Source of the DNA: an uncultured Burkholderiales bacterium
Lineage (GTDB): Bacteria; Pseudomonadota; Gammaproteobacteria; Burkholderiales; Burkholderiaceae_C
Assembly (NCBI GenBank): GCA_903932865.1
Contig: CAIZHQ010000016.1
Location: 186,001 to 250,000 of the forward strand
Reading direction: 5' to 3'
DNA: 64,000 nt
The notes beneath the pieces are model-generated. The model was not told where the DNA came from. It saw only the letters and a list, made by a program, of their open reading frames with translations, and did no database searches. A program made the translations under genes and the position numbers. Each line of letters starts with the position of its first letter. The first letter of the stretch is position 1. Below, one piece after another: positions 1 through 64,000 of the stretch.

Positions 1-1133
1 TCATGCAATAAAACACCATCAGCAGGGGCAACTACAGCAGCATCTTCAAACAAATCAAATTGAATTCCTGCATTGAATCCGCTGTTCAAACGAACGGGCA
101 CCATCCCATTCACATTGAAAGATGTGGGCAGTAGCCATCCTTGTACTTTCAAATCCACAGCAAGCACGGCGCTGGGCTTCAAGGGCGAGGTGATCGGTCC
201 CTGCAAGCTGTTGGAGGCTGCGGACACTTCAATGGACTGCGCAGCAACAGGCGCGCGGGACAAGGCCGTCACCGCCGAGGTGGTCACGTCATGTTTTCCA
301 AATACAAAATCACCATTGGGCAGTTTTTTGACATAGTGTGTGAGCGCATCCCCCGCTGTAATGAAAGTTTTGATTTGACGTTCAGTTTTGAAAAAATTCC
401 CAGAGATGATTTTGAAGTTGTAACCACCAGCGGGCATCAGGTAGGCGTAATCCCAACTGATGGGTGCTGAAGTTGAGTTTTGGAGGCGTTGAACGGTGAA
501 GGCGTTGACGTCTTTTTTCAACTCAAAGTCCTTGGCTAGTTCAAACGAGCCCAATTGAAGTGCGCTTTTGATGTCTATTTTTTTTCTCGTTTGCAACCAT
601 TTGATCGTCTCGGAAATGTGCTCCGTCTGCGAATTGTTCAACTGGGCATGGCTGAGTTTTTTCTTCAATTCGAAAAGATCGTCTTCTTGCAGCTGATAAA
701 CATCCCAATTCATGAGTCGTTTAAATCGGACAGGTCCACCTGCACGCATCGTTGACAAGAGTTGTCCTTTTTTGACGGGTTGGCCAACTTCTATGTTGGC
801 CGTGCCTTCCCATTCAAACGGGTTGTAGATGAGAGAAATCAGCCCAGCTGCGTGCTGCAGCATGAAACCAGTTTGAAAGGAGCCAAACCCGCCCTTGTAG
901 ATCAAGGTTCCGTCAGCAGGTGGCGAGACAAGATCGTTTGCATTCAGGGCCAATTGAAGGCCTGTTTGATCTCCAGTGCCTTTGAGCGTGGTCACCATCC
1001 CATTCATATCTAACGATGTGGGCAGTTCCCAACCTTGTGCTTTCAAGTTCACCGCAAAAACTGGCTGAGTCCAAATCAACATCAGACCTGCGACAAGGCG
1101 GATATAAAAACGGTGCAAAAAGAAGACGGACAT
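1..1133 (-). CDS. Secreted protein with two degenerate M23-like modules (3' end outside window)
   Basis: An open frame starts at ATG 1133-1131 and is still open at base 1 after 377 codons, so the C-terminus is missing. Residues 1-27 look like a signal peptide (basic start, hydrophobic core, then PVFA). The segment from residue 28 (VNLKAQGWELPTS, NGMV, then PPADGTLIYKG) recurs near the truncated end (VDLKVQGWLLPTS, NGMV, then APADGVLLH), so the protein is internally duplicated. APADG, a glycine-rich turn, and GQPVKKGQLL are typical of the LytM/M23 endopeptidase fold. The zinc motifs look lost: the HxGxD position reads NAGIQ and the HLHFE position reads PVRFK. I infer a non-catalytic envelope or scaffold protein. 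Between the copies lies a charged, probably helical stretch (about residues 140-220). No clear Shine-Dalgarno precedes the ATG. Confidence 0.7.
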   Translation of the reverse strand, partial: MSVFFLHRFYIRLVAGLMLIWTQPVFAVNLKAQGWELPTSLDMNGMVTTLKGTGDQTGLQLALNANDLVSPPADGTLIYKGGFGSFQTGFMLQHAAGLISLIYNPFEWEGTANIEVGQPVKKGQLLSTMRAGGPVRFKRLMNWDVYQLQEDDLFELKKKLSHAQLNNSQTEHISETIKWLQTRKKIDIKSALQLGSFELAKDFELKKDVNAFTVQRLQNSTSAPISWDYAYLMPAGGYNFKIISGNFFKTERQIKTFITAGDALTHYVKKLPNGDFVFGKHDVTTSAVTALSRAPVAAQSIEVSAASNSLQGPITSPLKPSAVLAVDLKVQGWLLPTSFNVNGMVPVRLNSGFNAGIQFDLFEDAAVVAPADGVLLH

Positions 1134-1392
1134 GGGGGAAGAGACCCTTTTTTTATGGGTTTTTAAAAATTAATTTTGATAACGTCACGGCCGTTGGGCA
1201 TTGGATCAGGACTCCGCGTGTTGATGATGCGCGTTTGGGTGTTGATTTTTTCAGAGCGCACGCACTTTGACCCTATTAGGTATTTTTCATCAATTATCAT
1301 ATCAATAGTGATTTTGGCGAATCCTTTCGTGCATGTTCGCCGGGCGCTGCAAAGCCGCTAAGCTCAGGTCTTCCGAATAAAGGTGCTCCTGG

Positions 1393-2349
1393 ATGTTTCG
1401 CAGTTTTTTTCTCTCGCGCCGTTGGGGCCTATGGGCTTGGGGCGGTTTGCTGGTTTTGGTGGCGCTGGTGTTCATCACGGTGCAACAAACCGTCAAGCTC
1501 AACGCCTGGTACGGCGAGTTTTACGACCTCTTGCAAAAGCCCGAGCAGGCCGGTGGATTGGACAAGTTCTGGGGCTTCATGCTGCAGTTTGCTTGGATCG
1601 CTTTCCCCTTCATGCTGCTGCGCAGCCTGGAGACCTACCTGGCCTCGCACTTCGCTTTCCGCTGGCGGCAGGCCTTGACCGAGGACTATTTGCCCCGCTG
1701 GCAGCGCACCGCGGCCACCGTGGAGGGCGCTTCGCAGCGCATCCAAGAAGACTGCATGCGTTTTGCCCGGCAGGCCGAAAACCTGGGGCTGGGCTTGGTC
1801 CGGGCGGTGCTCACGCTGGTGTCCTTCATCCCGATTTTGTGGGCTTTGTCCAAAGGCATGGCCATTGCCTGGCTGCAGTTTGAGGGCTCGCTGTTTTGGG
1901 TGGCGCTGGCCACGGCCTTAGGGGGCACGGTCATTTCGTGGTTTGTGGGCATTCGCCTGCCGGGGCTGGAGTACAACAATCAACGCACCGAGGCGGCGCT
2001 GCGCAAAGACCTGGTGTTTGCCGAGGACGAGCGCAGCCGTATGGATTTGCCCACGGTGATGGGCTTGTTCACGGGCGTGCGTTTGAACAATTTCCGCTTG
2101 TTCAACCACTACGCCTACTTCCATTTGTGGAGCAATTTTTACAGCCAAACGATGGTGATTTTCCCCTTCCTCTTGATGGGGCCATCGCTGTTCACGGGCG
2201 TCATCACCTTGGGTGTGATCCAGCAAGTGAGCAATGCCTTCAACAAAGTGAACGACGCCTTTTCTTACCTGATCGAGCGCTGGACCGACATCACCGAGTT
2301 GCGCTCGATTCACAAACGCTTGTCGGAGTTTGAAAAGGCACTGGCCTGA
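1393..2349 (+). CDS. SbmA/BacA-family inner-membrane transporter
   Basis: A 318-residue polytopic membrane protein with hydrophobic segments near residues 13-31, 60-78, 130-152, 160-188 and 248-275. It matches the SbmA/BacA family (transmembrane part resembling an ABC exporter but without a nucleotide-binding domain), whose members import peptide antibiotics and other hydrophilic compounds using the proton gradient. Recognisable stretches are NAWYGEFYDLLQ near the N-terminus and NAFNKVNDAFSYLIERWTDI near the end. It is shorter than E. coli SbmA (about 400 residues), but both termini are coherent. An AAAGGTG sits about 10 bases before the ATG. It is monocistronic and convergent with the SulP gene. 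The substrate cannot be told. Confidence 0.8.
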   Translation: MFRSFFLSRRWGLWAWGGLLVLVALVFITVQQTVKLNAWYGEFYDLLQKPEQAGGLDKFWGFMLQFAWIAFPFMLLRSLETYLASHFAFRWRQALTEDYLPRWQRTAATVEGASQRIQEDCMRFARQAENLGLGLVRAVLTLVSFIPILWALSKGMAIAWLQFEGSLFWVALATALGGTVISWFVGIRLPGLEYNNQRTEAALRKDLVFAEDERSRMDLPTVMGLFTGVRLNNFRLFNHYAYFHLWSNFYSQTMVIFPFLLMGPSLFTGVITLGVIQQVSNAFNKVNDAFSYLIERWTDITELRSIHKRLSEFEKALA

Positions 2350-2350
2350 G

Positions 2351-2371
2351 GCTGCGGCCCTGGGGCGCAGC
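2351..2371. terminator. Stem-loop between convergent genes
   Basis: GCTGCG (2351-2356) pairs with CGCAGC (2366-2371) around a short GC-rich centre. It fills exactly the gap between the convergent SbmA-like and SulP genes. No U-tract follows on either strand, so termination activity is uncertain. Confidence 0.35.
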
Positions 2372-4054
2372 TCAAATGGTGGCGGCGATGTCGTCTGGCA
2401 GCGGGGCCAAATGTGACAAGGCCTGCAAAGCTTCGGCGTCGGTGCGGTAGAGCTTGAGCAGCGGGCTGTCCGTCAGCTCGCCCGCCCGGCGCAAGGTGGT
2501 CTCAACGGGCAGCTTGATGCCGCTGATGTGCAAGGTGATGCCCCGGCTGGCCAGTTGGCGTTGCAACTGACCAAAGGTCTCCACGCCGGTGACATCGATC
2601 CGGTTGATGGGTTGGGCAAACAGGCAGACGTGCAGCACCTCGGGGTGCTGGGCCAGGTGGTCGGTGATGGCACGGTCAAAGTCGCTGGCGGCGGCAAAGT
2701 CGAGCTCGGCGTCTAGGCGCAGCGCGTACAGATGGGGGGCCAAGGGCGGCAGTTTCCACAGATGCCGGTCGCGCAAGCTGCCATCGGGGTGCAGGCCCAC
2801 TTCGATGATGCGCGGGTGCAAGCGGGTGTGTAAAAAGTGGCTCAGGCCCACCAAAACTCCGGTCAACACCCCCCAATAAATGCGCGGTGCGGTCAACAAG
2901 GTCATGGCAAAGGTGATGCCTGCGGTCATGGTCTCGATGCGGCCCACGCGCCAGAGGTTCACAAATTGGCGGGGCTGGAACAAATTGAGCACCGCCACGA
3001 TCACGGCTGCCGACATCACCGAGTGCGGCACGTATTGCAGCGCAGGCATGAGGATGAGCAAGGCCAGCAGCACAAAGCCGACCGAGGCCACCACCGCCCA
3101 GCCCGAGCGCGCCCCAGCATACAGCATGAGGGCCGAGCGTGAAAACGAGGTGCTGGTGGCAAAGCTGCCCGAAAAAGCCGAGGCGATTTTGGCCAAACCT
3201 TGGGCAAACAGTTCGGTGCTGTCGTCCCAGCGCTTGGCGTCGCGGCGGCATTCAATGCGTGCGCTGGATGCCGTTTCCAAAAAACTCACCAGCGCGATCA
3301 CCATGGCGGGCACCCAGAGCTGGTTCAGCACGTCCAGGCCCGGCCAAAGCGGCCAATAAAAGTCGGGCAGGCCCGAGGGCAGCAGGCCCACCACCGCGCC
3401 ATGCGCGGGGTAGTCGGTGGCGTAGGCAATGGCCGAGGCGATGCCCATGACGATCATGATGCCCGGCCAGCGCGGTTGGTAGCGGCGGAGCAACAGCAGG
3501 ATCACCAAGCTGGACAGTCCGAACCAGGCAGACCATCCGGTCAGCCACGAGGACCAGGTCGACAGGTCCCAACTCCAGGCCTTGACGCCCAGCAAACCGG
3601 GCACCTGCGAGGCCATGATGAGCAAGGATGCGGCTTGGGTAAAGCCGGTCATGACCGGGGTGCTGACCAGGTTGATGAGCCAGCCGTAATGCCCCAAACC
3701 CAGCAAGAGTTGGATGGCCCCCGACATCAGCGACAGCCACACCGCCAGCGACACCCATTGCGCCGAGCCGGGCTCGGCCATGCCGCTGAGCGATGCGGCG
3801 ATCAACACACAGGTCAGCGCCGCCGGGCCCACCGACAGCCGGGTGGCGCTGCCAAACAGCACCGCCAACAAGGCCGGCACCAGGCAGGCGTAAAGCCCGG
3901 TGACCAGGGGCATGCCGGCCAAGCCCGCATAGGCCACGGCCTGCGGGACCATGACCAGCGCCACCGTGAGGCCTGCCAGCACTTCGGTGCGGGCCAGCGG
4001 GCCTGTCAGGCGAGGCCATTGGCGAAAATTTAAGTATCGTTGCATATCAGGCAT
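2372..4054 (-). CDS. SulP-family anion permease with STAS domain
   Basis: A 560-residue SulP (SLC26-type) transporter. The membrane domain spans about residues 20-400 and begins with the typical GLTVALVMVPQAVAYAGLAG; a cytoplasmic STAS domain follows at about 440-545 (INRIDVTGVETFGQLQRQL). Family members carry sulfate, bicarbonate or dicarboxylates. The gene lies 23 bases after a sulfatase on the same strand, which favours sulfate as substrate, but direction and ion are inference. Two starts are possible, ATG 4054 and ATG 4045; the first has an AGG-containing stretch upstream. Confidence 0.9.
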   Translation of the reverse strand: MPDMQRYLNFRQWPRLTGPLARTEVLAGLTVALVMVPQAVAYAGLAGMPLVTGLYACLVPALLAVLFGSATRLSVGPAALTCVLIAASLSGMAEPGSAQWVSLAVWLSLMSGAIQLLLGLGHYGWLINLVSTPVMTGFTQAASLLIMASQVPGLLGVKAWSWDLSTWSSWLTGWSAWFGLSSLVILLLLRRYQPRWPGIMIVMGIASAIAYATDYPAHGAVVGLLPSGLPDFYWPLWPGLDVLNQLWVPAMVIALVSFLETASSARIECRRDAKRWDDSTELFAQGLAKIASAFSGSFATSTSFSRSALMLYAGARSGWAVVASVGFVLLALLILMPALQYVPHSVMSAAVIVAVLNLFQPRQFVNLWRVGRIETMTAGITFAMTLLTAPRIYWGVLTGVLVGLSHFLHTRLHPRIIEVGLHPDGSLRDRHLWKLPPLAPHLYALRLDAELDFAAASDFDRAITDHLAQHPEVLHVCLFAQPINRIDVTGVETFGQLQRQLASRGITLHISGIKLPVETTLRRAGELTDSPLLKLYRTDAEALQALSHLAPLPDDIAATI

Positions 4055-4077
4055 GCCTGATCTTAGCCTTTGGTTTT

Positions 4078-5418
4078 TCAGCGCTGTGGCATGTCCTTGA
4101 CCGAGTAGCCCAGGCTGACGGTCGCGTCTTCAGGGATGGCGGGCACGGTGGCGTCCCAAGCTTCCCAGGCGGCGCGCATGGCTTGCAGGCGCTCAGGCTG
4201 GCGTCCGCCCAGGTTGGCGCGTTCGCGTTCGTCGGCGGGAATGTTGAACAGGTAGTCGTTGCCGTCCACCCGCAGGTATTTGTAGTCGCCCATGCGCAAT
4301 GCGCGTTGGCCGCGGTGGTTCATGCGCCAATACAGTGGCCGTTCAAATTGATTCTGGGCATCGCGCAGCACGGGCGCCATCGACACGCCGTCAAACGGCA
4401 AGTCGTCATGGGCCTTGGCGCCTGCCAGCTCGACCATGGTGGCCGACCAGTCCATGGTCATGCACTGCTGGGTCGATGTGTTGCCGGGGGTGATGACCGC
4501 TGGCCAGTGCGCGATCCAAGGCACGCGGATACCACCTTCGGTCAGGTCCATCTTGCCACCCACCAGAGGCCAGTTGTCACTGAAACGCTCGCCGCCGTTG
4601 TCGCTGGTGAAGACGATCAAGGTGTTGTCGAGTTGCCCGGTTTTTTTGAGCGCGTCGACCAGCCAACCAATGCCTTCGTCCATGTGGTGGATCATGCGGT
4701 GGTAGGTGTGGATGTTGCCGCCGTGCAGGTGAAAGATGTTGTCTTTCACTTCAGCCGCCAGCAAATGGTCGTCGCGCGTTTCCCAGGGCCAATGCGGCGC
4801 GGTGTAGTGCAGGCTCAAGAAGAAGGGCGTGCCTTGTGCAGCGCCCGGTGACATGCGCTGGACATAGTCAACCGCCCGCTTGGAGATCATGTCGGTGAGG
4901 TAGCCGTCTTCGGGCGTTTCGTTTTCCCCGGTGAAGAGGTCGTGCGCCCCGTTAGAGGCGCAATGGGTGAAGTAGTCCACTCCACCCGACATGGGGCCAA
5001 AAAATTCTTCATAACCCGATTTGAGGGGACTGAAGTGTGGCGGGTAGCCCAGGTGCCATTTGCCGATCAAGGCGGTGCGGTAACCGCTGGCTTTGAGCAG
5101 GGACGGTACCGTGGGGTGTTCGGGTGGCAAACCCAACACGGCGCTGCCCCGGCTGCGGCTGTTGATGGGCTCGTCGGCACCGCCGCGCAGCCGGTACTGG
5201 TAGCGCGCTGTCATGAGTGCAAAGCGGGTGGGTGAGCACACGGGTGAGTTGGCATAGCCCTGCGTGAATTTGAGACCCGCTGCGGCGAGCTGATCGAGCA
5301 CGGGCGAGACCTTGCCGAACTTCGCCTCTCGACCCCCGTAGCAGCCCAGATCGGCAAAGCCGAGGTCGTCAGCCACGATGAAGATGATGTTGGGACGCCC
5401 TGAAGAGGTGTATGTCAT
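4078..5418 (-). CDS. Sulfatase (formylglycine-type, alkaline phosphatase superfamily)
   Basis: Hydrolyses sulfate esters, releasing sulfate. With the start at ATG 5418 the protein has 446 residues: metal-binding DD at 17-18, formylglycine motif CSPTR at 61-65 (the Cys is the residue oxidised by the maturase), GKWHLG at 119-124, APHWPWE near 207-213 and TSDNGGE at 271-277. The frame is open upstream to 5526, but those residues overlap the Bug gene and precede the domain, so ATG 5418, four bases after the Bug stop, is preferred. With this start there is no signal peptide, implying a cytoplasmic enzyme, which is unusual because many bacterial arylsulfatases are exported. Neighbours on the same strand are a solute receptor and a SulP permease. 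No formylglycine-generating enzyme is encoded in the window. Confidence 0.9.
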   Translation of the reverse strand: MTYTSSGRPNIIFIVADDLGFADLGCYGGREAKFGKVSPVLDQLAAAGLKFTQGYANSPVCSPTRFALMTARYQYRLRGGADEPINSRSRGSAVLGLPPEHPTVPSLLKASGYRTALIGKWHLGYPPHFSPLKSGYEEFFGPMSGGVDYFTHCASNGAHDLFTGENETPEDGYLTDMISKRAVDYVQRMSPGAAQGTPFFLSLHYTAPHWPWETRDDHLLAAEVKDNIFHLHGGNIHTYHRMIHHMDEGIGWLVDALKKTGQLDNTLIVFTSDNGGERFSDNWPLVGGKMDLTEGGIRVPWIAHWPAVITPGNTSTQQCMTMDWSATMVELAGAKAHDDLPFDGVSMAPVLRDAQNQFERPLYWRMNHRGQRALRMGDYKYLRVDGNDYLFNIPADERERANLGGRQPERLQAMRAAWEAWDATVPAIPEDATVSLGYSVKDMPQR

Positions 5419-5422
5419 GCGT

Positions 5423-6421
5423 TCAGTCCAGTTGCACGCCTGTGGCTTTGATGGGTTTTTCCCATCGGTTGAGGTCGGCTTTCTGCGCGGCGGCCAGATC
5501 GACAGAGTTTGAGCCAATCGGTTCAAGGCCCAGTTTGTTCATTTTGTCTTTCATGGAGGGGTCGCGGGCAATCTTCATCATGGCTTTCTCGAGGCGTGTG
5601 AGGGCATCACCTTTGAGGCCAGCGGGGCCGTACATGGCGAACCAGGCCGTGGCTTCCATGTTGATACCCGACTCTTTGAGGGTGGGTACTTCGGGCACTT
5701 GCGAATCTCGCTGGCCGCCGGTGACGGCAATGATGCGCACTTTGCCTGCGCGGTGCATTTCGGCGGTTTCGGACACCACGTCAAACTTGTAGCCGATGTG
5801 CCCGCCCAGCAGCGCCGTGTTGGCCGGTGCACCGCCTTGGAAGGGGATATGGTTCAGGCTGATGCCCGCAGTTTGCTCCAGCAACACCCCCATGAAGTGC
5901 GGCAAGGTGCCTGCACCGGGTGTACCGTAGCTGGCAGAGGCCGGGTCGGTTTTGGCTTTGGCCACCATGTCGGCCACGGTTTTCACGTTGCTGGCGGGGC
6001 CAGAGACCACGCCAAACTGAAAGCGGGCGATTTGTGAGACGGGCGTGAAGTCTTTCACCGCGTCGTAGTCGAGCTTTTTGTAGACGTGGGGAAACAGCAC
6101 CATGGGGCCGCTGGGCAATACGATCACGGTTTGGCCATCGGGCTTGGCGGCTTTGACCAGGTTCAGGGCAATGCGCCCGCCAGCGCCAGGTTTGTTGTCC
6201 ACCACGATCGTGCCAAAGTCATCGCGCAGCGCATCGGCCACCATGCGGGCCAGCACGTCGGCCGAACCGCCAGGTGGAAAGCCCACCAGGATTTTCAACG
6301 GTGGTTTGTCTTGCGCCTGCAGGCTGGGCGAGAGCGCCGCCAAAGACAGGGCCAGCAGTCCCAAGCTGCGGCGGCTGAAAGAGCCAATGCGCTGGCGAAG
6401 AAGGGGTGAAATGGGTTTCAT
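5423..6421 (-). CDS. Bug-family periplasmic solute receptor (tripartite tricarboxylate transporter type)
   Basis: A 332-residue extracytoplasmic binding protein. It has a long signal peptide (residues 1-36, cleaved near SLQAQ), then the family hallmarks KILVGFPPGGSADVLARMV and NKPGAGGRIAL. Bug proteins usually bind carboxylates and hand them to a TctA/TctB membrane pair. No such pair is in the window, so it either shares a distant one or acts as a sensor. It is the first gene of a set with the sulfatase and SulP genes, so its ligand may be a sulfated organic acid (inference). Confidence 0.9.
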   Translation of the reverse strand: MKPISPLLRQRIGSFSRRSLGLLALSLAALSPSLQAQDKPPLKILVGFPPGGSADVLARMVADALRDDFGTIVVDNKPGAGGRIALNLVKAAKPDGQTVIVLPSGPMVLFPHVYKKLDYDAVKDFTPVSQIARFQFGVVSGPASNVKTVADMVAKAKTDPASASYGTPGAGTLPHFMGVLLEQTAGISLNHIPFQGGAPANTALLGGHIGYKFDVVSETAEMHRAGKVRIIAVTGGQRDSQVPEVPTLKESGINMEATAWFAMYGPAGLKGDALTRLEKAMMKIARDPSMKDKMNKLGLEPIGSNSVDLAAAQKADLNRWEKPIKATGVQLD

Positions 6422-6537
6422 GAGTGTATCCGTGGCTGTTGGGCGTCAAGTGCGCTTGCTGTAAAGCGTTGTGCAAATGGGAGTGTAGTGGCTTGAACGA
6501 CAATAGCTGGCATCCACCATCCACCCGGAAAACCCTG

Positions 6538-7155
6538 ATGCCGTCGTCTCCGTCTCGACCACAGGCTTCGATTGAAGACCTGTTGATGCACCGTTGGGGC
6601 CGTTGGTTGCGTGTGCTGGGGCCAAGCATGAGGGTTTGTCTTGTTGGGGCAATGGTGCAGTGTTGGCTGGTGAACACTTTGGCTGCAGATGACAAGGCCA
6701 TGAACCAAACGCTGGCCAAGGCCGAGGTCTGGTCTGGATGGGTGAGTTGGGTGATGGACGGTGACACCGTTGTGTTGGTGCGCGAAGGGCAGCGTGAACC
6801 TGTCAAACTGCGAATTGAAGGCATTGATGCGCCCGAGACTTGTCAGCCTGGCGGGAGCGAGGCGCGTGAAGCTTTGATTGTCCTGGCCCTGCGCAAGCCG
6901 GTTCAAGTGACCGATCGCGGCCAGGATTCGTATGGTCGACAGATTGGACGTTTGTCGGTCAACGGTGCGGATTTGGGGGCCGAGATGGTGCGTTCGGGCA
7001 TGGCATGGGCCTACAGTTATCGCATCGGTAAAGGCCCTTATGCCGCTATGCAACGCCAAGCAGAGAAACAAAAAAAAGGCATTTTTGCGGCCAAGGAAGT
7101 CGCCATGTCACCCGCATTGTTCAGAAAATTCCATGGCATCTGCCATGGCAATTGA
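6538..7155 (+). CDS. Thermonuclease-family secreted nuclease
   Basis: A staphylococcal-nuclease-like protein of 205 residues from ATG 6538. The hydrophobic stretch at residues 31-50 (MRVCLVGAMVQCWLVNTLAA) suggests export or a membrane anchor. The catalytic set is complete: metal-binding Asp in MDGDT (74, 76) and GID (97), catalytic Arg92 and Glu100 in LRIEGIDAPET, and Arg134 in DSYGRQ. The R-to-E spacing of eight equals that of the model enzyme. The frame is open back to 6424, but that part is cysteine-rich and unlike the family. ATG 6586 and ATG 6628 are later alternatives; the last would place the signal peptide at the very N-terminus. Confidence 0.85.
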   Translation: MPSSPSRPQASIEDLLMHRWGRWLRVLGPSMRVCLVGAMVQCWLVNTLAADDKAMNQTLAKAEVWSGWVSWVMDGDTVVLVREGQREPVKLRIEGIDAPETCQPGGSEAREALIVLALRKPVQVTDRGQDSYGRQIGRLSVNGADLGAEMVRSGMAWAYSYRIGKGPYAAMQRQAEKQKKGIFAAKEVAMSPALFRKFHGICHGN

Positions 7156-7194
7156 GCGCATTCAAGAGTGCTACGCCAGGGCGAAAGAGTGGAC

Positions 7195-7256
7195 CTCGGG
7201 GCTCGGGGCTCGGGGTGACCTGCATGGGTCATCCCGGGCTTGACCCAAGATCCATG
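7195..7256. repeat. Interspersed palindromic repeat fused to the 3' end of moeB
   Basis: The right part (7228-7256) begins GTCATCCCGGGCTTGACC and ends GATCCATG; the left part contains CTCGGGG direct repeats and CGGGGTGAC in the opposite orientation. The same element type, with both arms better kept, lies at 40318-40403. Such short CCCGG-rich inverted repeats are scattered between genes in many proteobacteria. This copy supplies the last codons and stop of moeB. Confidence 0.65.
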
Positions 7257-8011
7257 TCTTGACGGTGCGCCGCGCACACCAGACATGCTGCGTTGCGCTG
7301 CATGCGGATGTCTGTCCAGGACAGTTCGCGCCCGTCGAGCATGAGCAAACGCCCCGCCATGCGGCTGCCCATGCCGCTCAAAATTTTGAGCGCTTCGGCC
7401 GCTTGCACCGTGCCGATGATGCCCACCAGCGGCGCGAACACGCCCATGGTGGCGCATCGGGTTTCTTCGGGTAGTTGGGAGGGCGGGAAGATGCAGGCAT
7501 AGCAGGGTGCATCGGGATGCGTGCTGTCAAACACCGAGACCTGTCCGTCCATGCGAATGGCCGCGCCCGAGACCAACGGTTTGCGGTGCACCACACAGGC
7601 CAGGTTCACAGCCTGGCGGGTTTCAAAGTTGTCGCTGCAGTCGAGCACCACATCGGCCTGGGCCACCAGGGTGTTCAGCAAAGCCGCATCGGCGCGTTGG
7701 GTGATGGGGGTGACGCGCACATCGGGGTTGATTTGCGCAATCGCGGTGCGCACCGAATCGGCTTTGAATCGGCCCACTCGGTCCAGCGTGTGGGCAATCT
7801 GGCGCTGCAAGTTGGTGGCGTCGACGTGGTCGTGGTCGACCACGGTGATGTGACCTACACCTGCACTGCCCAGGTACAGGCTGACCGGTGAGCCCAGGCC
7901 GCCTGCGCCAATGATCAGGGCGTGTGAAGCCAGCAGTTTTTCCTGCCCGTCGATGCCCAGTTCGTTGAGCAGGATGTGCCGCGAATAGCGCAGCAGTTGC
8001 GTGTCGTCCAT
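7229..8011 (-). CDS. moeB: MoeB-type molybdopterin-synthase adenylyltransferase
   Basis: An E1-like enzyme (HesA/MoeB/ThiF family) that adenylates the C-terminal glycine of MoaD, and possibly ThiS, in the cytoplasm. The 260-residue protein has GAGGLG at 35-40 (ATP-binding loop), DCSDNF at 124-129, zinc pairs C170xxC173 and C243xxC246, and Cys186 in TRCATMG. The start MDDTQLLRYSRHI is typical. The last eight residues (MDLGSSPG) and the stop codon come from a repeat element rather than native sequence. The gene is 26 bases downstream of ctpA on the same strand. Confidence 0.93.
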   Translation of the reverse strand: MDDTQLLRYSRHILLNELGIDGQEKLLASHALIIGAGGLGSPVSLYLGSAGVGHITVVDHDHVDATNLQRQIAHTLDRVGRFKADSVRTAIAQINPDVRVTPITQRADAALLNTLVAQADVVLDCSDNFETRQAVNLACVVHRKPLVSGAAIRMDGQVSVFDSTHPDAPCYACIFPPSQLPEETRCATMGVFAPLVGIIGTVQAAEALKILSGMGSRMAGRLLMLDGRELSWTDIRMQRNAACLVCAAHRQDMDLGSSPG

Positions 8012-8037
8012 GGACTGCGTCCGTCAGTGGCTGGCGG

Positions 8038-9486
8038 TCAGTCTTTCTTGTCGACTTTGCGTTCGGCCAGTGTGGTGCTGGCTTTGACGGGCTGGCCTTT
8101 GAGTTGTTTGAGGGCCTGGGCCAGTTGGAAGTCTTTGTCCGAGCCGAATTCGGGCAAGCGACGTTCGGCGACTGGTTTTTTGGCATCTTCTTCCAGCTTT
8201 TTCATGGCCTCCTCACGGGCTTTTTCGCGGGTGGGGTCTTTGGCTTCGTCGGCTTCTTTGCCGTTCGACAGGTGTTTGCCCAGGTCGGCTTCGCGGGTGC
8301 GCAGGGCTGCAAAGACGTTGCCGGTTTCGGTCTCGTCGAGCATCACGTCGGGCACGATGCCCTTGGCCTGGATGGCGCGGCCGTTGGGCGTGTAGTAACG
8401 GGCCGTGGTAATTTTGAGGGCGGTGTCTGGGCCCAGTTGTCGCACGGTTTGCACTGAGCCTTTGCCAAAGGTCTGGCTGCCCATGAGGGTGGCGCGTTTG
8501 TAGTCTTGCAGGGCACCGGCCACGATTTCGCTGGCCGAGGCTGAGCCTTCGTTGACCAACACCACGAGGGGCACTTTTTTCAGGGCTCCGCCAGTGGCAA
8601 GTGTCATTCGGGTGATGGGGTCGTTGCTGTTGTTGCGACGCCAAAATTGGGGTGATGCTTTGTAGGTGAATTTGCTTTCGGCCAACTGACCGTTGGTGGT
8701 GACCACCGTGACGTTTTCGGGCAGGAAGGCGGCCGACAGGGCCACGGCCGCATCCAACAGTCCGCCCGGGTCGTTGCGCAAGTCCAGCACCAAGCCCTTG
8801 AGCTGGGGGTCTTGCTTGTACATCTCTTCGATCTTGCGGGCGAAGTCTTCGACGGTGCGTTCCTGGAATTGGGACACGCGGATCCAGCCGTAACCAGGCT
8901 CGATCAGCTTGGACTTGACCGATTGGGTCTTGATTTCTTCGCGGATGATGGTGACCGGGAAGGTGCGGTTTTCCTCTTTGCGGAAGACTGTGAGCAACAC
9001 TTTGGTTTTGGGCTCACCACGCATGCGCTTGACCGCTTCGCTGAGCGAAAGGCCTTTGAGGGGGGTGTCGTCAACTTTGGTGATCAGGTCGTTGGGTTTG
9101 AGGCCTGCACGGTCGGCGGGTGAGCCTTCAATGGGCGAGACGACCTTGACGACACCGTCTTCCTGACTGATCTCGATGCCCACGCCGACAAATTTGCCCG
9201 AAGTGCCTTCAGAAAATTCCTTGAAGGTTTTTTTGTCAAAGTATTGAGAGTGGGGGTCCAGGCTGGACACCATGCCGGAGATGGCTTCGGTGATGAGTTT
9301 CTTCTCGTCCACCGGCTCGACGTAGTCGCTCTTGACCATGCCAAACACGGCGGCCAGCTGCTGCAGTTCTTCGAGAGGCAGTGGAGCCATGTTGCCGCGT
9401 GCGACAGTTTGCAGCGACACGGTGGTGAGCGTGCCAGCCAAGGCGCCCACACTGAGCCAACCGGCGATCTTGAGTTTGTGTCCCAT
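8038..9486 (-). CDS. ctpA: Carboxy-terminal processing protease CtpA/Prc-like (S41)
   Basis: A periplasmic serine protease of 482 residues. An N-terminal hydrophobic anchor or signal lies at about 7-30, a PDZ domain at about 95-180 (FVGVGIEIS, PADRAGLKPNDLI), and the S41 catalytic domain after that. The catalytic Ser lies in NEGSASASE (312-320) and the Lys in FGKGSVQ (Lys342). A Lys/Glu-rich tail follows at about 400-480. It degrades or trims envelope proteins from the C-terminus. The order gpmA-ctpA-moeB on one strand is recurrent in Burkholderiales as far as I know. Confidence 0.95.
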   Translation of the reverse strand: MGHKLKIAGWLSVGALAGTLTTVSLQTVARGNMAPLPLEELQQLAAVFGMVKSDYVEPVDEKKLITEAISGMVSSLDPHSQYFDKKTFKEFSEGTSGKFVGVGIEISQEDGVVKVVSPIEGSPADRAGLKPNDLITKVDDTPLKGLSLSEAVKRMRGEPKTKVLLTVFRKEENRTFPVTIIREEIKTQSVKSKLIEPGYGWIRVSQFQERTVEDFARKIEEMYKQDPQLKGLVLDLRNDPGGLLDAAVALSAAFLPENVTVVTTNGQLAESKFTYKASPQFWRRNNSNDPITRMTLATGGALKKVPLVVLVNEGSASASEIVAGALQDYKRATLMGSQTFGKGSVQTVRQLGPDTALKITTARYYTPNGRAIQAKGIVPDVMLDETETGNVFAALRTREADLGKHLSNGKEADEAKDPTREKAREEAMKKLEEDAKKPVAERRLPEFGSDKDFQLAQALKQLKGQPVKASTTLAERKVDKKD

Positions 9487-9585
9487 TTTGCGAGTGCGTG
9501 TGCAGTGAAGTTCGGTCCAATATACACCCGCAAGCCCCGCACCGTGGGGCTTGGTGTGTAATTTCCTGTAAAGGGCCTTGTGCCG

Positions 9586-10323
9586 TCAGGCTTTGCCCTG
9601 GCTGGCCACGGCAGCAGCGGCTTTGGCGGCGGCTTCGGCGTCGCCCAAGTAGTAATGGCGAATGGGCTTAAGGTTGGCGTCAAGCTCGTACACCAAGGGA
9701 ATGCCGTTGGGGATGTTCAAGTGCACGATGTCGGTCTCGGAGATGCCGTCCAGGTACTTGATCAGTGCGCGGATGGAGTTGCCGTGCGCGGTGATCAAGA
9801 CACGCTTGCCCGCCCGGATGCTGGGGGCAATGCTGTCGTTCCAGGCGGGCAGCACGCGCGCGACGGTGTCTTTCAGGCATTCGGTCAGTGGCACCAATGC
9901 CGGATCGGGGTAGCGGCGGTCGCTGCGTTCGCAGCGGGGGTCGGTCGCTTCCAGTGCGGGTGGGGGCGTGTCGTAGCTGCGACGCCAGACCAGCACTTGC
10001 GCGTCACCGTATTGCTTGGCCATGTCGGCTTTGTTCAGACCCTGCAGCGCGCCGTAGTGGCGTTCGTTCAGGCGGTAGTCGTTGACCACCGGCAGCCAGG
10101 TGCGGTCCATCTCGTCCAGGGTGAACCAGAGGGTGAGGATGGCGCGCTTGAGCACCGAGGTGTAGCACAGGTCAAAGTCTAAGCCTTCGGCCTTGATCAA
10201 TTTGCCCGCCGACATGGCCTGGCTCACACCGGTGGGGGTCAGGTCTACATCGGTCCAGCCGGTGAAGCGGTTTTCCAGGTTCCAGGTGGATTCGCCATGG
10301 CGAATGAGGACAAGTTTGTACAT
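9586..10323 (-). CDS. gpmA: 2,3-bisphosphoglycerate-dependent phosphoglycerate mutase
   Basis: A glycolytic enzyme interconverting 3- and 2-phosphoglycerate. The 245-residue length is normal for the dimeric cofactor-dependent type. The phosphohistidine motif [10 protein letters not shown] (His9) is at the N-terminus, and [24 protein letters not shown] and [11 protein letters not shown] are all present. It is transcribed away from the rhodanese-grxC-secB group. Confidence 0.97.
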
Positions 10324-10436
10324 AGAAAAGAGGCCTTGGAGGCGTTTTAAAACAGGGGTAAGCCTGGCATTTTAGAATTGCGAGTTCTCTGTCCGCTGAC
10401 AAGGCGGCGTTTTTTTGATGAATAAAGGTCTGTCCC

Positions 10437-10838
10437 GTGAATTTTTTGATTGATAACTGGATGCTGCTGGCCCTGGCTTTGGGGTCGGGCTTGGCCTTGT
10501 TGTTGCCGATTTTGACCAAGGGCAGCGGTCTGGACCCTCAGGCCATGGTGCAGCTGATGAACCGCGAGAAAGCCGTGGTGATTGACGTGTGCGAGCCCGA
10601 CGAGTTTGCAAGAGGACATGTCATCGGGTCCAAAAATTTGCCTTTGGGCCAGCTCGAAGAAAAGCTGGGCCAAGTGGTCAAGAACAAGTCGGCCCAAGTG
10701 ATCATGGTGTGCCAGGTGGGTGCGCGTTCGGCGCGCGCTGCTGCAACGGCTCGCAAGCTGGGCTATGACAACGCGCAGTCGCTCTCGGGTGGTCTGCGCG
10801 CGTGGACTGCGGCCAGCATGCCGACCGAAAAAGCCTGA
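10437..10838 (+). CDS. Membrane-anchored rhodanese-domain protein
   Basis: A 133-residue protein with one membrane segment (about residues 8-27) followed by a single rhodanese domain. The active-site loop is CQVGARS with Cys92. The start is GTG 10437; the first in-frame ATG is residue 9, inside the membrane segment, so GTG is preferred. The domain probably faces the cytoplasm. It heads a row with grxC and secB, a common arrangement suggesting a role in sulfur or thiol handling. The substrate is unknown. Confidence 0.88.
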   Translation: MNFLIDNWMLLALALGSGLALLLPILTKGSGLDPQAMVQLMNREKAVVIDVCEPDEFARGHVIGSKNLPLGQLEEKLGQVVKNKSAQVIMVCQVGARSARAAATARKLGYDNAQSLSGGLRAWTAASMPTEKA

Positions 10839-10865
10839 TTTCACATTTGCCAACAAGGAATTTTC

Positions 10866-11126
10866 ATGCAAGCCGTCAAGATGTACACCACCGCTGTTTG
10901 CCCTTATTGCGTTCGTGCCAAGCAGTTGCTCAAGTCCAAGGGGGTGGAGCAAATTGAAGAAATCCGCATTGACACCGATCCGGCCCAGCGCGACCACATG
11001 ATGCAAATCACGGGTCGCCGCACCGTGCCTCAGATTTACGTGGGTGACACCCACGTGGGTGGCTGTGATGACCTGATGGCCCTGGACGCCAAAGGCGGCC
11101 TGGTGCCTTTGCTGCAGGCGGCCTGA
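10866..11126 (+). CDS. grxC: Glutaredoxin 3
   Basis: An 86-residue cytoplasmic dithiol glutaredoxin. The active site CPYC is at 12-15, cis-proline in TVPQIYVG and GG in VGGCDDL bind glutathione. It lies 27 bases after the rhodanese gene, with AAGGA about seven bases before the ATG. It reduces disulfides with glutathione. Confidence 0.96.
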   Translation: MQAVKMYTTAVCPYCVRAKQLLKSKGVEQIEEIRIDTDPAQRDHMMQITGRRTVPQIYVGDTHVGGCDDLMALDAKGGLVPLLQAA

Positions 11127-11264
11127 ATTGCACCACCCGTTGTTCAGGGTTTGCATGGCTCTGATGCCTGTTGGGGCGGCTGGGATGGCCGATAATGCGG
11201 CTGTCTCCTTCCTCCATCTGTCCGGTTTTTTCCGGCACTTTCATTTCATACTTAAGAGTTTCCC

Positions 11265-11744
11265 ATGACCGATACCGCTGTCACCCCCGCCACCGAAGCC
11301 CAAGCCCCCGTGTTCCAGATTCAGCGTGTTTACCTGAAAGAGGCTTCGCTGGAGCAACCCAATTCGCCGGGCATTTTGCTGGACCAGCAGCAGCCCAATG
11401 TGGACATCCAGTTGGGCGTGGAAGCCACACCCGTGGCCGAGGGCGTGTTTGAAGTCTGCGTCACCGCCACCGTGCACACCAAAATCGGCGACAAGACCGT
11501 GTTCTTGGTCGAGTGCAAGCAGGGCGGCATTTTTGAAATCCGCAACCTGCCAGACGACCAGATGGGACCCGTCATGGGCATCGCTTGCCCACAAATCGTT
11601 TACCCCTACCTGCGCGGCAACGTGGCCGACCTGATCACGCGTGCGGGCTTTCCGCCGGTGCACTTGGCTGAGATCAACTTCCAGGCCATGTACGAGCAGC
11701 AACAAGTCCAGCAAGCCGAGCAGGCCGCTGCGATCACGCAGTAA
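11265..11744 (+). CDS. secB: Protein-export chaperone SecB
   Basis: A tetrameric cytosolic chaperone that keeps preproteins unfolded and passes them to SecA. The 159-residue length is normal. Signature stretches are [19 protein letters not shown] near residue 16 and the GGIFEIRNL...YPYLR region, plus the C-terminal QAEQ tail. It follows grxC, a typical secB neighbour, and is 24 bases from gpsA. Confidence 0.97.
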
Positions 11745-11768
11745 GCCGGACCAAGGTTCAGCCGGACC

Positions 11769-12770
11769 ATGCACATCACCATCATGGGTGCCGGCGCTTG
11801 GGGCACCGCCATGGCTTTGGCGGCGGCCCGTCATCCGGGTGGGCATTCGGTCACTTTGCACGCACGCGATGCTGCACAGGCTGAGGCTTTGAGCACTCAA
11901 AGGCAAAACGCCCGTTACCTGCCGGGCATGGCCTTGCCCGACTCCCTTGAAATTTCATCGGCCCCTTTGGCGTCTTTGCTGACGTCCACAATGGACTGCG
12001 ACTTGTGGGTCATTGCCACACCTATGGCGGGTTTGCGTGCTGTGCTGACGTCCATGTTGGAGGTGAGCGCGCCTGTGGCCTGGCTGTGCAAGGGGCTGGA
12101 GTCGGGCACCGGGTGGATGCCCCATGAGGTGCAGGCTCAGGTGGCGCCGCACTTGATGGCGGGTGCGTTGAGCGGACCCAGTTTTGCCTTGGAGGTGGCG
12201 CGGCAGCAACCCACGGCGTTGGTGGCTGCCAGTGCCCACGCGAGTGTGCGCCATGCCTTGGTACAGGCTTTCCATGGCCCGGCCTTGCGTGTGTATGCCA
12301 ACAGCGACATCGTGGGGGTGGAAGTGGGCGGGGCCGTGAAGAATGTGCTGGCCATCGCTACGGGCTTGTGCGATGGCCTGGGTCTGGGCCTGAATGCGCG
12401 CGCTGCCCTGATTACCCGGGGTTTGGCCGAGATGACGCGCCTGGGCCTGGCGCTGGGGGCTCAGAGCGACACTTTCATGGGGTTGTCCGGCCTGGGCGAC
12501 CTGGTTCTGACGGCCACGGGGGACCTGAGCCGCAACCGCAAAGTGGGTTTGCTTCTGGCCCAAGGCCAGACGCTGGATCAGGCGGTGACTTCACTGGGCC
12601 ATGTGGCAGAGGGTGTTTACAGCGCCCGCACCGTCCTGCAGCGTGCCCGTGCCTTAGGGGTGGACATGCCGATCACCGAGGCGGTGGTGGCTTTGCTGGA
12701 CGCTCGTCTGAGCGCCCGTGAGGCGGTGCAGGCCCTGATGGGGCGTGACCCCAAGGGCGAATTCGCCTAA
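11769..12770 (+). CDS. gpsA: NAD(P)-dependent glycerol-3-phosphate dehydrogenase
   Basis: Reduces dihydroxyacetone phosphate to sn-glycerol-3-phosphate for phospholipid synthesis. The 333-residue protein has the Rossmann loop [10 protein letters not shown] at 6-15, then [27 protein letters not shown] with the catalytic Lys, and [19 protein letters not shown]. The secB-gpsA order is common. Six bases separate it from rodA. Confidence 0.96.
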
Positions 12771-12776
12771 TTTTCC

Positions 12777-13964
12777 ATGAACAAGACTGTACGTCAGGCC
12801 CCGTTGACATCGGCCTCTGTCTTTCAAAAACCCACCGCGCTGCAGCGGGGGATGCGCTTGATCGAAGGTTTTGACGGGCCTTTGGCCTTGGCTGTTTTTT
12901 TTCTGGCCTGTCTGGGCATGTTGGTCATGTATTCCTCAGGTTATGACCACGGCACCCGCTTTGTTGACCATGGACGCAACATGCTGATTGCGGGCTTCAT
13001 CATGTTTGTAGTGGCGCAGATTCCGCCTTCCAAACTCATGGCTTGGGCGATCCCGGTGTACACCGTGGGCGTGATTTTGCTGGTGGCGGTGGCCCTTTTT
13101 GGCATCACCAAAAAAGGCTCCACGCGCTGGCTCAATTTGGGGGTGGTGATCCAGCCCAGCGAGATCTTGAAAATTGCCTTGCCCCTGATGCTGGCCGCCT
13201 GGTTTCAAAAACGCGAGGGGCAGTTGCGGCCCTTTGACTTCGCGGTGGCTTTGCTGATTTTGGGCATCCCCGTGGGCCTGATCATGAAGCAGCCGGATTT
13301 GGGCACCTCCTTGCTGGTGTTGGCGGCGGGTTTGGCCGTGATTTTCTTTGCCGGGCTCAAGTGGCGCTGGATTTTGCCGCCGATTGTTTTGGGTGTTTTG
13401 GGCATCGTGGTGCTGGTGATCTTGGAGCCCAGCTTGTGCCAGCCCGATGTGGATTGGCATGTGCTGCGCGAGTACCAGCGCCAAAGGGTGTGCACCTTGC
13501 TGGACCCGGGCCGTGACCCTCTGGGCAAGGGTTTTCACATCATCCAGGGCATGATCGCCATTGGCTCGGGCGGCTTTTGGGGCAAAGGCTTCATGCAGGG
13601 CACGCAAACGCACCTGGAGTTCATCCCAGAGCGCACCACCGACTTTATTTTTGCAGCCTTGGGTGAAGAGTTCGGCCTGTTCGGGGGCTTGCTTTTGTTG
13701 GCCAGTTTATTCTTCCTGATTTACCGGGCCTTGGTCATTGCCATGCAGGCGCCCACCTTGTTCAGCCGTTTGTTGGCGGGCAGCATGGCCATGATTTTCT
13801 TCACCTATGCCTTTGTCAATGTCGGCATGGTCAGCGGCATCTTGCCGGTGGTGGGCGTGCCCTTGCCGTTCATCAGTTACGGCGGAACGGCCATGGTGAC
13901 GTTGGGGCTGGCTTTGGGCATTTTGATGTCGATTGCGAAATCCAAACAACTGGTGCAAACATGA
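12777..13964 (+). CDS. rodA: Rod-shape-determining glycosyltransferase RodA
   Basis: A SEDS-family peptidoglycan polymerase of the inner membrane that works with PBP2 in cell elongation. The 395-residue protein has about ten membrane segments. SEDS hallmarks include GSTRWLNLGVVIQPSEILKI, KQPDLGTSLL, PERTTDFIFAALGEEFG and the terminal ISYGGTAMV. The N-terminal extension before MRLIEGFDG is moderately long. No penicillin-binding-protein gene lies next to it here. Its stop overlaps the ATG of the following oxidoreductase by four bases. Confidence 0.93.
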   Translation: MNKTVRQAPLTSASVFQKPTALQRGMRLIEGFDGPLALAVFFLACLGMLVMYSSGYDHGTRFVDHGRNMLIAGFIMFVVAQIPPSKLMAWAIPVYTVGVILLVAVALFGITKKGSTRWLNLGVVIQPSEILKIALPLMLAAWFQKREGQLRPFDFAVALLILGIPVGLIMKQPDLGTSLLVLAAGLAVIFFAGLKWRWILPPIVLGVLGIVVLVILEPSLCQPDVDWHVLREYQRQRVCTLLDPGRDPLGKGFHIIQGMIAIGSGGFWGKGFMQGTQTHLEFIPERTTDFIFAALGEEFGLFGGLLLLASLFFLIYRALVIAMQAPTLFSRLLAGSMAMIFFTYAFVNVGMVSGILPVVGVPLPFISYGGTAMVTLGLALGILMSIAKSKQLVQT

Positions 13965-14848
13965 AAAATCTGACGCAGGTCGGGGTGGTGGGTGCGGGCA
14001 ACATGGGCGGTGGCATGCTGGCCCGTTTGCGTGGTCTGGGTTGGTCGGTGGCGGTGCATGACATCGACCGACAGGTTCAGTCGCAGGCCGTGGCCTTGGG
14101 GGCCGTTGCTTGCGGGTCTGCCATGGAGGCAGCCCGCATGCTGGCGCCCGATGGCGTGTTGATGGTGGTGGTGGTGGATGCCGCGCAAACCGAGGTGGTG
14201 CTTTGGGGCGAGGGGGGCGCTGGCCCGGTGCTCAAGCCGGGTCAGTCGGTGATGCTGTGCCCAACATTGGGACCTGCCACGGTGCAAAGCCATGCTGAGC
14301 GTTTGGCGCACAGGGGGATTGACTTCATCGATGCCCCCATGTCCGGGGGGCCTGTGCGGGCCCAACAGGGCACCATGAGTTTGATGGTGGCATGCTCCGA
14401 TTCAGTGTGGCAACGCAGCCAGAAGCTGTTGACCGCCTTGAGCCAGCAAGTTTTTCGCGTGGGAACCCGCGCAGGAGACGGCGCCCGCACCAAGCTGGTC
14501 AACAACTTGCTGGCCGCGGTGAATCTGGCGGGCGCGGCTGAAGCCATGGCCTTGGCCGAGCGCCTGGGGCTGGACCCTGCCGCCACGCTGTCGGTCATTG
14601 AAGCGTCCAGTGGTCAAAGCTGGATTGGCTCGGACAGGATGCGCCGGGCTTTGGCAGGGGATTTCCAGCCCCGTGCCCACGTCACTTTGCTGGCCAAAGA
14701 CACGGGCTTGGCCGTGCAGGCCGCTGACGATGTGGCCTTTGATCCCCCTTTAGGTCGTTTGGCGAGGGACTTGTTTGCGCAAGCCCTGGGGCAGGGTTGG
14801 GCCGATCTGGACGATGCGGCCTTGCTCAAACTCATGCGCCAGCGCTGA
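13961..14848 (+). CDS. 3-hydroxyisobutyrate-dehydrogenase-family NAD(P)-dependent oxidoreductase
   Basis: A 295-residue beta-hydroxyacid dehydrogenase. The Rossmann loop is GAGNMGGG (11-18), DAPMSGGP lies at 125-132, and the catalytic Lys178 sits in RTKLVNNLL. The family includes 3-hydroxyisobutyrate, tartronate semialdehyde and gamma-hydroxybutyrate dehydrogenases; the sequence alone does not choose. It overlaps rodA by ATGA, so translation is probably coupled, although no functional link is evident. Confidence 0.88.
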   Translation: MKNLTQVGVVGAGNMGGGMLARLRGLGWSVAVHDIDRQVQSQAVALGAVACGSAMEAARMLAPDGVLMVVVVDAAQTEVVLWGEGGAGPVLKPGQSVMLCPTLGPATVQSHAERLAHRGIDFIDAPMSGGPVRAQQGTMSLMVACSDSVWQRSQKLLTALSQQVFRVGTRAGDGARTKLVNNLLAAVNLAGAAEAMALAERLGLDPAATLSVIEASSGQSWIGSDRMRRALAGDFQPRAHVTLLAKDTGLAVQAADDVAFDPPLGRLARDLFAQALGQGWADLDDAALLKLMRQR

Positions 14849-14919
14849 AGCCGCTGCTCGCCGCGGACATCGGGGTCCGGTGTGGGCAAGGGTCTTGATC
14901 CGTGCCTACAATGGACAAC

Positions 14920-16380
14920 ATGATTTCACGCGAACCCACCATTGAACGCTTGGCCACGGCCAAGTCCCTGTTGCTTGACCCGTTTGGTCTTGACGAAACT
15001 CATCTGACTCAAGCCCTGAACGCCATCAAGGCGCACGCGGTCGATGACGCCGATCTTTACTTTCAATACACCCGATCCGAAGGCTGGAGCCTGGAAGAGG
15101 GCATCGTCAAGACCGGCAGCTTCAGCATCGACCAAGGTGTGGGTGTACGGGCTGTTTCGGGGGAGAAAACCGCCTTTGCCTACTCCGATGACATCTCCGA
15201 AGCCTCCTTGATGGACGCGGCCATGACGGTGCGCTCCATTGCCTCTGCCGCGCAAAACAAGCGCATCAAGGTACCAGCGCGAAAGATTTCGGCCAGCCGT
15301 TCGCTCTACCCCGCGCTGGACCCGATGTCTACACTCGACAGCACGGCCAAAGTGAACTTGCTGGGCCATGTCGAAAAAATCGCCCGTGCCAAAGACCCAC
15401 GCGTTGTGCAAGTCATGGCGGGCCTGGCCACCGAATACGACGTGGTCATGGTCGCCCGCGCTGATGGCACACTGGCCGCCGATGTGCGTCCCCTGATCCG
15501 TCTGTCGGTCACCGTGATTGCCGAGCAAAATGGCCGCCGCGAAGTGGGCAGTGCCGGCGGCGGTGGTCGCTTTGGCCTGGCTTATTTTGACGACGCCATG
15601 GTCGAAAGCTATGTGCAAGAAGCCGTGTCGGCCGCGCTCATCAACCTCGAAGCCCGCCCTGCGCCCGCAGGCGAGATGACCGTGGTGTTGGGCAATGGCT
15701 GGCCCGGCGTGCTGTTGCACGAAGCCGTGGGCCACGGGTTGGAGGGCGACTTCAACCGCAAGGGATCGAGCGCTTTCAGCGGCCGCATTGGTCAGCGTGT
15801 GGCGGCCAAGGGCGTCACCGTGCTGGATGATGGCACCATGGCCGACCGCCGGGGCTCGCTGAACGTGGACGACGAAGGCCACGCCAGCCAAAAGAATGTG
15901 CTGATCGAAGACGGCATCTTGCGCGGCTACATCCAGGACTCGATGAACGCCCGCCTGATGGGCGTCAAGCCCACGGGCAATGGCCGCCGCGAAAGCTACG
16001 CCCATGTGCCCATGCCGCGCATGACCAACACCTACATGCTGGGCGGCGACAAGAGCGCCGAGGAAATCGTGGCCAGCATCAAAAAGGGCCTCTATGCCAC
16101 CAACTTTGCAGGCGGCCAGGTCGACATCACCAGCGGGAAGTTCGTGTTCTCCGCCAGCCAGGCTTATTGGGTAGAAAACGGCAAGATCCAATACCCCGTC
16201 AAAGGCGCGACCTTGATCGGCAGCGGCCCCGAGTCGCTCAAGAAGATCAGCATGATCGGCAACGACTTGAAGCTCGACTCGGGTGTGGGCACCTGCGGTA
16301 AAGAAGGTCAGAGCGTGCCGGTGGGCGTCGGTCAGCCGACCTTGCGCATCGATGGCCTGACGGTGGGCGGCACCGCGTGA
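14920..16380 (+). CDS. tldD: Metalloprotease TldD
   Basis: The TldD subunit of the TldD/TldE (PmbA) zinc protease, which trims peptides such as microcin precursors and degrades some antitoxins. From ATG 14920 the protein is 486 residues and carries HEAVGH at 267-272, the HExxxH zinc motif that marks TldD rather than TldE. Frames reach back to GTG 14902 and ATG 14911, but the family start MISREPTIERL fits 14920. A TACAAT sequence just upstream (14907-14912) resembles a -10 box. Confidence 0.93.
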   Translation: MISREPTIERLATAKSLLLDPFGLDETHLTQALNAIKAHAVDDADLYFQYTRSEGWSLEEGIVKTGSFSIDQGVGVRAVSGEKTAFAYSDDISEASLMDAAMTVRSIASAAQNKRIKVPARKISASRSLYPALDPMSTLDSTAKVNLLGHVEKIARAKDPRVVQVMAGLATEYDVVMVARADGTLAADVRPLIRLSVTVIAEQNGRREVGSAGGGGRFGLAYFDDAMVESYVQEAVSAALINLEARPAPAGEMTVVLGNGWPGVLLHEAVGHGLEGDFNRKGSSAFSGRIGQRVAAKGVTVLDDGTMADRRGSLNVDDEGHASQKNVLIEDGILRGYIQDSMNARLMGVKPTGNGRRESYAHVPMPRMTNTYMLGGDKSAEEIVASIKKGLYATNFAGGQVDITSGKFVFSASQAYWVENGKIQYPVKGATLIGSGPESLKKISMIGNDLKLDSGVGTCGKEGQSVPVGVGQPTLRIDGLTVGGTA

Positions 16381-16385
16381 ACAGT

Positions 16386-16407
16386 GCCCAAGGGTTTGCC
16401 CTTGGGC
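16386..16407. terminator. Perfect stem-loop after tldD
   Basis: GCCCAAGGG (16386-16394) and CCCTTGGGC (16399-16407) form a nine-base-pair stem with a TTTG loop, beginning five bases after the tldD stop. It lacks a U-tract, so it may stabilise the 3' end or terminate weakly upstream of the aroG leader. Confidence 0.45.
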
Positions 16408-16451
16408 AGGGCTGTCAGGAACTGTCATCCAGCTGTGATACATTGGTCCCC

Positions 16452-16526
16452 ATGTCTTTGCGCATTGCTTTTTACTTTTTTTATTTTTGGTTCTCAGTCC
16501 CCGGCGGACGAGAGGCGAGCGCATAA
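16452..16526 (+). CDS. Aromatic-amino-acid-rich leader peptide of aroG
   Basis: A 24-codon frame, MSLRIAFYFFYFWFSVPGG followed by REASA and TAA at 16524-16526. Seven aromatic residues lie within eight consecutive codons (Phe, Tyr, Phe, Phe, Tyr, Phe, Trp, Phe; in fact all eight, at 16470-16493). It lies 85 bases upstream of aroG and directly before a terminator with a competing pairing partner. This is the classic layout of a ribosome-mediated attenuator in which scarcity of charged Phe, Tyr or Trp tRNA stalls the ribosome. No Shine-Dalgarno is visible; a GATACA at 16437-16442 could be a -10 box giving a leaderless transcript starting at or just before the ATG (inference). Confidence 0.85.
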   Translation: MSLRIAFYFFYFWFSVPGGREASA

Positions 16527-16582
16527 GCACCCGAACATCTCGATACACACCGCCGGAGCCCCAAAGCCCGGCGGTTTTTTTT
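16501..16582 (+). promoter_or_regulatory. Transcription attenuator of aroG (antiterminator/terminator pair)
   Basis: CCGCCGG at 16550-16556 can pair either with CCGGCGG at 16568-16574, giving an intrinsic terminator followed by eight T (16575-16582), or with an identical CCGGCGG at 16501-16507, giving an antiterminator. The upstream copy lies inside the leader peptide, immediately after the aromatic codons. A ribosome stalled on those codons leaves 16501-16507 free and favours read-through; a ribosome moving to the stop at 16524 covers it and favours termination. Pairings are seen in the sequence; function is inferred from known amino-acid attenuators. Confidence 0.85.
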
Positions 16583-16611
16583 CACCTGTTTTTTCAATTG
16601 AGGAGTCCACG

Positions 16612-17733
16612 ATGAACGCCAAAACCATTGCCCCTGAGAGCTGGTATCCGAATGCAGCCGACCGTACAGGCCAGACCGACGACGAACGCATCAAGGACAT
16701 CACCGTGCTCCCACCGCCAGAACATTTGATCCGCTTTTTCCCAATTGCCGGCACGGCAACGGAAACCCTGATCGCTAAAACCCGCAAAGCCATCCAGAAG
16801 ATCGTGCACGGTCAAGATGACCGTTTGCTGGTCATCATCGGCCCGTGCTCGATCCATGACCCGGCCGCGGCCCTGGATTACGCGCGCCGCTTGAAGCCCC
16901 TGCGCGACAAGTACGCCGATACGCTCGAGATCGTGATGCGCGTGTACTTCGAGAAGCCCCGCACCACCGTGGGTTGGAAGGGCTTGATCAACGACCCTTA
17001 CCTGGACGAGAGTTTTCGCATCGACGAAGGCCTGCGCATTGCCCGTCAATTGCTGATCGAGATCAACCGCCAGGGCCTGCCCGCAGGCAGCGAATTCCTG
17101 GACGTGATCTCGCCCCAGTACATTGGTGACCTGATCAGCTGGGGTGCCATCGGCGCGCGCACGACTGAAAGCCAGGTGCACCGCGAGCTGGCGTCTGGTC
17201 TGTCTGCGCCTATTGGTTTCAAAAACGGCACGGATGGCAATATCAAAATCGCGACCGACGCGATCCAGGCGGCAGCCCGTGGCCACCACTTTTTGTCGGT
17301 GCACAAGAATGGCCAGGTGGCCATCGTGCAGACCCAGGGCAACCAGGATTGCCATGTGATTTTGCGCGGCGGCAAAGCCCCCAACTACGACGCCGAAAGC
17401 GTGGCTGCGGCTTGCAAGGAGTTGGAAGCGGCCAAACTGCCCGCCACCTTGATGGTGGACTGTAGCCATGCCAACAGCAGCAAAAAGCACGAGCGTCAGA
17501 TCGATGTGGCCAAAGACATTGCCACGCAAATCAGCGGTGGTTCACACCAGGTGTTTGGTGTCATGGTCGAGAGCCACATCGTGGACGGTGCGCAGAAGTT
17601 CACGCCCGGACAGCACGAGGTCGCGAATCTCACGTATGGCCAGAGCATCACCGATGCCTGCATTGGTTGGAACGACAGCGAAGGCGTGATGAAGGTGCTG
17701 TCGGATGCGGTGACGGCGCGTCGCGCCCGCTGA
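16612..17733 (+). CDS. aroG: 3-deoxy-7-phosphoheptulonate synthase (DAHP synthase, class I)
   Basis: First enzyme of the shikimate pathway, condensing phosphoenolpyruvate and erythrose 4-phosphate. From ATG 16612, preceded by TTGAGGAG, the protein has 373 residues. Family motifs include VIIGPCSIHDPAAALDYA, MRVYFEKPRTTVGWKGLINDP, SPQYIGDLISWGAIGARTTESQ, GFKNGTDG and MVDCSHANS. A longer frame opens at 16384 but runs through the attenuator and is rejected as coding. It resembles the AroF/AroG/AroH type that is feedback-inhibited by an aromatic amino acid. Convergent with mpl. Confidence 0.96.
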   Translation: MNAKTIAPESWYPNAADRTGQTDDERIKDITVLPPPEHLIRFFPIAGTATETLIAKTRKAIQKIVHGQDDRLLVIIGPCSIHDPAAALDYARRLKPLRDKYADTLEIVMRVYFEKPRTTVGWKGLINDPYLDESFRIDEGLRIARQLLIEINRQGLPAGSEFLDVISPQYIGDLISWGAIGARTTESQVHRELASGLSAPIGFKNGTDGNIKIATDAIQAAARGHHFLSVHKNGQVAIVQTQGNQDCHVILRGGKAPNYDAESVAAACKELEAAKLPATLMVDCSHANSSKKHERQIDVAKDIATQISGGSHQVFGVMVESHIVDGAQKFTPGQHEVANLTYGQSITDACIGWNDSEGVMKVLSDAVTARRAR

Positions 17734-17742
17734 GAGAAAGGC

Positions 17743-19110
17743 TCAGGCGGCAAGCGCCCGCAAAAGTCGGTCGTGAATCCCGCCAAAGCCACCGTTGCTC
17801 ATGCACAGCAGGTGATCGCCTGGCCTTGTTTGGGCCAGCACCTGCGCAATGACTTCGTCGAGGTTGGCACCCACTTGCGCGCGCACCCCCATGGGTTCAA
17901 GCGCTGCTGTGGCGTCCCAGCCCAGGCCACCTGCGTGGCAAAAGGCCAGATCGACTTCTTCCAGGCTCCAAGGCAGTTGTGCTTTCATGCTGCCCAGCTT
18001 CATGGTGTTGCTGCGCGGCTCAAAAATCGCGAGGATACGGGCATCGCCCACCTGGCGGCGCAGTCCGTTGACGGTGGTGCGGATGGCGGTGGGGTGGTGG
18101 GCAAAGTCGTCATAGACGGTGATGCCGTTGACCTTGCCGCGCAATTCCATGCGGCGTTTGACGTTTTCAAAACTGGCCAGCGCCTGTGAGGCTACGACAG
18201 GGTTCACCCCCACATGCTCGGCGGCGGCGATGGTCCCCAGCGCATTGAGCTGGTTGTGTACGCCGCCAATGCCCCACTGCACCTCGGCCACTGTTTTGCC
18301 GGCTTGCAACACCTTGAATTGCGCAGGCTCGCCCTCGGCCACGAAGTCGCTCACGGCCGCGCCAAACGTGCGCACCTCGCTCCAGCAGCCTTGGCCCAGC
18401 ACACGCGTGAGGCTCTCTTCCAGACCGTTGACCACCACACGACCCGAGCCCGGGACGGTGCGCACCAGGTGGTGGAATTGGCGCTCGATGGCCGCCAGGT
18501 CGTCAAAGATGTCGGCGTGGTCGAATTCCAGGTTGTTCAGGATGGCGGTGCGCGGGCGGTAGTGGACAAATTTGCTGCGCTTGTCAAAAAAGGCAGTGTC
18601 GTACTCGTCGGCCTCGATGACAAAGTAGTGGCCACCACCCAGACGGGCCGAGACGCCAAAGTTCAGTGGCACGCCGCCCACCAAAAATCCGGGTGCGAGT
18701 CCGGCCCGTTCCAGCACCCAGGCCAGCATGGACGTGGTGGTGGTTTTGCCGTGGGTGCCCGCCACGGCCAGCACATGCTGGCCTTGCAAGACGTGCTCCG
18801 ACAGCCATTGCGGTCCGCTGGTGTAGGGCGCACCGGCTTCCAAAATGGCTTCCATTAATGGAAATTTGGGGCTGCCGTCGGGCAGTCGTGCACGGCTGAC
18901 CACGTTCCCGATCACGTACACATCGGGCTTCAAGGCCATTTGTTCGACCTCAAAGCCTTCGATCAGCTCGATGCCCAAAGCGAGCAATTGGTCGCTCATC
19001 GGCGGGTAAACGCCTGCATCGCAACCGGTGACTCGATGGCCAGCTTCGCGGGCCAGCGCGGCCAAGCCGCCCATGAAGGTGCCGCAGATGCCCAAAATGT
19101 GTATATGCAT
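17743..19110 (-). CDS. mpl: UDP-N-acetylmuramate:L-alanyl-gamma-D-glutamyl-meso-diaminopimelate ligase
   Basis: A peptidoglycan recycling enzyme that ligates the recovered tripeptide to UDP-MurNAc. The 455-residue Mur-ligase-family protein starts MHIHILGICGTFMGGLAALA and carries the P-loop GTHGKTTTT at 118-126. DDFAHHPTAIRTT and FEPRSNTMKLG are typical of Mpl rather than MurC. It is divergent from the nucleotidyltransferase-like gene. With ampD at 29492-30109, two murein-recycling genes are in the window. Confidence 0.95.
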   Translation of the reverse strand: MHIHILGICGTFMGGLAALAREAGHRVTGCDAGVYPPMSDQLLALGIELIEGFEVEQMALKPDVYVIGNVVSRARLPDGSPKFPLMEAILEAGAPYTSGPQWLSEHVLQGQHVLAVAGTHGKTTTTSMLAWVLERAGLAPGFLVGGVPLNFGVSARLGGGHYFVIEADEYDTAFFDKRSKFVHYRPRTAILNNLEFDHADIFDDLAAIERQFHHLVRTVPGSGRVVVNGLEESLTRVLGQGCWSEVRTFGAAVSDFVAEGEPAQFKVLQAGKTVAEVQWGIGGVHNQLNALGTIAAAEHVGVNPVVASQALASFENVKRRMELRGKVNGITVYDDFAHHPTAIRTTVNGLRRQVGDARILAIFEPRSNTMKLGSMKAQLPWSLEEVDLAFCHAGGLGWDATAALEPMGVRAQVGANLDEVIAQVLAQTRPGDHLLCMSNGGFGGIHDRLLRALAA

Positions 19111-19170
19111 GCCTGGATTTTAGGGGGCCATCGACTCGCTCTGGCTTGGGTCGGGTCACAATCGGTGCCC

Positions 19171-19755
19171 ATGAACGACCTTGCCCTTGAAATTGCCGCC
19201 ACCGCCGCCCGTTTGGTGGTGGAAGAAGGCCTGGCTTTTGGTCCGGCCAAGCACCGTGCCCTCAAAGAGATGGGCCTGCCCAGCCGCACCGCTCTGCCCA
19301 CCAACGACGCGGTCGAGACCGAGGTGCGCGACTACATTGCCTTGTTTTGCGCCGACACCCAGCCCGGCGAGTTGCTGGCCTTGCGCGAGTTGGCAAGGGT
19401 CTGGATGCAACGCCTGGCCGAATTCCGCCCGCACTTGGGTGGTGCGGTCTGGCAGGGTTGGGCCACACGCCTGTCCGATGTGGACTTGGCATTGTTTTGC
19501 GACGACCCCAAGTCGGCCGAGATCGCCTTGATCAACCAGAACCAACGCTACGAAGTGCAAACGGCGCGGGGGCTTCATGGGGAGGATGTGGATGTGCTGA
19601 GTGTGCACAGTTTTTGTGACGCGTTGCACGAGGATGTGGGTGTGCACCTGCGCATTTACGATTTAGTCGATCTGCGTGGGGCTTTGCTGCCCGACACGCA
19701 AGGCCGCTCGCCTCGGGGGGATTTGGTGGCCTTGGAGCGCCTGCTGGCAGCATGA
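19171..19755 (+). CDS. Uncharacterised nucleotidyltransferase-like protein
   Basis: A 194-residue protein I cannot name. WQGWATRLSDVDLALF (95-110) fits the nucleotidyltransferase pattern of a small-residue loop followed by Asp-x-Asp (Asp103, Asp105), and GEDVDVLSVHSF (137-148) could supply the third acidic strand. The helical N-terminal part (1-90) is unlike known family domains. ATG 19171 is chosen because upstream sequence overlaps mpl on the other strand. It overlaps the following TlpA-like gene by ATGA. A role in a nucleotide-transfer reaction is a guess from the motif only. Confidence 0.6.
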   Translation: MNDLALEIAATAARLVVEEGLAFGPAKHRALKEMGLPSRTALPTNDAVETEVRDYIALFCADTQPGELLALRELARVWMQRLAEFRPHLGGAVWQGWATRLSDVDLALFCDDPKSAEIALINQNQRYEVQTARGLHGEDVDVLSVHSFCDALHEDVGVHLRIYDLVDLRGALLPDTQGRSPRGDLVALERLLAA

Positions 19756-20312
19756 AAGACAATGCAAACATGAACCAACCAATTGAAAACGGGTCCAGGC
19801 GTCATCTGATTTGGGCTGCTGGTGCGGCGGCCCTTGTTGCCGGGGTCGGCGTGGCCTTGCGGCGTTTTGAGCCTCGAGAGGTGGTGGACGCGTTGACGCA
19901 CCAATTTTGGAGTCAGCAGTTCGAAACGCCTGGCGGCGAAGACTTGAACATGGCCACTTTCAAGGGTAAACCCTTGCTGCTGAACTTTTGGGCCACTTGG
20001 TGCCCACCGTGCATCGAAGAGTTGCCCTTGATTGACGCCTTCTGGCGAAAAAACACCGCCATGGGGCATCAAGTGGTGGCGCTGGCCATTGATCAGCCCA
20101 GTGCGGTGCGCAAGTTCCTGTCCAGGCAGCCATTGGGTTTCCCGGTGGGATTGGCCGGACTGGAGGGAACCCACTTGGCCAAATCCTTGGGCAACGCGGT
20201 GGGTGGCTTGCCTTTTACCGTGTTTTTCAAGGCAGATGGCAGCATTTGGCGACAAAAGATGGGTCAACTCACGGCTGACGACCTGACGCAGTGGCGCGCC
20301 GCTGTCTCCTGA
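19752..20312 (+). CDS. TlpA-family thiol:disulfide oxidoreductase, membrane-anchored
   Basis: A 186-residue periplasmic thioredoxin-fold protein. A membrane anchor lies at about 18-36, followed by the redox motif WATWCPPCIEE (Cys84, Cys87) and the cis-proline region GGLPFTVFFKADG. Family members reduce disulfides for cytochrome c maturation or other periplasmic thiols. The ATG at 19752 overlaps the previous stop; ATG 19770 is an alternative start. Confidence 0.88.
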   Translation: MKDNANMNQPIENGSRRHLIWAAGAAALVAGVGVALRRFEPREVVDALTHQFWSQQFETPGGEDLNMATFKGKPLLLNFWATWCPPCIEELPLIDAFWRKNTAMGHQVVALAIDQPSAVRKFLSRQPLGFPVGLAGLEGTHLAKSLGNAVGGLPFTVFFKADGSIWRQKMGQLTADDLTQWRAAVS

Positions 20313-20469
20313 GACCCCCCAAGCCATGCCTAGGAGGGGGCTCACGGCCATGCCGCTGAATCATCTCTGTGACAAATGCATGTTCGGATGAGAAAAGATA
20401 AATTCAAGGTTTTTACTGAAATTTGGTGTAAATTCACCCCATTACAAGTGCTCATGCAATGGAGGATCT

Positions 20470-20925
20470 ATGGATTTGCGCAAACTCAAAACGCTGATTG
20501 ATCTGGTGTCCGACTCGAACGTGTCAGAGTTGGAAATCACCGAAGCTGAAGGCAAAGTTCGCATTGTCAAGAGCATGGGTGTCGCCCAACCGGTGGTGAT
20601 GCAACAAGCCCCTCAAGTGGCCGCCGCCCCTGTTGTGGCCGCCCCCGTCGCCGCTGTGGAGGCGGCCCCCGTGGTGGTGGCTGCGCCCGCTGGCCATGCC
20701 GTGAAGTCGCCCATGGTAGGCACGTTTTACCGCTCGTCCAGCCCCGGCTCGGCCCCTTTCATCCAAATCGGCTCGGTGGTCAAGGAGGGGGACACCCTGT
20801 GCATCATCGAAGCCATGAAAATCCTCAACGAGATCGAGTCTGACAAGTCCGGCACCGTCACGCAGATCCTGTGTGAAAACGGCCAGGCCGTCGAATACGG
20901 TCAGCCTCTTTTCATCGTCGAATAA
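20470..20925 (+). CDS. accB: Biotin carboxyl carrier protein of acetyl-CoA carboxylase
   Basis: A 151-residue carrier subunit. The N-terminal helix segment ([20 protein letters not shown]) is followed by an Ala/Val/Pro-rich linker (about 43-76) and a biotinyl domain with the biotinylation motif EAMKI (Lys117). GGAGG precedes the ATG. The 157-base gap before it, with an AT-rich stretch at 20400-20435, is where the accBC promoter should lie. Confidence 0.97.
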
Positions 20926-20940
20926 AGCCACGGGGATTTC

Positions 20941-22290
20941 ATGTTCAAGAAAATCCTGGTCGCCAACCGAGGCGAAATCGCCTTGCGCATCCAGCGCGCT
21001 TGTCGCGAACTGGGCATCAAGGCGGTGATGGTGTATTCCGAAGCCGACAAAGAAGCCAAATACGTCAAACTGGCCGAAGAAGCCGTGTGCATTGGGCCTG
21101 CGGCTTCGTCGCTGAGTTACCTCAACATGCCGGCCATCATTTCGGCGGCCGAGGTGACCGACGCCGAAGCCATTCATCCTGGTTACGGCTTTCTGAGCGA
21201 GAACGCAGACTTTGCCGAACGGGTTGAAAAAAGTGGCTTCCAGTTCATTGGACCGACGCCTGAGTCGATCCGCATCATGGGCGACAAGGTCTCGGCCAAG
21301 CAAACCATGATCCGCGCCGGCGTGCCTTGTGTACCTGGCTCGGAAGGCGAATTGCCCGATGACCCGGTGCAAATCCGCCGCATCGCCAAATCCGTGGGTT
21401 ACCCGGTCATCATCAAAGCTGCGGGCGGCGGCGGCGGTCGTGGCATGCGCGTGGTGCACACCGAGGCGGCGCTCATCAACGCTGTGCAAATGACCAAGGC
21501 CGAAGCTGGTGCTGCATTTGGCAATCCGGCGGTGTACATGGAAAAGTTTCTGCAGAACCCGCGCCATGTGGAAATCCAGATCATGGCCGACAAGCACCGC
21601 AACGCGGTGTATTTGGGCGAGCGTGACTGCTCCATGCAGCGGCGACATCAAAAAGTGATCGAAGAAGCCCCAGCGCCAGGCATCCCACGCAAACTGATCG
21701 AGAAAATCGGTGAGCGTTGCGTGGCCGCTTGCAAGAAGATCAATTACCGGGGTGCGGGCACTTTCGAATTTCTTTACGAAAATGGCGAGTTTTATTTCAT
21801 CGAAATGAACACCCGCGTGCAGGTCGAGCACCCGGTGACGGAGTGGGTCACGGGCGTGGACATCGTCAAAACGCAGATCATGGTGGCAGCCGGTGAGCGC
21901 CTACCCTTCACCCAAAAACAGATCCAGATTCGGGGCCATGCCATCGAATGCCGCATCAACGCCGAAGACCCCTTCAAATTCACGCCCTCGCCCGGGCGCA
22001 TCACGTCTTGGCACATGCCTGGGGGGCCAGGCGTGCGGGTGGACTCGCATGTTTACAACAATTATTTTGTGCCACCCAATTACGACTCGATGATCGGTAA
22101 GTTGATCGTGCATGGCGACACCCGCGAGCAGGCTTTGGCCCGCATGCAAACAGCCTTGAATGAAACAGTGATCGAAGGCATCAATACCAACGTGCCCTTG
22201 CACCGTGAGCTGATGGTGGACGCCAAGTTCATGCAAGGCGGCACCAATATCCATTACTTGGAACACTGGCTGAGCCAGCACAAACGCTGA
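20941..22290 (+). CDS. accC: Biotin carboxylase subunit of acetyl-CoA carboxylase
   Basis: Carboxylates the biotin on AccB with ATP and bicarbonate. The 449-residue length is normal. Motifs are [16 protein letters not shown] at the start, the ATP-grasp glycine loop [33 protein letters not shown], and [14 protein letters not shown]. It lies 15 bases after accB and six before prmA, as in many proteobacteria. Confidence 0.97.
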
Positions 22291-22296
22291 CCACCT

Positions 22297-23193
22297 ATGT
22301 TTGAACTGAGCTTGCTGTGCCCCGAAGACCGGGTGGACGTGCTGAGCGATGCGCTCGATGCCTTGGACGCGTTGAGCGTGTCGGTGGAAGACGCAGACGC
22401 GCAAACCCCAGCCGAACAAGCCCTGTTTGGCGAACCGGGCATGCCGCCGCCCAAAGACGGTTGGCAGCGTTCGCGCATGGTTGCGCTGTTCGCCCAGGAA
22501 GCGGCGGCACGGGAGGCTGCGGTTTTGTTGGGTGCTCAAGACTTTTTTGGGGACTGCCAGGTGTTGGGCATCCAGACGCTGGAAGACCAAGACTGGGTGC
22601 GCCTGACCCAGTCGCAGTTTGCGCCGGTCGAAGTGACACCCGATTTCTGGATCGTGCCCACTTGGCATGAGCCGCCAGTGCAAGCTCGGCAGATCATCCG
22701 ACTCGATCCGGGTCTGGCTTTTGGCACCGGCACCCATCCCACCACCCGCATGTGTTTGCGCTGGATTGCCCAATACGGGGTACAAGCGCAGCGCGTGCTC
22801 GACTACGGTTGTGGCTCGGGCATCTTGGCCATTGGCGCAGCCAAATACGGCGCCACTGAGATCGATGCAGTGGACATCGACGAAGCGGCTGTGACGTCTA
22901 CCGAGTTGAATGCGCAGGCCAACGGCGTGCAGTTGAAGGCCGGTTTGCCAGACAAAGCGCAGGGCCTGTACCAGGCCGTGCTGGCCAACATCCTGGCCAC
23001 ACCTTTGAAAGTGTTGGCGCCCTTGCTGTGTTCTTATGTGGCCCCTGGTGGCCATTTGGTTTTGGCCGGCATCTTGGAGCGGCAGGCCGAAGAACTCAAG
23101 GTTGCGTACGCCCCATGGGTTGCTCTCGAAGTGGCCGATACCCAAGAAGGCTGGATTTTGATGACGGCCAAGGCGGTGTCTCGACCTGCTTGA
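22297..23193 (+). CDS. prmA: Ribosomal protein L11 methyltransferase
   Basis: Trimethylates ribosomal protein L11 using S-adenosylmethionine. The 298-residue protein has the family-specific LAFGTGTHPTTRMCL, the SAM loop VLDYGCGSGILAIGAAKYGA, the acidic loop AVDIDEAAV and the NPPY-like VLANILATPL. The accBC-prmA order is conserved in proteobacteria. Confidence 0.95.
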   Translation: MFELSLLCPEDRVDVLSDALDALDALSVSVEDADAQTPAEQALFGEPGMPPPKDGWQRSRMVALFAQEAAAREAAVLLGAQDFFGDCQVLGIQTLEDQDWVRLTQSQFAPVEVTPDFWIVPTWHEPPVQARQIIRLDPGLAFGTGTHPTTRMCLRWIAQYGVQAQRVLDYGCGSGILAIGAAKYGATEIDAVDIDEAAVTSTELNAQANGVQLKAGLPDKAQGLYQAVLANILATPLKVLAPLLCSYVAPGGHLVLAGILERQAEELKVAYAPWVALEVADTQEGWILMTAKAVSRPA

Positions 23194-23212
23194 GCCTGTC
23201 TACAATCGGGTC

Positions 23213-24100
23213 ATGAACAGGATCACCCGCTGCCCTTCGTGCGCCATGGTTTATCAGGTGGCGCAGGAGCATTTGCAGGCGGCCAAAGGCTGGTTGCGTT
23301 GCGGTGCCTGCGGCCATGCGTTTGACAGCACGGGGCTGGTGCTGCGCTGGGGGCCTGCGTCCGCCGGGTCTCCTGTTTCTCCTTCGGTCCCTGCCCCTGG
23401 CACGGGAGACAGTCCTCCATACCGTTCGGCTGAGGCGGTTCAACCCGTTGACTTGGTGGCCCACCCTGCGGACCGCATCTCGCTCGACAATTTATTGACA
23501 AAAGAAGATCGCAGCTCGCCTGCCCCTATCGGGCCAGCGCAAGCCGAGCTGGCCGCTTTCGAAGATGCATTGTCCAGTTTTAAACCTGAGCCTGTGGTGT
23601 CCGAGACCTTGCCAAGCCCCCAAAAAGTCTCCAAAGCGCGGCCATCCATGGCATGGCTTGCTCCTTCTGGGGTACTGACCTTGGCTTTGCTGCTGGTGAT
23701 TCAAGGGGCCTATGTGCAAAGAGATGCCATTGCGGCTTCATGGCCTCAAAGTGAACCCCTGATTCGCCATGTGTGCGAGTCTTTTGGTTGCGAAGTCAGT
23801 CCGTTTCGCGATCGAGAGGGCATGGTCATCGACAGCTCAAGTCTGGTGCAGCGCAGCGAGGAGCATGTCCTGTCTTGGTCTGTTCGCAACACCACGCACC
23901 GTGTCTTGGCCATGACGGCCTTGGAGCTGAGTTTGATGGATCAAGAAGGCAAGCTGGTGCTGCGCACTGTGGTGTTGCCTGCGCAGGCCGGGGCGCCGAA
24001 AACCTTGTCTCCAGGGCAGTCCTGGTCTGGCAGCTTGAAAGTTCTGGTGTCCCCGGATCTGGTCTTCAGCGATTACCGTGTGCTGAGTTTTTACCCTTGA
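23213..24100 (+). CDS. Zinc-ribbon and DUF3426 membrane protein
   Basis: A 295-residue protein with an N-terminal MJ0042-type zinc ribbon (Cys7-x2-Cys10, Cys30-x2-Cys33), a Pro/Ser-rich linker (about 45-140), one membrane segment (about 147-166) and a C-terminal DUF3426 domain with beta-strand character, probably periplasmic. Its function is unknown. It regularly follows prmA in betaproteobacteria. A TACAAT lies 10 bases before the ATG and could be a -10 box. Confidence 0.85.
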   Translation: MNRITRCPSCAMVYQVAQEHLQAAKGWLRCGACGHAFDSTGLVLRWGPASAGSPVSPSVPAPGTGDSPPYRSAEAVQPVDLVAHPADRISLDNLLTKEDRSSPAPIGPAQAELAAFEDALSSFKPEPVVSETLPSPQKVSKARPSMAWLAPSGVLTLALLLVIQGAYVQRDAIAASWPQSEPLIRHVCESFGCEVSPFRDREGMVIDSSSLVQRSEEHVLSWSVRNTTHRVLAMTALELSLMDQEGKLVLRTVVLPAQAGAPKTLSPGQSWSGSLKVLVSPDLVFSDYRVLSFYP

Positions 24101-24130
24101 TGCTGGTCGATTCGGTGTCAATTTGGTGCG

Positions 24131-24166
24131 AAAAAAAGCCCGGCACTGTTGCCAGTGACGGGCTTT
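24131..24166 (-). terminator. Intrinsic terminator of the H1-like gene
   Basis: AAAGCCCG (24135-24142) pairs with CGGGCTTT (24159-24166), one mismatch follows, then CACTG pairs with CAGTG around a TTGC loop. Read on the minus strand the stem is followed by seven T, so it ends the H1-like transcript. It may also slow transcription from the DUF3426 side. Confidence 0.85.
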
Positions 24167-24189
24167 GTGGCTAGCGCCTGAACTGTGAA

Positions 24190-24690
24190 TCAGGGCTTGG
24201 CGGCCGAAGGAAACGGCCACGCAGCTTGAGGATTCAGAGTCGTTTGAGCAGCCGGGGCAGCGGGTGCTTTGGATGCCTTCTTTGCTGCTGGTTTTTTGGC
24301 CGCTTTTTTCACAACCGCTTTTTTGGCAGCAGGCTTTTTGGCTGCAGTTTTCTTGGCTGCGGCTTTTTTGGCTGGTGCTGCTTTTTTGGCGGGAGCCGCT
24401 TTCTTGGCTGCGCCTTTTTTGGCCGGTGCTGCTTTTTTAGCTGCTGGCTTTTTAGCTGCTACTGCTTTTTTGGCGGGAGCGGCTTTTTTGGCCGGTGCTG
24501 CTTTTTTAGCTGCTGGCTTTTTGGCTGCTACTGCTTTTTTGGCAGGGGCGGCTTTCTTTGCAGGCGCAGCTTTTTTGGCGGCGGGTTTCTTGGCTGCGGC
24601 TACTTTTTTAGCTGGAGCCGCTTTTTTGGCCGGTGCGGCCTTTTTCGCTGGAGCAGCTTTTTTTGCCGCTACTTTTTTTGCAGTTGCCAT
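24190..24690 (-). CDS. Histone H1-like alanine/lysine/proline-rich DNA-binding protein
   Basis: A 166-residue protein made almost wholly of AAKK, APAKKA and VAAKKPAAKK repeats, ending in a non-repetitive tail (LNPQAAWPFPSAAKP). Such eukaryotic-H1-like proteins bind DNA non-specifically and compact the nucleoid. ATG 24690 follows AAGGAGAAAATC, a strong ribosome site; the frame also opens at 24708. The low-complexity repeats are prone to copy-number change between strains. Confidence 0.88.
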   Translation of the reverse strand: MATAKKVAAKKAAPAKKAAPAKKAAPAKKVAAAKKPAAKKAAPAKKAAPAKKAVAAKKPAAKKAAPAKKAAPAKKAVAAKKPAAKKAAPAKKGAAKKAAPAKKAAPAKKAAAKKTAAKKPAAKKAVVKKAAKKPAAKKASKAPAAPAAQTTLNPQAAWPFPSAAKP

Positions 24691-24804
24691 GATTTTCTCC
24701 TTGATCAAGTTGAGAACTCAACGGAAAGGGAACGCTTGGTGCTTGTTGGATTGCACAAAGCGATCCATGGCGCTGGGGAAAGCCCCAACACCATGAACGC
24801 GGAA

Positions 24805-24848
24805 AAGCCACACCGCCCAAAGTCGGGAGACTTTGCAGCGTGTGGCTT
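24805..24848 (-). terminator. Probable terminator of nrdAB
   Basis: AAGCCACAC (24805-24813) pairs with GTGTGGCTT (24840-24848), with an inner AAAGTC/GACTTT helix. On the minus strand the stem ends in GGCTTTT. It is 35 bases past the nrdB stop. Confidence 0.7.
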
Positions 24849-24882
24849 GAAGAGATAGGACATGAGATAGGGGTTCAGAAAA

Positions 24883-26022
24883 TCAATCCCAGGACAAGGC
24901 CCCACCAGTTTGGTATTCGATGACCCGAGTTTCGAAGAAGTTGCGTTCTTTCTTCAGGTCGATCATCTCGCTCATCCAGGGGAAGGGGTTCTCTTCGTTG
25001 GGGAAAAGAGCCTCCAGGCCGATCTGAGTGGCGCGGCGGTTGGCAATGTAGCGCAAATAACCTTTGAACATTGAGGCGTTCATGCCCAAGACGCCGCGGG
25101 GCATGGTGTCTTCCGCGTACTGGTATTCCAATTCCACCGCTTTGAGGAACAGGTCCTTGATCTGGGCTTTGAATTCGTTGGTCCACAGTTGTGGGTTCTC
25201 GAATTTGATGGTGTTGATCAGGTCAATGCCGAAGTTGCAGTGCATGGACTCGTCACGCAGGATGTATTGGTACTGCTCAGCAGCACCGGTCATCTTGTTT
25301 TGGCGACCCAGAGCCAGGATTTGCGTGAAGCCTACATAGAAGAACAGGCCCTCCATCAGGCAAGCGAACACGATCAGCGACTTGAGCAAGGTTTGGTCGG
25401 TCTCCAGGGTGCCCGTCTTGAAGTGAGGGTCCATGATCACGTTGATGAACGGGATCAAGAACTCGTCCTTGTCGCGAATCGATTTGACTTCGTTGTAGGC
25501 GTTGAAAATTTCGCTTTCGTCCAAGCCCAGTGATTCCACAATGTACTGGTAGGCGTGTGTGTGGATGGCTTCTTCAAACGCTTGGCGCAAAAGAAACTGA
25601 CGGCATTCGGGAGCCGTGATGTGGCGGTAGGTGCCCAAGGTGATGTTGTTGGCCGCCAGCGAGTCGGCCGTGACGAAGAAGCCTAAGTTGCGCTTGACCA
25701 TGCGGCGCTCATCTTCGGTCAGACCGTTAGGGTCTTTCCACAAAGCGATGTCGCGGTTCATGTTCACTTCTTGCGGCATCCAGTGATTCGCGCAAGTGGC
25801 CAAGTATTTTTCCCAAGCCCATTTGTATTTGAACGGCACCAACTGGTTGACGTCGGTTTGGCCGTTGATGATGCGCTTGTCGGCGGCATTCATGCGACGC
25901 GGTGCAGCAGAGGCGGCTGTGTTTGAAGACGGCGTAGCCTTGACAGCAGAGTTGTCTGCGCCACTGAAGGTGGGCATTGCAGGGTGCAATGCGGGTTTGA
26001 CTTGATCGTCCCAGGACAGCAT
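24883..26022 (-). CDS. nrdB: Class Ia ribonucleotide reductase beta subunit
   Basis: Houses the diiron-tyrosyl radical cofactor used by NrdA to make deoxyribonucleotides. The 379-residue protein has iron ligands Asp120 (FVTADSLAA) and Glu151/His154, and the radical Tyr158 in [13 protein letters not shown], matching the spacing of E. coli NrdB. The C-terminus (TGGALSWD) is the flexible tail that docks on NrdA. It lies 141 bases downstream of nrdA on the same strand and has no obvious promoter of its own. Confidence 0.97.
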
Positions 26023-26163
26023 AAAAAATTCCAGTTCTTAAATTATGAAAGCATGACCACAAATTGCAAAGCCGTTCACCCATTTAGGACACAAGCAGTG
26101 CATGAAGTGTTGTTCCATTGCATCGAACAACGCACTCGAGTGCGCTGCTGTGTGCAAGGCCCA

Positions 26164-29091
<2,928 letters not shown>

Positions 29092-29171
29092 TTTTTAATT
29101 TATGGTCTGGGTTGTAGCGGTCAAAAAGGCTTGAAATGCCGCTCTGGCATGTTTGTTGGATTTTGTAACGG

Positions 29172-29219
29172 ACACTATATCTGGTGTCTGGGGTCATGAC
29201 AAGCCACTACAGGTAGTGT
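29172..29219 (-). promoter_or_regulatory. Pair of NrdR boxes
   Basis: Two 16-base imperfect palindromes, ACACTATATCTGGTGT (29172-29187) and CCACTACAGGTAGTGT (29204-29219), resemble the NrdR box (near ACACWATATATWGTGT). Their centres are 32 bases apart, about three helical turns, the spacing usual for NrdR pairs. They overlap the nrdA promoter, implying repression when nucleotide pools are high. The nrdR gene is not in the window. Confidence 0.85.
29174..29202 (-). promoter_or_regulatory. nrdA promoter
   Basis: On the minus strand TTGTCA (29202-29197) is followed after 17 bases by TATAGT (29179-29174), a good sigma-70 match. The -10 lies inside one NrdR box and the -35 abuts the other. Confidence 0.7.
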
Positions 29220-29491
29220 ACGGGCTCTGAACAGAGCCCTGTGGCGGATGCGTTGGGTGTTGGCTGGGCTCAAGGGGCATTCATGGGTTTTTCAGAGGCT
29301 GAAAAAAACCGCGGAATATCAAACAATCAGGGGGTTTCGCAGAGCGATGCCAGTCGCAATGGGACTTCCGGAGGCTTTTCTTCCTCCATCGCCCGATTTC
29401 ACATCTGTGCCAGTTGACCGGGTCTTGGCTCTGAATTTATAAAACACATTTAAAACGTAAAAAAAGCTAAAAATTTATTTTTTATGTCGCA
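29220..29491. other. Intergenic stretch between nrdA promoter and ampD
   Basis: With the nrdA leader this makes about 400 bases without a recognised gene. It holds a seven-base-pair stem (GGGCTCT 29222-29228 with AGAGCCC 29233-29239) and an AT-rich part (29440-29490). The one short open frame here (29248-29442) has no ribosome site or recognisable protein, so I do not call it. Confidence 0.5.
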
Positions 29492-30109
29492 TCAAAAACA
29501 CACGGGAAAACAGTGATCGGGCAACTGGAGGGCCGCTTTCAGACGTTGCCAGTCAAAGCCCGTTCCCGGATCGCCTTTGCGGCCTGGCGCAATGTGTTCA
29601 TGGCCCGCCACATGTGCAATGGGGTAGTGCCGATGCAGGTCCAGGCACAGCCGACTCAGTTGCTCGTACTGAGCGTCCTCGAACACATCGCCCTCCAGGC
29701 CCTCGAGCTCGATCCCGATCGAGTCGTCATTGCATTGGGGGCGTCCTCTGTATTCGGACTGACCGGCATGCCAAGCCCGATCGTCGGCGCTGACAAACTG
29801 CCACAAGCGCCCGTCACGTCGGATGTAAAAGTGGGAGGACACCTGCAACCCCCGAATTTGCGAAAAAAAGGGATGGGCATCCCAGTCGAGCTGGTTGGTG
29901 AACAGCGCTTGCACCTCTTGGCCGCCGTAATGGCCGGGCGGCAGGCTGATGGAATGGATGACGAGCAAATCGATGCAGGCGCCTGTGGGCCTGGGGCCAA
30001 AGTTGGGTGAATCCAGCCTTTGGGCGCACGCGTACCAGCCCTGACGCCAAAGGCCCGTGGGCTCAGGGGGTTGATCGGGGATGATGCGCTGGGGGGCGTC
30101 GTGGGCCAT
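29492..30109 (-). CDS. ampD: 1,6-anhydro-N-acetylmuramyl-L-alanine amidase AmpD
   Basis: A cytoplasmic zinc amidase that removes the peptide from anhydromuropeptides during murein recycling and keeps beta-lactamase inducers low. The 205-residue protein has zinc ligands His52 (VIHSISLPP), His170 and Asp180 (GHEHIAPGRKGDPG) and the catalytic Glu134 in SIGIELEG. It is the third gene of a minus-strand group with the CcsA-like and PP0621 genes. Confidence 0.95.
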   Translation of the reverse strand: MAHDAPQRIIPDQPPEPTGLWRQGWYACAQRLDSPNFGPRPTGACIDLLVIHSISLPPGHYGGQEVQALFTNQLDWDAHPFFSQIRGLQVSSHFYIRRDGRLWQFVSADDRAWHAGQSEYRGRPQCNDDSIGIELEGLEGDVFEDAQYEQLSRLCLDLHRHYPIAHVAGHEHIAPGRKGDPGTGFDWQRLKAALQLPDHCFPVCF

Positions 30110-30144
30110 GGGACCTCAGGTCTCAGTAGGCAGGCGCCGGGATT

Positions 30145-30384
30145 TCACACCGGGTTGCGGTCTTGTGCCGCTGCGCGGTGCTCGGCGCTGCAGTACAGGC
30201 CTTTTTCACCCGTGACGGCTTCGTCTTGCGGTAAGTGGATGCCGCAATGCAGACAGACCGCCATGTTGGTGGGCGTGCTCGGGGCCGGGGTCTGCTCTTT
30301 GGGCGCGTCTGATTTGACGCGGCGGCTGCGCTTGAAGGCCCAGATCGCCAGCACAATGACCAAGATCCAAATCAGGTATTTCAT
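30145..30384 (-). CDS. PP0621-family small membrane protein
   Basis: A 79-residue protein with an N-terminal membrane segment (MKYLIWILVIVLAIWAF), a basic patch, a short linker and a zinc-ribbon-like C-terminus (CLHCG ... YCSAEHR). Its role is unknown. ATG 30384 overlaps the stop of the CcsA-like gene (ATGA), which settles the start; the frame is open further upstream only as a shadow of that gene. The pairing of these two genes and ampD is typical for Burkholderiales. Confidence 0.85.
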   Translation of the reverse strand: MKYLIWILVIVLAIWAFKRSRRVKSDAPKEQTPAPSTPTNMAVCLHCGIHLPQDEAVTGEKGLYCSAEHRAAAQDRNPV

Positions 30385-31184
30385 CCCACGCGTCCAATCA
30401 AGACTTCCAATACAAAGCGCGATCCTGCGTAAGACAGCAGCAGCAAGCCCGCACCAATGTAGAGTACCCGCACGGCGCGGCGGCCCCGCCAGCCCCATTG
30501 GCTGCGCCCCACCAGCAAGGTGGCAAAGGTGAGCCAGGACAGGACGGCAAAGACGCGTTTGTGGTCCCAGCGCCACGGGGTGTGGCCTTGGCCGTAAAGG
30601 GTCTCACCAAACAGGGCGCCTGCCACCAAAGTGGCCGTCAACAGCACAAAGCCGGCGGCTACGAAACGAAAGGTCAGGCGCTCCAGTGTCAACAGGGGTA
30701 GACCGCTGGAGCCTTCTTGGGCCAGGCGGATGTCATGTTCCGTGCGGGTCATCATCCAGGCGTGAACCACCGCAGCGGCAAACATGCCATAGGCTGACAA
30801 ACCCAGCGCAAAGTGAAGAGGCAACCAAGCTGAAGCTTGGGTGGTGAGCAAGGTCCCCGGAAACACCCAGGCCAGCACCACGGTCACCGCTCCAAGGCTG
30901 CCCACGGCCCAGCGGGCCTTGAGTTTGGGGAAAAACTGGGTCTCGATCATGTAAGCCATGACCACCAGCCAAGCGGTGACCGACAAAGCCGGGGCAAAAC
31001 CAAAGCGCGCCGGCCCCATCAGCAGCACGAGCAAGCTGATGGCGTGCAAAACCCAAGCCAGCCAAAGCAAGCGGCGTGCGTTCACATCACTCAGGTGGCG
31101 AGGCACCAGAGCGGGCAAGGCATAGGCCAAGGCTGCCAATGCCGAGAAGGGCAACGTCCACAAAGGTGCACTCGCTAAAATCAT
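30381..31184 (-). CDS. CcsA/HemX-type cytochrome c assembly-like membrane protein
   Basis: A 267-residue inner-membrane protein with about eight hydrophobic segments. It carries HFALGLSAYGMFAAAVVHAW in the middle and the WRWDHKRVFAVLSWLTFATLL region near the C-terminus, as in YpjD/HemX/CcsA relatives that handle haem. Members next to ffh are usually annotated as cytochrome c assembly or inner-membrane protein YpjD; the exact function is not established. It is divergent from ffh. Confidence 0.85.
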   Translation of the reverse strand: MILASAPLWTLPFSALAALAYALPALVPRHLSDVNARRLLWLAWVLHAISLLVLLMGPARFGFAPALSVTAWLVVMAYMIETQFFPKLKARWAVGSLGAVTVVLAWVFPGTLLTTQASAWLPLHFALGLSAYGMFAAAVVHAWMMTRTEHDIRLAQEGSSGLPLLTLERLTFRFVAAGFVLLTATLVAGALFGETLYGQGHTPWRWDHKRVFAVLSWLTFATLLVGRSQWGWRGRRAVRVLYIGAGLLLLSYAGSRFVLEVLIGRVG

Positions 31185-31261
31185 GGCACCGAGTTTAGCC
31201 TTTCAGGCGCTGCCGCTGGGGCTTCGCCATCAAGCTCTACCGGTTTTTTCTGGATTCTCCA

Positions 31262-32647
31262 ATGGCTTCCGCCCTGACCGATAAACTCTCACGCCTTGTC
31301 AAAACCCTCAGCGGACAGGCTCGCATCACCGAATCGAACGTGGCCGACATGCTGCGCGAGGTGCGCATGGCCTTGCTCGAAGCCGACGTGGCCTTGCCGG
31401 TGGTGCGCGATTTCATCGCCCGTGTGAAAGAAAAAGCCCTGGGCCAGGAAGTCATGGGTTCTTTGAAGCCAGGCCAAGCGCTGGTAGGTGTGGTCAACCG
31501 CGAGTTGGCCGCCACCATGGGCGAGGGCGTGTCGGACATCAACCTGGCCGCGCAGCCGCCTGCCGTGATCCTGATGGCCGGTTTGCAAGGGGCGGGTAAA
31601 ACCACCACCACTGCCAAGCTGGCCAAGCACCTGATCGAAAAGCGCAAAAAGAAAGTGCTTACCGTATCGGGCGATGTTTACCGCCCCGCCGCCATCGAAC
31701 AGCTCAAGACCGTGACCGCCCAAGCCGGTGCTGAATGGTTCCCCAGCACACCCGATCAAAAGCCCATCGACATTGCGCGTGCCGCCATCGATTACGCCCG
31801 CAAACACTTCTTTGATGTGCTGTTGGTGGATACCGCGGGTCGCTTGGCGATTGACGAAGCCCTGATGGCCGAAATCAAGGCCTTGCATGCGGAACTCAAG
31901 CCTGTTGAAACCCTGTTCGTGGTGGACGCCATGCAGGGCCAGGACGCGGCCAATACCGCCAAGGCTTTCAGCGACGCTTTGCCTTTGACGGGCATCGTGC
32001 TCACCAAACTCGACGGCGATTCGCGCGGTGGTGCGGCCCTGTCGGTGCGCCAGATCACCGGTGTGCCGATCAAGTTTGCGGGTACCAGCGAGAAGATCGA
32101 CGGCTTGGAAGTGTTCGACGCCGAGCGCCACGCAGGCCGGGTGCTGGGCATGGGCGACATCGTGGCCCTGGTCGAGCAGGTCACCGCCGGTGTGGACATG
32201 GAGGCGGCGCAAAAGTTGGCGGCCAAGGTCAAGAGCGGTGGCGGCTTTGATCTGAACGACTTTTTGGCGCAGATCCAGCAGATGAAGCAAATGGGTGGTC
32301 TGTCGAGCCTGATGGACAAGCTGCCCAGCCAGATGACCGCCAAGGCAGCGTCCATGGACATGGGCAAGGTCGAAAAAGACATCGGCCGCAAGCAAGGCAT
32401 CATCCACAGCATGACGCCCAAAGAGCGCAGCAAGCCCGAGTTGATCAAGGCCACGCGCAAACGCCGCATCGCTGCGGGCGCAGGCGTTCAGGTCCAAGAC
32501 GTCAACCGCATGCTCAAGGAGTTTGAGCAAATGCAGGACATGATGAAAAAAATGTCCGGCGGCGGCATGATGAAAATGATGAAGCGCATGGGCGCCATGA
32601 AAGGCATGATGGGCGGCGGCGGGGGCTTTCCTGGTATGCCGCGCTGA
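31262..32647 (+). CDS. ffh: Signal recognition particle GTPase Ffh
   Basis: Binds signal sequences and 4.5S RNA and targets membrane proteins to FtsY. The 461-residue protein has the N domain (1-90), the G domain with P-loop GLQGAGKTTTTAKLA, DTAGRL and TKLDGDSRGGA, and a methionine-rich M domain ending in MMKMMKRMGAMKGMMGGGGG. It is divergent from the CcsA-like gene, as is typical. Confidence 0.97.
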   Translation: MASALTDKLSRLVKTLSGQARITESNVADMLREVRMALLEADVALPVVRDFIARVKEKALGQEVMGSLKPGQALVGVVNRELAATMGEGVSDINLAAQPPAVILMAGLQGAGKTTTTAKLAKHLIEKRKKKVLTVSGDVYRPAAIEQLKTVTAQAGAEWFPSTPDQKPIDIARAAIDYARKHFFDVLLVDTAGRLAIDEALMAEIKALHAELKPVETLFVVDAMQGQDAANTAKAFSDALPLTGIVLTKLDGDSRGGAALSVRQITGVPIKFAGTSEKIDGLEVFDAERHAGRVLGMGDIVALVEQVTAGVDMEAAQKLAAKVKSGGGFDLNDFLAQIQQMKQMGGLSSLMDKLPSQMTAKAASMDMGKVEKDIGRKQGIIHSMTPKERSKPELIKATRKRRIAAGAGVQVQDVNRMLKEFEQMQDMMKKMSGGGMMKMMKRMGAMKGMMGGGGGFPGMPR

Positions 32648-32660
32648 CCTTCTTTTGTAG

Positions 32661-32680
32661 GTCAGGCCTTCAGGTCTGAC
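32661..32680. terminator. Stem-loop between convergent ffh and ferredoxin genes
   Basis: GTCAGGCC pairs with GGTCTGAC (one G-U pair) around a TTCA loop. It lies between convergent genes, so it could terminate both, but neither side has a U-tract. Confidence 0.4.
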
Positions 32681-32739
32681 ATTGTGGGCTTGGCGCAGGT
32701 TTCATGTCGGGGCTAAAGCCACTGACCTGCAAATCTGTT

Positions 32740-33069
32740 TCAGTATTGGTTCTCGGGCAGAGTCACCTGCAGACCGTCCAGCGCCTCGGTCAGCATGATC
32801 TGGCAAGAAAGGCGGCTGCCCGGCTCGCGGGTTTGAGCGGTGAAGGCCAGCATGCCGTCTTCATCTCTGCCCATGGGTGGCAGTTGCTTCACCCAGTCTT
32901 CATGCACCACCACATGACAAGTGGCGCAGGTCAGCAACCCGCCGCAATCGGCCTGGATGCCCGGCACATTGGTGTCAACAGCGACTTGCATCAGGCTTTG
33001 CCCGGGCTGGGCTTGCAGGGTGAGCGGGGCTTGTGCGGCGTCGTGGGCTTGCAGTTGGATCGTGATCAT
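32740..33069 (-). CDS. [2Fe-2S] ferredoxin (adrenodoxin-like)
   Basis: A 109-residue electron carrier. Cluster ligands are Cys42, Cys48, Cys51 (DCGGLLTCATC) and Cys89 (LSCQI), the C-x5-C-x2-C...C pattern of adrenodoxin-type ferredoxins. ATG 33069 is chosen; a TTG two codons upstream (33075) is the alternative. It is the last gene of a set with a glutamine-synthetase-like protein and a Rieske oxygenase and is probably the latter's electron donor (inference). No matching reductase is present. Confidence 0.87.
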   Translation of the reverse strand: MITIQLQAHDAAQAPLTLQAQPGQSLMQVAVDTNVPGIQADCGGLLTCATCHVVVHEDWVKQLPPMGRDEDGMLAFTAQTREPGSRLSCQIMLTEALDGLQVTLPENQY

Positions 33070-33110
33070 CTTCAATGCATCGCGCTCAAATGCGCGCTTT
33101 CTATGGGTGA

Positions 33111-34592
33111 TTAAATTCGGCCAAAGTATTCACGCTTGTGAAACTCCGTCGCATCTTCGGCTTGCGTCAGGCGCCGCTGCTCGGCCAGCTTGATGGTGCT
33201 GTAGTAATCCACCAAGGGCTGGCCCATGGCCTGGCACATAGCTGCATCTTGCTGCAGCGCCCGGACCGCATCGGCTAAAGATGTTGGGATGGATGCCACC
33301 CCTGAGGCATAAGGCGTTTCGGTGGCTGGCGGCGCTTGCAGCTGCGCATCCACACCATCGAGTCCCGCGTGGATTTGCGAGGCCATGTACAGGTAAGGGT
33401 TGGCTGCAGGTTCGCCTAGGCGGTTTTCAATGCGGGTCGCTTTGTCGCCGGGTTCACCGATCACGCGCAGCATGGCGCCCCGGTTGTCACGGCCCCACAA
33501 AATGGACTGCGGCGCCATGGCGTTGGGTCGAAAGCGCCCATAGCCATTGCTGGTGGACGTGCACAGGGCGGTGAGCGCCGGGGCGTGCGCCAGCAGACCG
33601 GCCAGCCAGAGCGCGCCCGCATCGCTCAGCACTTGCCGGGCATCGCGTGAACTGCTGCCGGTGGCGGATACTTCGCGCATGAACACGTTGCGGCCCGTGG
33701 CCAACTCGCAGACCGATTGGTGCAAATGCCAGCCGCTCGACATGATGTGTTCAAACGGCGGGCGGCACATGAAAGTGGCGTGGTAACCGGCGCGGCGCAA
33801 GGCTTGGCGCGTGGCGTTGCGAAACAGCACCATGTGGTCGGCGGCCGTCAGCGCATCGCTCACGTCAAACACCGCCTCGACCTGGCTGGGGCCGAGTTCG
33901 ATTTCGAGTGAAATCAGCGGCAGGCCCAGCGCCTGCGCGGTGCGCTGCACGATGCGCAGCGGTTCTTCGGCCCGGTCCATCCAGCCTTCGGTCAGCAGGT
34001 TGTAGCCCGGATGGATCAGGCTGACTTCGGGCGCGGGGCCGGGCCAGGCGGCGCGATCCGGGTCCAGGTCTGGCCCGTGCAGCGGGTCTTTCAGGCGGTA
34101 AATGTGAAACTCGATCTCCAGCCCGCAACGCATCTGCCAGCCGCGATCGGCCAGGCGCTGCACGGCTTGCTGCAGCACATGGCGCGAATCGAGCGGCACG
34201 ATGCGTCCATCGGCAAAGTAGGGCTGGCATTGCAACCAGCCGGTTTGGTTGGTCCAGGGCAGCACATGCCAGCTCGCTGGGTCGGGCATGAGCGTGAGAT
34301 TGCTGGCACCGGCAAAGCCAGGCAGGGACTCTTCGATGCCCGACTCGAACACCTTGAAGGCGGTGCGGTCAGAGCTGTCTTTGAGCAGCAAGGTGCTGAC
34401 CATGCCGATGCCGTTGGCCAGTGCCTGGCGCAATTGCGAAGCCACAATGGTTTTGCCGCGCACCGCGCCGTGCAGGTCGCACCAACCCAGGCGGATCAGC
34501 TCAATGCCCGAGGCCTCGACCTGTTGGAGCAATTGCGCGCAAGCCGCTTGCCGCTCCGGGCTGTTCAGGCCACAACGTTCGGCGAAGCTCAT
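33111..34592 (-). CDS. Glutamine-synthetase-family enzyme (GlnA-like, probably catabolic)
   Basis: A 493-residue protein with the glutamine synthetase fold. The beta-grasp region is at the N-terminus (ELIRLGWCDLHGAVRGK), metal ligands lie in GLEIEFHIY and WHLHQS, and the catalytic segment NGYGRFRPN...GDKATRIENRLGEPAANPYLYMA is near the C-terminus. It lacks the features of the house-keeping dodecamer and resembles GlnA-like gamma-glutamyl-amine ligases. The start ATG 34592 overlaps the Rieske stop (ATGA). A GS-like enzyme next to an oxygenase is known from aniline catabolism, where the amine is first glutamylated; a similar job is likely but the amine is unknown. Confidence 0.85.
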   Translation of the reverse strand: MSFAERCGLNSPERQAACAQLLQQVEASGIELIRLGWCDLHGAVRGKTIVASQLRQALANGIGMVSTLLLKDSSDRTAFKVFESGIEESLPGFAGASNLTLMPDPASWHVLPWTNQTGWLQCQPYFADGRIVPLDSRHVLQQAVQRLADRGWQMRCGLEIEFHIYRLKDPLHGPDLDPDRAAWPGPAPEVSLIHPGYNLLTEGWMDRAEEPLRIVQRTAQALGLPLISLEIELGPSQVEAVFDVSDALTAADHMVLFRNATRQALRRAGYHATFMCRPPFEHIMSSGWHLHQSVCELATGRNVFMREVSATGSSSRDARQVLSDAGALWLAGLLAHAPALTALCTSTSNGYGRFRPNAMAPQSILWGRDNRGAMLRVIGEPGDKATRIENRLGEPAANPYLYMASQIHAGLDGVDAQLQAPPATETPYASGVASIPTSLADAVRALQQDAAMCQAMGQPLVDYYSTIKLAEQRRLTQAEDATEFHKREYFGRI

Positions 34593-35980
34593 GCCGCCCT
34601 CGTGTCGGCTGGGGTTGCCACATGGCCTGGCAGGGCGGCGTCCCAAGGCGCGCCGCTGCGTTTGGCCGCACAGGTCTCGCGCCACCACTGCGGCCATTGC
34701 CCGCAGGGCGCGATGCCGTCTACCGTGTCGGGGCCCATGCGCTGGCTGGCTATGGCGTTTTGCGCAAAGCCGGGCGGCAAGCCGCCGGCCTGCACCGTGT
34801 CGATGGCCTTGAGCAGCAGGCGCCGGTTGGCCATGATCACCTTGTCGCTGGTGCCCAGGTGCTCGCGTGTGCGGTCCTGGATCGCGCCCATGCTCTCGCA
34901 TGCCCACTGGTCGTGCACATTGATGTCGTCTTCGCCCATGCCCAGGTAGGTGCGCAAGACCTGCTCTTCGGGGTTAAAGCCCCAATGGTTGTGCTTGCCC
35001 GATTTGGGAATGTAGTCGGGCAGGGTGACCGATGGCAGGCGTTGCTTGCGCATGGCCTCTTTGTCCACCGGGCCGTCAAAGCTGGTGAACACCGAATACC
35101 AATAGGTGTGCGTGTCGTCCACCGGCACATGCATCTGCGTGATGGTCATGGTCTCGGACAGCGGAATCACAAAAGTGTGCGGAAACAGTGCATTCGTCAC
35201 CCGCACATGCGTGAGCGCCTCGTTGATCGGGCGCAAGGCCGTCAGGCGCAGGCCCGCCTCGGTAGGCTCAAACGAAATCTCGGGTTGGGCCAACTCGCGC
35301 ATCACCCGCGTCATGGGCCAGCGCTCGCCTTGCACATCGCCCGCGCTCGCCCCCCGAAACTGCCGGCCATAGCTGCCTTCGAGCGATTCGTCCTCAAAAA
35401 AGCGGTGCAGGTACGAAGCGTGCGCCGGGTCAATGCCCACCTCAAAGGCCTGCAGCCAGTTGCAGTGCCACAGGCCCTTGAAGGCAAAGGTGTGTGTGGC
35501 CGGCGCGCTGAAAGCGTCGATGCCCGGCAAGGGCGGTGGCGTCTGGCCTTCGGGGCCGAACCAGCCAAAAAGAATGCCACTGCGCTCGATCAGCGGGTAG
35601 CTGCGCTGGCGCACGCGATTGCACAAGGTGCTGCCGGTCGGCTCGGCAGGCGTTTCGATGCACTGGCCCGTCACGTCAAACTTCCAGCCATGAAAAGGAC
35701 AGCGCAGGCCATCGCCTTCGTTGCGGCTAAAGGCCAGGTCGGCCCCTCGGTGCGGGCAATCACGGTCGAGCAAACCGTAGTCGCCCTGCGCGTTGCGGAA
35801 CAGCACCAGGTCTTGGCCCAGAATGCGCACGGCTTTGACGGGGCGAATCGCCATGCGCGGGTCGAGTGCGGGGTTGAACTCGTCCACCAGGGCGACGGGC
35901 TGCCAATAGTGGCGCATCACCGCGCCGCAGGGCGTGCCTGGGCCAATGCGGGTGATGCGTTCGTTTTGTTCTGCTTTCAT
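34589..35980 (-). CDS. Rieske non-haem iron oxygenase, alpha subunit (phthalate-dioxygenase-like)
   Basis: Hydroxylates an aromatic or other ring substrate. From ATG 35980 the protein has 463 residues. The Rieske [2Fe-2S] ligands are Cys75/His77 (CPHRGA) and Cys94/His97 (CPFHGW), and the mononuclear iron site is in GIDPAHASYLH (His187, His192). The single-subunit layout suits the phthalate/vanillate branch, which uses a separate reductase. That component is missing here; the nearby ferredoxin may partly fill in. The frame reaches back to 36040, but the family start is MKAEQNERITRIGPG. Confidence 0.9.
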   Translation of the reverse strand: MKAEQNERITRIGPGTPCGAVMRHYWQPVALVDEFNPALDPRMAIRPVKAVRILGQDLVLFRNAQGDYGLLDRDCPHRGADLAFSRNEGDGLRCPFHGWKFDVTGQCIETPAEPTGSTLCNRVRQRSYPLIERSGILFGWFGPEGQTPPPLPGIDAFSAPATHTFAFKGLWHCNWLQAFEVGIDPAHASYLHRFFEDESLEGSYGRQFRGASAGDVQGERWPMTRVMRELAQPEISFEPTEAGLRLTALRPINEALTHVRVTNALFPHTFVIPLSETMTITQMHVPVDDTHTYWYSVFTSFDGPVDKEAMRKQRLPSVTLPDYIPKSGKHNHWGFNPEEQVLRTYLGMGEDDINVHDQWACESMGAIQDRTREHLGTSDKVIMANRRLLLKAIDTVQAGGLPPGFAQNAIASQRMGPDTVDGIAPCGQWPQWWRETCAAKRSGAPWDAALPGHVATPADTRAA

Positions 35981-36171
35981 GGGGGCCTCTGGCTTACGCC
36001 TTGTGTCTGCCGTTGGCGTGCGTCCGCCTGGGTGGACCACGCAAGTCTCTGGCCGATCAGTTTAAACGGCTGTGTGGGCGGGTCCTGCCAACAGGTGACA
36101 CGGTGGGTGGGGCTTGATGCGTGTCAATCTTGGGCTGACCATAGGGACCGAATTGACGCAAAATCCACCCC

Positions 36172-36567
36172 ATGACACATGCTCTTTTCATTTACGGCAC
36201 CTTGATGCCCGGCCTGCGGCTAGAGGCCGAAATGCACGGCGCCCGCTTTGTGGGGCCAGCCCATGTGCCAGGCCGTTTGGTCGATCTGGGCCGCTACCCT
36301 GGCTTTCTGCGGGGCGATGGTTTGGTTTCAGGCGAAGTTTACGAGGTCGATGACGCGCACCTGGCCCGCCTTGACGCGGTGGAAGGCGTTGTGCCCGGCG
36401 ACCGCGTTGCGTCGCATTATTGGCGCGAAGAATTGACCGTGCTCGGCGGCCCGCTGCAAGGTCAGCCGGTGCAGACCTATGTGTACAACCGCCCGACCGA
36501 TGGCTGCACGCCCATCCCGCATGGTGACTACCGACGCTATATCCGCGAAGTCGGGCGCGAGTCCTGA
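36172..36567 (+). CDS. Gamma-glutamylcyclotransferase-like (AIG2/GGCT fold) protein
   Basis: A 131-residue protein with the substrate-loop motif YGTL at 8-11 (LFIYGTLMPG), the GEVYEVD strand and a Glu71 (AVEGV) at the catalytic position. The fold includes enzymes releasing 5-oxoproline from gamma-glutamyl amines or amino acids. It stands next to and divergent from the Rieske/GS-like set, so it might remove gamma-glutamyl groups made by that synthetase; this is inference. Its stop abuts the miaB stop. Confidence 0.85.
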   Translation: MTHALFIYGTLMPGLRLEAEMHGARFVGPAHVPGRLVDLGRYPGFLRGDGLVSGEVYEVDDAHLARLDAVEGVVPGDRVASHYWREELTVLGGPLQGQPVQTYVYNRPTDGCTPIPHGDYRRYIREVGRES

Positions 36568-37905
<1,338 letters not shown>

Positions 37906-38067
37906 GCGGTCTCCATGGAGTTGTCGGAGGTGATCAAGTCAAGGCAAAGCCAAGCATGCCCGCGAAGGGCCAAGGTGCAGCGGTTCATGGTGTAGATCCA
38001 GAGGCTGTGAAAAAGAAAAGCGCGGATGCGCTTTGGAGGACCCAGATTATCGCAGGCGAGCTTCAGC

Positions 38068-38697
38068 TCAGTTTCCCGCGTCTTCGGCGGCCTTCGGCTT
38101 GAAAAACATCGGATACGCCCGTTGCACCGTCGGGCTGTCATAGGCCCAGCTGTGGCACTGACCCAAGAAGTACGGCGCTTGGGTCATTTCGGGGTGGGGC
38201 TGGCCGGCCAGTTCGCGGCGCTGCCATTGGCCTGAAGGCAGGGTCTGGTAGGCGGCCGTGGCCATGTTGAACAACATCTCGCGCAGGTGGGTGCAGCCGT
38301 CGGTGCCGCCCACGTGCTGGTTGATGACCTTGCGCCAGCCCGGGCCCATGGTGCAGCCGATGAGCTTGTGCATGTTGTGTGGTGCGCCGGTGCATTCGGT
38401 GTGAGGGATGTTGTCCATGGAGGTGGCGACGTCCTGGATGACCATCTGGTCGTTGAGCGTCACGCGGATTTTCAGGCCGTGGATCGGCTGATTGCCGGGG
38501 AAAAGCCGTTCGTTGGGCACCTGAAAACTGAAAGTTTTGACGTCGGTCAGTTCGGCTTCGATGTCCCACAGACCGTCTTCGCGGTCATAGCCTTGGTACA
38601 CCACGGTTCGCGTATGTGACAGTTTTCTGGGGTAGGGGGGTGGAAGTGCCAATGGAATTCTCGCGGGTCTGGTGTTCAATCTTCCGATCATATCCAT
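38068..38697 (-). CDS. DUF2889 family protein
   Basis: A 209-residue protein of unknown function. DUF2889 proteins share the N-terminal HTRTVVYQGYDREDGLWDIEA and the HKLIGCTMGPGW...DGCTHLREML pattern seen here, with conserved Cys and His that could bind a metal. No signal peptide is seen. The start is assigned to ATG 38697 (ATG 38691 also possible), giving a gap of only 15 bases to the divergent acyl-CoA ligase. Confidence 0.8.
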   Translation of the reverse strand: MDMIGRLNTRPARIPLALPPPYPRKLSHTRTVVYQGYDREDGLWDIEAELTDVKTFSFQVPNERLFPGNQPIHGLKIRVTLNDQMVIQDVATSMDNIPHTECTGAPHNMHKLIGCTMGPGWRKVINQHVGGTDGCTHLREMLFNMATAAYQTLPSGQWQRRELAGQPHPEMTQAPYFLGQCHSWAYDSPTVQRAYPMFFKPKAAEDAGN

Positions 38698-38712
38698 GCA
38701 GGAGCCAGACCC

Positions 38713-40284
38713 ATGTCGCCCGTGACCCAGACTGCCATCCACCCCGCCGTTCGCCGCCAGACCATTGCCGATGCCCTGCGCCGCACCGCGATCCGCCTGC
38801 CCGCCAAGACCGGCATCGTGTGTGGCAGCACCACCTGGTCGTATGCCGAGTTCGATGCGCTGGTCTCGCGCTTGGCCGCAGGCTTGGCCAGCATCGGCGT
38901 GGCCGAGGGCGACAAGGTGGCCGTGTTGGCGCGCAACTCGCACGGTTTTGCGGCGCTGCGCTTTGCACTGGCGCGTCGGGGTGCGGTCATGGTGCCGATC
39001 AACTTCATGCTCAAGGCCGAAGAAGTGGCCTATATTCTGCGCCACGCAGGGGCCAAAACCTTGGCCACCGACAGTGGCTTGGCCGAGCTGGCACAGGCTG
39101 CAGCCAAGCTTGACACGCAGGTGCAGCAGTTCATTTGGCTGCCATCCGAAGACCCGAGTCAGCCGGTGGCGGGCATGCACAGCTTTGACACGCTGGTGGC
39201 CTGCCCCGATGCGCTGCCCGATGTGCAGCTGGGCAGCTACGACGTGGCGCAGATCGTGTACACCAGCGGCACCGAGTCCTCGCCCAAAGGCGCACAACTG
39301 ACGCACGACGCCGTGATGTGGCAATACGTCAGCTGCGTGATCGACGCCGAAATCGCCGAGCAGGACGTTGCCCTGCACGCGCTGCCGCTGTACCACTGCG
39401 CCCAGCTCGATGTGTTCTTTGGCCCGGCCATTTACATGGGCAGCACCAACGTCATCACCTCCAAGCCCACCCCTGATAACCTGTTGCCGATGCTTGAAAA
39501 GTTCGGCATCACCAGCTTCTTTGCGCCGCCCACGGTGTGGATTGCGCTGCTGCGCTCGCCGCTGATGGATGCGGACAAACTGGCCCAGTTGGCCAAGGGC
39601 TACTACGGTGCGTCCATCATGCCGGTCGAGGTGCTCAAAGAACTGGCCGCGCGCTTGCCCAAGGTGCGGCTGTGGAACCTGTATGGCCAGACCGAAATCG
39701 CGCCGCTGGCCACCCTGCTCGGTCCAGAGGATCAGCTGCGCAAACTGGGTTCATGCGGCAAGGCGGTGCGCAACGTCGAAACCCGCGTGGTGAACGACGC
39801 CATGCAGGACGTGGCCGTGGGCGAGGTGGGGGAGATCGTGCACCGCTCGCCGCATTTGATGCTGGGCTACTTCCATGACGACGAGCGAACAAAGGCGTCT
39901 TTTGAGGGTGACTGGTTCCACAGCGGAGACTTGGGGCTCATCGACGAGGAGGGTTATATTTCTGTGGTGGACCGCAAGAAGGACATGATCAAGTCCGGCG
40001 GCGAAAACGTGGCCAGCCGCGAGGTCGAAGAAATGATCTACCGCCTGCCGCAAGTCAGCGAAGTGGCGGTGATCGGCTTGCCCGATCCCAAATGGGTCGA
40101 GGCCGTGACAGCGGTGATCGTGGTCAAGGCCGGGCAAACGCTCAACGAGGCGGCGGTGATCGCGCACTGCGCTGAGCACATGGCCGGTTTCAAGACACCC
40201 AAACGCGTGGTGTTCACCGACGCGTTGCCCAAGAACCCGAGCGGCAAACTGCTCAAGCGCGATTTGCGTTTGCGCTACGCATGA
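38713..40284 (+). CDS. Acyl-CoA ligase (AMP-binding, ANL superfamily)
   Basis: A 523-residue ATP-dependent acid:CoA ligase. Motifs in order are the phosphate loop YTSGTESSPKGAQLTH, YGQTEIAPLATLL, HSGDLGLIDEEGYISVVDRKKDMI with the hinge Asp, and PKNPSGKLLKRDLR with the catalytic Lys. CAGGAG precedes the ATG. The substrate is probably a medium or long fatty acid or an aromatic acid; the sequence does not decide. Confidence 0.9.
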   Translation: MSPVTQTAIHPAVRRQTIADALRRTAIRLPAKTGIVCGSTTWSYAEFDALVSRLAAGLASIGVAEGDKVAVLARNSHGFAALRFALARRGAVMVPINFMLKAEEVAYILRHAGAKTLATDSGLAELAQAAAKLDTQVQQFIWLPSEDPSQPVAGMHSFDTLVACPDALPDVQLGSYDVAQIVYTSGTESSPKGAQLTHDAVMWQYVSCVIDAEIAEQDVALHALPLYHCAQLDVFFGPAIYMGSTNVITSKPTPDNLLPMLEKFGITSFFAPPTVWIALLRSPLMDADKLAQLAKGYYGASIMPVEVLKELAARLPKVRLWNLYGQTEIAPLATLLGPEDQLRKLGSCGKAVRNVETRVVNDAMQDVAVGEVGEIVHRSPHLMLGYFHDDERTKASFEGDWFHSGDLGLIDEEGYISVVDRKKDMIKSGGENVASREVEEMIYRLPQVSEVAVIGLPDPKWVEAVTAVIVVKAGQTLNEAAVIAHCAEHMAGFKTPKRVVFTDALPKNPSGKLLKRDLRLRYA

Positions 40285-40317
40285 TGCGCCACGCGTTGAG
40301 CGTGAGGCGGCCTGTGT

Positions 40318-40403
40318 GTCTTCCCGGACTTGATCCGGGATCCAGTTGTTTAGCTGCTTTGAAGGGGCCAAAACATGGACCCCGGCTCTGGGGCCAGGGT
40401 GAC
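40318..40403. repeat. Interspersed inverted repeat, two-armed copy
   Basis: The left arm (40318-40344, containing CCCGGACTTGATCCGGGATC) and the inverted right arm (40375-40403, ending CCAGGGTGAC) flank about 30 bases. Both belong to the same element type as 7195-7256. The transcript could fold into a long hairpin after the acyl-CoA ligase gene, possibly acting as its terminator. Confidence 0.7.
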
Positions 40404-40444
40404 AAGCTTCCACAGACGCGTGCACCAAGGGAAATCCCTGATCA

Positions 40445-40476
40445 AATGTTCTATGAATAAGACCTGAATGTTCTAT
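40445..40476 (+). promoter_or_regulatory. Direct-repeat candidate operator before the gntR-type gene
   Basis: AATGTTCTAT occurs at 40445-40454 and again at 40467-40476, a spacing of 22 bases or two helical turns. It lies just upstream of the regulator that heads the catabolic operon, so it could be its autoregulatory site. No biochemical evidence is available. Confidence 0.45.
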
Positions 40477-40502
40477 TGACAGGACAATGGGACTGTTCCA
40501 CC

Positions 40503-41315
40503 ATGGTGGTCATGGATGCCCATCTGCCTTTGCCCAAATACCACCAGGTTTATCTGGTGCTGCGTGAGCAATTGCGCGAAGGCCGTTTTGACCTCGGTTT
40601 GCCGGGTGAGTTGGCCTTGATGGGGCAGTTCGGTGTGGCGCGTGTCACGGTGCGTCGAGCCTTGTCGCAGTTGGCCGAAGAGGGTTTGATTCAGCGCGAG
40701 CCCGGGCGTGGCACTCGGCCGGTGACGGCACGTGCGCAAGAGGTGCAGATGCAGGCTTCGACCATGGCCACAGGCCAGCAAGCGCGCTTGACGGGGTTGC
40801 TTGAAAACTTGGTCACCATGGGCATGCGCACCAAGGTCAAGGTGCTGAGCGTGGAACACATGCGTGCGCCTGTGGATGTGGCGGCTGCCTTGAAGTTGCC
40901 CGCCAAGACCATGGTTCAAAAAGCCGAACGCGTGCGCAGCACCCCTGAAGGTCCTTTGTCGCACATCACCACCTGGGTGCCTGATGCGATTTCTTCAGGG
41001 TTTGGCAAGCGCGAATTGGCGCAAAAACCCATTTTGGTGCTGCTCGAAGAATCGGGTGTCAAAGTGGGCCGGGCCGAGCAAACCATCTCGGCCCGTTTGG
41101 CCGATGTGGGCATGGCCCAGCACCTGGATGTTTCTGTCGGATCGGCCTTGCTGGCGGTGCGGCGTTTGATTTATGACGAGGACGAACGTCCCGTCCAATG
41201 GCTGCATGGCTTGTACCGACCGGACCGGTACGAATACCAGATGCAGTTATCCCGCGTTGGCAGCATCGATGCCAAGGTGTGGGTAAGCCAAGAGCTGTCC
41301 GCCAACTTTCATTAA
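40503..41315 (+). CDS. GntR-family transcriptional regulator with UTRA ligand domain
   Basis: About 270 residues from ATG 40503. The winged-helix DNA-binding part comes first (PKYHQVYLVLREQLREG, then FGVARVTVRRALSQLAEEGLIQREPGRGT), followed by a UTRA effector domain ending in QWLHGLYRPDRYEYQMQLSR. Regulators of the HutC subfamily sense small catabolic ligands. It lies 18 bases before the ABC receptor gene, so it is probably co-transcribed with and controls that operon. ATG 40512 is an alternative start; TTG 40476 would be an upstream one. Confidence 0.88.
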   Translation: MVVMDAHLPLPKYHQVYLVLREQLREGRFDLGLPGELALMGQFGVARVTVRRALSQLAEEGLIQREPGRGTRPVTARAQEVQMQASTMATGQQARLTGLLENLVTMGMRTKVKVLSVEHMRAPVDVAAALKLPAKTMVQKAERVRSTPEGPLSHITTWVPDAISSGFGKRELAQKPILVLLEESGVKVGRAEQTISARLADVGMAQHLDVSVGSALLAVRRLIYDEDERPVQWLHGLYRPDRYEYQMQLSRVGSIDAKVWVSQELSANFH

Positions 41316-41333
41316 CTTTTCAAGGATGTTCTC

Positions 41334-42536
41334 ATGACCTCACGTCGCACTTTCATGGGCCAGTCCGCTGCTGCGGCCTCGGCTCTCGCCTTTCCACTGG
41401 TGGGTGGGGCGCAGCCCAAGCCCATCAAAGTGGGTGTTTTGCACCCGGTGACGGGTGCCTTGGCTTATTCGGGCCAGCAGTGCCGCATGGGCGCCTTGAT
41501 GGCGATTGAGGACATCAACAAGGCTGGCGGCATCAAGTCGCTGGGCGGCGCCAAAATCGAAGCCATGCTGGGCGATGCGCAGTCCAGCCCGCAAGCGGGC
41601 ACGGCAGAAATCGAGAAGATGAACGAAGCCGGTGTGAGCGCCGTGGTCGGTGCCTTCGCCTCGGCCATTTGCCTGGCCACCACGCAAGCGGCTGCCAAAT
41701 ACAACTTGCCCCATGTGGTCGACGTCGGCGTGGCCGACCAGATCGTTGAGCGCGGCCTGAAAAACACCTTCCGTTTTGGCCCGGGTTACAAAAAGTGCGC
41801 CGAAGTGGCCGTCTCCAGCCTGCACGTTTTGAACACCGCCGCAGGCAAGCCCGCCCGCACGGTGATGATCGTGCACGAAGAGTCTTTGTTTGGCACCGGC
41901 ACCGCCAACCTGCTGGCCAAAGAGTTGCCCGGCTACGGCTACGAAGTCAAAGAAATCATCAAACACGCCAACCCCACACGTGACTTCAACAACATCGCGC
42001 TGCGCATCAAGCAGGTCAACCCCGACATCCTGATCCCGGCCAACTACTACAACGAATACGCCTTGTTGGTGCGCACATTGCAGCAGCAAAAAATCACACC
42101 CAAGGCCATTTACTCTGTGTTGGGCGGCGCGGCGTCAAGCTACAAATTCGTCAAGGAATTCCCCGAGGCGGCCAACGGCATCATCGACTGCAACCACTGG
42201 TTCAACCCCAAAGACAAGCGCTCGGCCGAACTGCGCAAGCGCGTGGAAGCACAAGGCCAGTTCTTCAGCTACGAAGTGTTCATGACCTACACCGCCATGA
42301 TGCTCTTGGCCGATGCGATCGAGCGCGCCAAGTCCACCGATCGCGCCGCCATCATCGATGCGCTGGCTTCGAGCAAGTTCTCGAATCACATCATGCCCTA
42401 TGGCCCCACACAGTTTGTGAACGGTCAGAACATGGGCGCGCAGCCCTTGATGACCCAAGTCTACAAAGGCGACATCAAGGTGATCGTGCCGCGCGATTAC
42501 CGTGAGATTGAACCGATTTTTCCGCTCAAGGGCTGA
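41334..42536 (+). CDS. ABC transporter substrate-binding protein (branched-chain amino acid/amide type)
   Basis: A 400-residue periplasmic binding protein. A twin-arginine start (TSRRTFMGQ) and Ala-rich segment suggest Tat export. The mature part starts KPIKVGVLHPVTGALAYSGQQ and has the LivK-like two-lobed type I fold (VSAVVGAFASAICLATTQAAAKYNLP). The HAAT family carries branched-chain amino acids, amides, urea and aromatic acids. AAGGATG precedes the start. Confidence 0.9.
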   Translation: MTSRRTFMGQSAAAASALAFPLVGGAQPKPIKVGVLHPVTGALAYSGQQCRMGALMAIEDINKAGGIKSLGGAKIEAMLGDAQSSPQAGTAEIEKMNEAGVSAVVGAFASAICLATTQAAAKYNLPHVVDVGVADQIVERGLKNTFRFGPGYKKCAEVAVSSLHVLNTAAGKPARTVMIVHEESLFGTGTANLLAKELPGYGYEVKEIIKHANPTRDFNNIALRIKQVNPDILIPANYYNEYALLVRTLQQQKITPKAIYSVLGGAASSYKFVKEFPEAANGIIDCNHWFNPKDKRSAELRKRVEAQGQFFSYEVFMTYTAMMLLADAIERAKSTDRAAIIDALASSKFSNHIMPYGPTQFVNGQNMGAQPLMTQVYKGDIKVIVPRDYREIEPIFPLKG

Positions 42537-42562
42537 CCGGTTTGTTGAACTGAAAGACCCCG

Positions 42563-43435
42563 ATGCTGGACTTCAACATCCTGTTTCCTTCAGTGCTCAA
42601 CGGCATCACCACCGGTGCCGTGTATGCATTGATTGCGCTGGGCCTCACGCTGATTTATGGCGTGCTGCACATCATCAATTTCGCGCATGGTGCGTCTTTG
42701 ATGGTGGCGCTGTATGGCGTGTACATGTTGAAACAACACTTCGGGGTCGATCCCTACATGGCCCTGCCCCTCATGGTGCCCGCCATGTTTGTGCTGGGCT
42801 ACGCGCTGCAGCGCGGCGTCATCAATCGGGCCAGCCATGGCAAGGATGAAAACATCTTGCTGGTCACGCTGGGCATCTCCATCGTGCTGGAGAACCTGGC
42901 GCTGTTGTTTTTCAAATCCGACACGCGCACCATTGAAACGGCCTACACCTTGACCACCGTCGAGATCGGCCCGGCCTTCATCGCGCTGCCCAAGCTGGTG
43001 TCTTTTGCCGGGGCTTTGGTGGTATCGGCGGTGTTGCTGCTGATCGTACAAAAAACCGACTTGGGCCGCGCGATCCGCGCCGTCTCCAAAGAGAAGCAAG
43101 GCGCACGCTTGATGGGCATCGATGTGGACCATGTGTACGCGATGTGCTTTGGCTTGGGCCTGGCCAGCCTGGGCGCTGCGGCCTGCTTTTTGATGCCGGC
43201 CTATTACGTCAACCCGCAGGTGGGCAATGGCTTTGTGCTGGTGGCCTTCACCATCGTGGTGCTGGGCGGCATGGGCAGTTTTGCGGGAGCCTTGCTCGGT
43301 GGATTGCTCATTGGTGTGGTCGAGTCGCTGGGCGGTTTGCTGCTGGGTGAGTCACTGGGCCAGGTGGGCATTTTTGTGATTTTCATTGCGGTGCTTTTGC
43401 TCAGGCCGCAAGGATTTTTAGGGGCGAAGGCATGA
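42563..43435 (+). CDS. ABC permease, LivH type
   Basis: A 290-residue membrane subunit of the HAAT importer with about eight membrane segments. GAVYALIALGLTLIYGVLHIINFAHGA at the N-terminus and VVLGGMGSFAGALLGGLLIGVVES near the end are typical. It overlaps the next permease gene by ATGA. Confidence 0.93.
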   Translation: MLDFNILFPSVLNGITTGAVYALIALGLTLIYGVLHIINFAHGASLMVALYGVYMLKQHFGVDPYMALPLMVPAMFVLGYALQRGVINRASHGKDENILLVTLGISIVLENLALLFFKSDTRTIETAYTLTTVEIGPAFIALPKLVSFAGALVVSAVLLLIVQKTDLGRAIRAVSKEKQGARLMGIDVDHVYAMCFGLGLASLGAAACFLMPAYYVNPQVGNGFVLVAFTIVVLGGMGSFAGALLGGLLIGVVESLGGLLLGESLGQVGIFVIFIAVLLLRPQGFLGAKA

Positions 43436-44409
43436 AAGACTTTCGCAACATCGCGCTGTTTGTGCTGCTGGTGGGGGCCGTGCCCTTTTTCACGCAGTCG
43501 GGCGTGATGCTCAACTTTGTCATGACGTCTTTGTATGCGTGCCTGCTTTCGCAGGCTTGGAACGTACTGGGTGGTTTTGGCGGTCAGTTTTCGTTTGGCC
43601 ATGCGTTGTTCTTTGGCACCGGCGCTTATGTGCAGGCGATTGCCCAAATGCAGTGGGGCCTGAGCCCCTGGGTGGCTTTGCCGCTGGCCATGGCTTTTGC
43701 GGCGGGTGTGGGTGCTTTTGTGGGCGCGGCCTCATTCCGCTATGGGCTCAAGGGTTCGTACTTTGCCTTGGTCACGCTGGCCTTTGCCGAGGTGTTTCGA
43801 ATTCTGGCTACCTCGGTGCCTTTCACAGGTGCGGGCGTGGGGCTGATGCTGCCGCTCAAAGAGTCGTCCGCCAACATGCAGTTTGGCAGCCGGGCCGGTT
43901 TCATCTGGCTCATGCTGGGCCTGGTCACGCTGGCGCTGTGCATCACCGCTTGGCTGCGCCACTCGCGCTTTGGCGCTTACCTGCAGGCCGTGCGTGACAA
44001 CGAAGATGCAGCCCGCGCCATCGGCGTGAATCCCTTCAGCGTCAAGCTGATCGCCACCATTTTGTCGGGTGGCTTGATGGGGGCAGCCGGGGCGTTTTAT
44101 GTGCAGGTGTTCCAGTACATCGACCCGGGCATTGCCTTTGGGGCGCACACCTCGGTCGAGGCTCTGGTGGGGGCGATTGTGGGCGGTATGGGCACGTTGT
44201 GGGGGCCGCTGCTGGGCGCCATCAGCTTGCACCTCCTGGCGGACCTCACTCGCAATTTGTTTGGTCAGTTGCCGGGCATCAACATGGTCATTTATGGCGT
44301 GGTGCTGATCGTCATCGTGATGTTCTTGCCGCGTGGCATCGCGGGACTGGGCACCATCACGCCGCTGCAGTGGTTGCGCGGCCAAAAGTCTGACGGATAT
44401 AAATCATGA
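43432..44409 (+). CDS. ABC permease, LivM type
   Basis: A 325-residue second membrane subunit of the importer. Recognisable parts are LSQAWNVLGGFGGQFSFGHALFFGTGAY, the EAA-like loop DNEDAARAIGVNPFSVKLIA and AIVGGMGTLWGPLLGA. ATGA overlaps on both sides tie it to its neighbours. Confidence 0.93.
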   Translation: MKDFRNIALFVLLVGAVPFFTQSGVMLNFVMTSLYACLLSQAWNVLGGFGGQFSFGHALFFGTGAYVQAIAQMQWGLSPWVALPLAMAFAAGVGAFVGAASFRYGLKGSYFALVTLAFAEVFRILATSVPFTGAGVGLMLPLKESSANMQFGSRAGFIWLMLGLVTLALCITAWLRHSRFGAYLQAVRDNEDAARAIGVNPFSVKLIATILSGGLMGAAGAFYVQVFQYIDPGIAFGAHTSVEALVGAIVGGMGTLWGPLLGAISLHLLADLTRNLFGQLPGINMVIYGVVLIVIVMFLPRGIAGLGTITPLQWLRGQKSDGYKS

Positions 44410-45191
44410 GCACGCTGCTGCAGATCGAGGGCTTGGGCAAATCCTTTGGCGGCCTCAAGGCCGTGCAAAACGTGAGCCTGTCGGTGACCGAAGGTCGCCT
44501 GAGCGCTTTGATTGGGCCGAATGGCGCGGGCAAGACCACTCTGTTTGCGCTCATGTCGGGCTTTTTGACGCCGGACACGGGCCGTGTGGTGTTTGCAGGC
44601 CAGGACATCACGGGCCAGCCGCCCCATCTGAACGCTCGGATGGGCCTGACGCGCACTTTCCAGATCGTGCAGCCTTTTGCGGCGCAAACGGTGCGCGAAA
44701 ACATCGCGGTGGGTGCGCACCTCCATTTGCCGCGCCGCAAGCAGGCGCTTGAATTTGCCGAGTCGGTGGCCAGCCAAGTGGGCCTGAGCCCGCAGCTGGA
44801 CAAGCTGGCCAGCGACCTGACGGTGGCAGGCCGCAAGCGCCTGGAGCTGGCCCGTGCACTGGCCACGCGGCCGCGTCTGCTGCTGCTCGACGAGGTGCTG
44901 GCGGGCCTGAACCCGCAAGAAATTGCCGAGATGATCCCGGTGGTGCAGGGCATTGCCCAAAGCGGCGTGACGGTGCTGATGATCGAGCACGTCATGCAAG
45001 CGGTGATGAGCCTGGCGCAAGAGGTGTGGGTGCTGGCCCAAGGGCAGCTGATTGCCCAAGGGACACCCGCTGAAGTGACCCACAACAAAGCCGTGGTTGA
45101 GGCTTATCTGGGCCACGGCACGGCCGAGCGTTTGCAAAAAAACGCGGCCCAAGCCAAAACGGCTCAATTGGCGCAGGAGGTTCGGGCATGA
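44406..45191 (+). CDS. ABC ATP-binding protein, LivG type
   Basis: A 261-residue ATPase. Walker A is GPNGAGKTT (about 37-45), Walker B is LLLLDEVLAGLNPQE, and the switch His is in MIEHVM. The signature stretch reads LTVAGRKRLELA instead of LSGGQ, which is common in LivG relatives. It pairs with the LivF-type subunit. Confidence 0.93.
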   Translation: MSTLLQIEGLGKSFGGLKAVQNVSLSVTEGRLSALIGPNGAGKTTLFALMSGFLTPDTGRVVFAGQDITGQPPHLNARMGLTRTFQIVQPFAAQTVRENIAVGAHLHLPRRKQALEFAESVASQVGLSPQLDKLASDLTVAGRKRLELARALATRPRLLLLDEVLAGLNPQEIAEMIPVVQGIAQSGVTVLMIEHVMQAVMSLAQEVWVLAQGQLIAQGTPAEVTHNKAVVEAYLGHGTAERLQKNAAQAKTAQLAQEVRA

Positions 45192-45898
45192 GCGCTTTGT
45201 TGAACGTGCAGGGCCTCAAATCCGGCTACGGCGTGGTCGAGGTCTTGCGCGGTGTGGACCTGCAGGTCATGCCCGGAGAGTTGGTGGCGCTCTTGGGCAG
45301 CAACGGCGCAGGCAAGACCACGCTCAACCTGACGCTCAGTGGTCTGGTGGCCGCGCGTGGGGGCCAAGTGGGGTTTGATGGCCAAGACATCACCGGTCTG
45401 CATTCGCGCCAGGTGGTCAAGCATGGTTTGATACAGGTGCCCGAAGGCCGCAAGGTGTTCCCGAACCTCAGCGTTCACGAGAACCTGGAGTTGGGGGCCT
45501 TCACACGGGGGCGCGAGCGCAAGCTGCAAAACCTGGACAAGGTCTATGAAACCTTTCCGCGATTGAAGGAGCGCGTGGCGCAGTTGGCAGGCACTCTGAG
45601 TGGCGGCGAGCAGCAGATGCTGGCGATTGGTAGGGGCCTGATGGCTGAGCCACGCTTGTTGATTCTGGACGAGCCCTCGCTGGGTTTGTCCCCGCTGTTG
45701 GTGGAAGAGTTGTTCGGCCTGATCTCTCAGCTGCGCCGCAGTGGTCTGGCGATCTTGCTGGTGGAGCAAAACGTGGGTCAGTCTCTGGACATCGCCGACC
45801 GTGCGTACGTGATGGAAAACGGCGAGATCCGTTTCACCGGCACACCGGCCCAGTTGTTGGCCAGTGACGCGCTCAGGCAAGCCTATTTGGGCATGTGA
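45188..45898 (+). CDS. ABC ATP-binding protein, LivF type
   Basis: A 236-residue ATPase, the second ATPase of the importer. It has Walker A GSNGAGKTT, signature LSGGEQQMLAIGR, Walker B LLILDEPSLGLSP and the switch His-loop region VEQNVGQ (Gln-Asn as usual for LivF). Sixty-eight bases separate it from the Bug gene, the largest gap within the unit. Confidence 0.93.
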   Translation: MSALLNVQGLKSGYGVVEVLRGVDLQVMPGELVALLGSNGAGKTTLNLTLSGLVAARGGQVGFDGQDITGLHSRQVVKHGLIQVPEGRKVFPNLSVHENLELGAFTRGRERKLQNLDKVYETFPRLKERVAQLAGTLSGGEQQMLAIGRGLMAEPRLLILDEPSLGLSPLLVEELFGLISQLRRSGLAILLVEQNVGQSLDIADRAYVMENGEIRFTGTPAQLLASDALRQAYLGM

Positions 45899-45966
45899 AG
45901 CTGGTCGACAGTGTTGGCCCTGAGCCGAAGCCAGCCGATTGAATTTTTGACACGGAAGACTGCCGC

Positions 45967-46959
45967 ATGACACACACACAAACCTCGCACCACCCCACAA
46001 CGACACGCCGCGCCGTGGTGTTGGGCACGGTCTTGGCCTGTACCGCTTTGGCCAGTGGGGTACAAGCCCAAACTCAGCAGCCTATCAAGATTTTGGTTGG
46101 GGCCCCCGCAGGGGGCACTACCGACACCATGGCCCGAACGCTGGCCACGGTGCTGGGCACACAGCTGGGCCGCACGGTGGTGGTCGAGAACAAACCCGGC
46201 GCGGGCGGCAACCTGGCTGCTGACGCGGTCGCCAAGGCCGCGCCCGATGGCAACACCCTGCTCATGAGCTTCACCAGCCATGCCATCAACGCTTCGCTCT
46301 ACCCCAGTTTGCCTTTTGACCCGGTGAAAGACTTCACGCCGCTGACCATGGTGTCCACTTCGCCATCGATTTTGGTGGCCCACCCCAAGCTGCCCGCCAA
46401 CAACGCGGCCGAGCTGGTCAAGCTGGCCAAAGCCAAGCCCGGACAGCTGAACTTCGCCATTGGTGCGCTGGGTTCATCGCTGCACATGGCGGGTGATGCG
46501 TTCAAGATGCAAGCAGGCGTGTTCATTGTCAACATCCCTTACCGGGGCACGGCCCCTGCGGTGCAAGACGTGCTGGCCGGTCAGGTGGACCTGATGTTCG
46601 CCGCGGTGGGCAATGTGCAGTCGCACATCAAGGCGGGCAAGCTCAAGGCCTTGGGGGTGACCAGCGCCAAGCGTTTGGCGGCTTTCCCGGATGTGCCCGC
46701 GATTGGCGAGAGCTTGCCGGGTTATGAGTCCAGTGCCTGGTTTGGTCTGTTTGGCCCAGCGCGCATGAGCCCTGAATTGACCAAACGCCTGGCAGATGCA
46801 GCCCGAGCCGCCGTGCAATCGACTGAGGTCAAGCGCCGCATCGAAAACGAAGGGGCCACGCCTGTGGGCAACAGCCCGGAAGAATTCGCCCGCTTTGTCG
46901 ACAGCGAGATCGTGCGCTGGCGCAAGGTGGTGCAGTACGCCGGAGCCAAACCAGAATGA
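45967..46959 (+). CDS. Bug-family periplasmic solute receptor
   Basis: A 330-residue receptor with a signal peptide of about 35 residues (TTTRRAVVLGTVLACTALAS, cleaved near VQAQ) and the family motifs KILVGAPAGGTTDTMART and NKPGAGGNLAADAVAKAAPDG. A double Arg suggests possible Tat export. It lies inside an operon with an ABC importer and overlaps the hydro-lyase gene by ATGA, so it probably binds the same substrate or a carboxylate intermediate. No TctA/TctB pair is nearby. Confidence 0.9.
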   Translation: MTHTQTSHHPTTTRRAVVLGTVLACTALASGVQAQTQQPIKILVGAPAGGTTDTMARTLATVLGTQLGRTVVVENKPGAGGNLAADAVAKAAPDGNTLLMSFTSHAINASLYPSLPFDPVKDFTPLTMVSTSPSILVAHPKLPANNAAELVKLAKAKPGQLNFAIGALGSSLHMAGDAFKMQAGVFIVNIPYRGTAPAVQDVLAGQVDLMFAAVGNVQSHIKAGKLKALGVTSAKRLAAFPDVPAIGESLPGYESSAWFGLFGPARMSPELTKRLADAARAAVQSTEVKRRIENEGATPVGNSPEEFARFVDSEIVRWRKVVQYAGAKPE

Positions 46960-48236
46960 GCGCCGCTGTTTCGCAAACCCTGGCGCAAAAACTCATCGCC
47001 CGTGCTGCGGGCCGCGCCCATGTGGCCGTGGGCGAGGTGGTCACCTGCAACGTCGACCTGGCCATGTTCCATGACTCGTCGGGGCCACGCCGCTTGAAGC
47101 CCATGCTCGACGAACTGGGCGCTGAGATTTGGGACAAAAACAAAGTGGTGCTGGTGCTGGACCACTATGTGCCCGCACAAGACGCGGACGCGCAGCAGAT
47201 CGTGCAGATCGCACGCGACACGGCCAAACAATGGAAGCTGCCGCATGTGATCGACAGCGAAGGCATCTGCCATGTGGTGCTGCCTGAGCGCGGCCATTTG
47301 AAGCCCGGCATGTTTTGTGTGGGCGGCGACTCGCATTCGCCCACGGGCGGGGCGTTTGGCTGCTACATGTTCGGCATCGGTGCCACCGAAATGTTGGGCG
47401 TGTGCGTCACCGGCCAGATTTGGGTGCAGGTACCGCGCACCTTGCGCATGCATTGGTCTGGCCGGCTGCAAAAGGGCGTCTCGGCCAAGGACATGATGCT
47501 GCACATGGTCGGGCGCTTTGGCATGAACGGCGGTCAATACCAGGCGGTGGAATTTGCCGGACCTGCGGTGCAGGCGCTGAACATGGCTGAGCGCATGACC
47601 TTGTCCAACATGAGCGCCGAGATGGGTGCGCAGGCGGGCCTGATCTCTGCTGACGAGACCACTTTGAAATACTTGCGGGCTGCGGGTGTGGACCCGGCGC
47701 ATTTGGTCGGCGCCGAGCAGTGGCACACCGATGAAGACGCTGAGTTTGAACAGCACGGCTTTGACGCGAGCACGCTCAGCCCGCAAGTGGCCGCGCCGCA
47801 CAGCCCGGCCAACACCCGGGACGTGGCGGATTTTTCCGACATCCAAACCGACATCGCGTACATCGGAGCTTGCACCGGGGCCAAGCTGGAAGACCTGCGC
47901 GCCGCCGCGTCGGTGCTCAAAGGCCAGCGCGTGGCTGCTGGGGTGCAGCTCATGGTGGCCCCGGCCAGTGCCCGCGAGCAAGCCCAGGCCACGCAAGAAG
48001 GCGTGATGCAAATCCTGCTGGACGCTGGGGCCACCCTGCTGCCCAACAGCTGTGGCGCGTGTGCGGGTTACGGTGCGACGTTCCCAGAGGGCTCCACCGT
48101 GATTTCGACCACCGCCCGTAACTTCAAAGGACGCATGGGCCCGGCCAGTGTGAACGTGTATTTGGCCTCGCCCTACACCGTGGCGGCTTCGGCCTTGCGC
48201 GGACGCATCAGCGATGCACGCGAGGTGTTGGCATGA
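46956..48236 (+). CDS. Aconitase-family hydro-lyase, large subunit (LeuC/HacA/DmdA-like)
   Basis: A 426-residue [4Fe-4S] dehydratase subunit. The cluster ligands are Cys306 (IGACTGAK), Cys366 and Cys369 (NSCGACAGYG); DSHSPTGGAFGCYMFGIGATEM and ISTTARNFKGRMG are typical. It is shorter than house-keeping LeuC (about 470) and belongs to the compact branch that includes homoaconitase, maleate or citraconate hydratase and dimethylmaleate hydratase. GSCTNGR of isopropylmalate isomerase reads GACTGAK here, arguing for another substrate. In context it probably hydrates an unsaturated dicarboxylate. Confidence 0.85.
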   Translation: MSAAVSQTLAQKLIARAAGRAHVAVGEVVTCNVDLAMFHDSSGPRRLKPMLDELGAEIWDKNKVVLVLDHYVPAQDADAQQIVQIARDTAKQWKLPHVIDSEGICHVVLPERGHLKPGMFCVGGDSHSPTGGAFGCYMFGIGATEMLGVCVTGQIWVQVPRTLRMHWSGRLQKGVSAKDMMLHMVGRFGMNGGQYQAVEFAGPAVQALNMAERMTLSNMSAEMGAQAGLISADETTLKYLRAAGVDPAHLVGAEQWHTDEDAEFEQHGFDASTLSPQVAAPHSPANTRDVADFSDIQTDIAYIGACTGAKLEDLRAAASVLKGQRVAAGVQLMVAPASAREQAQATQEGVMQILLDAGATLLPNSCGACAGYGATFPEGSTVISTTARNFKGRMGPASVNVYLASPYTVAASALRGRISDAREVLA

Positions 48237-48736
48237 ACAAGTGCAGTTTTCAAAACGCACGCGTTTGGCGTGTGGGTGTCGATGTGGACACCGACGCCTT
48301 GGCCCCCGGCGCGTACATGAAGCACGGACTGGAAGTGATCGGCTGGCATTGCCTGGAGGCCGTGCGCAGCGACTTCGCTTCGGGCGTGCGCGAAGGTGAC
48401 GTGATCGTGGCCGGGTCCAACTTTGGCATCGGGTCATCCCGCGAGCAGGCGGCAGGCGTGTTGCGGCATCTTGGCCTGTCGGCCGTGATCGCGCCGTCGT
48501 ACAGCGGATTGTATTTCCGCAACGCCTTCAACCTGGGCCTGTTGCTGTTGACTTGTCCGGACGCCGACAGGATCGAAGAAGGCGAGCGTGTGACTTTGCA
48601 TTTTGAGGGTGACACGCCGCAAGTGATCCGTGCCAACGGCCAGGCACTCGCGTGTGCGGCCATTCCCGACTTTTTGATGGACATGGTCGATGCAGGTGGT
48701 TTGCTGCCCTTGCTCAAACAAAAACAACAAGGATGA
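48233..48736 (+). CDS. Aconitase-family hydro-lyase, small subunit (LeuD-like)
   Basis: A 167-residue swivelling-domain subunit. VAGSNFGIGSSREQAAGVLRHLG is the diagnostic stretch, and YFRNAFNLGLLLLTC follows. House-keeping LeuD is longer (about 200-215). ATGA overlaps with both neighbours suggest a fixed ratio with the large subunit, with which it forms the active site. Confidence 0.87.
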   Translation: MNKCSFQNARVWRVGVDVDTDALAPGAYMKHGLEVIGWHCLEAVRSDFASGVREGDVIVAGSNFGIGSSREQAAGVLRHLGLSAVIAPSYSGLYFRNAFNLGLLLLTCPDADRIEEGERVTLHFEGDTPQVIRANGQALACAAIPDFLMDMVDAGGLLPLLKQKQQG

Positions 48737-50448
48737 ACCCGATGGTTTCAGTTTCTCAAACACACGCTGCCCTGGAACCGGTGATGAACCCGGTCATGGA
48801 CCCGGTGACTTTGGCCGTGCTGCGCGGCCGACTCGAACAAATCGCCGACGAGATGGACGCGACGCTGTACCGCAGCGCCTTCAACCCCATCATTGCCGAG
48901 GCACACGACGCTTGCCACGGCCTGTACGACGCCATCACCGGCGACACCCTGATCCAGGGCAAGTCGGGTCTGCCCGTTTTTGTGGGAGCCATGGCCTTTG
49001 CCGTGCGGGCGGCCATGCGTGTGGCGGCTGAGCGCGGCGGCATGCAGCCGGGTGATGTGTGGTTGTTCAACGACCCTTACGAAGGCGGCACGCACGCCAA
49101 CGATTTCAAGCTGGTCAAGCCCTGCTTTCGGAACGGCCAGCTGTATTGCTTTTTGGCATCGGCTGCGCACTGGCACGACGTGGGCGGTGCGGTGCCCGGC
49201 AACTACAACCCGGCGGCGACCGAGTGCTGGCAAGAAGCGGTGCAGATTCCACCGGTGCGCATCTTGCGCGGCGGTGTGCTGGGTGACGATGTGCTGGCCA
49301 TCTTGCGGGCCAACACACGCCTGCCCGACAGCCTCTGGGGCGACCTGAATGGCCAGTTGGCCGCGCTCGAATTGGGTGCGCGCCGCTTGGACGGCCTGCT
49401 CGACGAATACGGCGACGCCAAAGTGGCCCAAGCCTTGGTGGAGCTGCGCACACGCGCCGTGCGCCTGATGCGCTCGCACATTGGCAGCTTGCCCGATGGC
49501 CGCTTCAGCTTTGAAGACGTGCTCGACAACGATGGCGTGAAAGACGAGTTGCTGACCATCGCGCTCGACATGACCGTGGCCGGTGACCGGTTGACGCTGG
49601 ACTTCTCACGCACCTCGGCGCAGTGCGCCGGGCCTGTGAACATCTCACGCGCCACGGCGGTGGCTGCTTGTTATGTGGCCTTGAAGCATGTGTTCCCCGA
49701 TGTGCCTGCCAACGCGGGCGTGCTCGATGCGGTGGACTTCATCATCCCCGATGGTTTGGTCATCAGTGCCTCGCGTCCGCGTCCGGTGGGTGGCTACACC
49801 GAAACGATTCTGCGCATGATCGACGTGGTCTTCAGCGCCACCGCGCTGGCCGATCCGCAGCGGGCCGTGGCCCATGCTTACGGCACCATCAACGCCTTGT
49901 CGATCGCTGGGCATCGCACCGACGACAAACGCAAAGGCCAACGTTGGGTGATGTTCAGTTTCTTCGGTGGCGGGCACGGTGGCCATTCGGATGGTGATGG
50001 CCTCTCACACGGCAACGCGCCGATTTCGACCGCCACCATTCCCCCAATGGAAATTCTCGAAGCAGCTTACCCGGTGCGCTTCACCCAGTGGGCCTTGCGC
50101 CCCGGCTCGGGCGGCGACGGCCAGCACCGGGGCGGCTTGGGCGCGATTTATGAGATCGAGTTGCTCGAAGACAGCGCTGAGGCTTTCATTTTTGGCGAGC
50201 GCGGCAAGTCGGCCCCTAAGGGCATTCATGGTGGCCAGCCTGCGCTGCCCAATGTGTTCGAGTATTGCCAAAACGGCGAATGGAAAACACCACCCATGGT
50301 CTCCAAGATGCTCGGCATCCAATTGAAGAAGGGCGACCGGGTGCGCCTGCAAACACCCGGCGGTGGCGGCTGGGGCAACCCGGCAGACCGGTCAGAACAA
50401 GACCGCGCCAAGGACATCGCACTCGGTTACACCAAGGAACAAGCATGA
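48733..50448 (+). CDS. HyuB-type ATP-dependent hydantoinase/oxoprolinase subunit B
   Basis: A 571-residue hydantoinase-B-domain protein. It has DPVTLAVLRGRLEQIADEMDATLYRSAFNPIIAEAHDACHGL near the N-terminus, NDPYEGGTHANDFKLV, and C-terminal GSGGDGQHRGGLGAIYEIE and TPGGGGWGNP. With HyuA it forms enzymes that open hydantoin, N-methylhydantoin or 5-oxoproline rings with ATP; related pairs carboxylate ketones. ATG 48733 overlaps the previous stop (ATGA), so longer upstream frames are rejected. Confidence 0.93.
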   Translation: MNPMVSVSQTHAALEPVMNPVMDPVTLAVLRGRLEQIADEMDATLYRSAFNPIIAEAHDACHGLYDAITGDTLIQGKSGLPVFVGAMAFAVRAAMRVAAERGGMQPGDVWLFNDPYEGGTHANDFKLVKPCFRNGQLYCFLASAAHWHDVGGAVPGNYNPAATECWQEAVQIPPVRILRGGVLGDDVLAILRANTRLPDSLWGDLNGQLAALELGARRLDGLLDEYGDAKVAQALVELRTRAVRLMRSHIGSLPDGRFSFEDVLDNDGVKDELLTIALDMTVAGDRLTLDFSRTSAQCAGPVNISRATAVAACYVALKHVFPDVPANAGVLDAVDFIIPDGLVISASRPRPVGGYTETILRMIDVVFSATALADPQRAVAHAYGTINALSIAGHRTDDKRKGQRWVMFSFFGGGHGGHSDGDGLSHGNAPISTATIPPMEILEAAYPVRFTQWALRPGSGGDGQHRGGLGAIYEIELLEDSAEAFIFGERGKSAPKGIHGGQPALPNVFEYCQNGEWKTPPMVSKMLGIQLKKGDRVRLQTPGGGGWGNPADRSEQDRAKDIALGYTKEQA

Positions 50449-52517
50449 GCGAGCAGTCTGTGAATCAGCCGCATTGGGTGGTGGGCGTGGACGTGGGCGG
50501 GACCTTCACCGACCTGTTTGTGTTGGACGAAAAAACCGGCCAGGCCCGCATCGTGAAAGTGCCCTCGACCCGGGGTGAAGAAGCCCGAGGCTTCATGAAC
50601 GGCATCGCCAAAGTGACCGGGGCCACGGGTGCCGAGGGTGCCAAAGACATCGCCACCATCGTGCATGGCACCACCGTGGGCACCAACGCTTTGCTCGAAC
50701 GCAAGATCGCCCGCACCGGCATCATCACCACACGCGGCTTTCGCGATGTGCTGGAGATGCGCCGCCGTGACCGCCCGCAAACCTGGGGTCTGCGCGGCAG
50801 TTACACGCCAGTGGTCCCGCGCGCTTGGCGTCTGGAAGTGGACGAGCGCGTGCTGGCCGATGGCCAGTTGCATACACCCGTGAATTTGGAACAGGTGCGC
50901 GAGCAAGCCCGCGCTTTGCTGGCCGAAGGCTGCGAGGCCGTGTGCGTGTTCTTTGTGCACGCTTATGCCAACCCTGGCAACGAACAGGCCGCTGTGGCTG
51001 CTGTGCGCGAAATCTGGCCCAACAGCTATGTGACGGCGGCCAGCGAAGTGCTGCCCGAAATCCGCGAGTTCGAGCGCTGCTCCACGGCGACCCTGAATGC
51101 GGCTTTGCAGCCCGTGGTGGGCGGCTATTTGCAGCGGCTCGACGGCGATTTGCGTGCCCAGGGTTTTGGGGGTGAATTGCTGATTGTGCAAAGCAATGGC
51201 GGCGTGATGTCGCGCCAGACCGCTTGCGATGTGCCGGTGCGCACCGCGCTGTCAGGCCCCGCGGCGGGCGTGATGGCTTGCGCCGAGATTGCGCGTGCCT
51301 CGGGCTTTGAAAACGTCATCACCGGCGACATCGGCGGCACATCGTTTGACGTCTCGCTGGTGGCCGGTGGTGAAGCGGCCCTCGCCGCCCAAACATCCAT
51401 CGAATTTGGATTGGTGGTGCGCTCGCCCATGATCCAGATCGAGACCATTGGGGCCGGGGGCGGCTCGATCGCTTCGGTCGATGCGGGCGGCATGCTGCAA
51501 GTGGGCCCCGAGTCGGCCGGCAGCATTCCCGGCCCGGCCTGCTATGGGCGAGGCAACACCCGTCCTACCTTGACCGACGCCAACGTGCTGCTGGGCCGCA
51601 TCGCGGCCGACCGGCCTTTGGGCGGTGGCTTGTTGCAGGCGCTGAACTCGGACTTGTCCAAGCAGGCCATCACCCAGCATGTGGCTGAGCCTTTGGGTTT
51701 GACAGCTTTGGCTGCAGCCGAAGCGATCTTGACCGTGGCCAACGCCCGCATGGCTGGAGCCATTCGTGTGGTGTCCATTGAGCGTGGCCACGATCCGCGC
51801 CAGTTTGCCTACATGCCGTTTGGCGGCGGCGGCGGCCTGCATGTGTGCGCCATGATGCGCGAGGTGGGCGTGACCACCGGCATCGTGCCGCGTTACCCGG
51901 GTGTCACTTCGGCGCTGGGTTGCGTGATGGCCGATATGCGCCATGACGCGGTGCAGACCCTGAACGTGGCTTTGGCCGATGTGGCTTGGCCTGCTTTGCT
52001 GCAACGCTTGGACACATTGGCCGAGGCTTGCCAGGTGCGCCTCGATTCCGCCGGTGTGAACTTTGTGCGCGTGGACGAAGTCATCAGCTTTGACATGCTC
52101 TACATGGGCCAGACCCACACGTTGCAAGTGCCCGTCAAGCGTGAAGCTTTGAATGCCACCGGTTTGCTGGCGTCGTTTGAGGCCGCTTACCAGCACGCCT
52201 TTGGCCGCGTGCTGCAAGGTCCGGTGATCCGCGTGATGAATCTGCGCTATGCCCGCATCGGGCGGCGTCCCAAGTTTGACTTGGCGGTATTGGCCCCACA
52301 AGGCGAAGGCCGCACCACCTCGGTGGGCGAGCAGCAGGTTTACCACCAGGGCCAGTGGTGGACGGCTCAGCGTTACGAGCGCTTGAGCTTGCCCGTGGGC
52401 ACGGTGGTGCAGGGCCCGGCGATTTTGGAGCAACCCGACACCACGGTGTGGTTAGAGCCCGGTTTTGAAGGCCGGGTGGACAAATTGGGCAACTTGTTGG
52501 TGGAGCGCACAGCATGA
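50445..52517 (+). CDS. HyuA-type ATP-dependent hydantoinase/oxoprolinase subunit A
   Basis: A 690-residue ATP-binding subunit. The N-terminal VVGVDVGGTFTDLFVLDE is the phosphate-1 motif of the sugar-kinase/Hsp70-like ATPase fold; IVHGTTVGTNALLERK, SLSGPAAG-type (TALSGPAAGVMACAEIA), DIGGTSFDVSLV and ERGHDPRQFAYMPFGGGGGLH follow. It starts at ATG 50445 overlapping hyuB. The class (hydantoinase, oxoprolinase or carboxylase) cannot be chosen from the sequence by eye. Confidence 0.93.
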   Translation: MSEQSVNQPHWVVGVDVGGTFTDLFVLDEKTGQARIVKVPSTRGEEARGFMNGIAKVTGATGAEGAKDIATIVHGTTVGTNALLERKIARTGIITTRGFRDVLEMRRRDRPQTWGLRGSYTPVVPRAWRLEVDERVLADGQLHTPVNLEQVREQARALLAEGCEAVCVFFVHAYANPGNEQAAVAAVREIWPNSYVTAASEVLPEIREFERCSTATLNAALQPVVGGYLQRLDGDLRAQGFGGELLIVQSNGGVMSRQTACDVPVRTALSGPAAGVMACAEIARASGFENVITGDIGGTSFDVSLVAGGEAALAAQTSIEFGLVVRSPMIQIETIGAGGGSIASVDAGGMLQVGPESAGSIPGPACYGRGNTRPTLTDANVLLGRIAADRPLGGGLLQALNSDLSKQAITQHVAEPLGLTALAAAEAILTVANARMAGAIRVVSIERGHDPRQFAYMPFGGGGGLHVCAMMREVGVTTGIVPRYPGVTSALGCVMADMRHDAVQTLNVALADVAWPALLQRLDTLAEACQVRLDSAGVNFVRVDEVISFDMLYMGQTHTLQVPVKREALNATGLLASFEAAYQHAFGRVLQGPVIRVMNLRYARIGRRPKFDLAVLAPQGEGRTTSVGEQQVYHQGQWWTAQRYERLSLPVGTVVQGPAILEQPDTTVWLEPGFEGRVDKLGNLLVERTA

Positions 52518-53116
52518 ACTTGAAGAACGCGAAATTGGGCATGGTCATTGTCGACCTGCAAAACGATTTTCTGGCCTCTGACGGGGCTTATGCACGGGGC
52601 AACACCCTGAGTGCCGAAGCGGTGAAGCTGCCTGAGCGCATGGCCCCGGTGGCACGCGCCATCAAGGGGCGAGGCGGCCTGGTCACGGCCAGCCTGTTCA
52701 CCCTGTGGCCCGACGCGCAGGGAGAGCCGATGATCTCTGCGCACCTCAAAGAGCGTCGCCCGTTTTTGCGCAAAGGCGACTTTGCACCCGGCAGCCGAGG
52801 CCAGGCCAATGTGGACTTGCTCGCACCGCTGGTCGATGTGTCGGTGTTCAAGGTGGCGTATTCGGCCTTCTTCAACACCCAACTCGATTGGGTGCTCAAA
52901 AAATCAGGCATTGACACGCTGGTGGTCTGCGGCATTGTCACCAACGGCGGTGTGGCCAGCACGGTGCGCGATGCCCATGTGCGTGATTACCACGCCATCG
53001 TGTTGTCGGACGGTTGCGCCGCTTTCAGCCAAGCCGCGCACCAGGCGTCCTTGGCCGATATGGCTTCTGTGGGCGAGGTGATGGACAGTGCCACATTCCT
53101 CAAGCAACTGGGCTGA
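52514..53116 (+). CDS. Isochorismatase-family hydrolase lacking the nucleophilic Cys
   Basis: A 200-residue protein. The catalytic Asp14 (MVIVDLQNDF) and Lys113 (FKVAYSAFFNTQLD) of the family are present. The nucleophile position, usually Cys in a T-x-x-C-V context, reads VTNGGV with Gly146 (codon GGT). Amidases such as N-carbamoylsarcosine amidase need this Cys, whereas isochorismatases acting on vinyl ethers (EntB, PhzD) have Gly there. Thus it may hydrolyse an ether-type bond or have another role, despite HyuAB neighbours that would suggest an amidase. Confidence 0.87.
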   Translation: MNLKNAKLGMVIVDLQNDFLASDGAYARGNTLSAEAVKLPERMAPVARAIKGRGGLVTASLFTLWPDAQGEPMISAHLKERRPFLRKGDFAPGSRGQANVDLLAPLVDVSVFKVAYSAFFNTQLDWVLKKSGIDTLVVCGIVTNGGVASTVRDAHVRDYHAIVLSDGCAAFSQAAHQASLADMASVGEVMDSATFLKQLG

Positions 53117-53120
53117 AGCC

Positions 53121-54524
53121 ATGACCGCCACGCTGGCACACATTTGTCCGGCTTCTCAATTGCAGGCCGAAGACCACACACCGGTGGTGATTGTGGGCGG
53201 CGGTGCTTGTGGCCTGACGGCGGCGCTGGCCTTGCACCGCATGGGTGTGGAGTGCGTGGTGCTGGAGCGCGACGCGTTTGCTGCAGGCTCTACGGCTTTG
53301 TCTTCGGGTTTCATCCCTGCACCGTGCACACAGGCACAACAGGCGCAAGGTATCACCGACAGCGTGGAGGTGTTTGCTGCCGACATCCAGGCCAAGGCGC
53401 ACGGCTTGGCTGCGCCGCACCTGGTGCAGGCCTATGCCCAAAACATTGGTCCAGCCATGGACGCGCTGGCCCTGAACCATGGCTTACCCTGGCAAGTGCT
53501 GGACAACTTCTTGTACCCCGGCCACAGCGCCCACCGCATGCACGCCGTGCCCGAAAAAACCGGGGCTGGTTTGATGAGCCGCTTGCAAGCCGCTGCCGAC
53601 GCCGCTGGCCTGGTGGTCCTGACGCAAGCGCAAGTGACCGAGCTGTGGGCCGACGACGCGCAGCGCATCCAAGGCGTGGGCTTTGTGCGCCCTGACGGGC
53701 AAGCCGAGCGCATCCGCTGCGATGCGGTGCTGCTGGCGTGTAACGGTTTTGGCGGGGCTTCGGCCATGGTGAAAGACTTGCTGCCTGAAATGGCTGAGGC
53801 CACCTACGCCGGCCATGTGGGCAACGACGGCAGTGCGATCGTCTGGGGCCAACAGTTGGGCGCACGTTTGGCCGATTTGGGTGCGTACCAAGGCCACGGT
53901 TCATGGGCGGTGCCGCAAGGCGCTTTGATTTCTTGGGCGCTGATGATGGATGGCGGCGTGCAGATCAACGCCCAAGGCCAGCGCTTCCATGACGAAACCC
54001 AGGGTTATTCTGAAGCGGCGGTGCATGTGCTGGCACAGCCGGGCGGGGTGGCTTGGAATGTGTTCGACGATGCGCTGCTGGCGTTTGCGCAGGATTTTCC
54101 GGACTTTGTGGCGGCGCAAAGCGCAGGCGCAGTTCAGCATGCTGCAGATGCCAATGAACTGGCTCAAGTGATCGGCTGCCCGCCCGCAGCCTTGCACGCC
54201 ACTTTGAACGCGGTCCAACTCGGTCCCGACCCGGCCACGGGCCGCACGTTCCAACGCGCACTGCAAGCGCCGTTCCATGCCATCAAGGTCACTGGTGCCT
54301 TGTTCCACACCCAAGGCGGTCTGGACATCGATGCGCAGACCCGCGTCTTGCGGCAAGAGGGCACACCTTTGCCCAACCTGTTGGCCGCAGGCGGCGCAGC
54401 GCGTGGCGTGTCGGGCCAAGCGGTCTGGGGTTATTTGTCCGGCAATGGCTTGCTCAGCGCCATCGCGGGCGGGCACATTGCGGCCCACACCGCGCAACAA
54501 CTTTTGAAGGAGACGGCACCATGA
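53121..54524 (+). CDS. FAD-dependent oxidoreductase (fumarate reductase/ketosteroid dehydrogenase-like)
   Basis: A 467-residue flavoprotein of the FAD_binding_2 family. The dinucleotide motif VVIVGGGACGLTAALALHRMG is at 22-42, with Glu of VVLERD following. The C-terminal TQGGLDIDAQTRVL and NLLAAGGAARGVSG segments close the FAD site. Family enzymes add or remove hydrogens across an activated C-C bond. ATG 53121 is chosen, four bases after the previous stop; frames upstream overlap it. The role in the pathway is probably desaturation or reduction of the ring or dicarboxylate. Confidence 0.85.
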   Translation: MTATLAHICPASQLQAEDHTPVVIVGGGACGLTAALALHRMGVECVVLERDAFAAGSTALSSGFIPAPCTQAQQAQGITDSVEVFAADIQAKAHGLAAPHLVQAYAQNIGPAMDALALNHGLPWQVLDNFLYPGHSAHRMHAVPEKTGAGLMSRLQAAADAAGLVVLTQAQVTELWADDAQRIQGVGFVRPDGQAERIRCDAVLLACNGFGGASAMVKDLLPEMAEATYAGHVGNDGSAIVWGQQLGARLADLGAYQGHGSWAVPQGALISWALMMDGGVQINAQGQRFHDETQGYSEAAVHVLAQPGGVAWNVFDDALLAFAQDFPDFVAAQSAGAVQHAADANELAQVIGCPPAALHATLNAVQLGPDPATGRTFQRALQAPFHAIKVTGALFHTQGGLDIDAQTRVLRQEGTPLPNLLAAGGAARGVSGQAVWGYLSGNGLLSAIAGGHIAAHTAQQLLKETAP

Positions 54525-55417
54525 GCCAGCCCCACACTTTGGCCCAATGCTTTTTGGCCCAGCGCTTGCAACAGCCTCAGGCCCTGTTGGCCCCCGGCGT
54601 CTACGACGCCCTCACTGCGCTGGTGGCGCAGCAGGCCGGATTCGAAGCGCTTTACTTGTCAGGTGCATCGATTGCCTACACCCGCCTGGGACGCTCAGAC
54701 ATCGGCCTGACGACGGCCACCGAAGTGGCGCAGACCCTGGCCCACATCACCGACCGGGTGAACATTCCCGTGATCGTGGATGCAGACACCGGTTTTGGCA
54801 ATGCGCTCAACACCCAGCGCACCGTGCGCGACTTCGAGCGCGCCGGAGCCGCGATGATCCAGATCGAAGACCAGACTTTCCCCAAGCGCTGCGGCCATTT
54901 GGACGGCAAGGGTGTGGTGCCGGTGGCCGAGATGCAAGGCAAGCTGCGTGCCGCCTTGGATGCCCGACACGACAAAAATACGCTGATCCTGGCGCGCACG
55001 GATGCAGTGGCCGTCGAAGGACTGGAAGCCGCCCTGGAGCGGGCCGAGCGCTACCTGGAATGCGGTGTGGATGCCTTGTTCATCGAAGCCCTGCGCTCGG
55101 ACGAGCAGATGAACCGCGCCTGCGCGCAGTTCGCCAAGCGTGTGCCACTGCTGGCCAACATGGTCGAAGGTGGCAAAACGCCGGTGCAAAGTGCGGCCGA
55201 GTTGGGCGAGCGGGGCTTCAAGATCGTGATCTTCCCTGGCGGAACGGCGCGGGCAGTGCTGCACACGCTGCAAGGCTATTACGCCAGCTTGCACACGCAC
55301 CAGACGACGCGGCCTTGGCAAGAAAAGATGCTGGATTTTGATGGCCTGAACGCGGCGATTGAAACACCGCAATTGTTGGCACTGGGACAACGTTATGAAA
55401 GTCGTGAAAAGTCATGA
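54521..55417 (+). CDS. Isocitrate lyase/PEP mutase-family C-C lyase
   Basis: A 298-residue TIM-barrel enzyme. Metal-binding VDADTG (Asp87, Asp89) and the catalytic-loop motif KRCGH (122-126, with Cys124) are both present; the Cys marks lyases such as 2-methylisocitrate lyase and 2,3-dimethylmalate lyase rather than oxaloacetate hydrolases or mutases. It overlaps both neighbours by ATGA. With the hydro-lyase upstream it fits a hydratase-then-lyase sequence yielding pyruvate or another oxoacid plus a carboxylic acid (inference). Confidence 0.88.
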   Translation: MSQPHTLAQCFLAQRLQQPQALLAPGVYDALTALVAQQAGFEALYLSGASIAYTRLGRSDIGLTTATEVAQTLAHITDRVNIPVIVDADTGFGNALNTQRTVRDFERAGAAMIQIEDQTFPKRCGHLDGKGVVPVAEMQGKLRAALDARHDKNTLILARTDAVAVEGLEAALERAERYLECGVDALFIEALRSDEQMNRACAQFAKRVPLLANMVEGGKTPVQSAAELGERGFKIVIFPGGTARAVLHTLQGYYASLHTHQTTRPWQEKMLDFDGLNAAIETPQLLALGQRYESREKS

Positions 55418-55905
55418 CGCAGAGCCTTGTTTTGCGCGGCCTGCGAGTGGGTGACATTGGCTGGGTGGCGCATCGGCAAGGCATTTTGTATGCGCAGGAA
55501 TACGGCTGGGATGTCACCTTTGAGGCATTGGTCGCCGAAATCGCCGCGCAATACGTCAAACATCTGGACCCTGAAAAAGAAAATGCTTGGATCGCCGAGT
55601 GCGGGGGGCGTGTGGTGGGTTCGGCGTTTGTGGTCAAGGTCTCAGAAACCGAGGCCAAGTTGCGCTTGCTTTATGTGGAGCCCGAGATGCGCGGCACCGG
55701 CCTGGGACGGCGCTTGACTCAGGAATGCATCGCTTTTGCAAAAGACAGGGGCTACCAGACACTGAGTTTGTGGACCAACGATATCCTGCACGCGGCCAAA
55801 CACATCTACCAAACCGCCGGTTTTGTGTTGTTGTCCGAAGAGCCCCACCATTCGTTTGGATACGATCTGGTGGGCCAGTATTGGGCGCTGGACTTGCGGC
55901 ATTAG
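55414..55905 (+). CDS. GNAT-family N-acetyltransferase
   Basis: A 163-residue acyltransferase-like protein. The acetyl-CoA loop is RGTGLG within LYVEPEMRGTGLGRRLTQECI, followed by LSLWTNDILHAAKHIYQTAGF. The C-terminal part resembles GNAT domains found fused to MarR regulators. It ends the operon, overlapping the lyase gene by ATGA. The substrate is unknown. Confidence 0.88.
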   Translation: MTQSLVLRGLRVGDIGWVAHRQGILYAQEYGWDVTFEALVAEIAAQYVKHLDPEKENAWIAECGGRVVGSAFVVKVSETEAKLRLLYVEPEMRGTGLGRRLTQECIAFAKDRGYQTLSLWTNDILHAAKHIYQTAGFVLLSEEPHHSFGYDLVGQYWALDLRH

Positions 55906-56606
55906 GAAGCGACAGTCCAACCCATCTCGAGCCAATGCGCATACCCTGGTTTGAATGGCCACGCGGTGTACTGCACGGGGGTGCCTTTTGGCAATACGCC
56001 TTCGGTCAAGTGGTCCAGCCAAGGACTGATGGCCCCCATTTTGTGCAGCCAGGCCTGTCCTTCTGATGTTTCCATGGCCATTCCCGCCACACTCTGGCGG
56101 GCCGTTGGAAATTGGATGCCATGGGTGTGGGGTCCTGACATTCGGTCATGCACACTGCCCCATGCAACGGTCTTGAGCTGGCGCTGCAAATGTTTCAAGC
56201 GCTGCGCCACGGCATCCTGCGATGGGTCTGTGAAACGCAATTGCCCTAGGACGTTGTCAAACCAGAAGAAGGCCGTCGGCAGGGTGTGTGTCAATTCATC
56301 GAGTTGCGCCAAGCCATCACCAGTGTGCAGGTTCAAGCGCGTGCCTTCACGCTTGAAACCTGGCCCATGGCGCCACCGAAACAAAGGCGCCGCCAAAGGG
56401 TCGATGTCCCAGGCATGCACCTCCTCAAATTGAGTCAGCCATTCGGTGGGCAGCATCCAACCTGCGCTCGGACCGATCAACACCAGTTGTTGACGAGGCA
56501 TGGTTTGCGCCAGCAGCCAGTCTGAAATTTGTGCCGCAGCGGGTACCCAACGTTTTTGCGAACGCCAGGCACGCCAATGCCAGTGCCATCCACCCGTGAG
56601 GTTCAA
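55902..56606 (-). CDS. Uncharacterised Rossmann-like protein, possibly a methyltransferase
   Basis: A 234-residue protein with a start at TTG 56606, six bases after a GAGG. I do not recognise a named family. LVLIGPSAGWMLPTEWL followed by VHAWDIDPLAAPLF looks like a nucleotide- or SAM-binding loop and acidic strand, and FFWFDNVLGQL may be the next motif. The C-terminus is aromatic-rich (YTAWPFKPGYAHWLEMGW). Open sequence further upstream lies in the GST gene and is rejected. It is downstream of gst on the same strand, and its stop overlaps the GNAT stop. Confidence 0.5.
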   Translation of the reverse strand: MNLTGGWHWHWRAWRSQKRWVPAAAQISDWLLAQTMPRQQLVLIGPSAGWMLPTEWLTQFEEVHAWDIDPLAAPLFRWRHGPGFKREGTRLNLHTGDGLAQLDELTHTLPTAFFWFDNVLGQLRFTDPSQDAVAQRLKHLQRQLKTVAWGSVHDRMSGPHTHGIQFPTARQSVAGMAMETSEGQAWLHKMGAISPWLDHLTEGVLPKGTPVQYTAWPFKPGYAHWLEMGWTVAS

Positions 56607-56614
56607 GGCCGACC

Positions 56615-57313
56615 TCAGGCTTTGTTCAAGCGTTCGTTTTGCGGGAACATGAACTTCTTGGCGTCCGCGTCCATTTCCGTCTTGAAGGTGTATCGCGTTT
56701 TGAAGGCCTCGGCACGCTGTGCCGCTGGACGGGCGTTGACCAGATCCAGCACACGTTTGATATGGGGGTACTGCGTCCAGGTGGCTTCCCCCGTGCCCAG
56801 CACATAAGGCAACATGCGTGCCCAACCCCACAGGGCCATGTCGACGATGCTGTAGTGCTCGCCCAGCATGTACGTGTTTTGCGCCAGGTGCTTTTCCAGC
56901 ACGCTCCAGTGGCGGTGGGCTTCAAAGTCGTAGCGGTTCAGGGCATAGTCTTTGGGCTCGGGTGCAGCATGGCGAAAGTGCACCGACTGGCCCGAAAACG
57001 GTCCGATACCGCTGGCGATGAAGAGCAGCCAGGACAGGGCTGCGCCACGCTCTTTGGCCTGCGCCAGGGTGGGCACAAACTTTTGTTTGCGGTCGGCCAA
57101 GTAAAGCAAGATGGCGTTGCTGTCGAACACGGTCACGTCACCATCGGTGATGGCAGGCACCTTGGCATTGGGGTTGACGGCCAGGAATGCTGGCGCAAAT
57201 TGCTCGCCCTTGCGCGTGTCCACGGGAAAGGCTTCAAAAGGCAGGCCCAGCTCTTCAATCAGCAGGGCAATCTTCATGGGGTTGGGGGCAGCGTTGAAGA
57301 AAAATTTCAGCAT
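56615..57313 (-). CDS. Glutathione S-transferase-family protein
   Basis: A 232-residue protein with an N-terminal thioredoxin-like domain (MLKFFFNAAPNPMKIALLIEELGLP, VPAITDGDVTVFDSNAILLYLAD with the glutathione-binding cis-Pro and acidic-Ser pair) and an all-helical C-terminal domain. The NAAPNPMK start resembles YfcG/Ure2p-like bacterial GSTs. ATG 57313 is chosen; upstream residues to 57415 are unlike the family. The substrate is unknown. Confidence 0.9.
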   Translation of the reverse strand: MLKFFFNAAPNPMKIALLIEELGLPFEAFPVDTRKGEQFAPAFLAVNPNAKVPAITDGDVTVFDSNAILLYLADRKQKFVPTLAQAKERGAALSWLLFIASGIGPFSGQSVHFRHAAPEPKDYALNRYDFEAHRHWSVLEKHLAQNTYMLGEHYSIVDMALWGWARMLPYVLGTGEATWTQYPHIKRVLDLVNARPAAQRAEAFKTRYTFKTEMDADAKKFMFPQNERLNKA

Positions 57314-57568
57314 GGGAGGGTTCCGTCCATAGGAGTTGAGGGTCAGGCGTGATGGGCCAAGCGTTCCGGGCCAAAGGTCCAAACAGATGCAAGTGTGGCC
57401 CAGACCCAGGCCCATGGTGGCAACTCACCAGTCATGTGGGTGACTCAGGGCCCCATGCTTTGTTGTTACGTTCGCGCGTCGCTCAGAGGAACTGGCCTGT
57501 TCAATGCTGCTGAACAGGCGCTTGTGCTTGGGCTTTGGTGTATGCCCCCATTTTTTCAGGAACGCTTC

Positions 57569-58159
57569 ATGACTGAACGATTCGCCCAGATCCGTTACGA
57601 CGATTTGCCTCCCGAGGTGCGGCCATTGGCCGATGACATCCTCAAGGTGTCGAGCGCAGCGCTCGGCGGCCCCTACAACGCACTGTTGCGCAGCCCGGAC
57701 ATGGCTCGGCGTGCCTTTGATTTTCTGGATTACCTGCGGTTCAAGACCTCGGTCAACAAACGCCTGAATGAGTTGGCCATCCTGATCCAGGCGCGCATCT
57801 CGAACGCGCAATTCGAGTGGTGGGCGCACGAGCCCATTGCGCGCAAGGCGGGTTTGTCGGACGCAGTGATGCTTGATTTGCAGCAATGCAGACGGCCCAG
57901 CCGCATGCAAGAGGACGAACGTCTGGTGTACGACTTTTGCATTCAGCTCTCTCTGAACCACCGCGTGCCTGATGCCTTGTGGCAAGAAGCCGTGGCCAGC
58001 ATGGGTGAGCAGGCGGTGGTGGACCTGACGGTCTTGTCGGGCACCTATGTCATGGTGTCCATGCTGCTGAACGCCACGCAAGTGGACATTCCCGGTGGCG
58101 GCGCTGAACCCCTTCAGGTGTTGAGCCCTCTGGAGATTCGCCAACGCTTGTTGGCCTGA
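57569..58159 (+). CDS. Carboxymuconolactone-decarboxylase-family protein
   Basis: A 196-residue helical protein of the AhpD/CMD fold. FKTSVNKRLNELAILIQARISNAQFEWWAHEPIARKAGLSD is the typical core, where WWAHEP replaces the CxxC-x-H of AhpD, so peroxidase function is unlikely. Similar proteins sit in catabolic clusters with Bug receptors. The start is ATG 57569, preceded by AGGAA. It is followed 39 bases on by a Bug gene. Confidence 0.87.
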   Translation: MTERFAQIRYDDLPPEVRPLADDILKVSSAALGGPYNALLRSPDMARRAFDFLDYLRFKTSVNKRLNELAILIQARISNAQFEWWAHEPIARKAGLSDAVMLDLQQCRRPSRMQEDERLVYDFCIQLSLNHRVPDALWQEAVASMGEQAVVDLTVLSGTYVMVSMLLNATQVDIPGGGAEPLQVLSPLEIRQRLLA

Positions 58160-58198
58160 TCGGTCACACTGCGGCGTTCATAAAAAAAGGAGACTTCC

Positions 58199-59176
58199 AT
58201 GCCAATTCGTTTCATCCGCACGGGCCTGGCCTTGCTGTTGGCTGTCGGCGCTTTGCAGGCTTTTGCGCAAGACTTTCCCAACCGCGCCATCACCATGGTC
58301 ATGCCCTATGCTGCAGGCGGCCCGGGTGACACCATCACGCGCTTGTTTGCCGGGGCCATGCAAAAGCACCTGGGTCAGCAGATCGTGGTGGACAACACCG
58401 CAGGCGCCTCGGGCTCGATCGGCACGGCCAAAGTGGCCCGCGCCAAAGCCGATGGCTACACCTTGCTGATGATCCACGTCAGCCACGCCACCAACGTGGC
58501 CATGTACAAAAGCCTGCCTTACCACCCGGTGGATGATTTTGAGCCGATTGGCCGGGCCACCAGCGGCCCCATGGTGATCGTGGCGCGCAACGAGTTTCCT
58601 GCCAAAAACCTGAACGAGTTCGTGGCCTACGTGAAAGCCAACGGCCCCAAAGTCAGCCTGGCGCATGCGGGCGTGGGATCGGCCTCGCACCTGTGTGGTT
58701 TGATGATGATGAACGCGCTGAACGTCAAGCTCAACGAGATCCCTTATAAGGGCACGGGCCCGGCCTTGACCGACCTGATGGGCGGTCAAGTGGACATTTT
58801 GTGTGACCAGACCTCTGGCACAGTGCCCTCGGTCAAGGGCGGCAAAATCAAGGCATATGCCTCGGCTGGAAAAGCCCGTTTGCCCCAACTGCCTGAAGTG
58901 CCCGCCATCACCGATGCCGGTGTGGAAGGCTTTGACATCAACATCTCCTTTGGCCTGTATGCGCCCAAGGGCACGCCCAAGCCGGTGCTCGATCAGCTGA
59001 CCGCTGCCTTGCAAAAGTCGGTGGCTGACCCGGAGGTGCGCCAGCGCCTGGAGGCTATGGGCATTGCGGCCGTGAGTGTGGACCAAGCCCGACCAGAGGC
59101 TTTGCGGGCTCACCTGAAAAACGAGATCGACACTTTGGGCAGTTTGTTGGTCAAGGCGGGCGTCAAAGCCAACTGA
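58199..59176 (+). CDS. Bug-family periplasmic solute receptor
   Basis: A 325-residue receptor with a signal peptide (1-23, cleaved after QAFA) and the motifs ITMVMPYAAGGPGDTITRLF and NTAGASGSIGTAKVARAKADG. A strong AAAGGAG site precedes the ATG. It lies between the CMD-like gene and an MFS permease, probably in one unit. No TctA/TctB pair nearby; ligand unknown. Confidence 0.92.
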   Translation: MPIRFIRTGLALLLAVGALQAFAQDFPNRAITMVMPYAAGGPGDTITRLFAGAMQKHLGQQIVVDNTAGASGSIGTAKVARAKADGYTLLMIHVSHATNVAMYKSLPYHPVDDFEPIGRATSGPMVIVARNEFPAKNLNEFVAYVKANGPKVSLAHAGVGSASHLCGLMMMNALNVKLNEIPYKGTGPALTDLMGGQVDILCDQTSGTVPSVKGGKIKAYASAGKARLPQLPEVPAITDAGVEGFDINISFGLYAPKGTPKPVLDQLTAALQKSVADPEVRQRLEAMGIAAVSVDQARPEALRAHLKNEIDTLGSLLVKAGVKAN

Positions 59177-59236
59177 TGGTGGCTGTGATCCTAGCGGCCC
59201 CCTGGGGGCCTTCTCGCCTGTACGGGAGATGAAACA

Positions 59237-60415
59237 ATGAGCAACTGGTGGCCCTTGCTGCTGACGCTGGTGATTCAGGCCATGGTCGCCATGGCCTTGC
59301 TGAGCCTGCCCGTCGTGGCCCCTGTGGTGGCGCAGACTTTGCAGGTCTCGCCCGCCTTGGTGGGCTTGTACGTGTCAGTGACTTATGCCGGGGCCATGGT
59401 CGCCACCTTGATGGGCGGTGCCACGGTGGCCCGCATGGGGGCGATCCGTGTGAGCCAGTGGGGTTTGGTGTTGTGTGCCTTGGGATTGCTCTTGTGCGCT
59501 GTACCTTGGTTGCCTTCCATGGTGTTGGGCGCGGTGCTGATTGGGCTGGGTTATGGCCCGATCACTCCGGCCAGCTCGCACCTGCTGGCCCGCACCACGC
59601 CTGCGCACCAGATGTCGCTGGTGTTTTCCATCAAGCAAACCGGTGTGCCTTTGGGCAGCATGTTGGCGGGCGCGGTGGTGCCGCCTTTGGCGCTGCTGGG
59701 CAATTGGCAACTGAGTTTGGTGGCGGTGGCAGGGGTGTGCCTGCTGTGCGCTTGGGTGTCGCAAAGCCTGCGGGCAGAGCTGGACAGCGACCGCCAGCCG
59801 GACACCCGCATCCGCTGGGGTAGTTTGATCGAGCCCATCCGTCTGGTGCTGGCGCATCGGTCACTGCTCACCATGGCGTCCTGCTCGTTCATGTTTTCCA
59901 TGGTGCAGCTGTCGCTCACCACCTATTTGGTGACTTTTTTGCACGACGATTTGTCTTACGGTCTGGTGGCGGCGGGGCTGGCTTTGTCGGTCACGCAGTT
60001 GGGCGGCATTGGCGGGCGCGTGGTCTGGGGTTATGTCGCCGACCGTTGGTTGGGCGCTCGGCGCATGTTGCTGCTGCTGGCCAGCATGATGGCCTTGGGC
60101 GCTTTGGCCTCGGCCTTTTTGACCACCGACACGCCGCACGCTGTGGTGATCGCCATTTTGGTGGGTTTTGGGGCCTCGGCCATCGGCTGGAACGGCGTCT
60201 ATTTGGCCGAAGTGGCCCGCCGTGCGCCCCCTGGTATGGCCAGCATGGCCACAGGCGGCACACTGGCCTTCACGTTTTTGGGCGTGGTCGTGGGGCCGCC
60301 CATGTTCGGCGCTTTGTCTGGCCTGTTTGGCACCTACCGCGCCGGTTTTGTGGGCCTCATGGTCATGGCCAGCATCAGCGGCACGGTGCTGTATTGGACT
60401 CAGCGACCGCGCTGA
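59237..60415 (+). CDS. Major facilitator superfamily transporter
   Basis: A 392-residue protein with about 12 membrane segments in two halves. The loop 2-3 motif is weak (GGATVARMGAIRV), while FSIKQTGVPLGSMLAGA in segment 5 and the second-half GGRVVWGYVADRWLG (loop 8-9) fit sugar-phosphate/cyanate-type permeases. It follows a Bug receptor, so it may import a related compound or export a product. Confidence 0.88.
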   Translation: MSNWWPLLLTLVIQAMVAMALLSLPVVAPVVAQTLQVSPALVGLYVSVTYAGAMVATLMGGATVARMGAIRVSQWGLVLCALGLLLCAVPWLPSMVLGAVLIGLGYGPITPASSHLLARTTPAHQMSLVFSIKQTGVPLGSMLAGAVVPPLALLGNWQLSLVAVAGVCLLCAWVSQSLRAELDSDRQPDTRIRWGSLIEPIRLVLAHRSLLTMASCSFMFSMVQLSLTTYLVTFLHDDLSYGLVAAGLALSVTQLGGIGGRVVWGYVADRWLGARRMLLLLASMMALGALASAFLTTDTPHAVVIAILVGFGASAIGWNGVYLAEVARRAPPGMASMATGGTLAFTFLGVVVGPPMFGALSGLFGTYRAGFVGLMVMASISGTVLYWTQRPR

Positions 60416-60425
60416 GCAGCGGGTT

Positions 60426-61421
60426 TCAGCCGGCCAGCAAAATCTGGTCAATCCAGGTTTGAATCGCGGGCCCGTCCATGCCGTGCGCCAGGCCCAGCAG
60501 CATGACGATGCGCACCTTGTGCGGTGGCAGTGGGCCTGCGGTCAGGATGCCGTGTTGGGCATCGGCGTAGACGCTGGCCCGCGTCACGCTGCCGGTGATG
60601 AAGCGGGCGCAGCGGGCCACCAGCACACCTTGTGCAGGCAATGACTGAATGAAAGCGCGGTAGGCCGTGGGCGTGTTGGCGTTGCCAAACCCGGCGTGCA
60701 CGATGCCCTGCGCCCCGGCGGCCACAAAGGCGCGCAGGGCGGTCTCGTCCACCCCGGCATAAGCCACGGCGATGTCCACCCGAGGCCAAGCGGCTGGCTT
60801 TTTCCAGGCCACGGTGGGTGCGCGCCCGGCGCTGCGGAACCACTGCACGGCTTGGTCGGCCACTTCCCCCACGGCGCCTGCCAGTGGGCTGTCAAAGGCC
60901 TCCACGCTGCTGACATGGCGTTTGCCGACCCACAGGCCAGAATGGATGCGGCCGTTCATCACCACCAAGGTGCCGCGCCCTCTTGCACCGGGGCAGGCAG
61001 CCACACTGCAGGCGTCCAGCAAATTGGCCGGGCCGTCGGCCGAATAGGCCGTGGCAGGGCGCATGGCCCCCACCACCACGATGGGTTTGTCGCTGTCCAC
61101 GCTCAGGTGCAAAAAGGTGGCGGTTTCTTCCAGCGTGTCGGTGCCGTGCGTGACCACGATGCCCACCACATCGGGGTTGTGCACCGCTTGCATCACGGCG
61201 GCATGCAGATCGAGCCAGTTCTCCGGCCGCACGTCGTAACTGGCCAGCTGCATGGGCTGGGTGACGTCGATGGCGTAGCGTTGGCGCAGCTCTGGCACCG
61301 TGTCGACCACGGCGGCCAGGCTCAGGCTGGCGGGTTTGTAATCGGTGCTGACCGAGGCAGCACTGGCCGCGCCTGCGATGGTGCCACCGGTGCCGATCAG
61401 GGCCAAAAGGGGTTTTGTCAT
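60426..61421 (-). CDS. Asparaginase-family amidohydrolase
   Basis: A 331-residue threonine amidohydrolase. The nucleophile Thr14 lies in GTGGTIAG and the second active-site triad segment is THGTDTLEET (91-100). GAMRPATAYSADGPANLL is also typical of type II enzymes. No signal peptide is present, so it is probably cytoplasmic. It is three bases downstream of a hydratase-like gene, which hints that it serves a catabolic route rather than bulk asparagine use. Confidence 0.9.
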   Translation of the reverse strand: MTKPLLALIGTGGTIAGAASAASVSTDYKPASLSLAAVVDTVPELRQRYAIDVTQPMQLASYDVRPENWLDLHAAVMQAVHNPDVVGIVVTHGTDTLEETATFLHLSVDSDKPIVVVGAMRPATAYSADGPANLLDACSVAACPGARGRGTLVVMNGRIHSGLWVGKRHVSSVEAFDSPLAGAVGEVADQAVQWFRSAGRAPTVAWKKPAAWPRVDIAVAYAGVDETALRAFVAAGAQGIVHAGFGNANTPTAYRAFIQSLPAQGVLVARCARFITGSVTRASVYADAQHGILTAGPLPPHKVRIVMLLGLAHGMDGPAIQTWIDQILLAG

Positions 61422-61424
61422 GGC

Positions 61425-62255
61425 TCAAGTCTCCGAAAAAATCATGGTCACACTGCCCAGCTGCCCGTATTCAGCGCTGACGGTGTCACCGGGCTGCAGT
61501 TCGAGTGGCACCATGCAAGTGCCGGTGGTCACCACATGGCCCTTTTGCAATGTGATGCCCAAACCCGACAGCTGATTGGCCAGCCAGGTCAGGGCGATGC
61601 GCGGGTCGCCCAGCACATTGCCGCCTGTGCCGTCCCGGGTGTACTTCAGTTGATTTCCGTGCTCTACACTGGCATGCACCGGGTAGGTGCTCAAGTCCAA
61701 GTTGTGCCAGACATTGGGCGCGGCTGGGCCCAGCACAAAGTGGCGGGCGCAGGCGTTGTCCGCCAGCAGTTGTGCTTCTCCCGCTGCGGTAAAGGGCGCC
61801 AGCCGCGAGTCGGGCACTTCGATGGCCGGGTGCAAACTGGCCACGGCGGCCATGACTTGCTGCTGGGTATAAGGCGTGGCTTGTGGCGGCAGGTCTTGCG
61901 CCATGGCAAAAGCAAATTCCGGCTCGGCCACGCGCATGCGGTTGCCGGCTGACGGCACGGTGGCGCCGCTTTCAAACACCTGGCCAGACAACAATCGTCC
62001 GGCCAGTGGGCCGTTCACGTTGATGTGCGCTTGTCCATTGGTGCTGGTGGCCGCAATTTTCCAGCCGATCACACTGCGGCCGGAAACAATGGACAGTTGC
62101 GCTTGGGCGGCATAGCCTTGCTCAGGGGTCAAGGGTCGGCAAGACTCAGGCAGTGTGCTGATCACCTGGCCCGATTGCCAGTGGTCCCAGATCACTTGGG
62201 CGGATTGTCCTGAGGAGGTCAGCGGGTCGGCTGAGGCTGATGTTGGCTGTTTCAT
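61425..62255 (-). CDS. 2-oxopent-4-enoate hydratase-like protein (FAH superfamily)
   Basis: A 276-residue protein with the metal-binding EPEFAFAMA (Glu-x-Glu) and PAIEVPDSRL segments of MhpD/HpaH-type hydratases, plus VIGWKIAATS and GDTVSAEYGQLGSVTMIF at the end. Such enzymes hydrate 2-oxo-4-enoates made after meta-cleavage of aromatic rings; related decarboxylases share the fold. It overlaps nothing but lies directly upstream of the asparaginase on the same strand. Confidence 0.87.
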   Translation of the reverse strand: MKQPTSASADPLTSSGQSAQVIWDHWQSGQVISTLPESCRPLTPEQGYAAQAQLSIVSGRSVIGWKIAATSTNGQAHINVNGPLAGRLLSGQVFESGATVPSAGNRMRVAEPEFAFAMAQDLPPQATPYTQQQVMAAVASLHPAIEVPDSRLAPFTAAGEAQLLADNACARHFVLGPAAPNVWHNLDLSTYPVHASVEHGNQLKYTRDGTGGNVLGDPRIALTWLANQLSGLGITLQKGHVVTTGTCMVPLELQPGDTVSAEYGQLGSVTMIFSET

Positions 62256-62339
62256 AGGTCAATTGTTACGCCAACTTGCCGGGATACCCAGAAATTTTGT
62301 GTATAATTTTTGGCTTGGTGGCTTGTGCCAACAAACTCA

Positions 62340-62416
62340 GGTGATATAGCTCAGTTGGTTAGAGCGCAGCATTCATAATGCTGATGTCGGTGGTTCAAAT
62401 CCACCTATCACCACCA
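62340..62416 (+). tRNA. tRNA with CAT anticodon (probably elongator Met)
   Basis: Seventy-seven bases including encoded CCA. The acceptor stem pairs GGTGATA with TATCACC, the D-arm holds AGCTCAGTTGGTTAGAGC, the anticodon stem CAGCA/TGCTG encloses TTCATAA with anticodon CAT, and the T-arm is GGTGGTTCAAATCCACC. A paired first base rules out the initiator. A CAT anticodon could also be tRNA-Ile with lysidine; overall it looks more like Met, but I am not certain. A TATAAT lies at 62302-62307. Confidence 0.93.
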
Positions 62417-62431
62417 AAATCATCGAAAAAA

Positions 62432-62457
62432 GGCCATTCAATGAATGGCCTTTTTTT
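62432..62457 (+). terminator. Intrinsic terminator of the tRNA gene
   Basis: GGCCATTC (62432-62439), loop AAT, GAATGGCC (62443-62450), followed by seven T. Six A precede the stem, so it could act in both directions and also end the minus-strand Bug transcript. Confidence 0.92.
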
Positions 62458-62496
62458 CGGCCTGCTCAGGCCAGTGTGATTTTTTCAGTCATGTTG

Positions 62497-63468
62497 TCAT
62501 TGTAATTCGAACCCTGATTCATTGATGACTGGACCCCAGTGCAAGGTGGCAGATGACACCCATTCCTGCAATTGAGCTGGGTTGGCGTAAGTGGCCACAT
62601 TGCCCAATTTAGACATTTTTTCAACGACTTCTGGGTCTGTCAGGGCAGTAGACACCGAACGGCTGAAGCGGTCCACAAATTCGGGCGGCAAGCCTTTGGG
62701 GCCAAAAAATGCCAGCCAGGGGTTCTTGTCGACCCCTTTGATACCCAATTCCTGGAAGGTGGGAATGTCGGGTGCTGATTTGGCACGGCTGGTGCCCGAG
62801 ACGGCCATGACATGCATTTTTCCATTGCGGTGGTGCTCGATAGACTCCGTCAGCGACAAAAACCCTGCGGGCACTTGCCCACCCAGCAGATCTTGGACCA
62901 GGGGTGCGCCACCCCGGTAAGGGATGGCCACCATGGGTGTGCCCAGTGACTTGCCCACCAGCAGACCCGCAAATTGGGGCACGCTGCCCACGGCGGGGAT
63001 GCCGTAATTGGCCTTGCCTGGATTGGCTTTGAGCCAGTTGCCAAACTCCGATGGGGTTTTGACGGCAATCGTGCTGGACAGGGCCATGACGTTGTAATAA
63101 CTGGCGACACCTGCCAAGGCTGTGAAGTCCTTGATGGGGTCGTATCCTGGTGCCTTGAAAGTCAGGGGAATGATCACATGGGAGTGGTCGATGGTCAGCA
63201 TCACCATGGCACCGTCGGGCGCTGCAGCCTTGAGTTGTTGCGTGGCAATCATGCCGCCGGCACCGGGTTTGTTTTCCACAATGACCGGCTGGTTCATGAT
63301 CACGCGCAATTTTTCACCCATGATGCGCGCGACAACATCGGTCGCTCCCCCCGGCGGGAATCCCACCACAATGCGGATCGTGCCGTTGTAATCGGCTGAG
63401 TGTGCTGACCATGGCAGCGCCATGAGCAGCAGAAAAAATGAATACGTCAGACGTTGGATCAGTTTCAT
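62497..63468 (-). CDS. Bug-family periplasmic solute receptor
   Basis: A 323-residue receptor with a signal peptide (1-24, cleaved near AHSA) and the motifs IRIVVGFPPGGATDVVARIM and NKPGAGGMIATQQLKAAAPDG. Its ATG overlaps the stop of the HyuB gene upstream (ATGA), so it belongs to a second hydantoinase-type unit coming from the right of the window. Confidence 0.92.
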   Translation of the reverse strand: MKLIQRLTYSFFLLLMALPWSAHSADYNGTIRIVVGFPPGGATDVVARIMGEKLRVIMNQPVIVENKPGAGGMIATQQLKAAAPDGAMVMLTIDHSHVIIPLTFKAPGYDPIKDFTALAGVASYYNVMALSSTIAVKTPSEFGNWLKANPGKANYGIPAVGSVPQFAGLLVGKSLGTPMVAIPYRGGAPLVQDLLGGQVPAGFLSLTESIEHHRNGKMHVMAVSGTSRAKSAPDIPTFQELGIKGVDKNPWLAFFGPKGLPPEFVDRFSRSVSTALTDPEVVEKMSKLGNVATYANPAQLQEWVSSATLHWGPVINESGFELQ

Positions 63469-64000
63469 GAAGAACTCCTGGGAAGTGGGTTGAAGGACAG
63501 GGGTGAAAGATCTGGGGGGGCAGTCGCATGGTTGACCGCATCCCGTGCGCAGAGCGCCGGGTCTCGTTTTTCGGGTGGACCAAAGCCACCGCCACCGGGC
63601 AGTTCAATGCAAAGACGACCACCATTCGGGATGTGCATGGTGCTTTTGCCTTCATGTGGTGTTCGCACGCCGCTGGCCGATTGAATTTCGACCCGTCCGG
63701 GGGTGCCCGACATGCCGCCATTGCGGCCACGGGCCGGATAGGCACGGCGGTCAAAGGTGGCGGCCGAGCAGTCAAAACCCACTGCGTCACGGGTGCCGAT
63801 CACGATGCGCTGGCTGAGCCCCCCGCGCCACTGACCGGCACCGGCCGAGTGGGGCAAATACACTTTTTCCCAGAACACCAGTGGTGATTGCGCTTCCGTG
63901 ATTTCAACCGGGATGCCGCCGACGCCACTGGGAAAAGCGGTGGTCGACAAACCATCCTTGGTGGGGCGTGCGCCCGTGCCGCCTAAACCGACACTCATGA
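63465..64000 (-). CDS. HyuB-type hydantoinase/oxoprolinase subunit B (N-terminal part outside window)
   Basis: The C-terminal 178 codons of a HyuB protein, still open at the right edge. LVFWEKVYLPHSAGAGQWRGGLSQRIVI and LPGGGGFGPPEKRDP match the conserved end of the family and align in kind with HyuB at 48733-50448. A Met codon at 63998 is internal, not a start, because full HyuB proteins have 550-600 residues. It overlaps the Bug gene by ATGA. Its partner HyuA would be expected outside the window. Confidence 0.88.
   Translation of the reverse strand, partial: MSVGLGGTGARPTKDGLSTTAFPSGVGGIPVEITEAQSPLVFWEKVYLPHSAGAGQWRGGLSQRIVIGTRDAVGFDCSAATFDRRAYPARGRNGGMSGTPGRVEIQSASGVRTPHEGKSTMHIPNGGRLCIELPGGGGFGPPEKRDPALCARDAVNHATAPPDLSPLSFNPLPRSSS

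Follow-up and report, generated by a model that had tools for sequence, protein, structure and literature searches.

A conserved gene set of Limnohabitans and related lake bacteria with a possible role in cyclic imide degradation

Gene content and operator of the locus

The window analyzed here is a 64,000-nucleotide stretch of contig CAIZHQ010000016.1, from an uncultured Burkholderiales bacterium. It contains fifteen open reading frames on the plus strand (40503 to 55905; Table 1), all present and in frame, as claimed in a preliminary description made from the letters alone. The ten 4-base overlaps counted there were also found (livH/livM, livM/livG, livG/livF, bug/leuC, leuC/leuD, leuD/hyuB, hyuB/hyuA, hyuA/iso, fad/icl and icl/gnat), each formed by a TGA stop codon that shares bases with the next ATG (ATGA), and from them we infer that the genes are translationally coupled. 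Profile searches with NCBIfam and Pfam agreed with the gene families first assigned. The start of gntR is more likely the ATG at 40503 or 40512 than the TTG at 40476, and the FAD gene probably begins at 53121, which leaves a 4-base gap behind the isochorismatase-like gene.

Table 1. Features of the operon and its upstream region, in window coordinates
Feature	Coordinates	Strand	Evidence and remarks
Palindromic operator TGTTCTATTGACAGGACAATGGGAC	40469..40493	+	Contains -35 box TTGACA
GntR/UTRA regulator (gntR)	40503..41315 (start 40503 or 40512)	+	Pfam GntR and UTRA
LivK-type ABC substrate-binding protein	41334..42536	+	Pfam Peripla_BP_6
LivH-type permease	42563..43435	+	Named by reading; kept in 39 of 42 long loci
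LivM-type permease	43432..44409	+	Named by reading; 4-base overlap; conserved in long loci
LivG-type ATPase	44406..45191	+	Named by reading; 4-base overlap; conserved in long loci
LivF-type ATPase	45188..45898	+	Named by reading; 4-base overlap; conserved in long loci
Bug/TctC-type binding protein (bug)	45967..46959	+	Named by reading; no NCBIfam hit; 68-base gap upstream
LeuC-like hydro-lyase large subunit, homoaconitase family	46956..48236	+	PRK00402, hacA_fam, IPMI_arch
LeuD-like hydro-lyase small subunit	48233..48736	+	TIGR02087 "LeuD/DmdB family"
HyuB/CapB-like subunit	48733..50448	+	Pfam Hydantoinase_B; four metal ligands align with caprolactamase 6yra_B
HyuA/CapA-like ATP-using subunit	50445..52517	+	Pfam Hydantoinase_A and N/C domains; 7hk5_A, 6yra_A
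Isochorismatase-like protein (iso), nucleophilic Cys absent (Gly146)	52514..53116	+	Pfam, alignments, structure model
FAD_binding_2 flavoprotein (fad)	53121..54524	+	Tyr at position of flavocytochrome c Arg
Isocitrate-lyase-family C-C lyase (icl)	54521..55417	+	Motifs KRCGH and NMVEGG
GNAT acetyltransferase (gnat)	55414..55905	+	Pfam; not a conserved operon member

The palindrome upstream of gntR is a probable promoter and site of GntR autoregulation. ATTGACAG was found in all 51 upstream stretches compared (the window and 50 loci with gntR at 65% or more). The operator is a single site in its own genome even when three mismatches are allowed, and zero chance occurrences are expected in the window. 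Among the 80 relative loci, 49 have an operator-like site; 49 carry gntR at 65% or more, and 47 of these have the site.

Conservation of the gene set

The gene order, which it had been proposed to look for in other genomes, was conserved among relatives: all seven enzyme genes occur in 38 of the 42 with long loci (at least 21.2 kb, out of 80 relative loci), and gntR together with the five ABC genes in 36, a degree of conservation that exceeds chance. The bug gene was present in 51 of the 80 loci. GNAT had been counted as an operon member and does adjoin the others with an overlap, but it is present in 15 of the 80 loci and 12 of the long ones and is not a conserved member. Two more distant loci of the same phylum (L154 and L155) contain all thirteen genes in a changed order, and another distant relative (L157) is likewise complete as far as the contig end. 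Limnohabitans and related lake bacteria carry the conserved operon.

A hydro-lyase and a lyase outside the leucine and methylcitrate families

The LeuC-like protein scored far below the models for the leucine-biosynthesis isomerase (PRK05478, 294.4 bits versus a cut-off of 510; TIGR00170, 249.6 versus 560.25; LEU2, 362.4 versus 610.65) and above the broad homoaconitase-family cut-offs (PRK00402, 517.7 versus 385; hacA_fam, 421.3 versus 385.7; IPMI_arch, 418.9 versus 410.15), so that it is not of the leucine type, in line with the preliminary description. It did not reach the methanogen HacA equivalog (388.3 versus 550). Its closest solved relatives are the Methanocaldococcus jannaschii isopropylmalate/citramalate isomerase and homoaconitase. 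A separate canonical leuC-leuD pair, 33% identical and with leuB beside it (by reading), is found elsewhere in the genome, which has further aconitase-family proteins as well. The LeuD-like subunit exceeded the cut-off of TIGR02087 (143.4 versus 108.95 bits), a model that is broad and not specific for DmdB. Its K30 is kept in 100 of 101 relatives; it is not diagnostic, because another LeuD of the same genome also carries Lys at this position and the distant loci have His (L154, L155) or Ser (L156).

The lyase was also set apart, as had been anticipated, from methylisocitrate lyase. In a tree with 47 operon lyases (that of the window and 46 left from 93 relatives after thinning by identity), these form their own clade, with solved PrpB and three of 20 paralogs lying across a branch with support of 99/96, and the score against the PrpB model TIGR02317 was below the cut-off (291.8 versus 354.4). 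The protein belongs to the isocitrate lyase/PEP mutase superfamily (best Foldseek match, E of 6.9e-24), and the catalytic Cys in KRCGH and the acidic metal ligands are invariant in a 21-row alignment. The Aspergillus niger dimethylmalate lyase (3fa3) ranks 12th of 18 by sequence. Its NMVEGG motif puts Val and Gly in the places of the Thr and Phe of solved methylisocitrate lyases (TEFG), so that the fit of a third carboxylate is not supported.

Exchange of ring-opening genes

Around a constant core of leuCD and, in most loci, the lyase, the ring-opening genes are swapped. A LeuC tree of the window and 66 rows, left after thinning from 108, shows at least 14 switches of ring-opening state, with losses counted, among HyuAB with iso, an allantoinase-like amidohydrolase (AllB-like), PuuE-like proteins with a Cys-bearing isochorismatase, an AtuA type, and none. 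The PuuE-type state comprises two PuuE-like proteins plus the Cys-bearing amidase. HyuAB, AllB-like and PuuE-like proteins presumably share the opening of cyclic imides or hydantoins, going by what is familiar of their families, and their mutual replacement lends support to conversion of an imide to a maleate-type diacid.

The HyuAB pair is assigned to the HyuAB/CapAB family by its Pfam domains and by alignment of the four CapB metal ligands named in PMC8453981 (D41, H99, D102 and H124). It is not caprolactamase proper, since it scored 518.0 and 273.1 bits versus the equivalog cut-off of 1000.

The top solved Foldseek match of the iso structure model is the maleamate amidohydrolase NicF (E of 7.7e-10), and Asp14 and Lys113 are invariant in 20 rows. 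The nucleophilic Cys is replaced by Gly in 63 of 63 orthologs, which argues against an ordinary thiol amidase, and an Asp-Lys-Cys cysteine amidohydrolase of the NicF or RutB kind was rejected. The Cys is also missing in the distant HyuAB loci L154 to L157, L159 and L160. The FAD protein fell below the cut-offs for TcuA (112.9 versus 369) and flavo_cyto_c (222.1 versus 285.45), and in the alignment it has Tyr (GYSE in relatives) at an Arg position of flavocytochrome c3 that we take to be the catalytic one. A fumarate reductase or tricarballylate dehydrogenase was thus rejected.

Glutaryl-CoA dehydrogenase near the operon

A blind count of neighbors covered 114 loci from 29 lineages, with 1,881 called ORFs. 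Beyond the operon's own 14 families, only seven recurred in at least four lineages: a first PuuE-like protein (five lineages), glutaryl-CoA dehydrogenase (GcdH; four), and, in four each, a second PuuE-like protein, the Cys isochorismatase, the AllB-like protein, a canonical LeuC type and one antisense ORF. GcdH had been chosen by the author before this count; the chance estimates for its recurrence, 1e-5 (29 lineages) and 4e-4 (75 loci), were made post hoc and assume random placement. It neighbors seven loci, and the copy in L034 matches the solved GcdH 3gnc with an E value of 3.5e-222. In L085, a plasmid island carries on one strand gntR, leuC, leuD, fad, icl, a porin, ETF beta, GcdH (86% to the L034 copy), the CoA-transferase CaiB and a FAD-binding protein that, by reading, is ETF alpha.

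The recurrent GcdH neighbors suggest glutarate as a product, in which case the lyase would act on (methyl)homoisocitrate and hematinic acid would be the imide. Against glutarate, GcdH lies near leuC in only four of 20 leuC-positive genomes (two of 15 genera), and in the operon's own genome it is on another contig. A lyase match at E of 1e-50 or below was absent from G069, G189 and G220, which belong to one genus and are three of the four genomes with GcdH near leuC.

Proposed pathway and alternatives

Given the gene order, the lyase clade, the LeuC scores and the swapping ring openers, the best reading of the operon is that a cyclic imide would be converted to a maleate-type diacid, hydrated and split. 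The earlier proposal of a small cyclic imide, lactam or hydantoin as substrate keeps its core, supported by the exchange of ring openers, and the side chain has been revised. Tetrapyrrole-derived maleimides are still the best candidates, but the recurrent GcdH shifts the preference from dimethyl or ethyl groups to a propionate arm.

The operon would import and degrade a five-membered cyclic imide bearing two carbon side chains. HyuAB would open the ring with ATP, iso would aid ammonia release from the half-amide, and the FAD enzyme would dehydrogenate a saturated form, of the succinimide type, to one of the maleimide type. LeuCD would hydrate the disubstituted maleate to a 2-hydroxy acid. Its cleavage by the lyase would yield a saturated acid, perhaps glutarate, going by the GcdH and CoA-transferase neighbors, along with a 2-oxoacid, which would be pyruvate when one side chain is methyl. 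The imide may be hematinic acid, whose side chains are a methyl and a propionate arm, together with dihydrohematinic acid; the predicted balance is C8H9NO4 + 3 H2O = NH3 + pyruvate + glutarate. Uptake and degradation of such an imide, most probably hematinic acid, is an explanation that we advance tentatively from the observed gene content, conservation, ring-opener interchange, neighbors and operator sequence. We would give rather less credence to its most detailed version, a previously undescribed route in which hematinic or dihydrohematinic acid would pass through methylhomoaconitate and methylhomoisocitrate and end as pyruvate, glutarate and ammonia. In this version HyuAB would open the imide, the Cys-less iso, a relative of maleamate amidase, would release ammonia with the help of the neighboring carboxylate of the substrate, and the tyrosine-type flavoenzyme would desaturate the chlorin-derived form. 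Counting against the proposal, the residues leave the imide side chain unfixed, iso lacks the Cys of the amidases that it resembles, fad is missing from L067 and L084, and a lyase ortholog (at least 60% identity) is missing in seven of 20 leuC-bearing genomes.

The same enzymes might act on an imide with alkyl groups only, chiefly 2-ethyl-3-methylmaleimide (or dimethyl- or methylmaleimide), giving pyruvate and butyrate (or propionate or acetate) for activation by an acyl-CoA ligase. Such a ligase, which would match a monocarboxylic product, is encoded upstream of the operon and on its strand (38713 to 40284), and 25 of 80 loci have an ortholog. The M. jannaschii isomerase, closest to LeuC among solved proteins, fits too, as does the EGG motif of the lyase, which we take to be common to the plant petal death protein (preferring 2-ethyl-3-methylmalate) and oxaloacetate hydrolases. 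The ligase, however, is outside the families recurring in at least three lineages, whereas GcdH recurs in four, and we regard this alternative as unlikely. A broad-range pathway accepting both hematinic acid and alkyl imides is possible.

More doubtful is a hydantoin or dihydropyrimidine pathway, in which ring opening of a hydantoin by HyuAB, AllB-like or PuuE-like proteins would give an N-carbamoyl amino acid, followed by hydrolysis and oxidation. All three ring openers are of hydantoinase/allantoinase families, and the Cys-bearing partner in PuuE-type loci has an STSGC motif, presumably resembling N-carbamoylsarcosine amidase, but the partner in HyuAB loci has no Cys. An Asp/Glu/hydantoin racemase adjoins the operon in L058, yet in just this one of 80 loci, and no carbamoylase, aminotransferase or amino acid dehydrogenase was recognized among families in at least three lineages; we know of no amino acid that is a substrate of LeuCD plus an isocitrate-lyase-like enzyme. 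Quite improbable, in our view, is an imide of aconitic acid (of the citrazinate type, formed from isonicotinate) or another imide leading to cis-aconitate or methylaconitate, then through LeuCD to (methyl)isocitrate and through the lyase to glyoxylate or pyruvate plus succinate. The LeuCD and lyase families are compatible with it, and an MmgE/PrpD protein accompanies the gene set in L159, L114 and L116, as such proteins do in the methylcitrate cycle. Against it, other aconitase-family proteins are present in the genome, no pyridine-route hydroxylase was recognized among recurrent families, and the GcdH neighbors would be left unexplained. A literature search for citrazinate gene clusters returned no paper.

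Relation to known systems

Few pigments are formed and destroyed each year in such amounts as the tetrapyrroles, and hematinic acid is the propionate-bearing maleimide obtained from heme, chlorophyll and bilins on oxidation. No bacterial gene set using hematinic acid or alkylmaleimides was among the best 15 of 3,020 matches in the open-licence literature, and no paper there had both "hematinic acid" and "glutar". PMC7318184 refers to reports of hematinic acid and maleimides in leaves and lake sediments; in leaves, its own analysis detected hematinic acid but not maleimides. If the hematinic acid proposal is true, the operon would be a marker gene set for tetrapyrrole-fragment use in freshwater carbon and nitrogen cycling, and the proposal would explain a conserved operon of these lake bacteria. 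Even with another imide, a hydratase and a lyase that combine with any of three unrelated ring openers are a clear example of modular pathway evolution.

Nicotinate fermentation in Eubacterium barkeri ends in dimethylmaleate hydratase DmdAB and dimethylmalate lyase. By family, the operon may be likened to this pair, in which a hydratase of the LeuCD type acts on a disubstituted maleate and a Cys-containing lyase of the isocitrate lyase family then releases pyruvate and a carboxylate. The E. barkeri diacid, in contrast, arises from nicotinate via rearrangement, and that of the operon seemingly from ring opening of an imide by HyuAB or the enzymes that replace it. The methylcitrate cycle (AcnD or PrpD, PrpB) likewise pairs a hydratase and a lyase on a branched tricarboxylate, and shares MmgE/PrpD with a few operon loci; the operon, in contrast, lacks a citrate synthase, and its lyase is a separate clade below the PrpB cut-off. 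Degradation of succinimide and maleimide by imidases follows the same logic from imide to half-amide to diacid, but ends at maleate, fumarate or malate with no C-C lyase. Caprolactamase CapAB and N-methylhydantoinase HyuAB are two-subunit ATP-dependent ring openers whose Pfam domains and metal site are kept in the operon pair, which is nevertheless far under the caprolactamase equivalog cut-offs. With NicF and ureidoacrylate hydrolase RutB, iso shares the fold, Asp14 and Lys113, but it has Gly for the nucleophilic Cys, as YecD does, and this Cys-less member of a thiol amidase fold (63 of 63 relatives) is a testable mechanistic puzzle.

Conservation of the operon

All fifteen open reading frames named in the preliminary description were present on the forward strand, with exactly the ten 4-base overlaps counted there. 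Their profile families were GntR/UTRA, LivK-HMGF, the large and small subunits of the aconitase superfamily, Hydantoinase_B, Hydantoinase_A, the isochorismatase fold, FAD_binding_2, the isocitrate-lyase/PEP-mutase family and GNAT, while LivH, LivM, LivG, LivF and the Bug-like protein were assigned by reading. A LeuC scan of genome contigs gave 307 relatives, the best 80 of which were analyzed as loci; among these, the closest named loci to that of the window (host genome of 3.77 Mb) were from Limnohabitans. Many of these best 80 of 307 loci are short contigs, and the complete set of seven enzymes (leuC, leuD, hyuB, hyuA, the isochorismatase-like iso, the FAD_binding_2 gene fad and the lyase gene icl) was found in 53 of them. 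Conservation of the gene set in other genomes, which had been proposed as a check, was borne out by the loci of at least 21.2 kb, 38/42 of which carried all seven; the exceptions were L029 and L071 (leuC, leuD and icl only), L065 (without hyuAB and iso) and L067 (without fad). The operon is thus real and conserved, and it is probably a dedicated catabolic one. The terminal GNAT gene was ruled out as a pathway member, as it is present in just 15 of the best 80 of 307 loci.

LeuC was detected at an E value of ≤1e-120 in 20/399 genomes of the order (15/158 genera), and the lyase at ≤1e-95 in 4/369 genomes of the class and 15/398 of the phylum, the host genome being counted in every case. In the lyase scan of the phylum, L154 and L155 had the same thirteen genes with the enzyme order leuC-leuD-icl-hyuB-hyuA-iso-fad, and L157, where the contig ends inside the locus, showed leuD-icl-hyuB-hyuA-iso-fad. 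L029 and L030 bear a reduced operon, bug-leuC-leuD-icl, without regulator, ABC importer, hyuAB, iso or fad, flanked in L029 on both sides by the neighbors found in the window; these two loci probably serve to use the acid in its free form. Two records titled Akkermansia (L027) and Singulisphaera (L077) have LeuC 88% and 72% identical to that of the window and Comamonadaceae-like operons, and are probably mislabeled or contaminated bins.

All 51 stretches upstream of gntR, one from the window and 50 from loci whose gntR reached at least 65%, shared ATTGACAG. In its full form, TGTYCTATTGACAGRACAATRGRAC, the element makes up an inverted repeat around a -35 box. It occurs once in its own genome, where no second site was found with up to three mismatches allowed. 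Similar sites appeared in 55/191 locus records, some of them overlapping copies, in 49 of the best 80 of 307 loci and, within these, in 47 of the 49 with a gntR of at least 65%. The GntR regulator therefore appears to serve this transcription unit alone. With the start codon at so short a distance behind the element, the mRNA may be leaderless.

Features near the operon and ring-opening states of related loci
Feature	Position or loci	Strand	Content or evidence
Fatty acyl-CoA synthetase	38713-40284 (window)	+	PRK08316, 782.4 bits over cut-off 663; directly 5' of operon
Operator-like element TGTYCTATTGACAGRACAATRGRAC	40469-40493		5' of gntR; motif of upstream stretches
Module (a)			hyuB-hyuA-iso; read over loci
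Module (b)	L074, L118, L121, L125		Allantoinase AllB-like amidohydrolase
Module (c)	L085, L114, L126-L128, L161, L162		Two PuuE-like polysaccharide-deacetylase-family proteins, Cys-bearing isochorismatase-like protein (STSGC)
Module (d)	L065, L066, L075, L081, L082		MmgE/PrpD, one weakly PuuE-like protein, SDR, DUF4387, AtuA (PF07287)
State (e)	L029, L071, L112, L113, L115, L117, L119, L120, L088, others		Only leuC, leuD, icl and a Bug or MFS transporter

Hydro-lyase and C-C lyase

LeuC and LeuD fell within the broad homoaconitase/archaeal-isomerase families, and not among the leucine-type enzymes. A role in leucine biosynthesis was ruled out by the model scores and a separate leuCD in the genome. 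Lys30 of LeuD aligned with an Arg of the Methanocaldococcus jannaschii (M. jannaschii) homoaconitase small subunit and a Val of the isopropylmalate isomerase of the same species; this residue was dropped as proof for a third carboxylate, since another LeuD of the genome also has Lys at that position and distant members vary. A second non-leucine LeuCD pair (L188) lies on a different contig of the genome with two Bug-like proteins.

The lyase retains the KRCGH and NMVEGG motifs and, as anticipated, stood apart from methylisocitrate lyase, in a clade of 47 rows that left the 20 paralogs and the three solved relatives outside (support of 99/96); for this tree, 93 relatives were thinned to 46 (plus the window), partly by a random rule, so that it is not exactly repeatable. 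The methylcitrate cycle was ruled out as its role by the scores and the tree. Methylisocitrate lyases and a phosphorylmutase ranked first in the structure search with the lyase model, which does not separate substrates; the structure models (pLDDT of 83 and 81) confirm folds and nothing further. No sign of room for a third carboxylate was seen in the lyase sequence, a point against the glutarate reading considered below. Also against that reading, the lyase at ≥60% identity was absent from 7 of the 20 leuC-positive genomes, so some distant LeuC matches may serve another purpose. An MmgE/PrpD-like protein lies beside or in place of LeuCD in L159, L114 and L116, reminiscent of the way AcnD and PrpD substitute for one another in the methylcitrate cycle.

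Ring-opening modules

HyuB retains in alignment the four metal ligands named in PMC8453981. The isochorismatase-like protein keeps Asp14 and Lys113 and has Gly146 at the position of the Cys of wild-type RutB, and the nearest structure to its model was the maleamate amidohydrolase NicF. As the nucleophilic Cys is absent, an ordinary maleamate or carbamoyl amidase was ruled out as such. In disubstituted maleamates, attack by the neighboring carboxylate readily expels ammonia, and we propose that for this reason the Cys may be needless. In the FAD protein, a Tyr replaces the Arg of flavocytochrome c (GYSE in the relatives inspected), pointing to a neutral substrate, for instance the saturated imide.

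A LeuC tree was built from 67 rows (108 thinned to 66 at 92% identity, plus the window). It implies a minimum of 14 shifts in ring-opening state, among them losses to state (e), although long branches make its deep parts unsure. Judged by their families, the enzymes of modules (a), (b) and (c) would share the ability to open cyclic imides, hydantoins or lactams; with 219.8 bits, the AllB-like protein of L074 stayed below the model cut-off of 357.85. Among the recurrent neighbor families of 114 loci, neither a transaminase nor any other enzyme of amino acid metabolism was recognized, which favors an imide, as opening and deamidation would leave a plain diacid. In loci with module (d), part of which is visible on the shorter contigs of L077 and L069, SDR, DUF4387 and AtuA (PF07287) sit ahead of gntR-leuC-leuD-fad-icl, a context that may be a clue to AtuA/DUF4387 function.

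The best reading of the operon, and one we hold to be somewhat favored, is that a cyclic imide would be converted to a disubstituted maleate and this, in turn, to a 2-oxoacid and an acid, every reaction here being predicted.

Glutarate and hematinic acid as candidates

The identity of the acid would be indicated by the glutaryl-CoA dehydrogenase (GcdH) that adjoins the operon in L034 (matching 3gnc with an E value of 3.5e-222), L038, L085, L118, L126, L127 and L128; on the LeuC tree, this neighbor changed no fewer than four separate times. As a guard against GcdH being picked by prior expectation, neighbors were counted blindly (1881 called ORFs from 114 loci, clustered at 45% identity, with 29 lineages at 78% LeuC identity). 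Beyond the 14 families of the operon itself, seven clusters occurred in at least four lineages, GcdH among them; five of the other six were ring-opening/amidase genes or a LeuC substitute, and one was an antisense ORF. The case is strongest in L085, a Burkholderia plantarii conjugative plasmid, where gntR-leuC-leuD-fad-icl-porin-ETF beta-FAD-binding protein (ETF alpha by reading)-GcdH-CaiB share one strand; the opposite strand bears the amidase, the pair of PuuE-like genes and an MFS transporter, and insertion sequences enclose the whole. Chance figures for GcdH of 1e-5 to 4e-4 presuppose that genes are placed at random and were obtained post hoc. Against glutarate, the single GcdH match of the host genome is on a different contig from the operon, and GcdH was within 10 kb of leuC in just 4/20 leuC-positive genomes, three of which (one genus) had no lyase match at an E value of ≤1e-50. 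In L126 to L128 (one genus, of the same order), leuCD and the sole GcdH match in the genome are divergently oriented, accompanied by a Cys-type isochorismatase and two PuuE-like genes; with no lyase match at an E value of ≤1e-50 in the genome, the hydroxy acid must be used otherwise. Also against glutarate, orthologs of the acyl-CoA ligase immediately 5' of the operon occur in 25 of the best 80 of 307 loci, and such an enzyme would suit a product with one carboxylate. The ligase may serve to activate a product or have no connection with the operon. On balance, glutarate as the acid product is a candidate with slightly less than even chances.

With glutarate as product, the lyase substrate would be homoisocitrate or methylhomoisocitrate, and the imide of (methyl)homoaconitate would, in its methyl-bearing form, be hematinic acid, a candidate substrate that we hold to be less likely than not. 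Both leaves and lake sediments are cited in PMC7318184 as sources of hematinic acid and maleimides; that study itself reports hematinic acid, and no maleimides, in leaves. A ferrochelatase (by reading), followed by a HAD-type gene, lies just 3' of the lyase in L054, L061, L063 and L073 (one LeuC-tree clade, three lineages), and L163 has heme-synthesis-like genes near the lyase. This proximity is tempting with a tetrapyrrole substrate and may be chance synteny.
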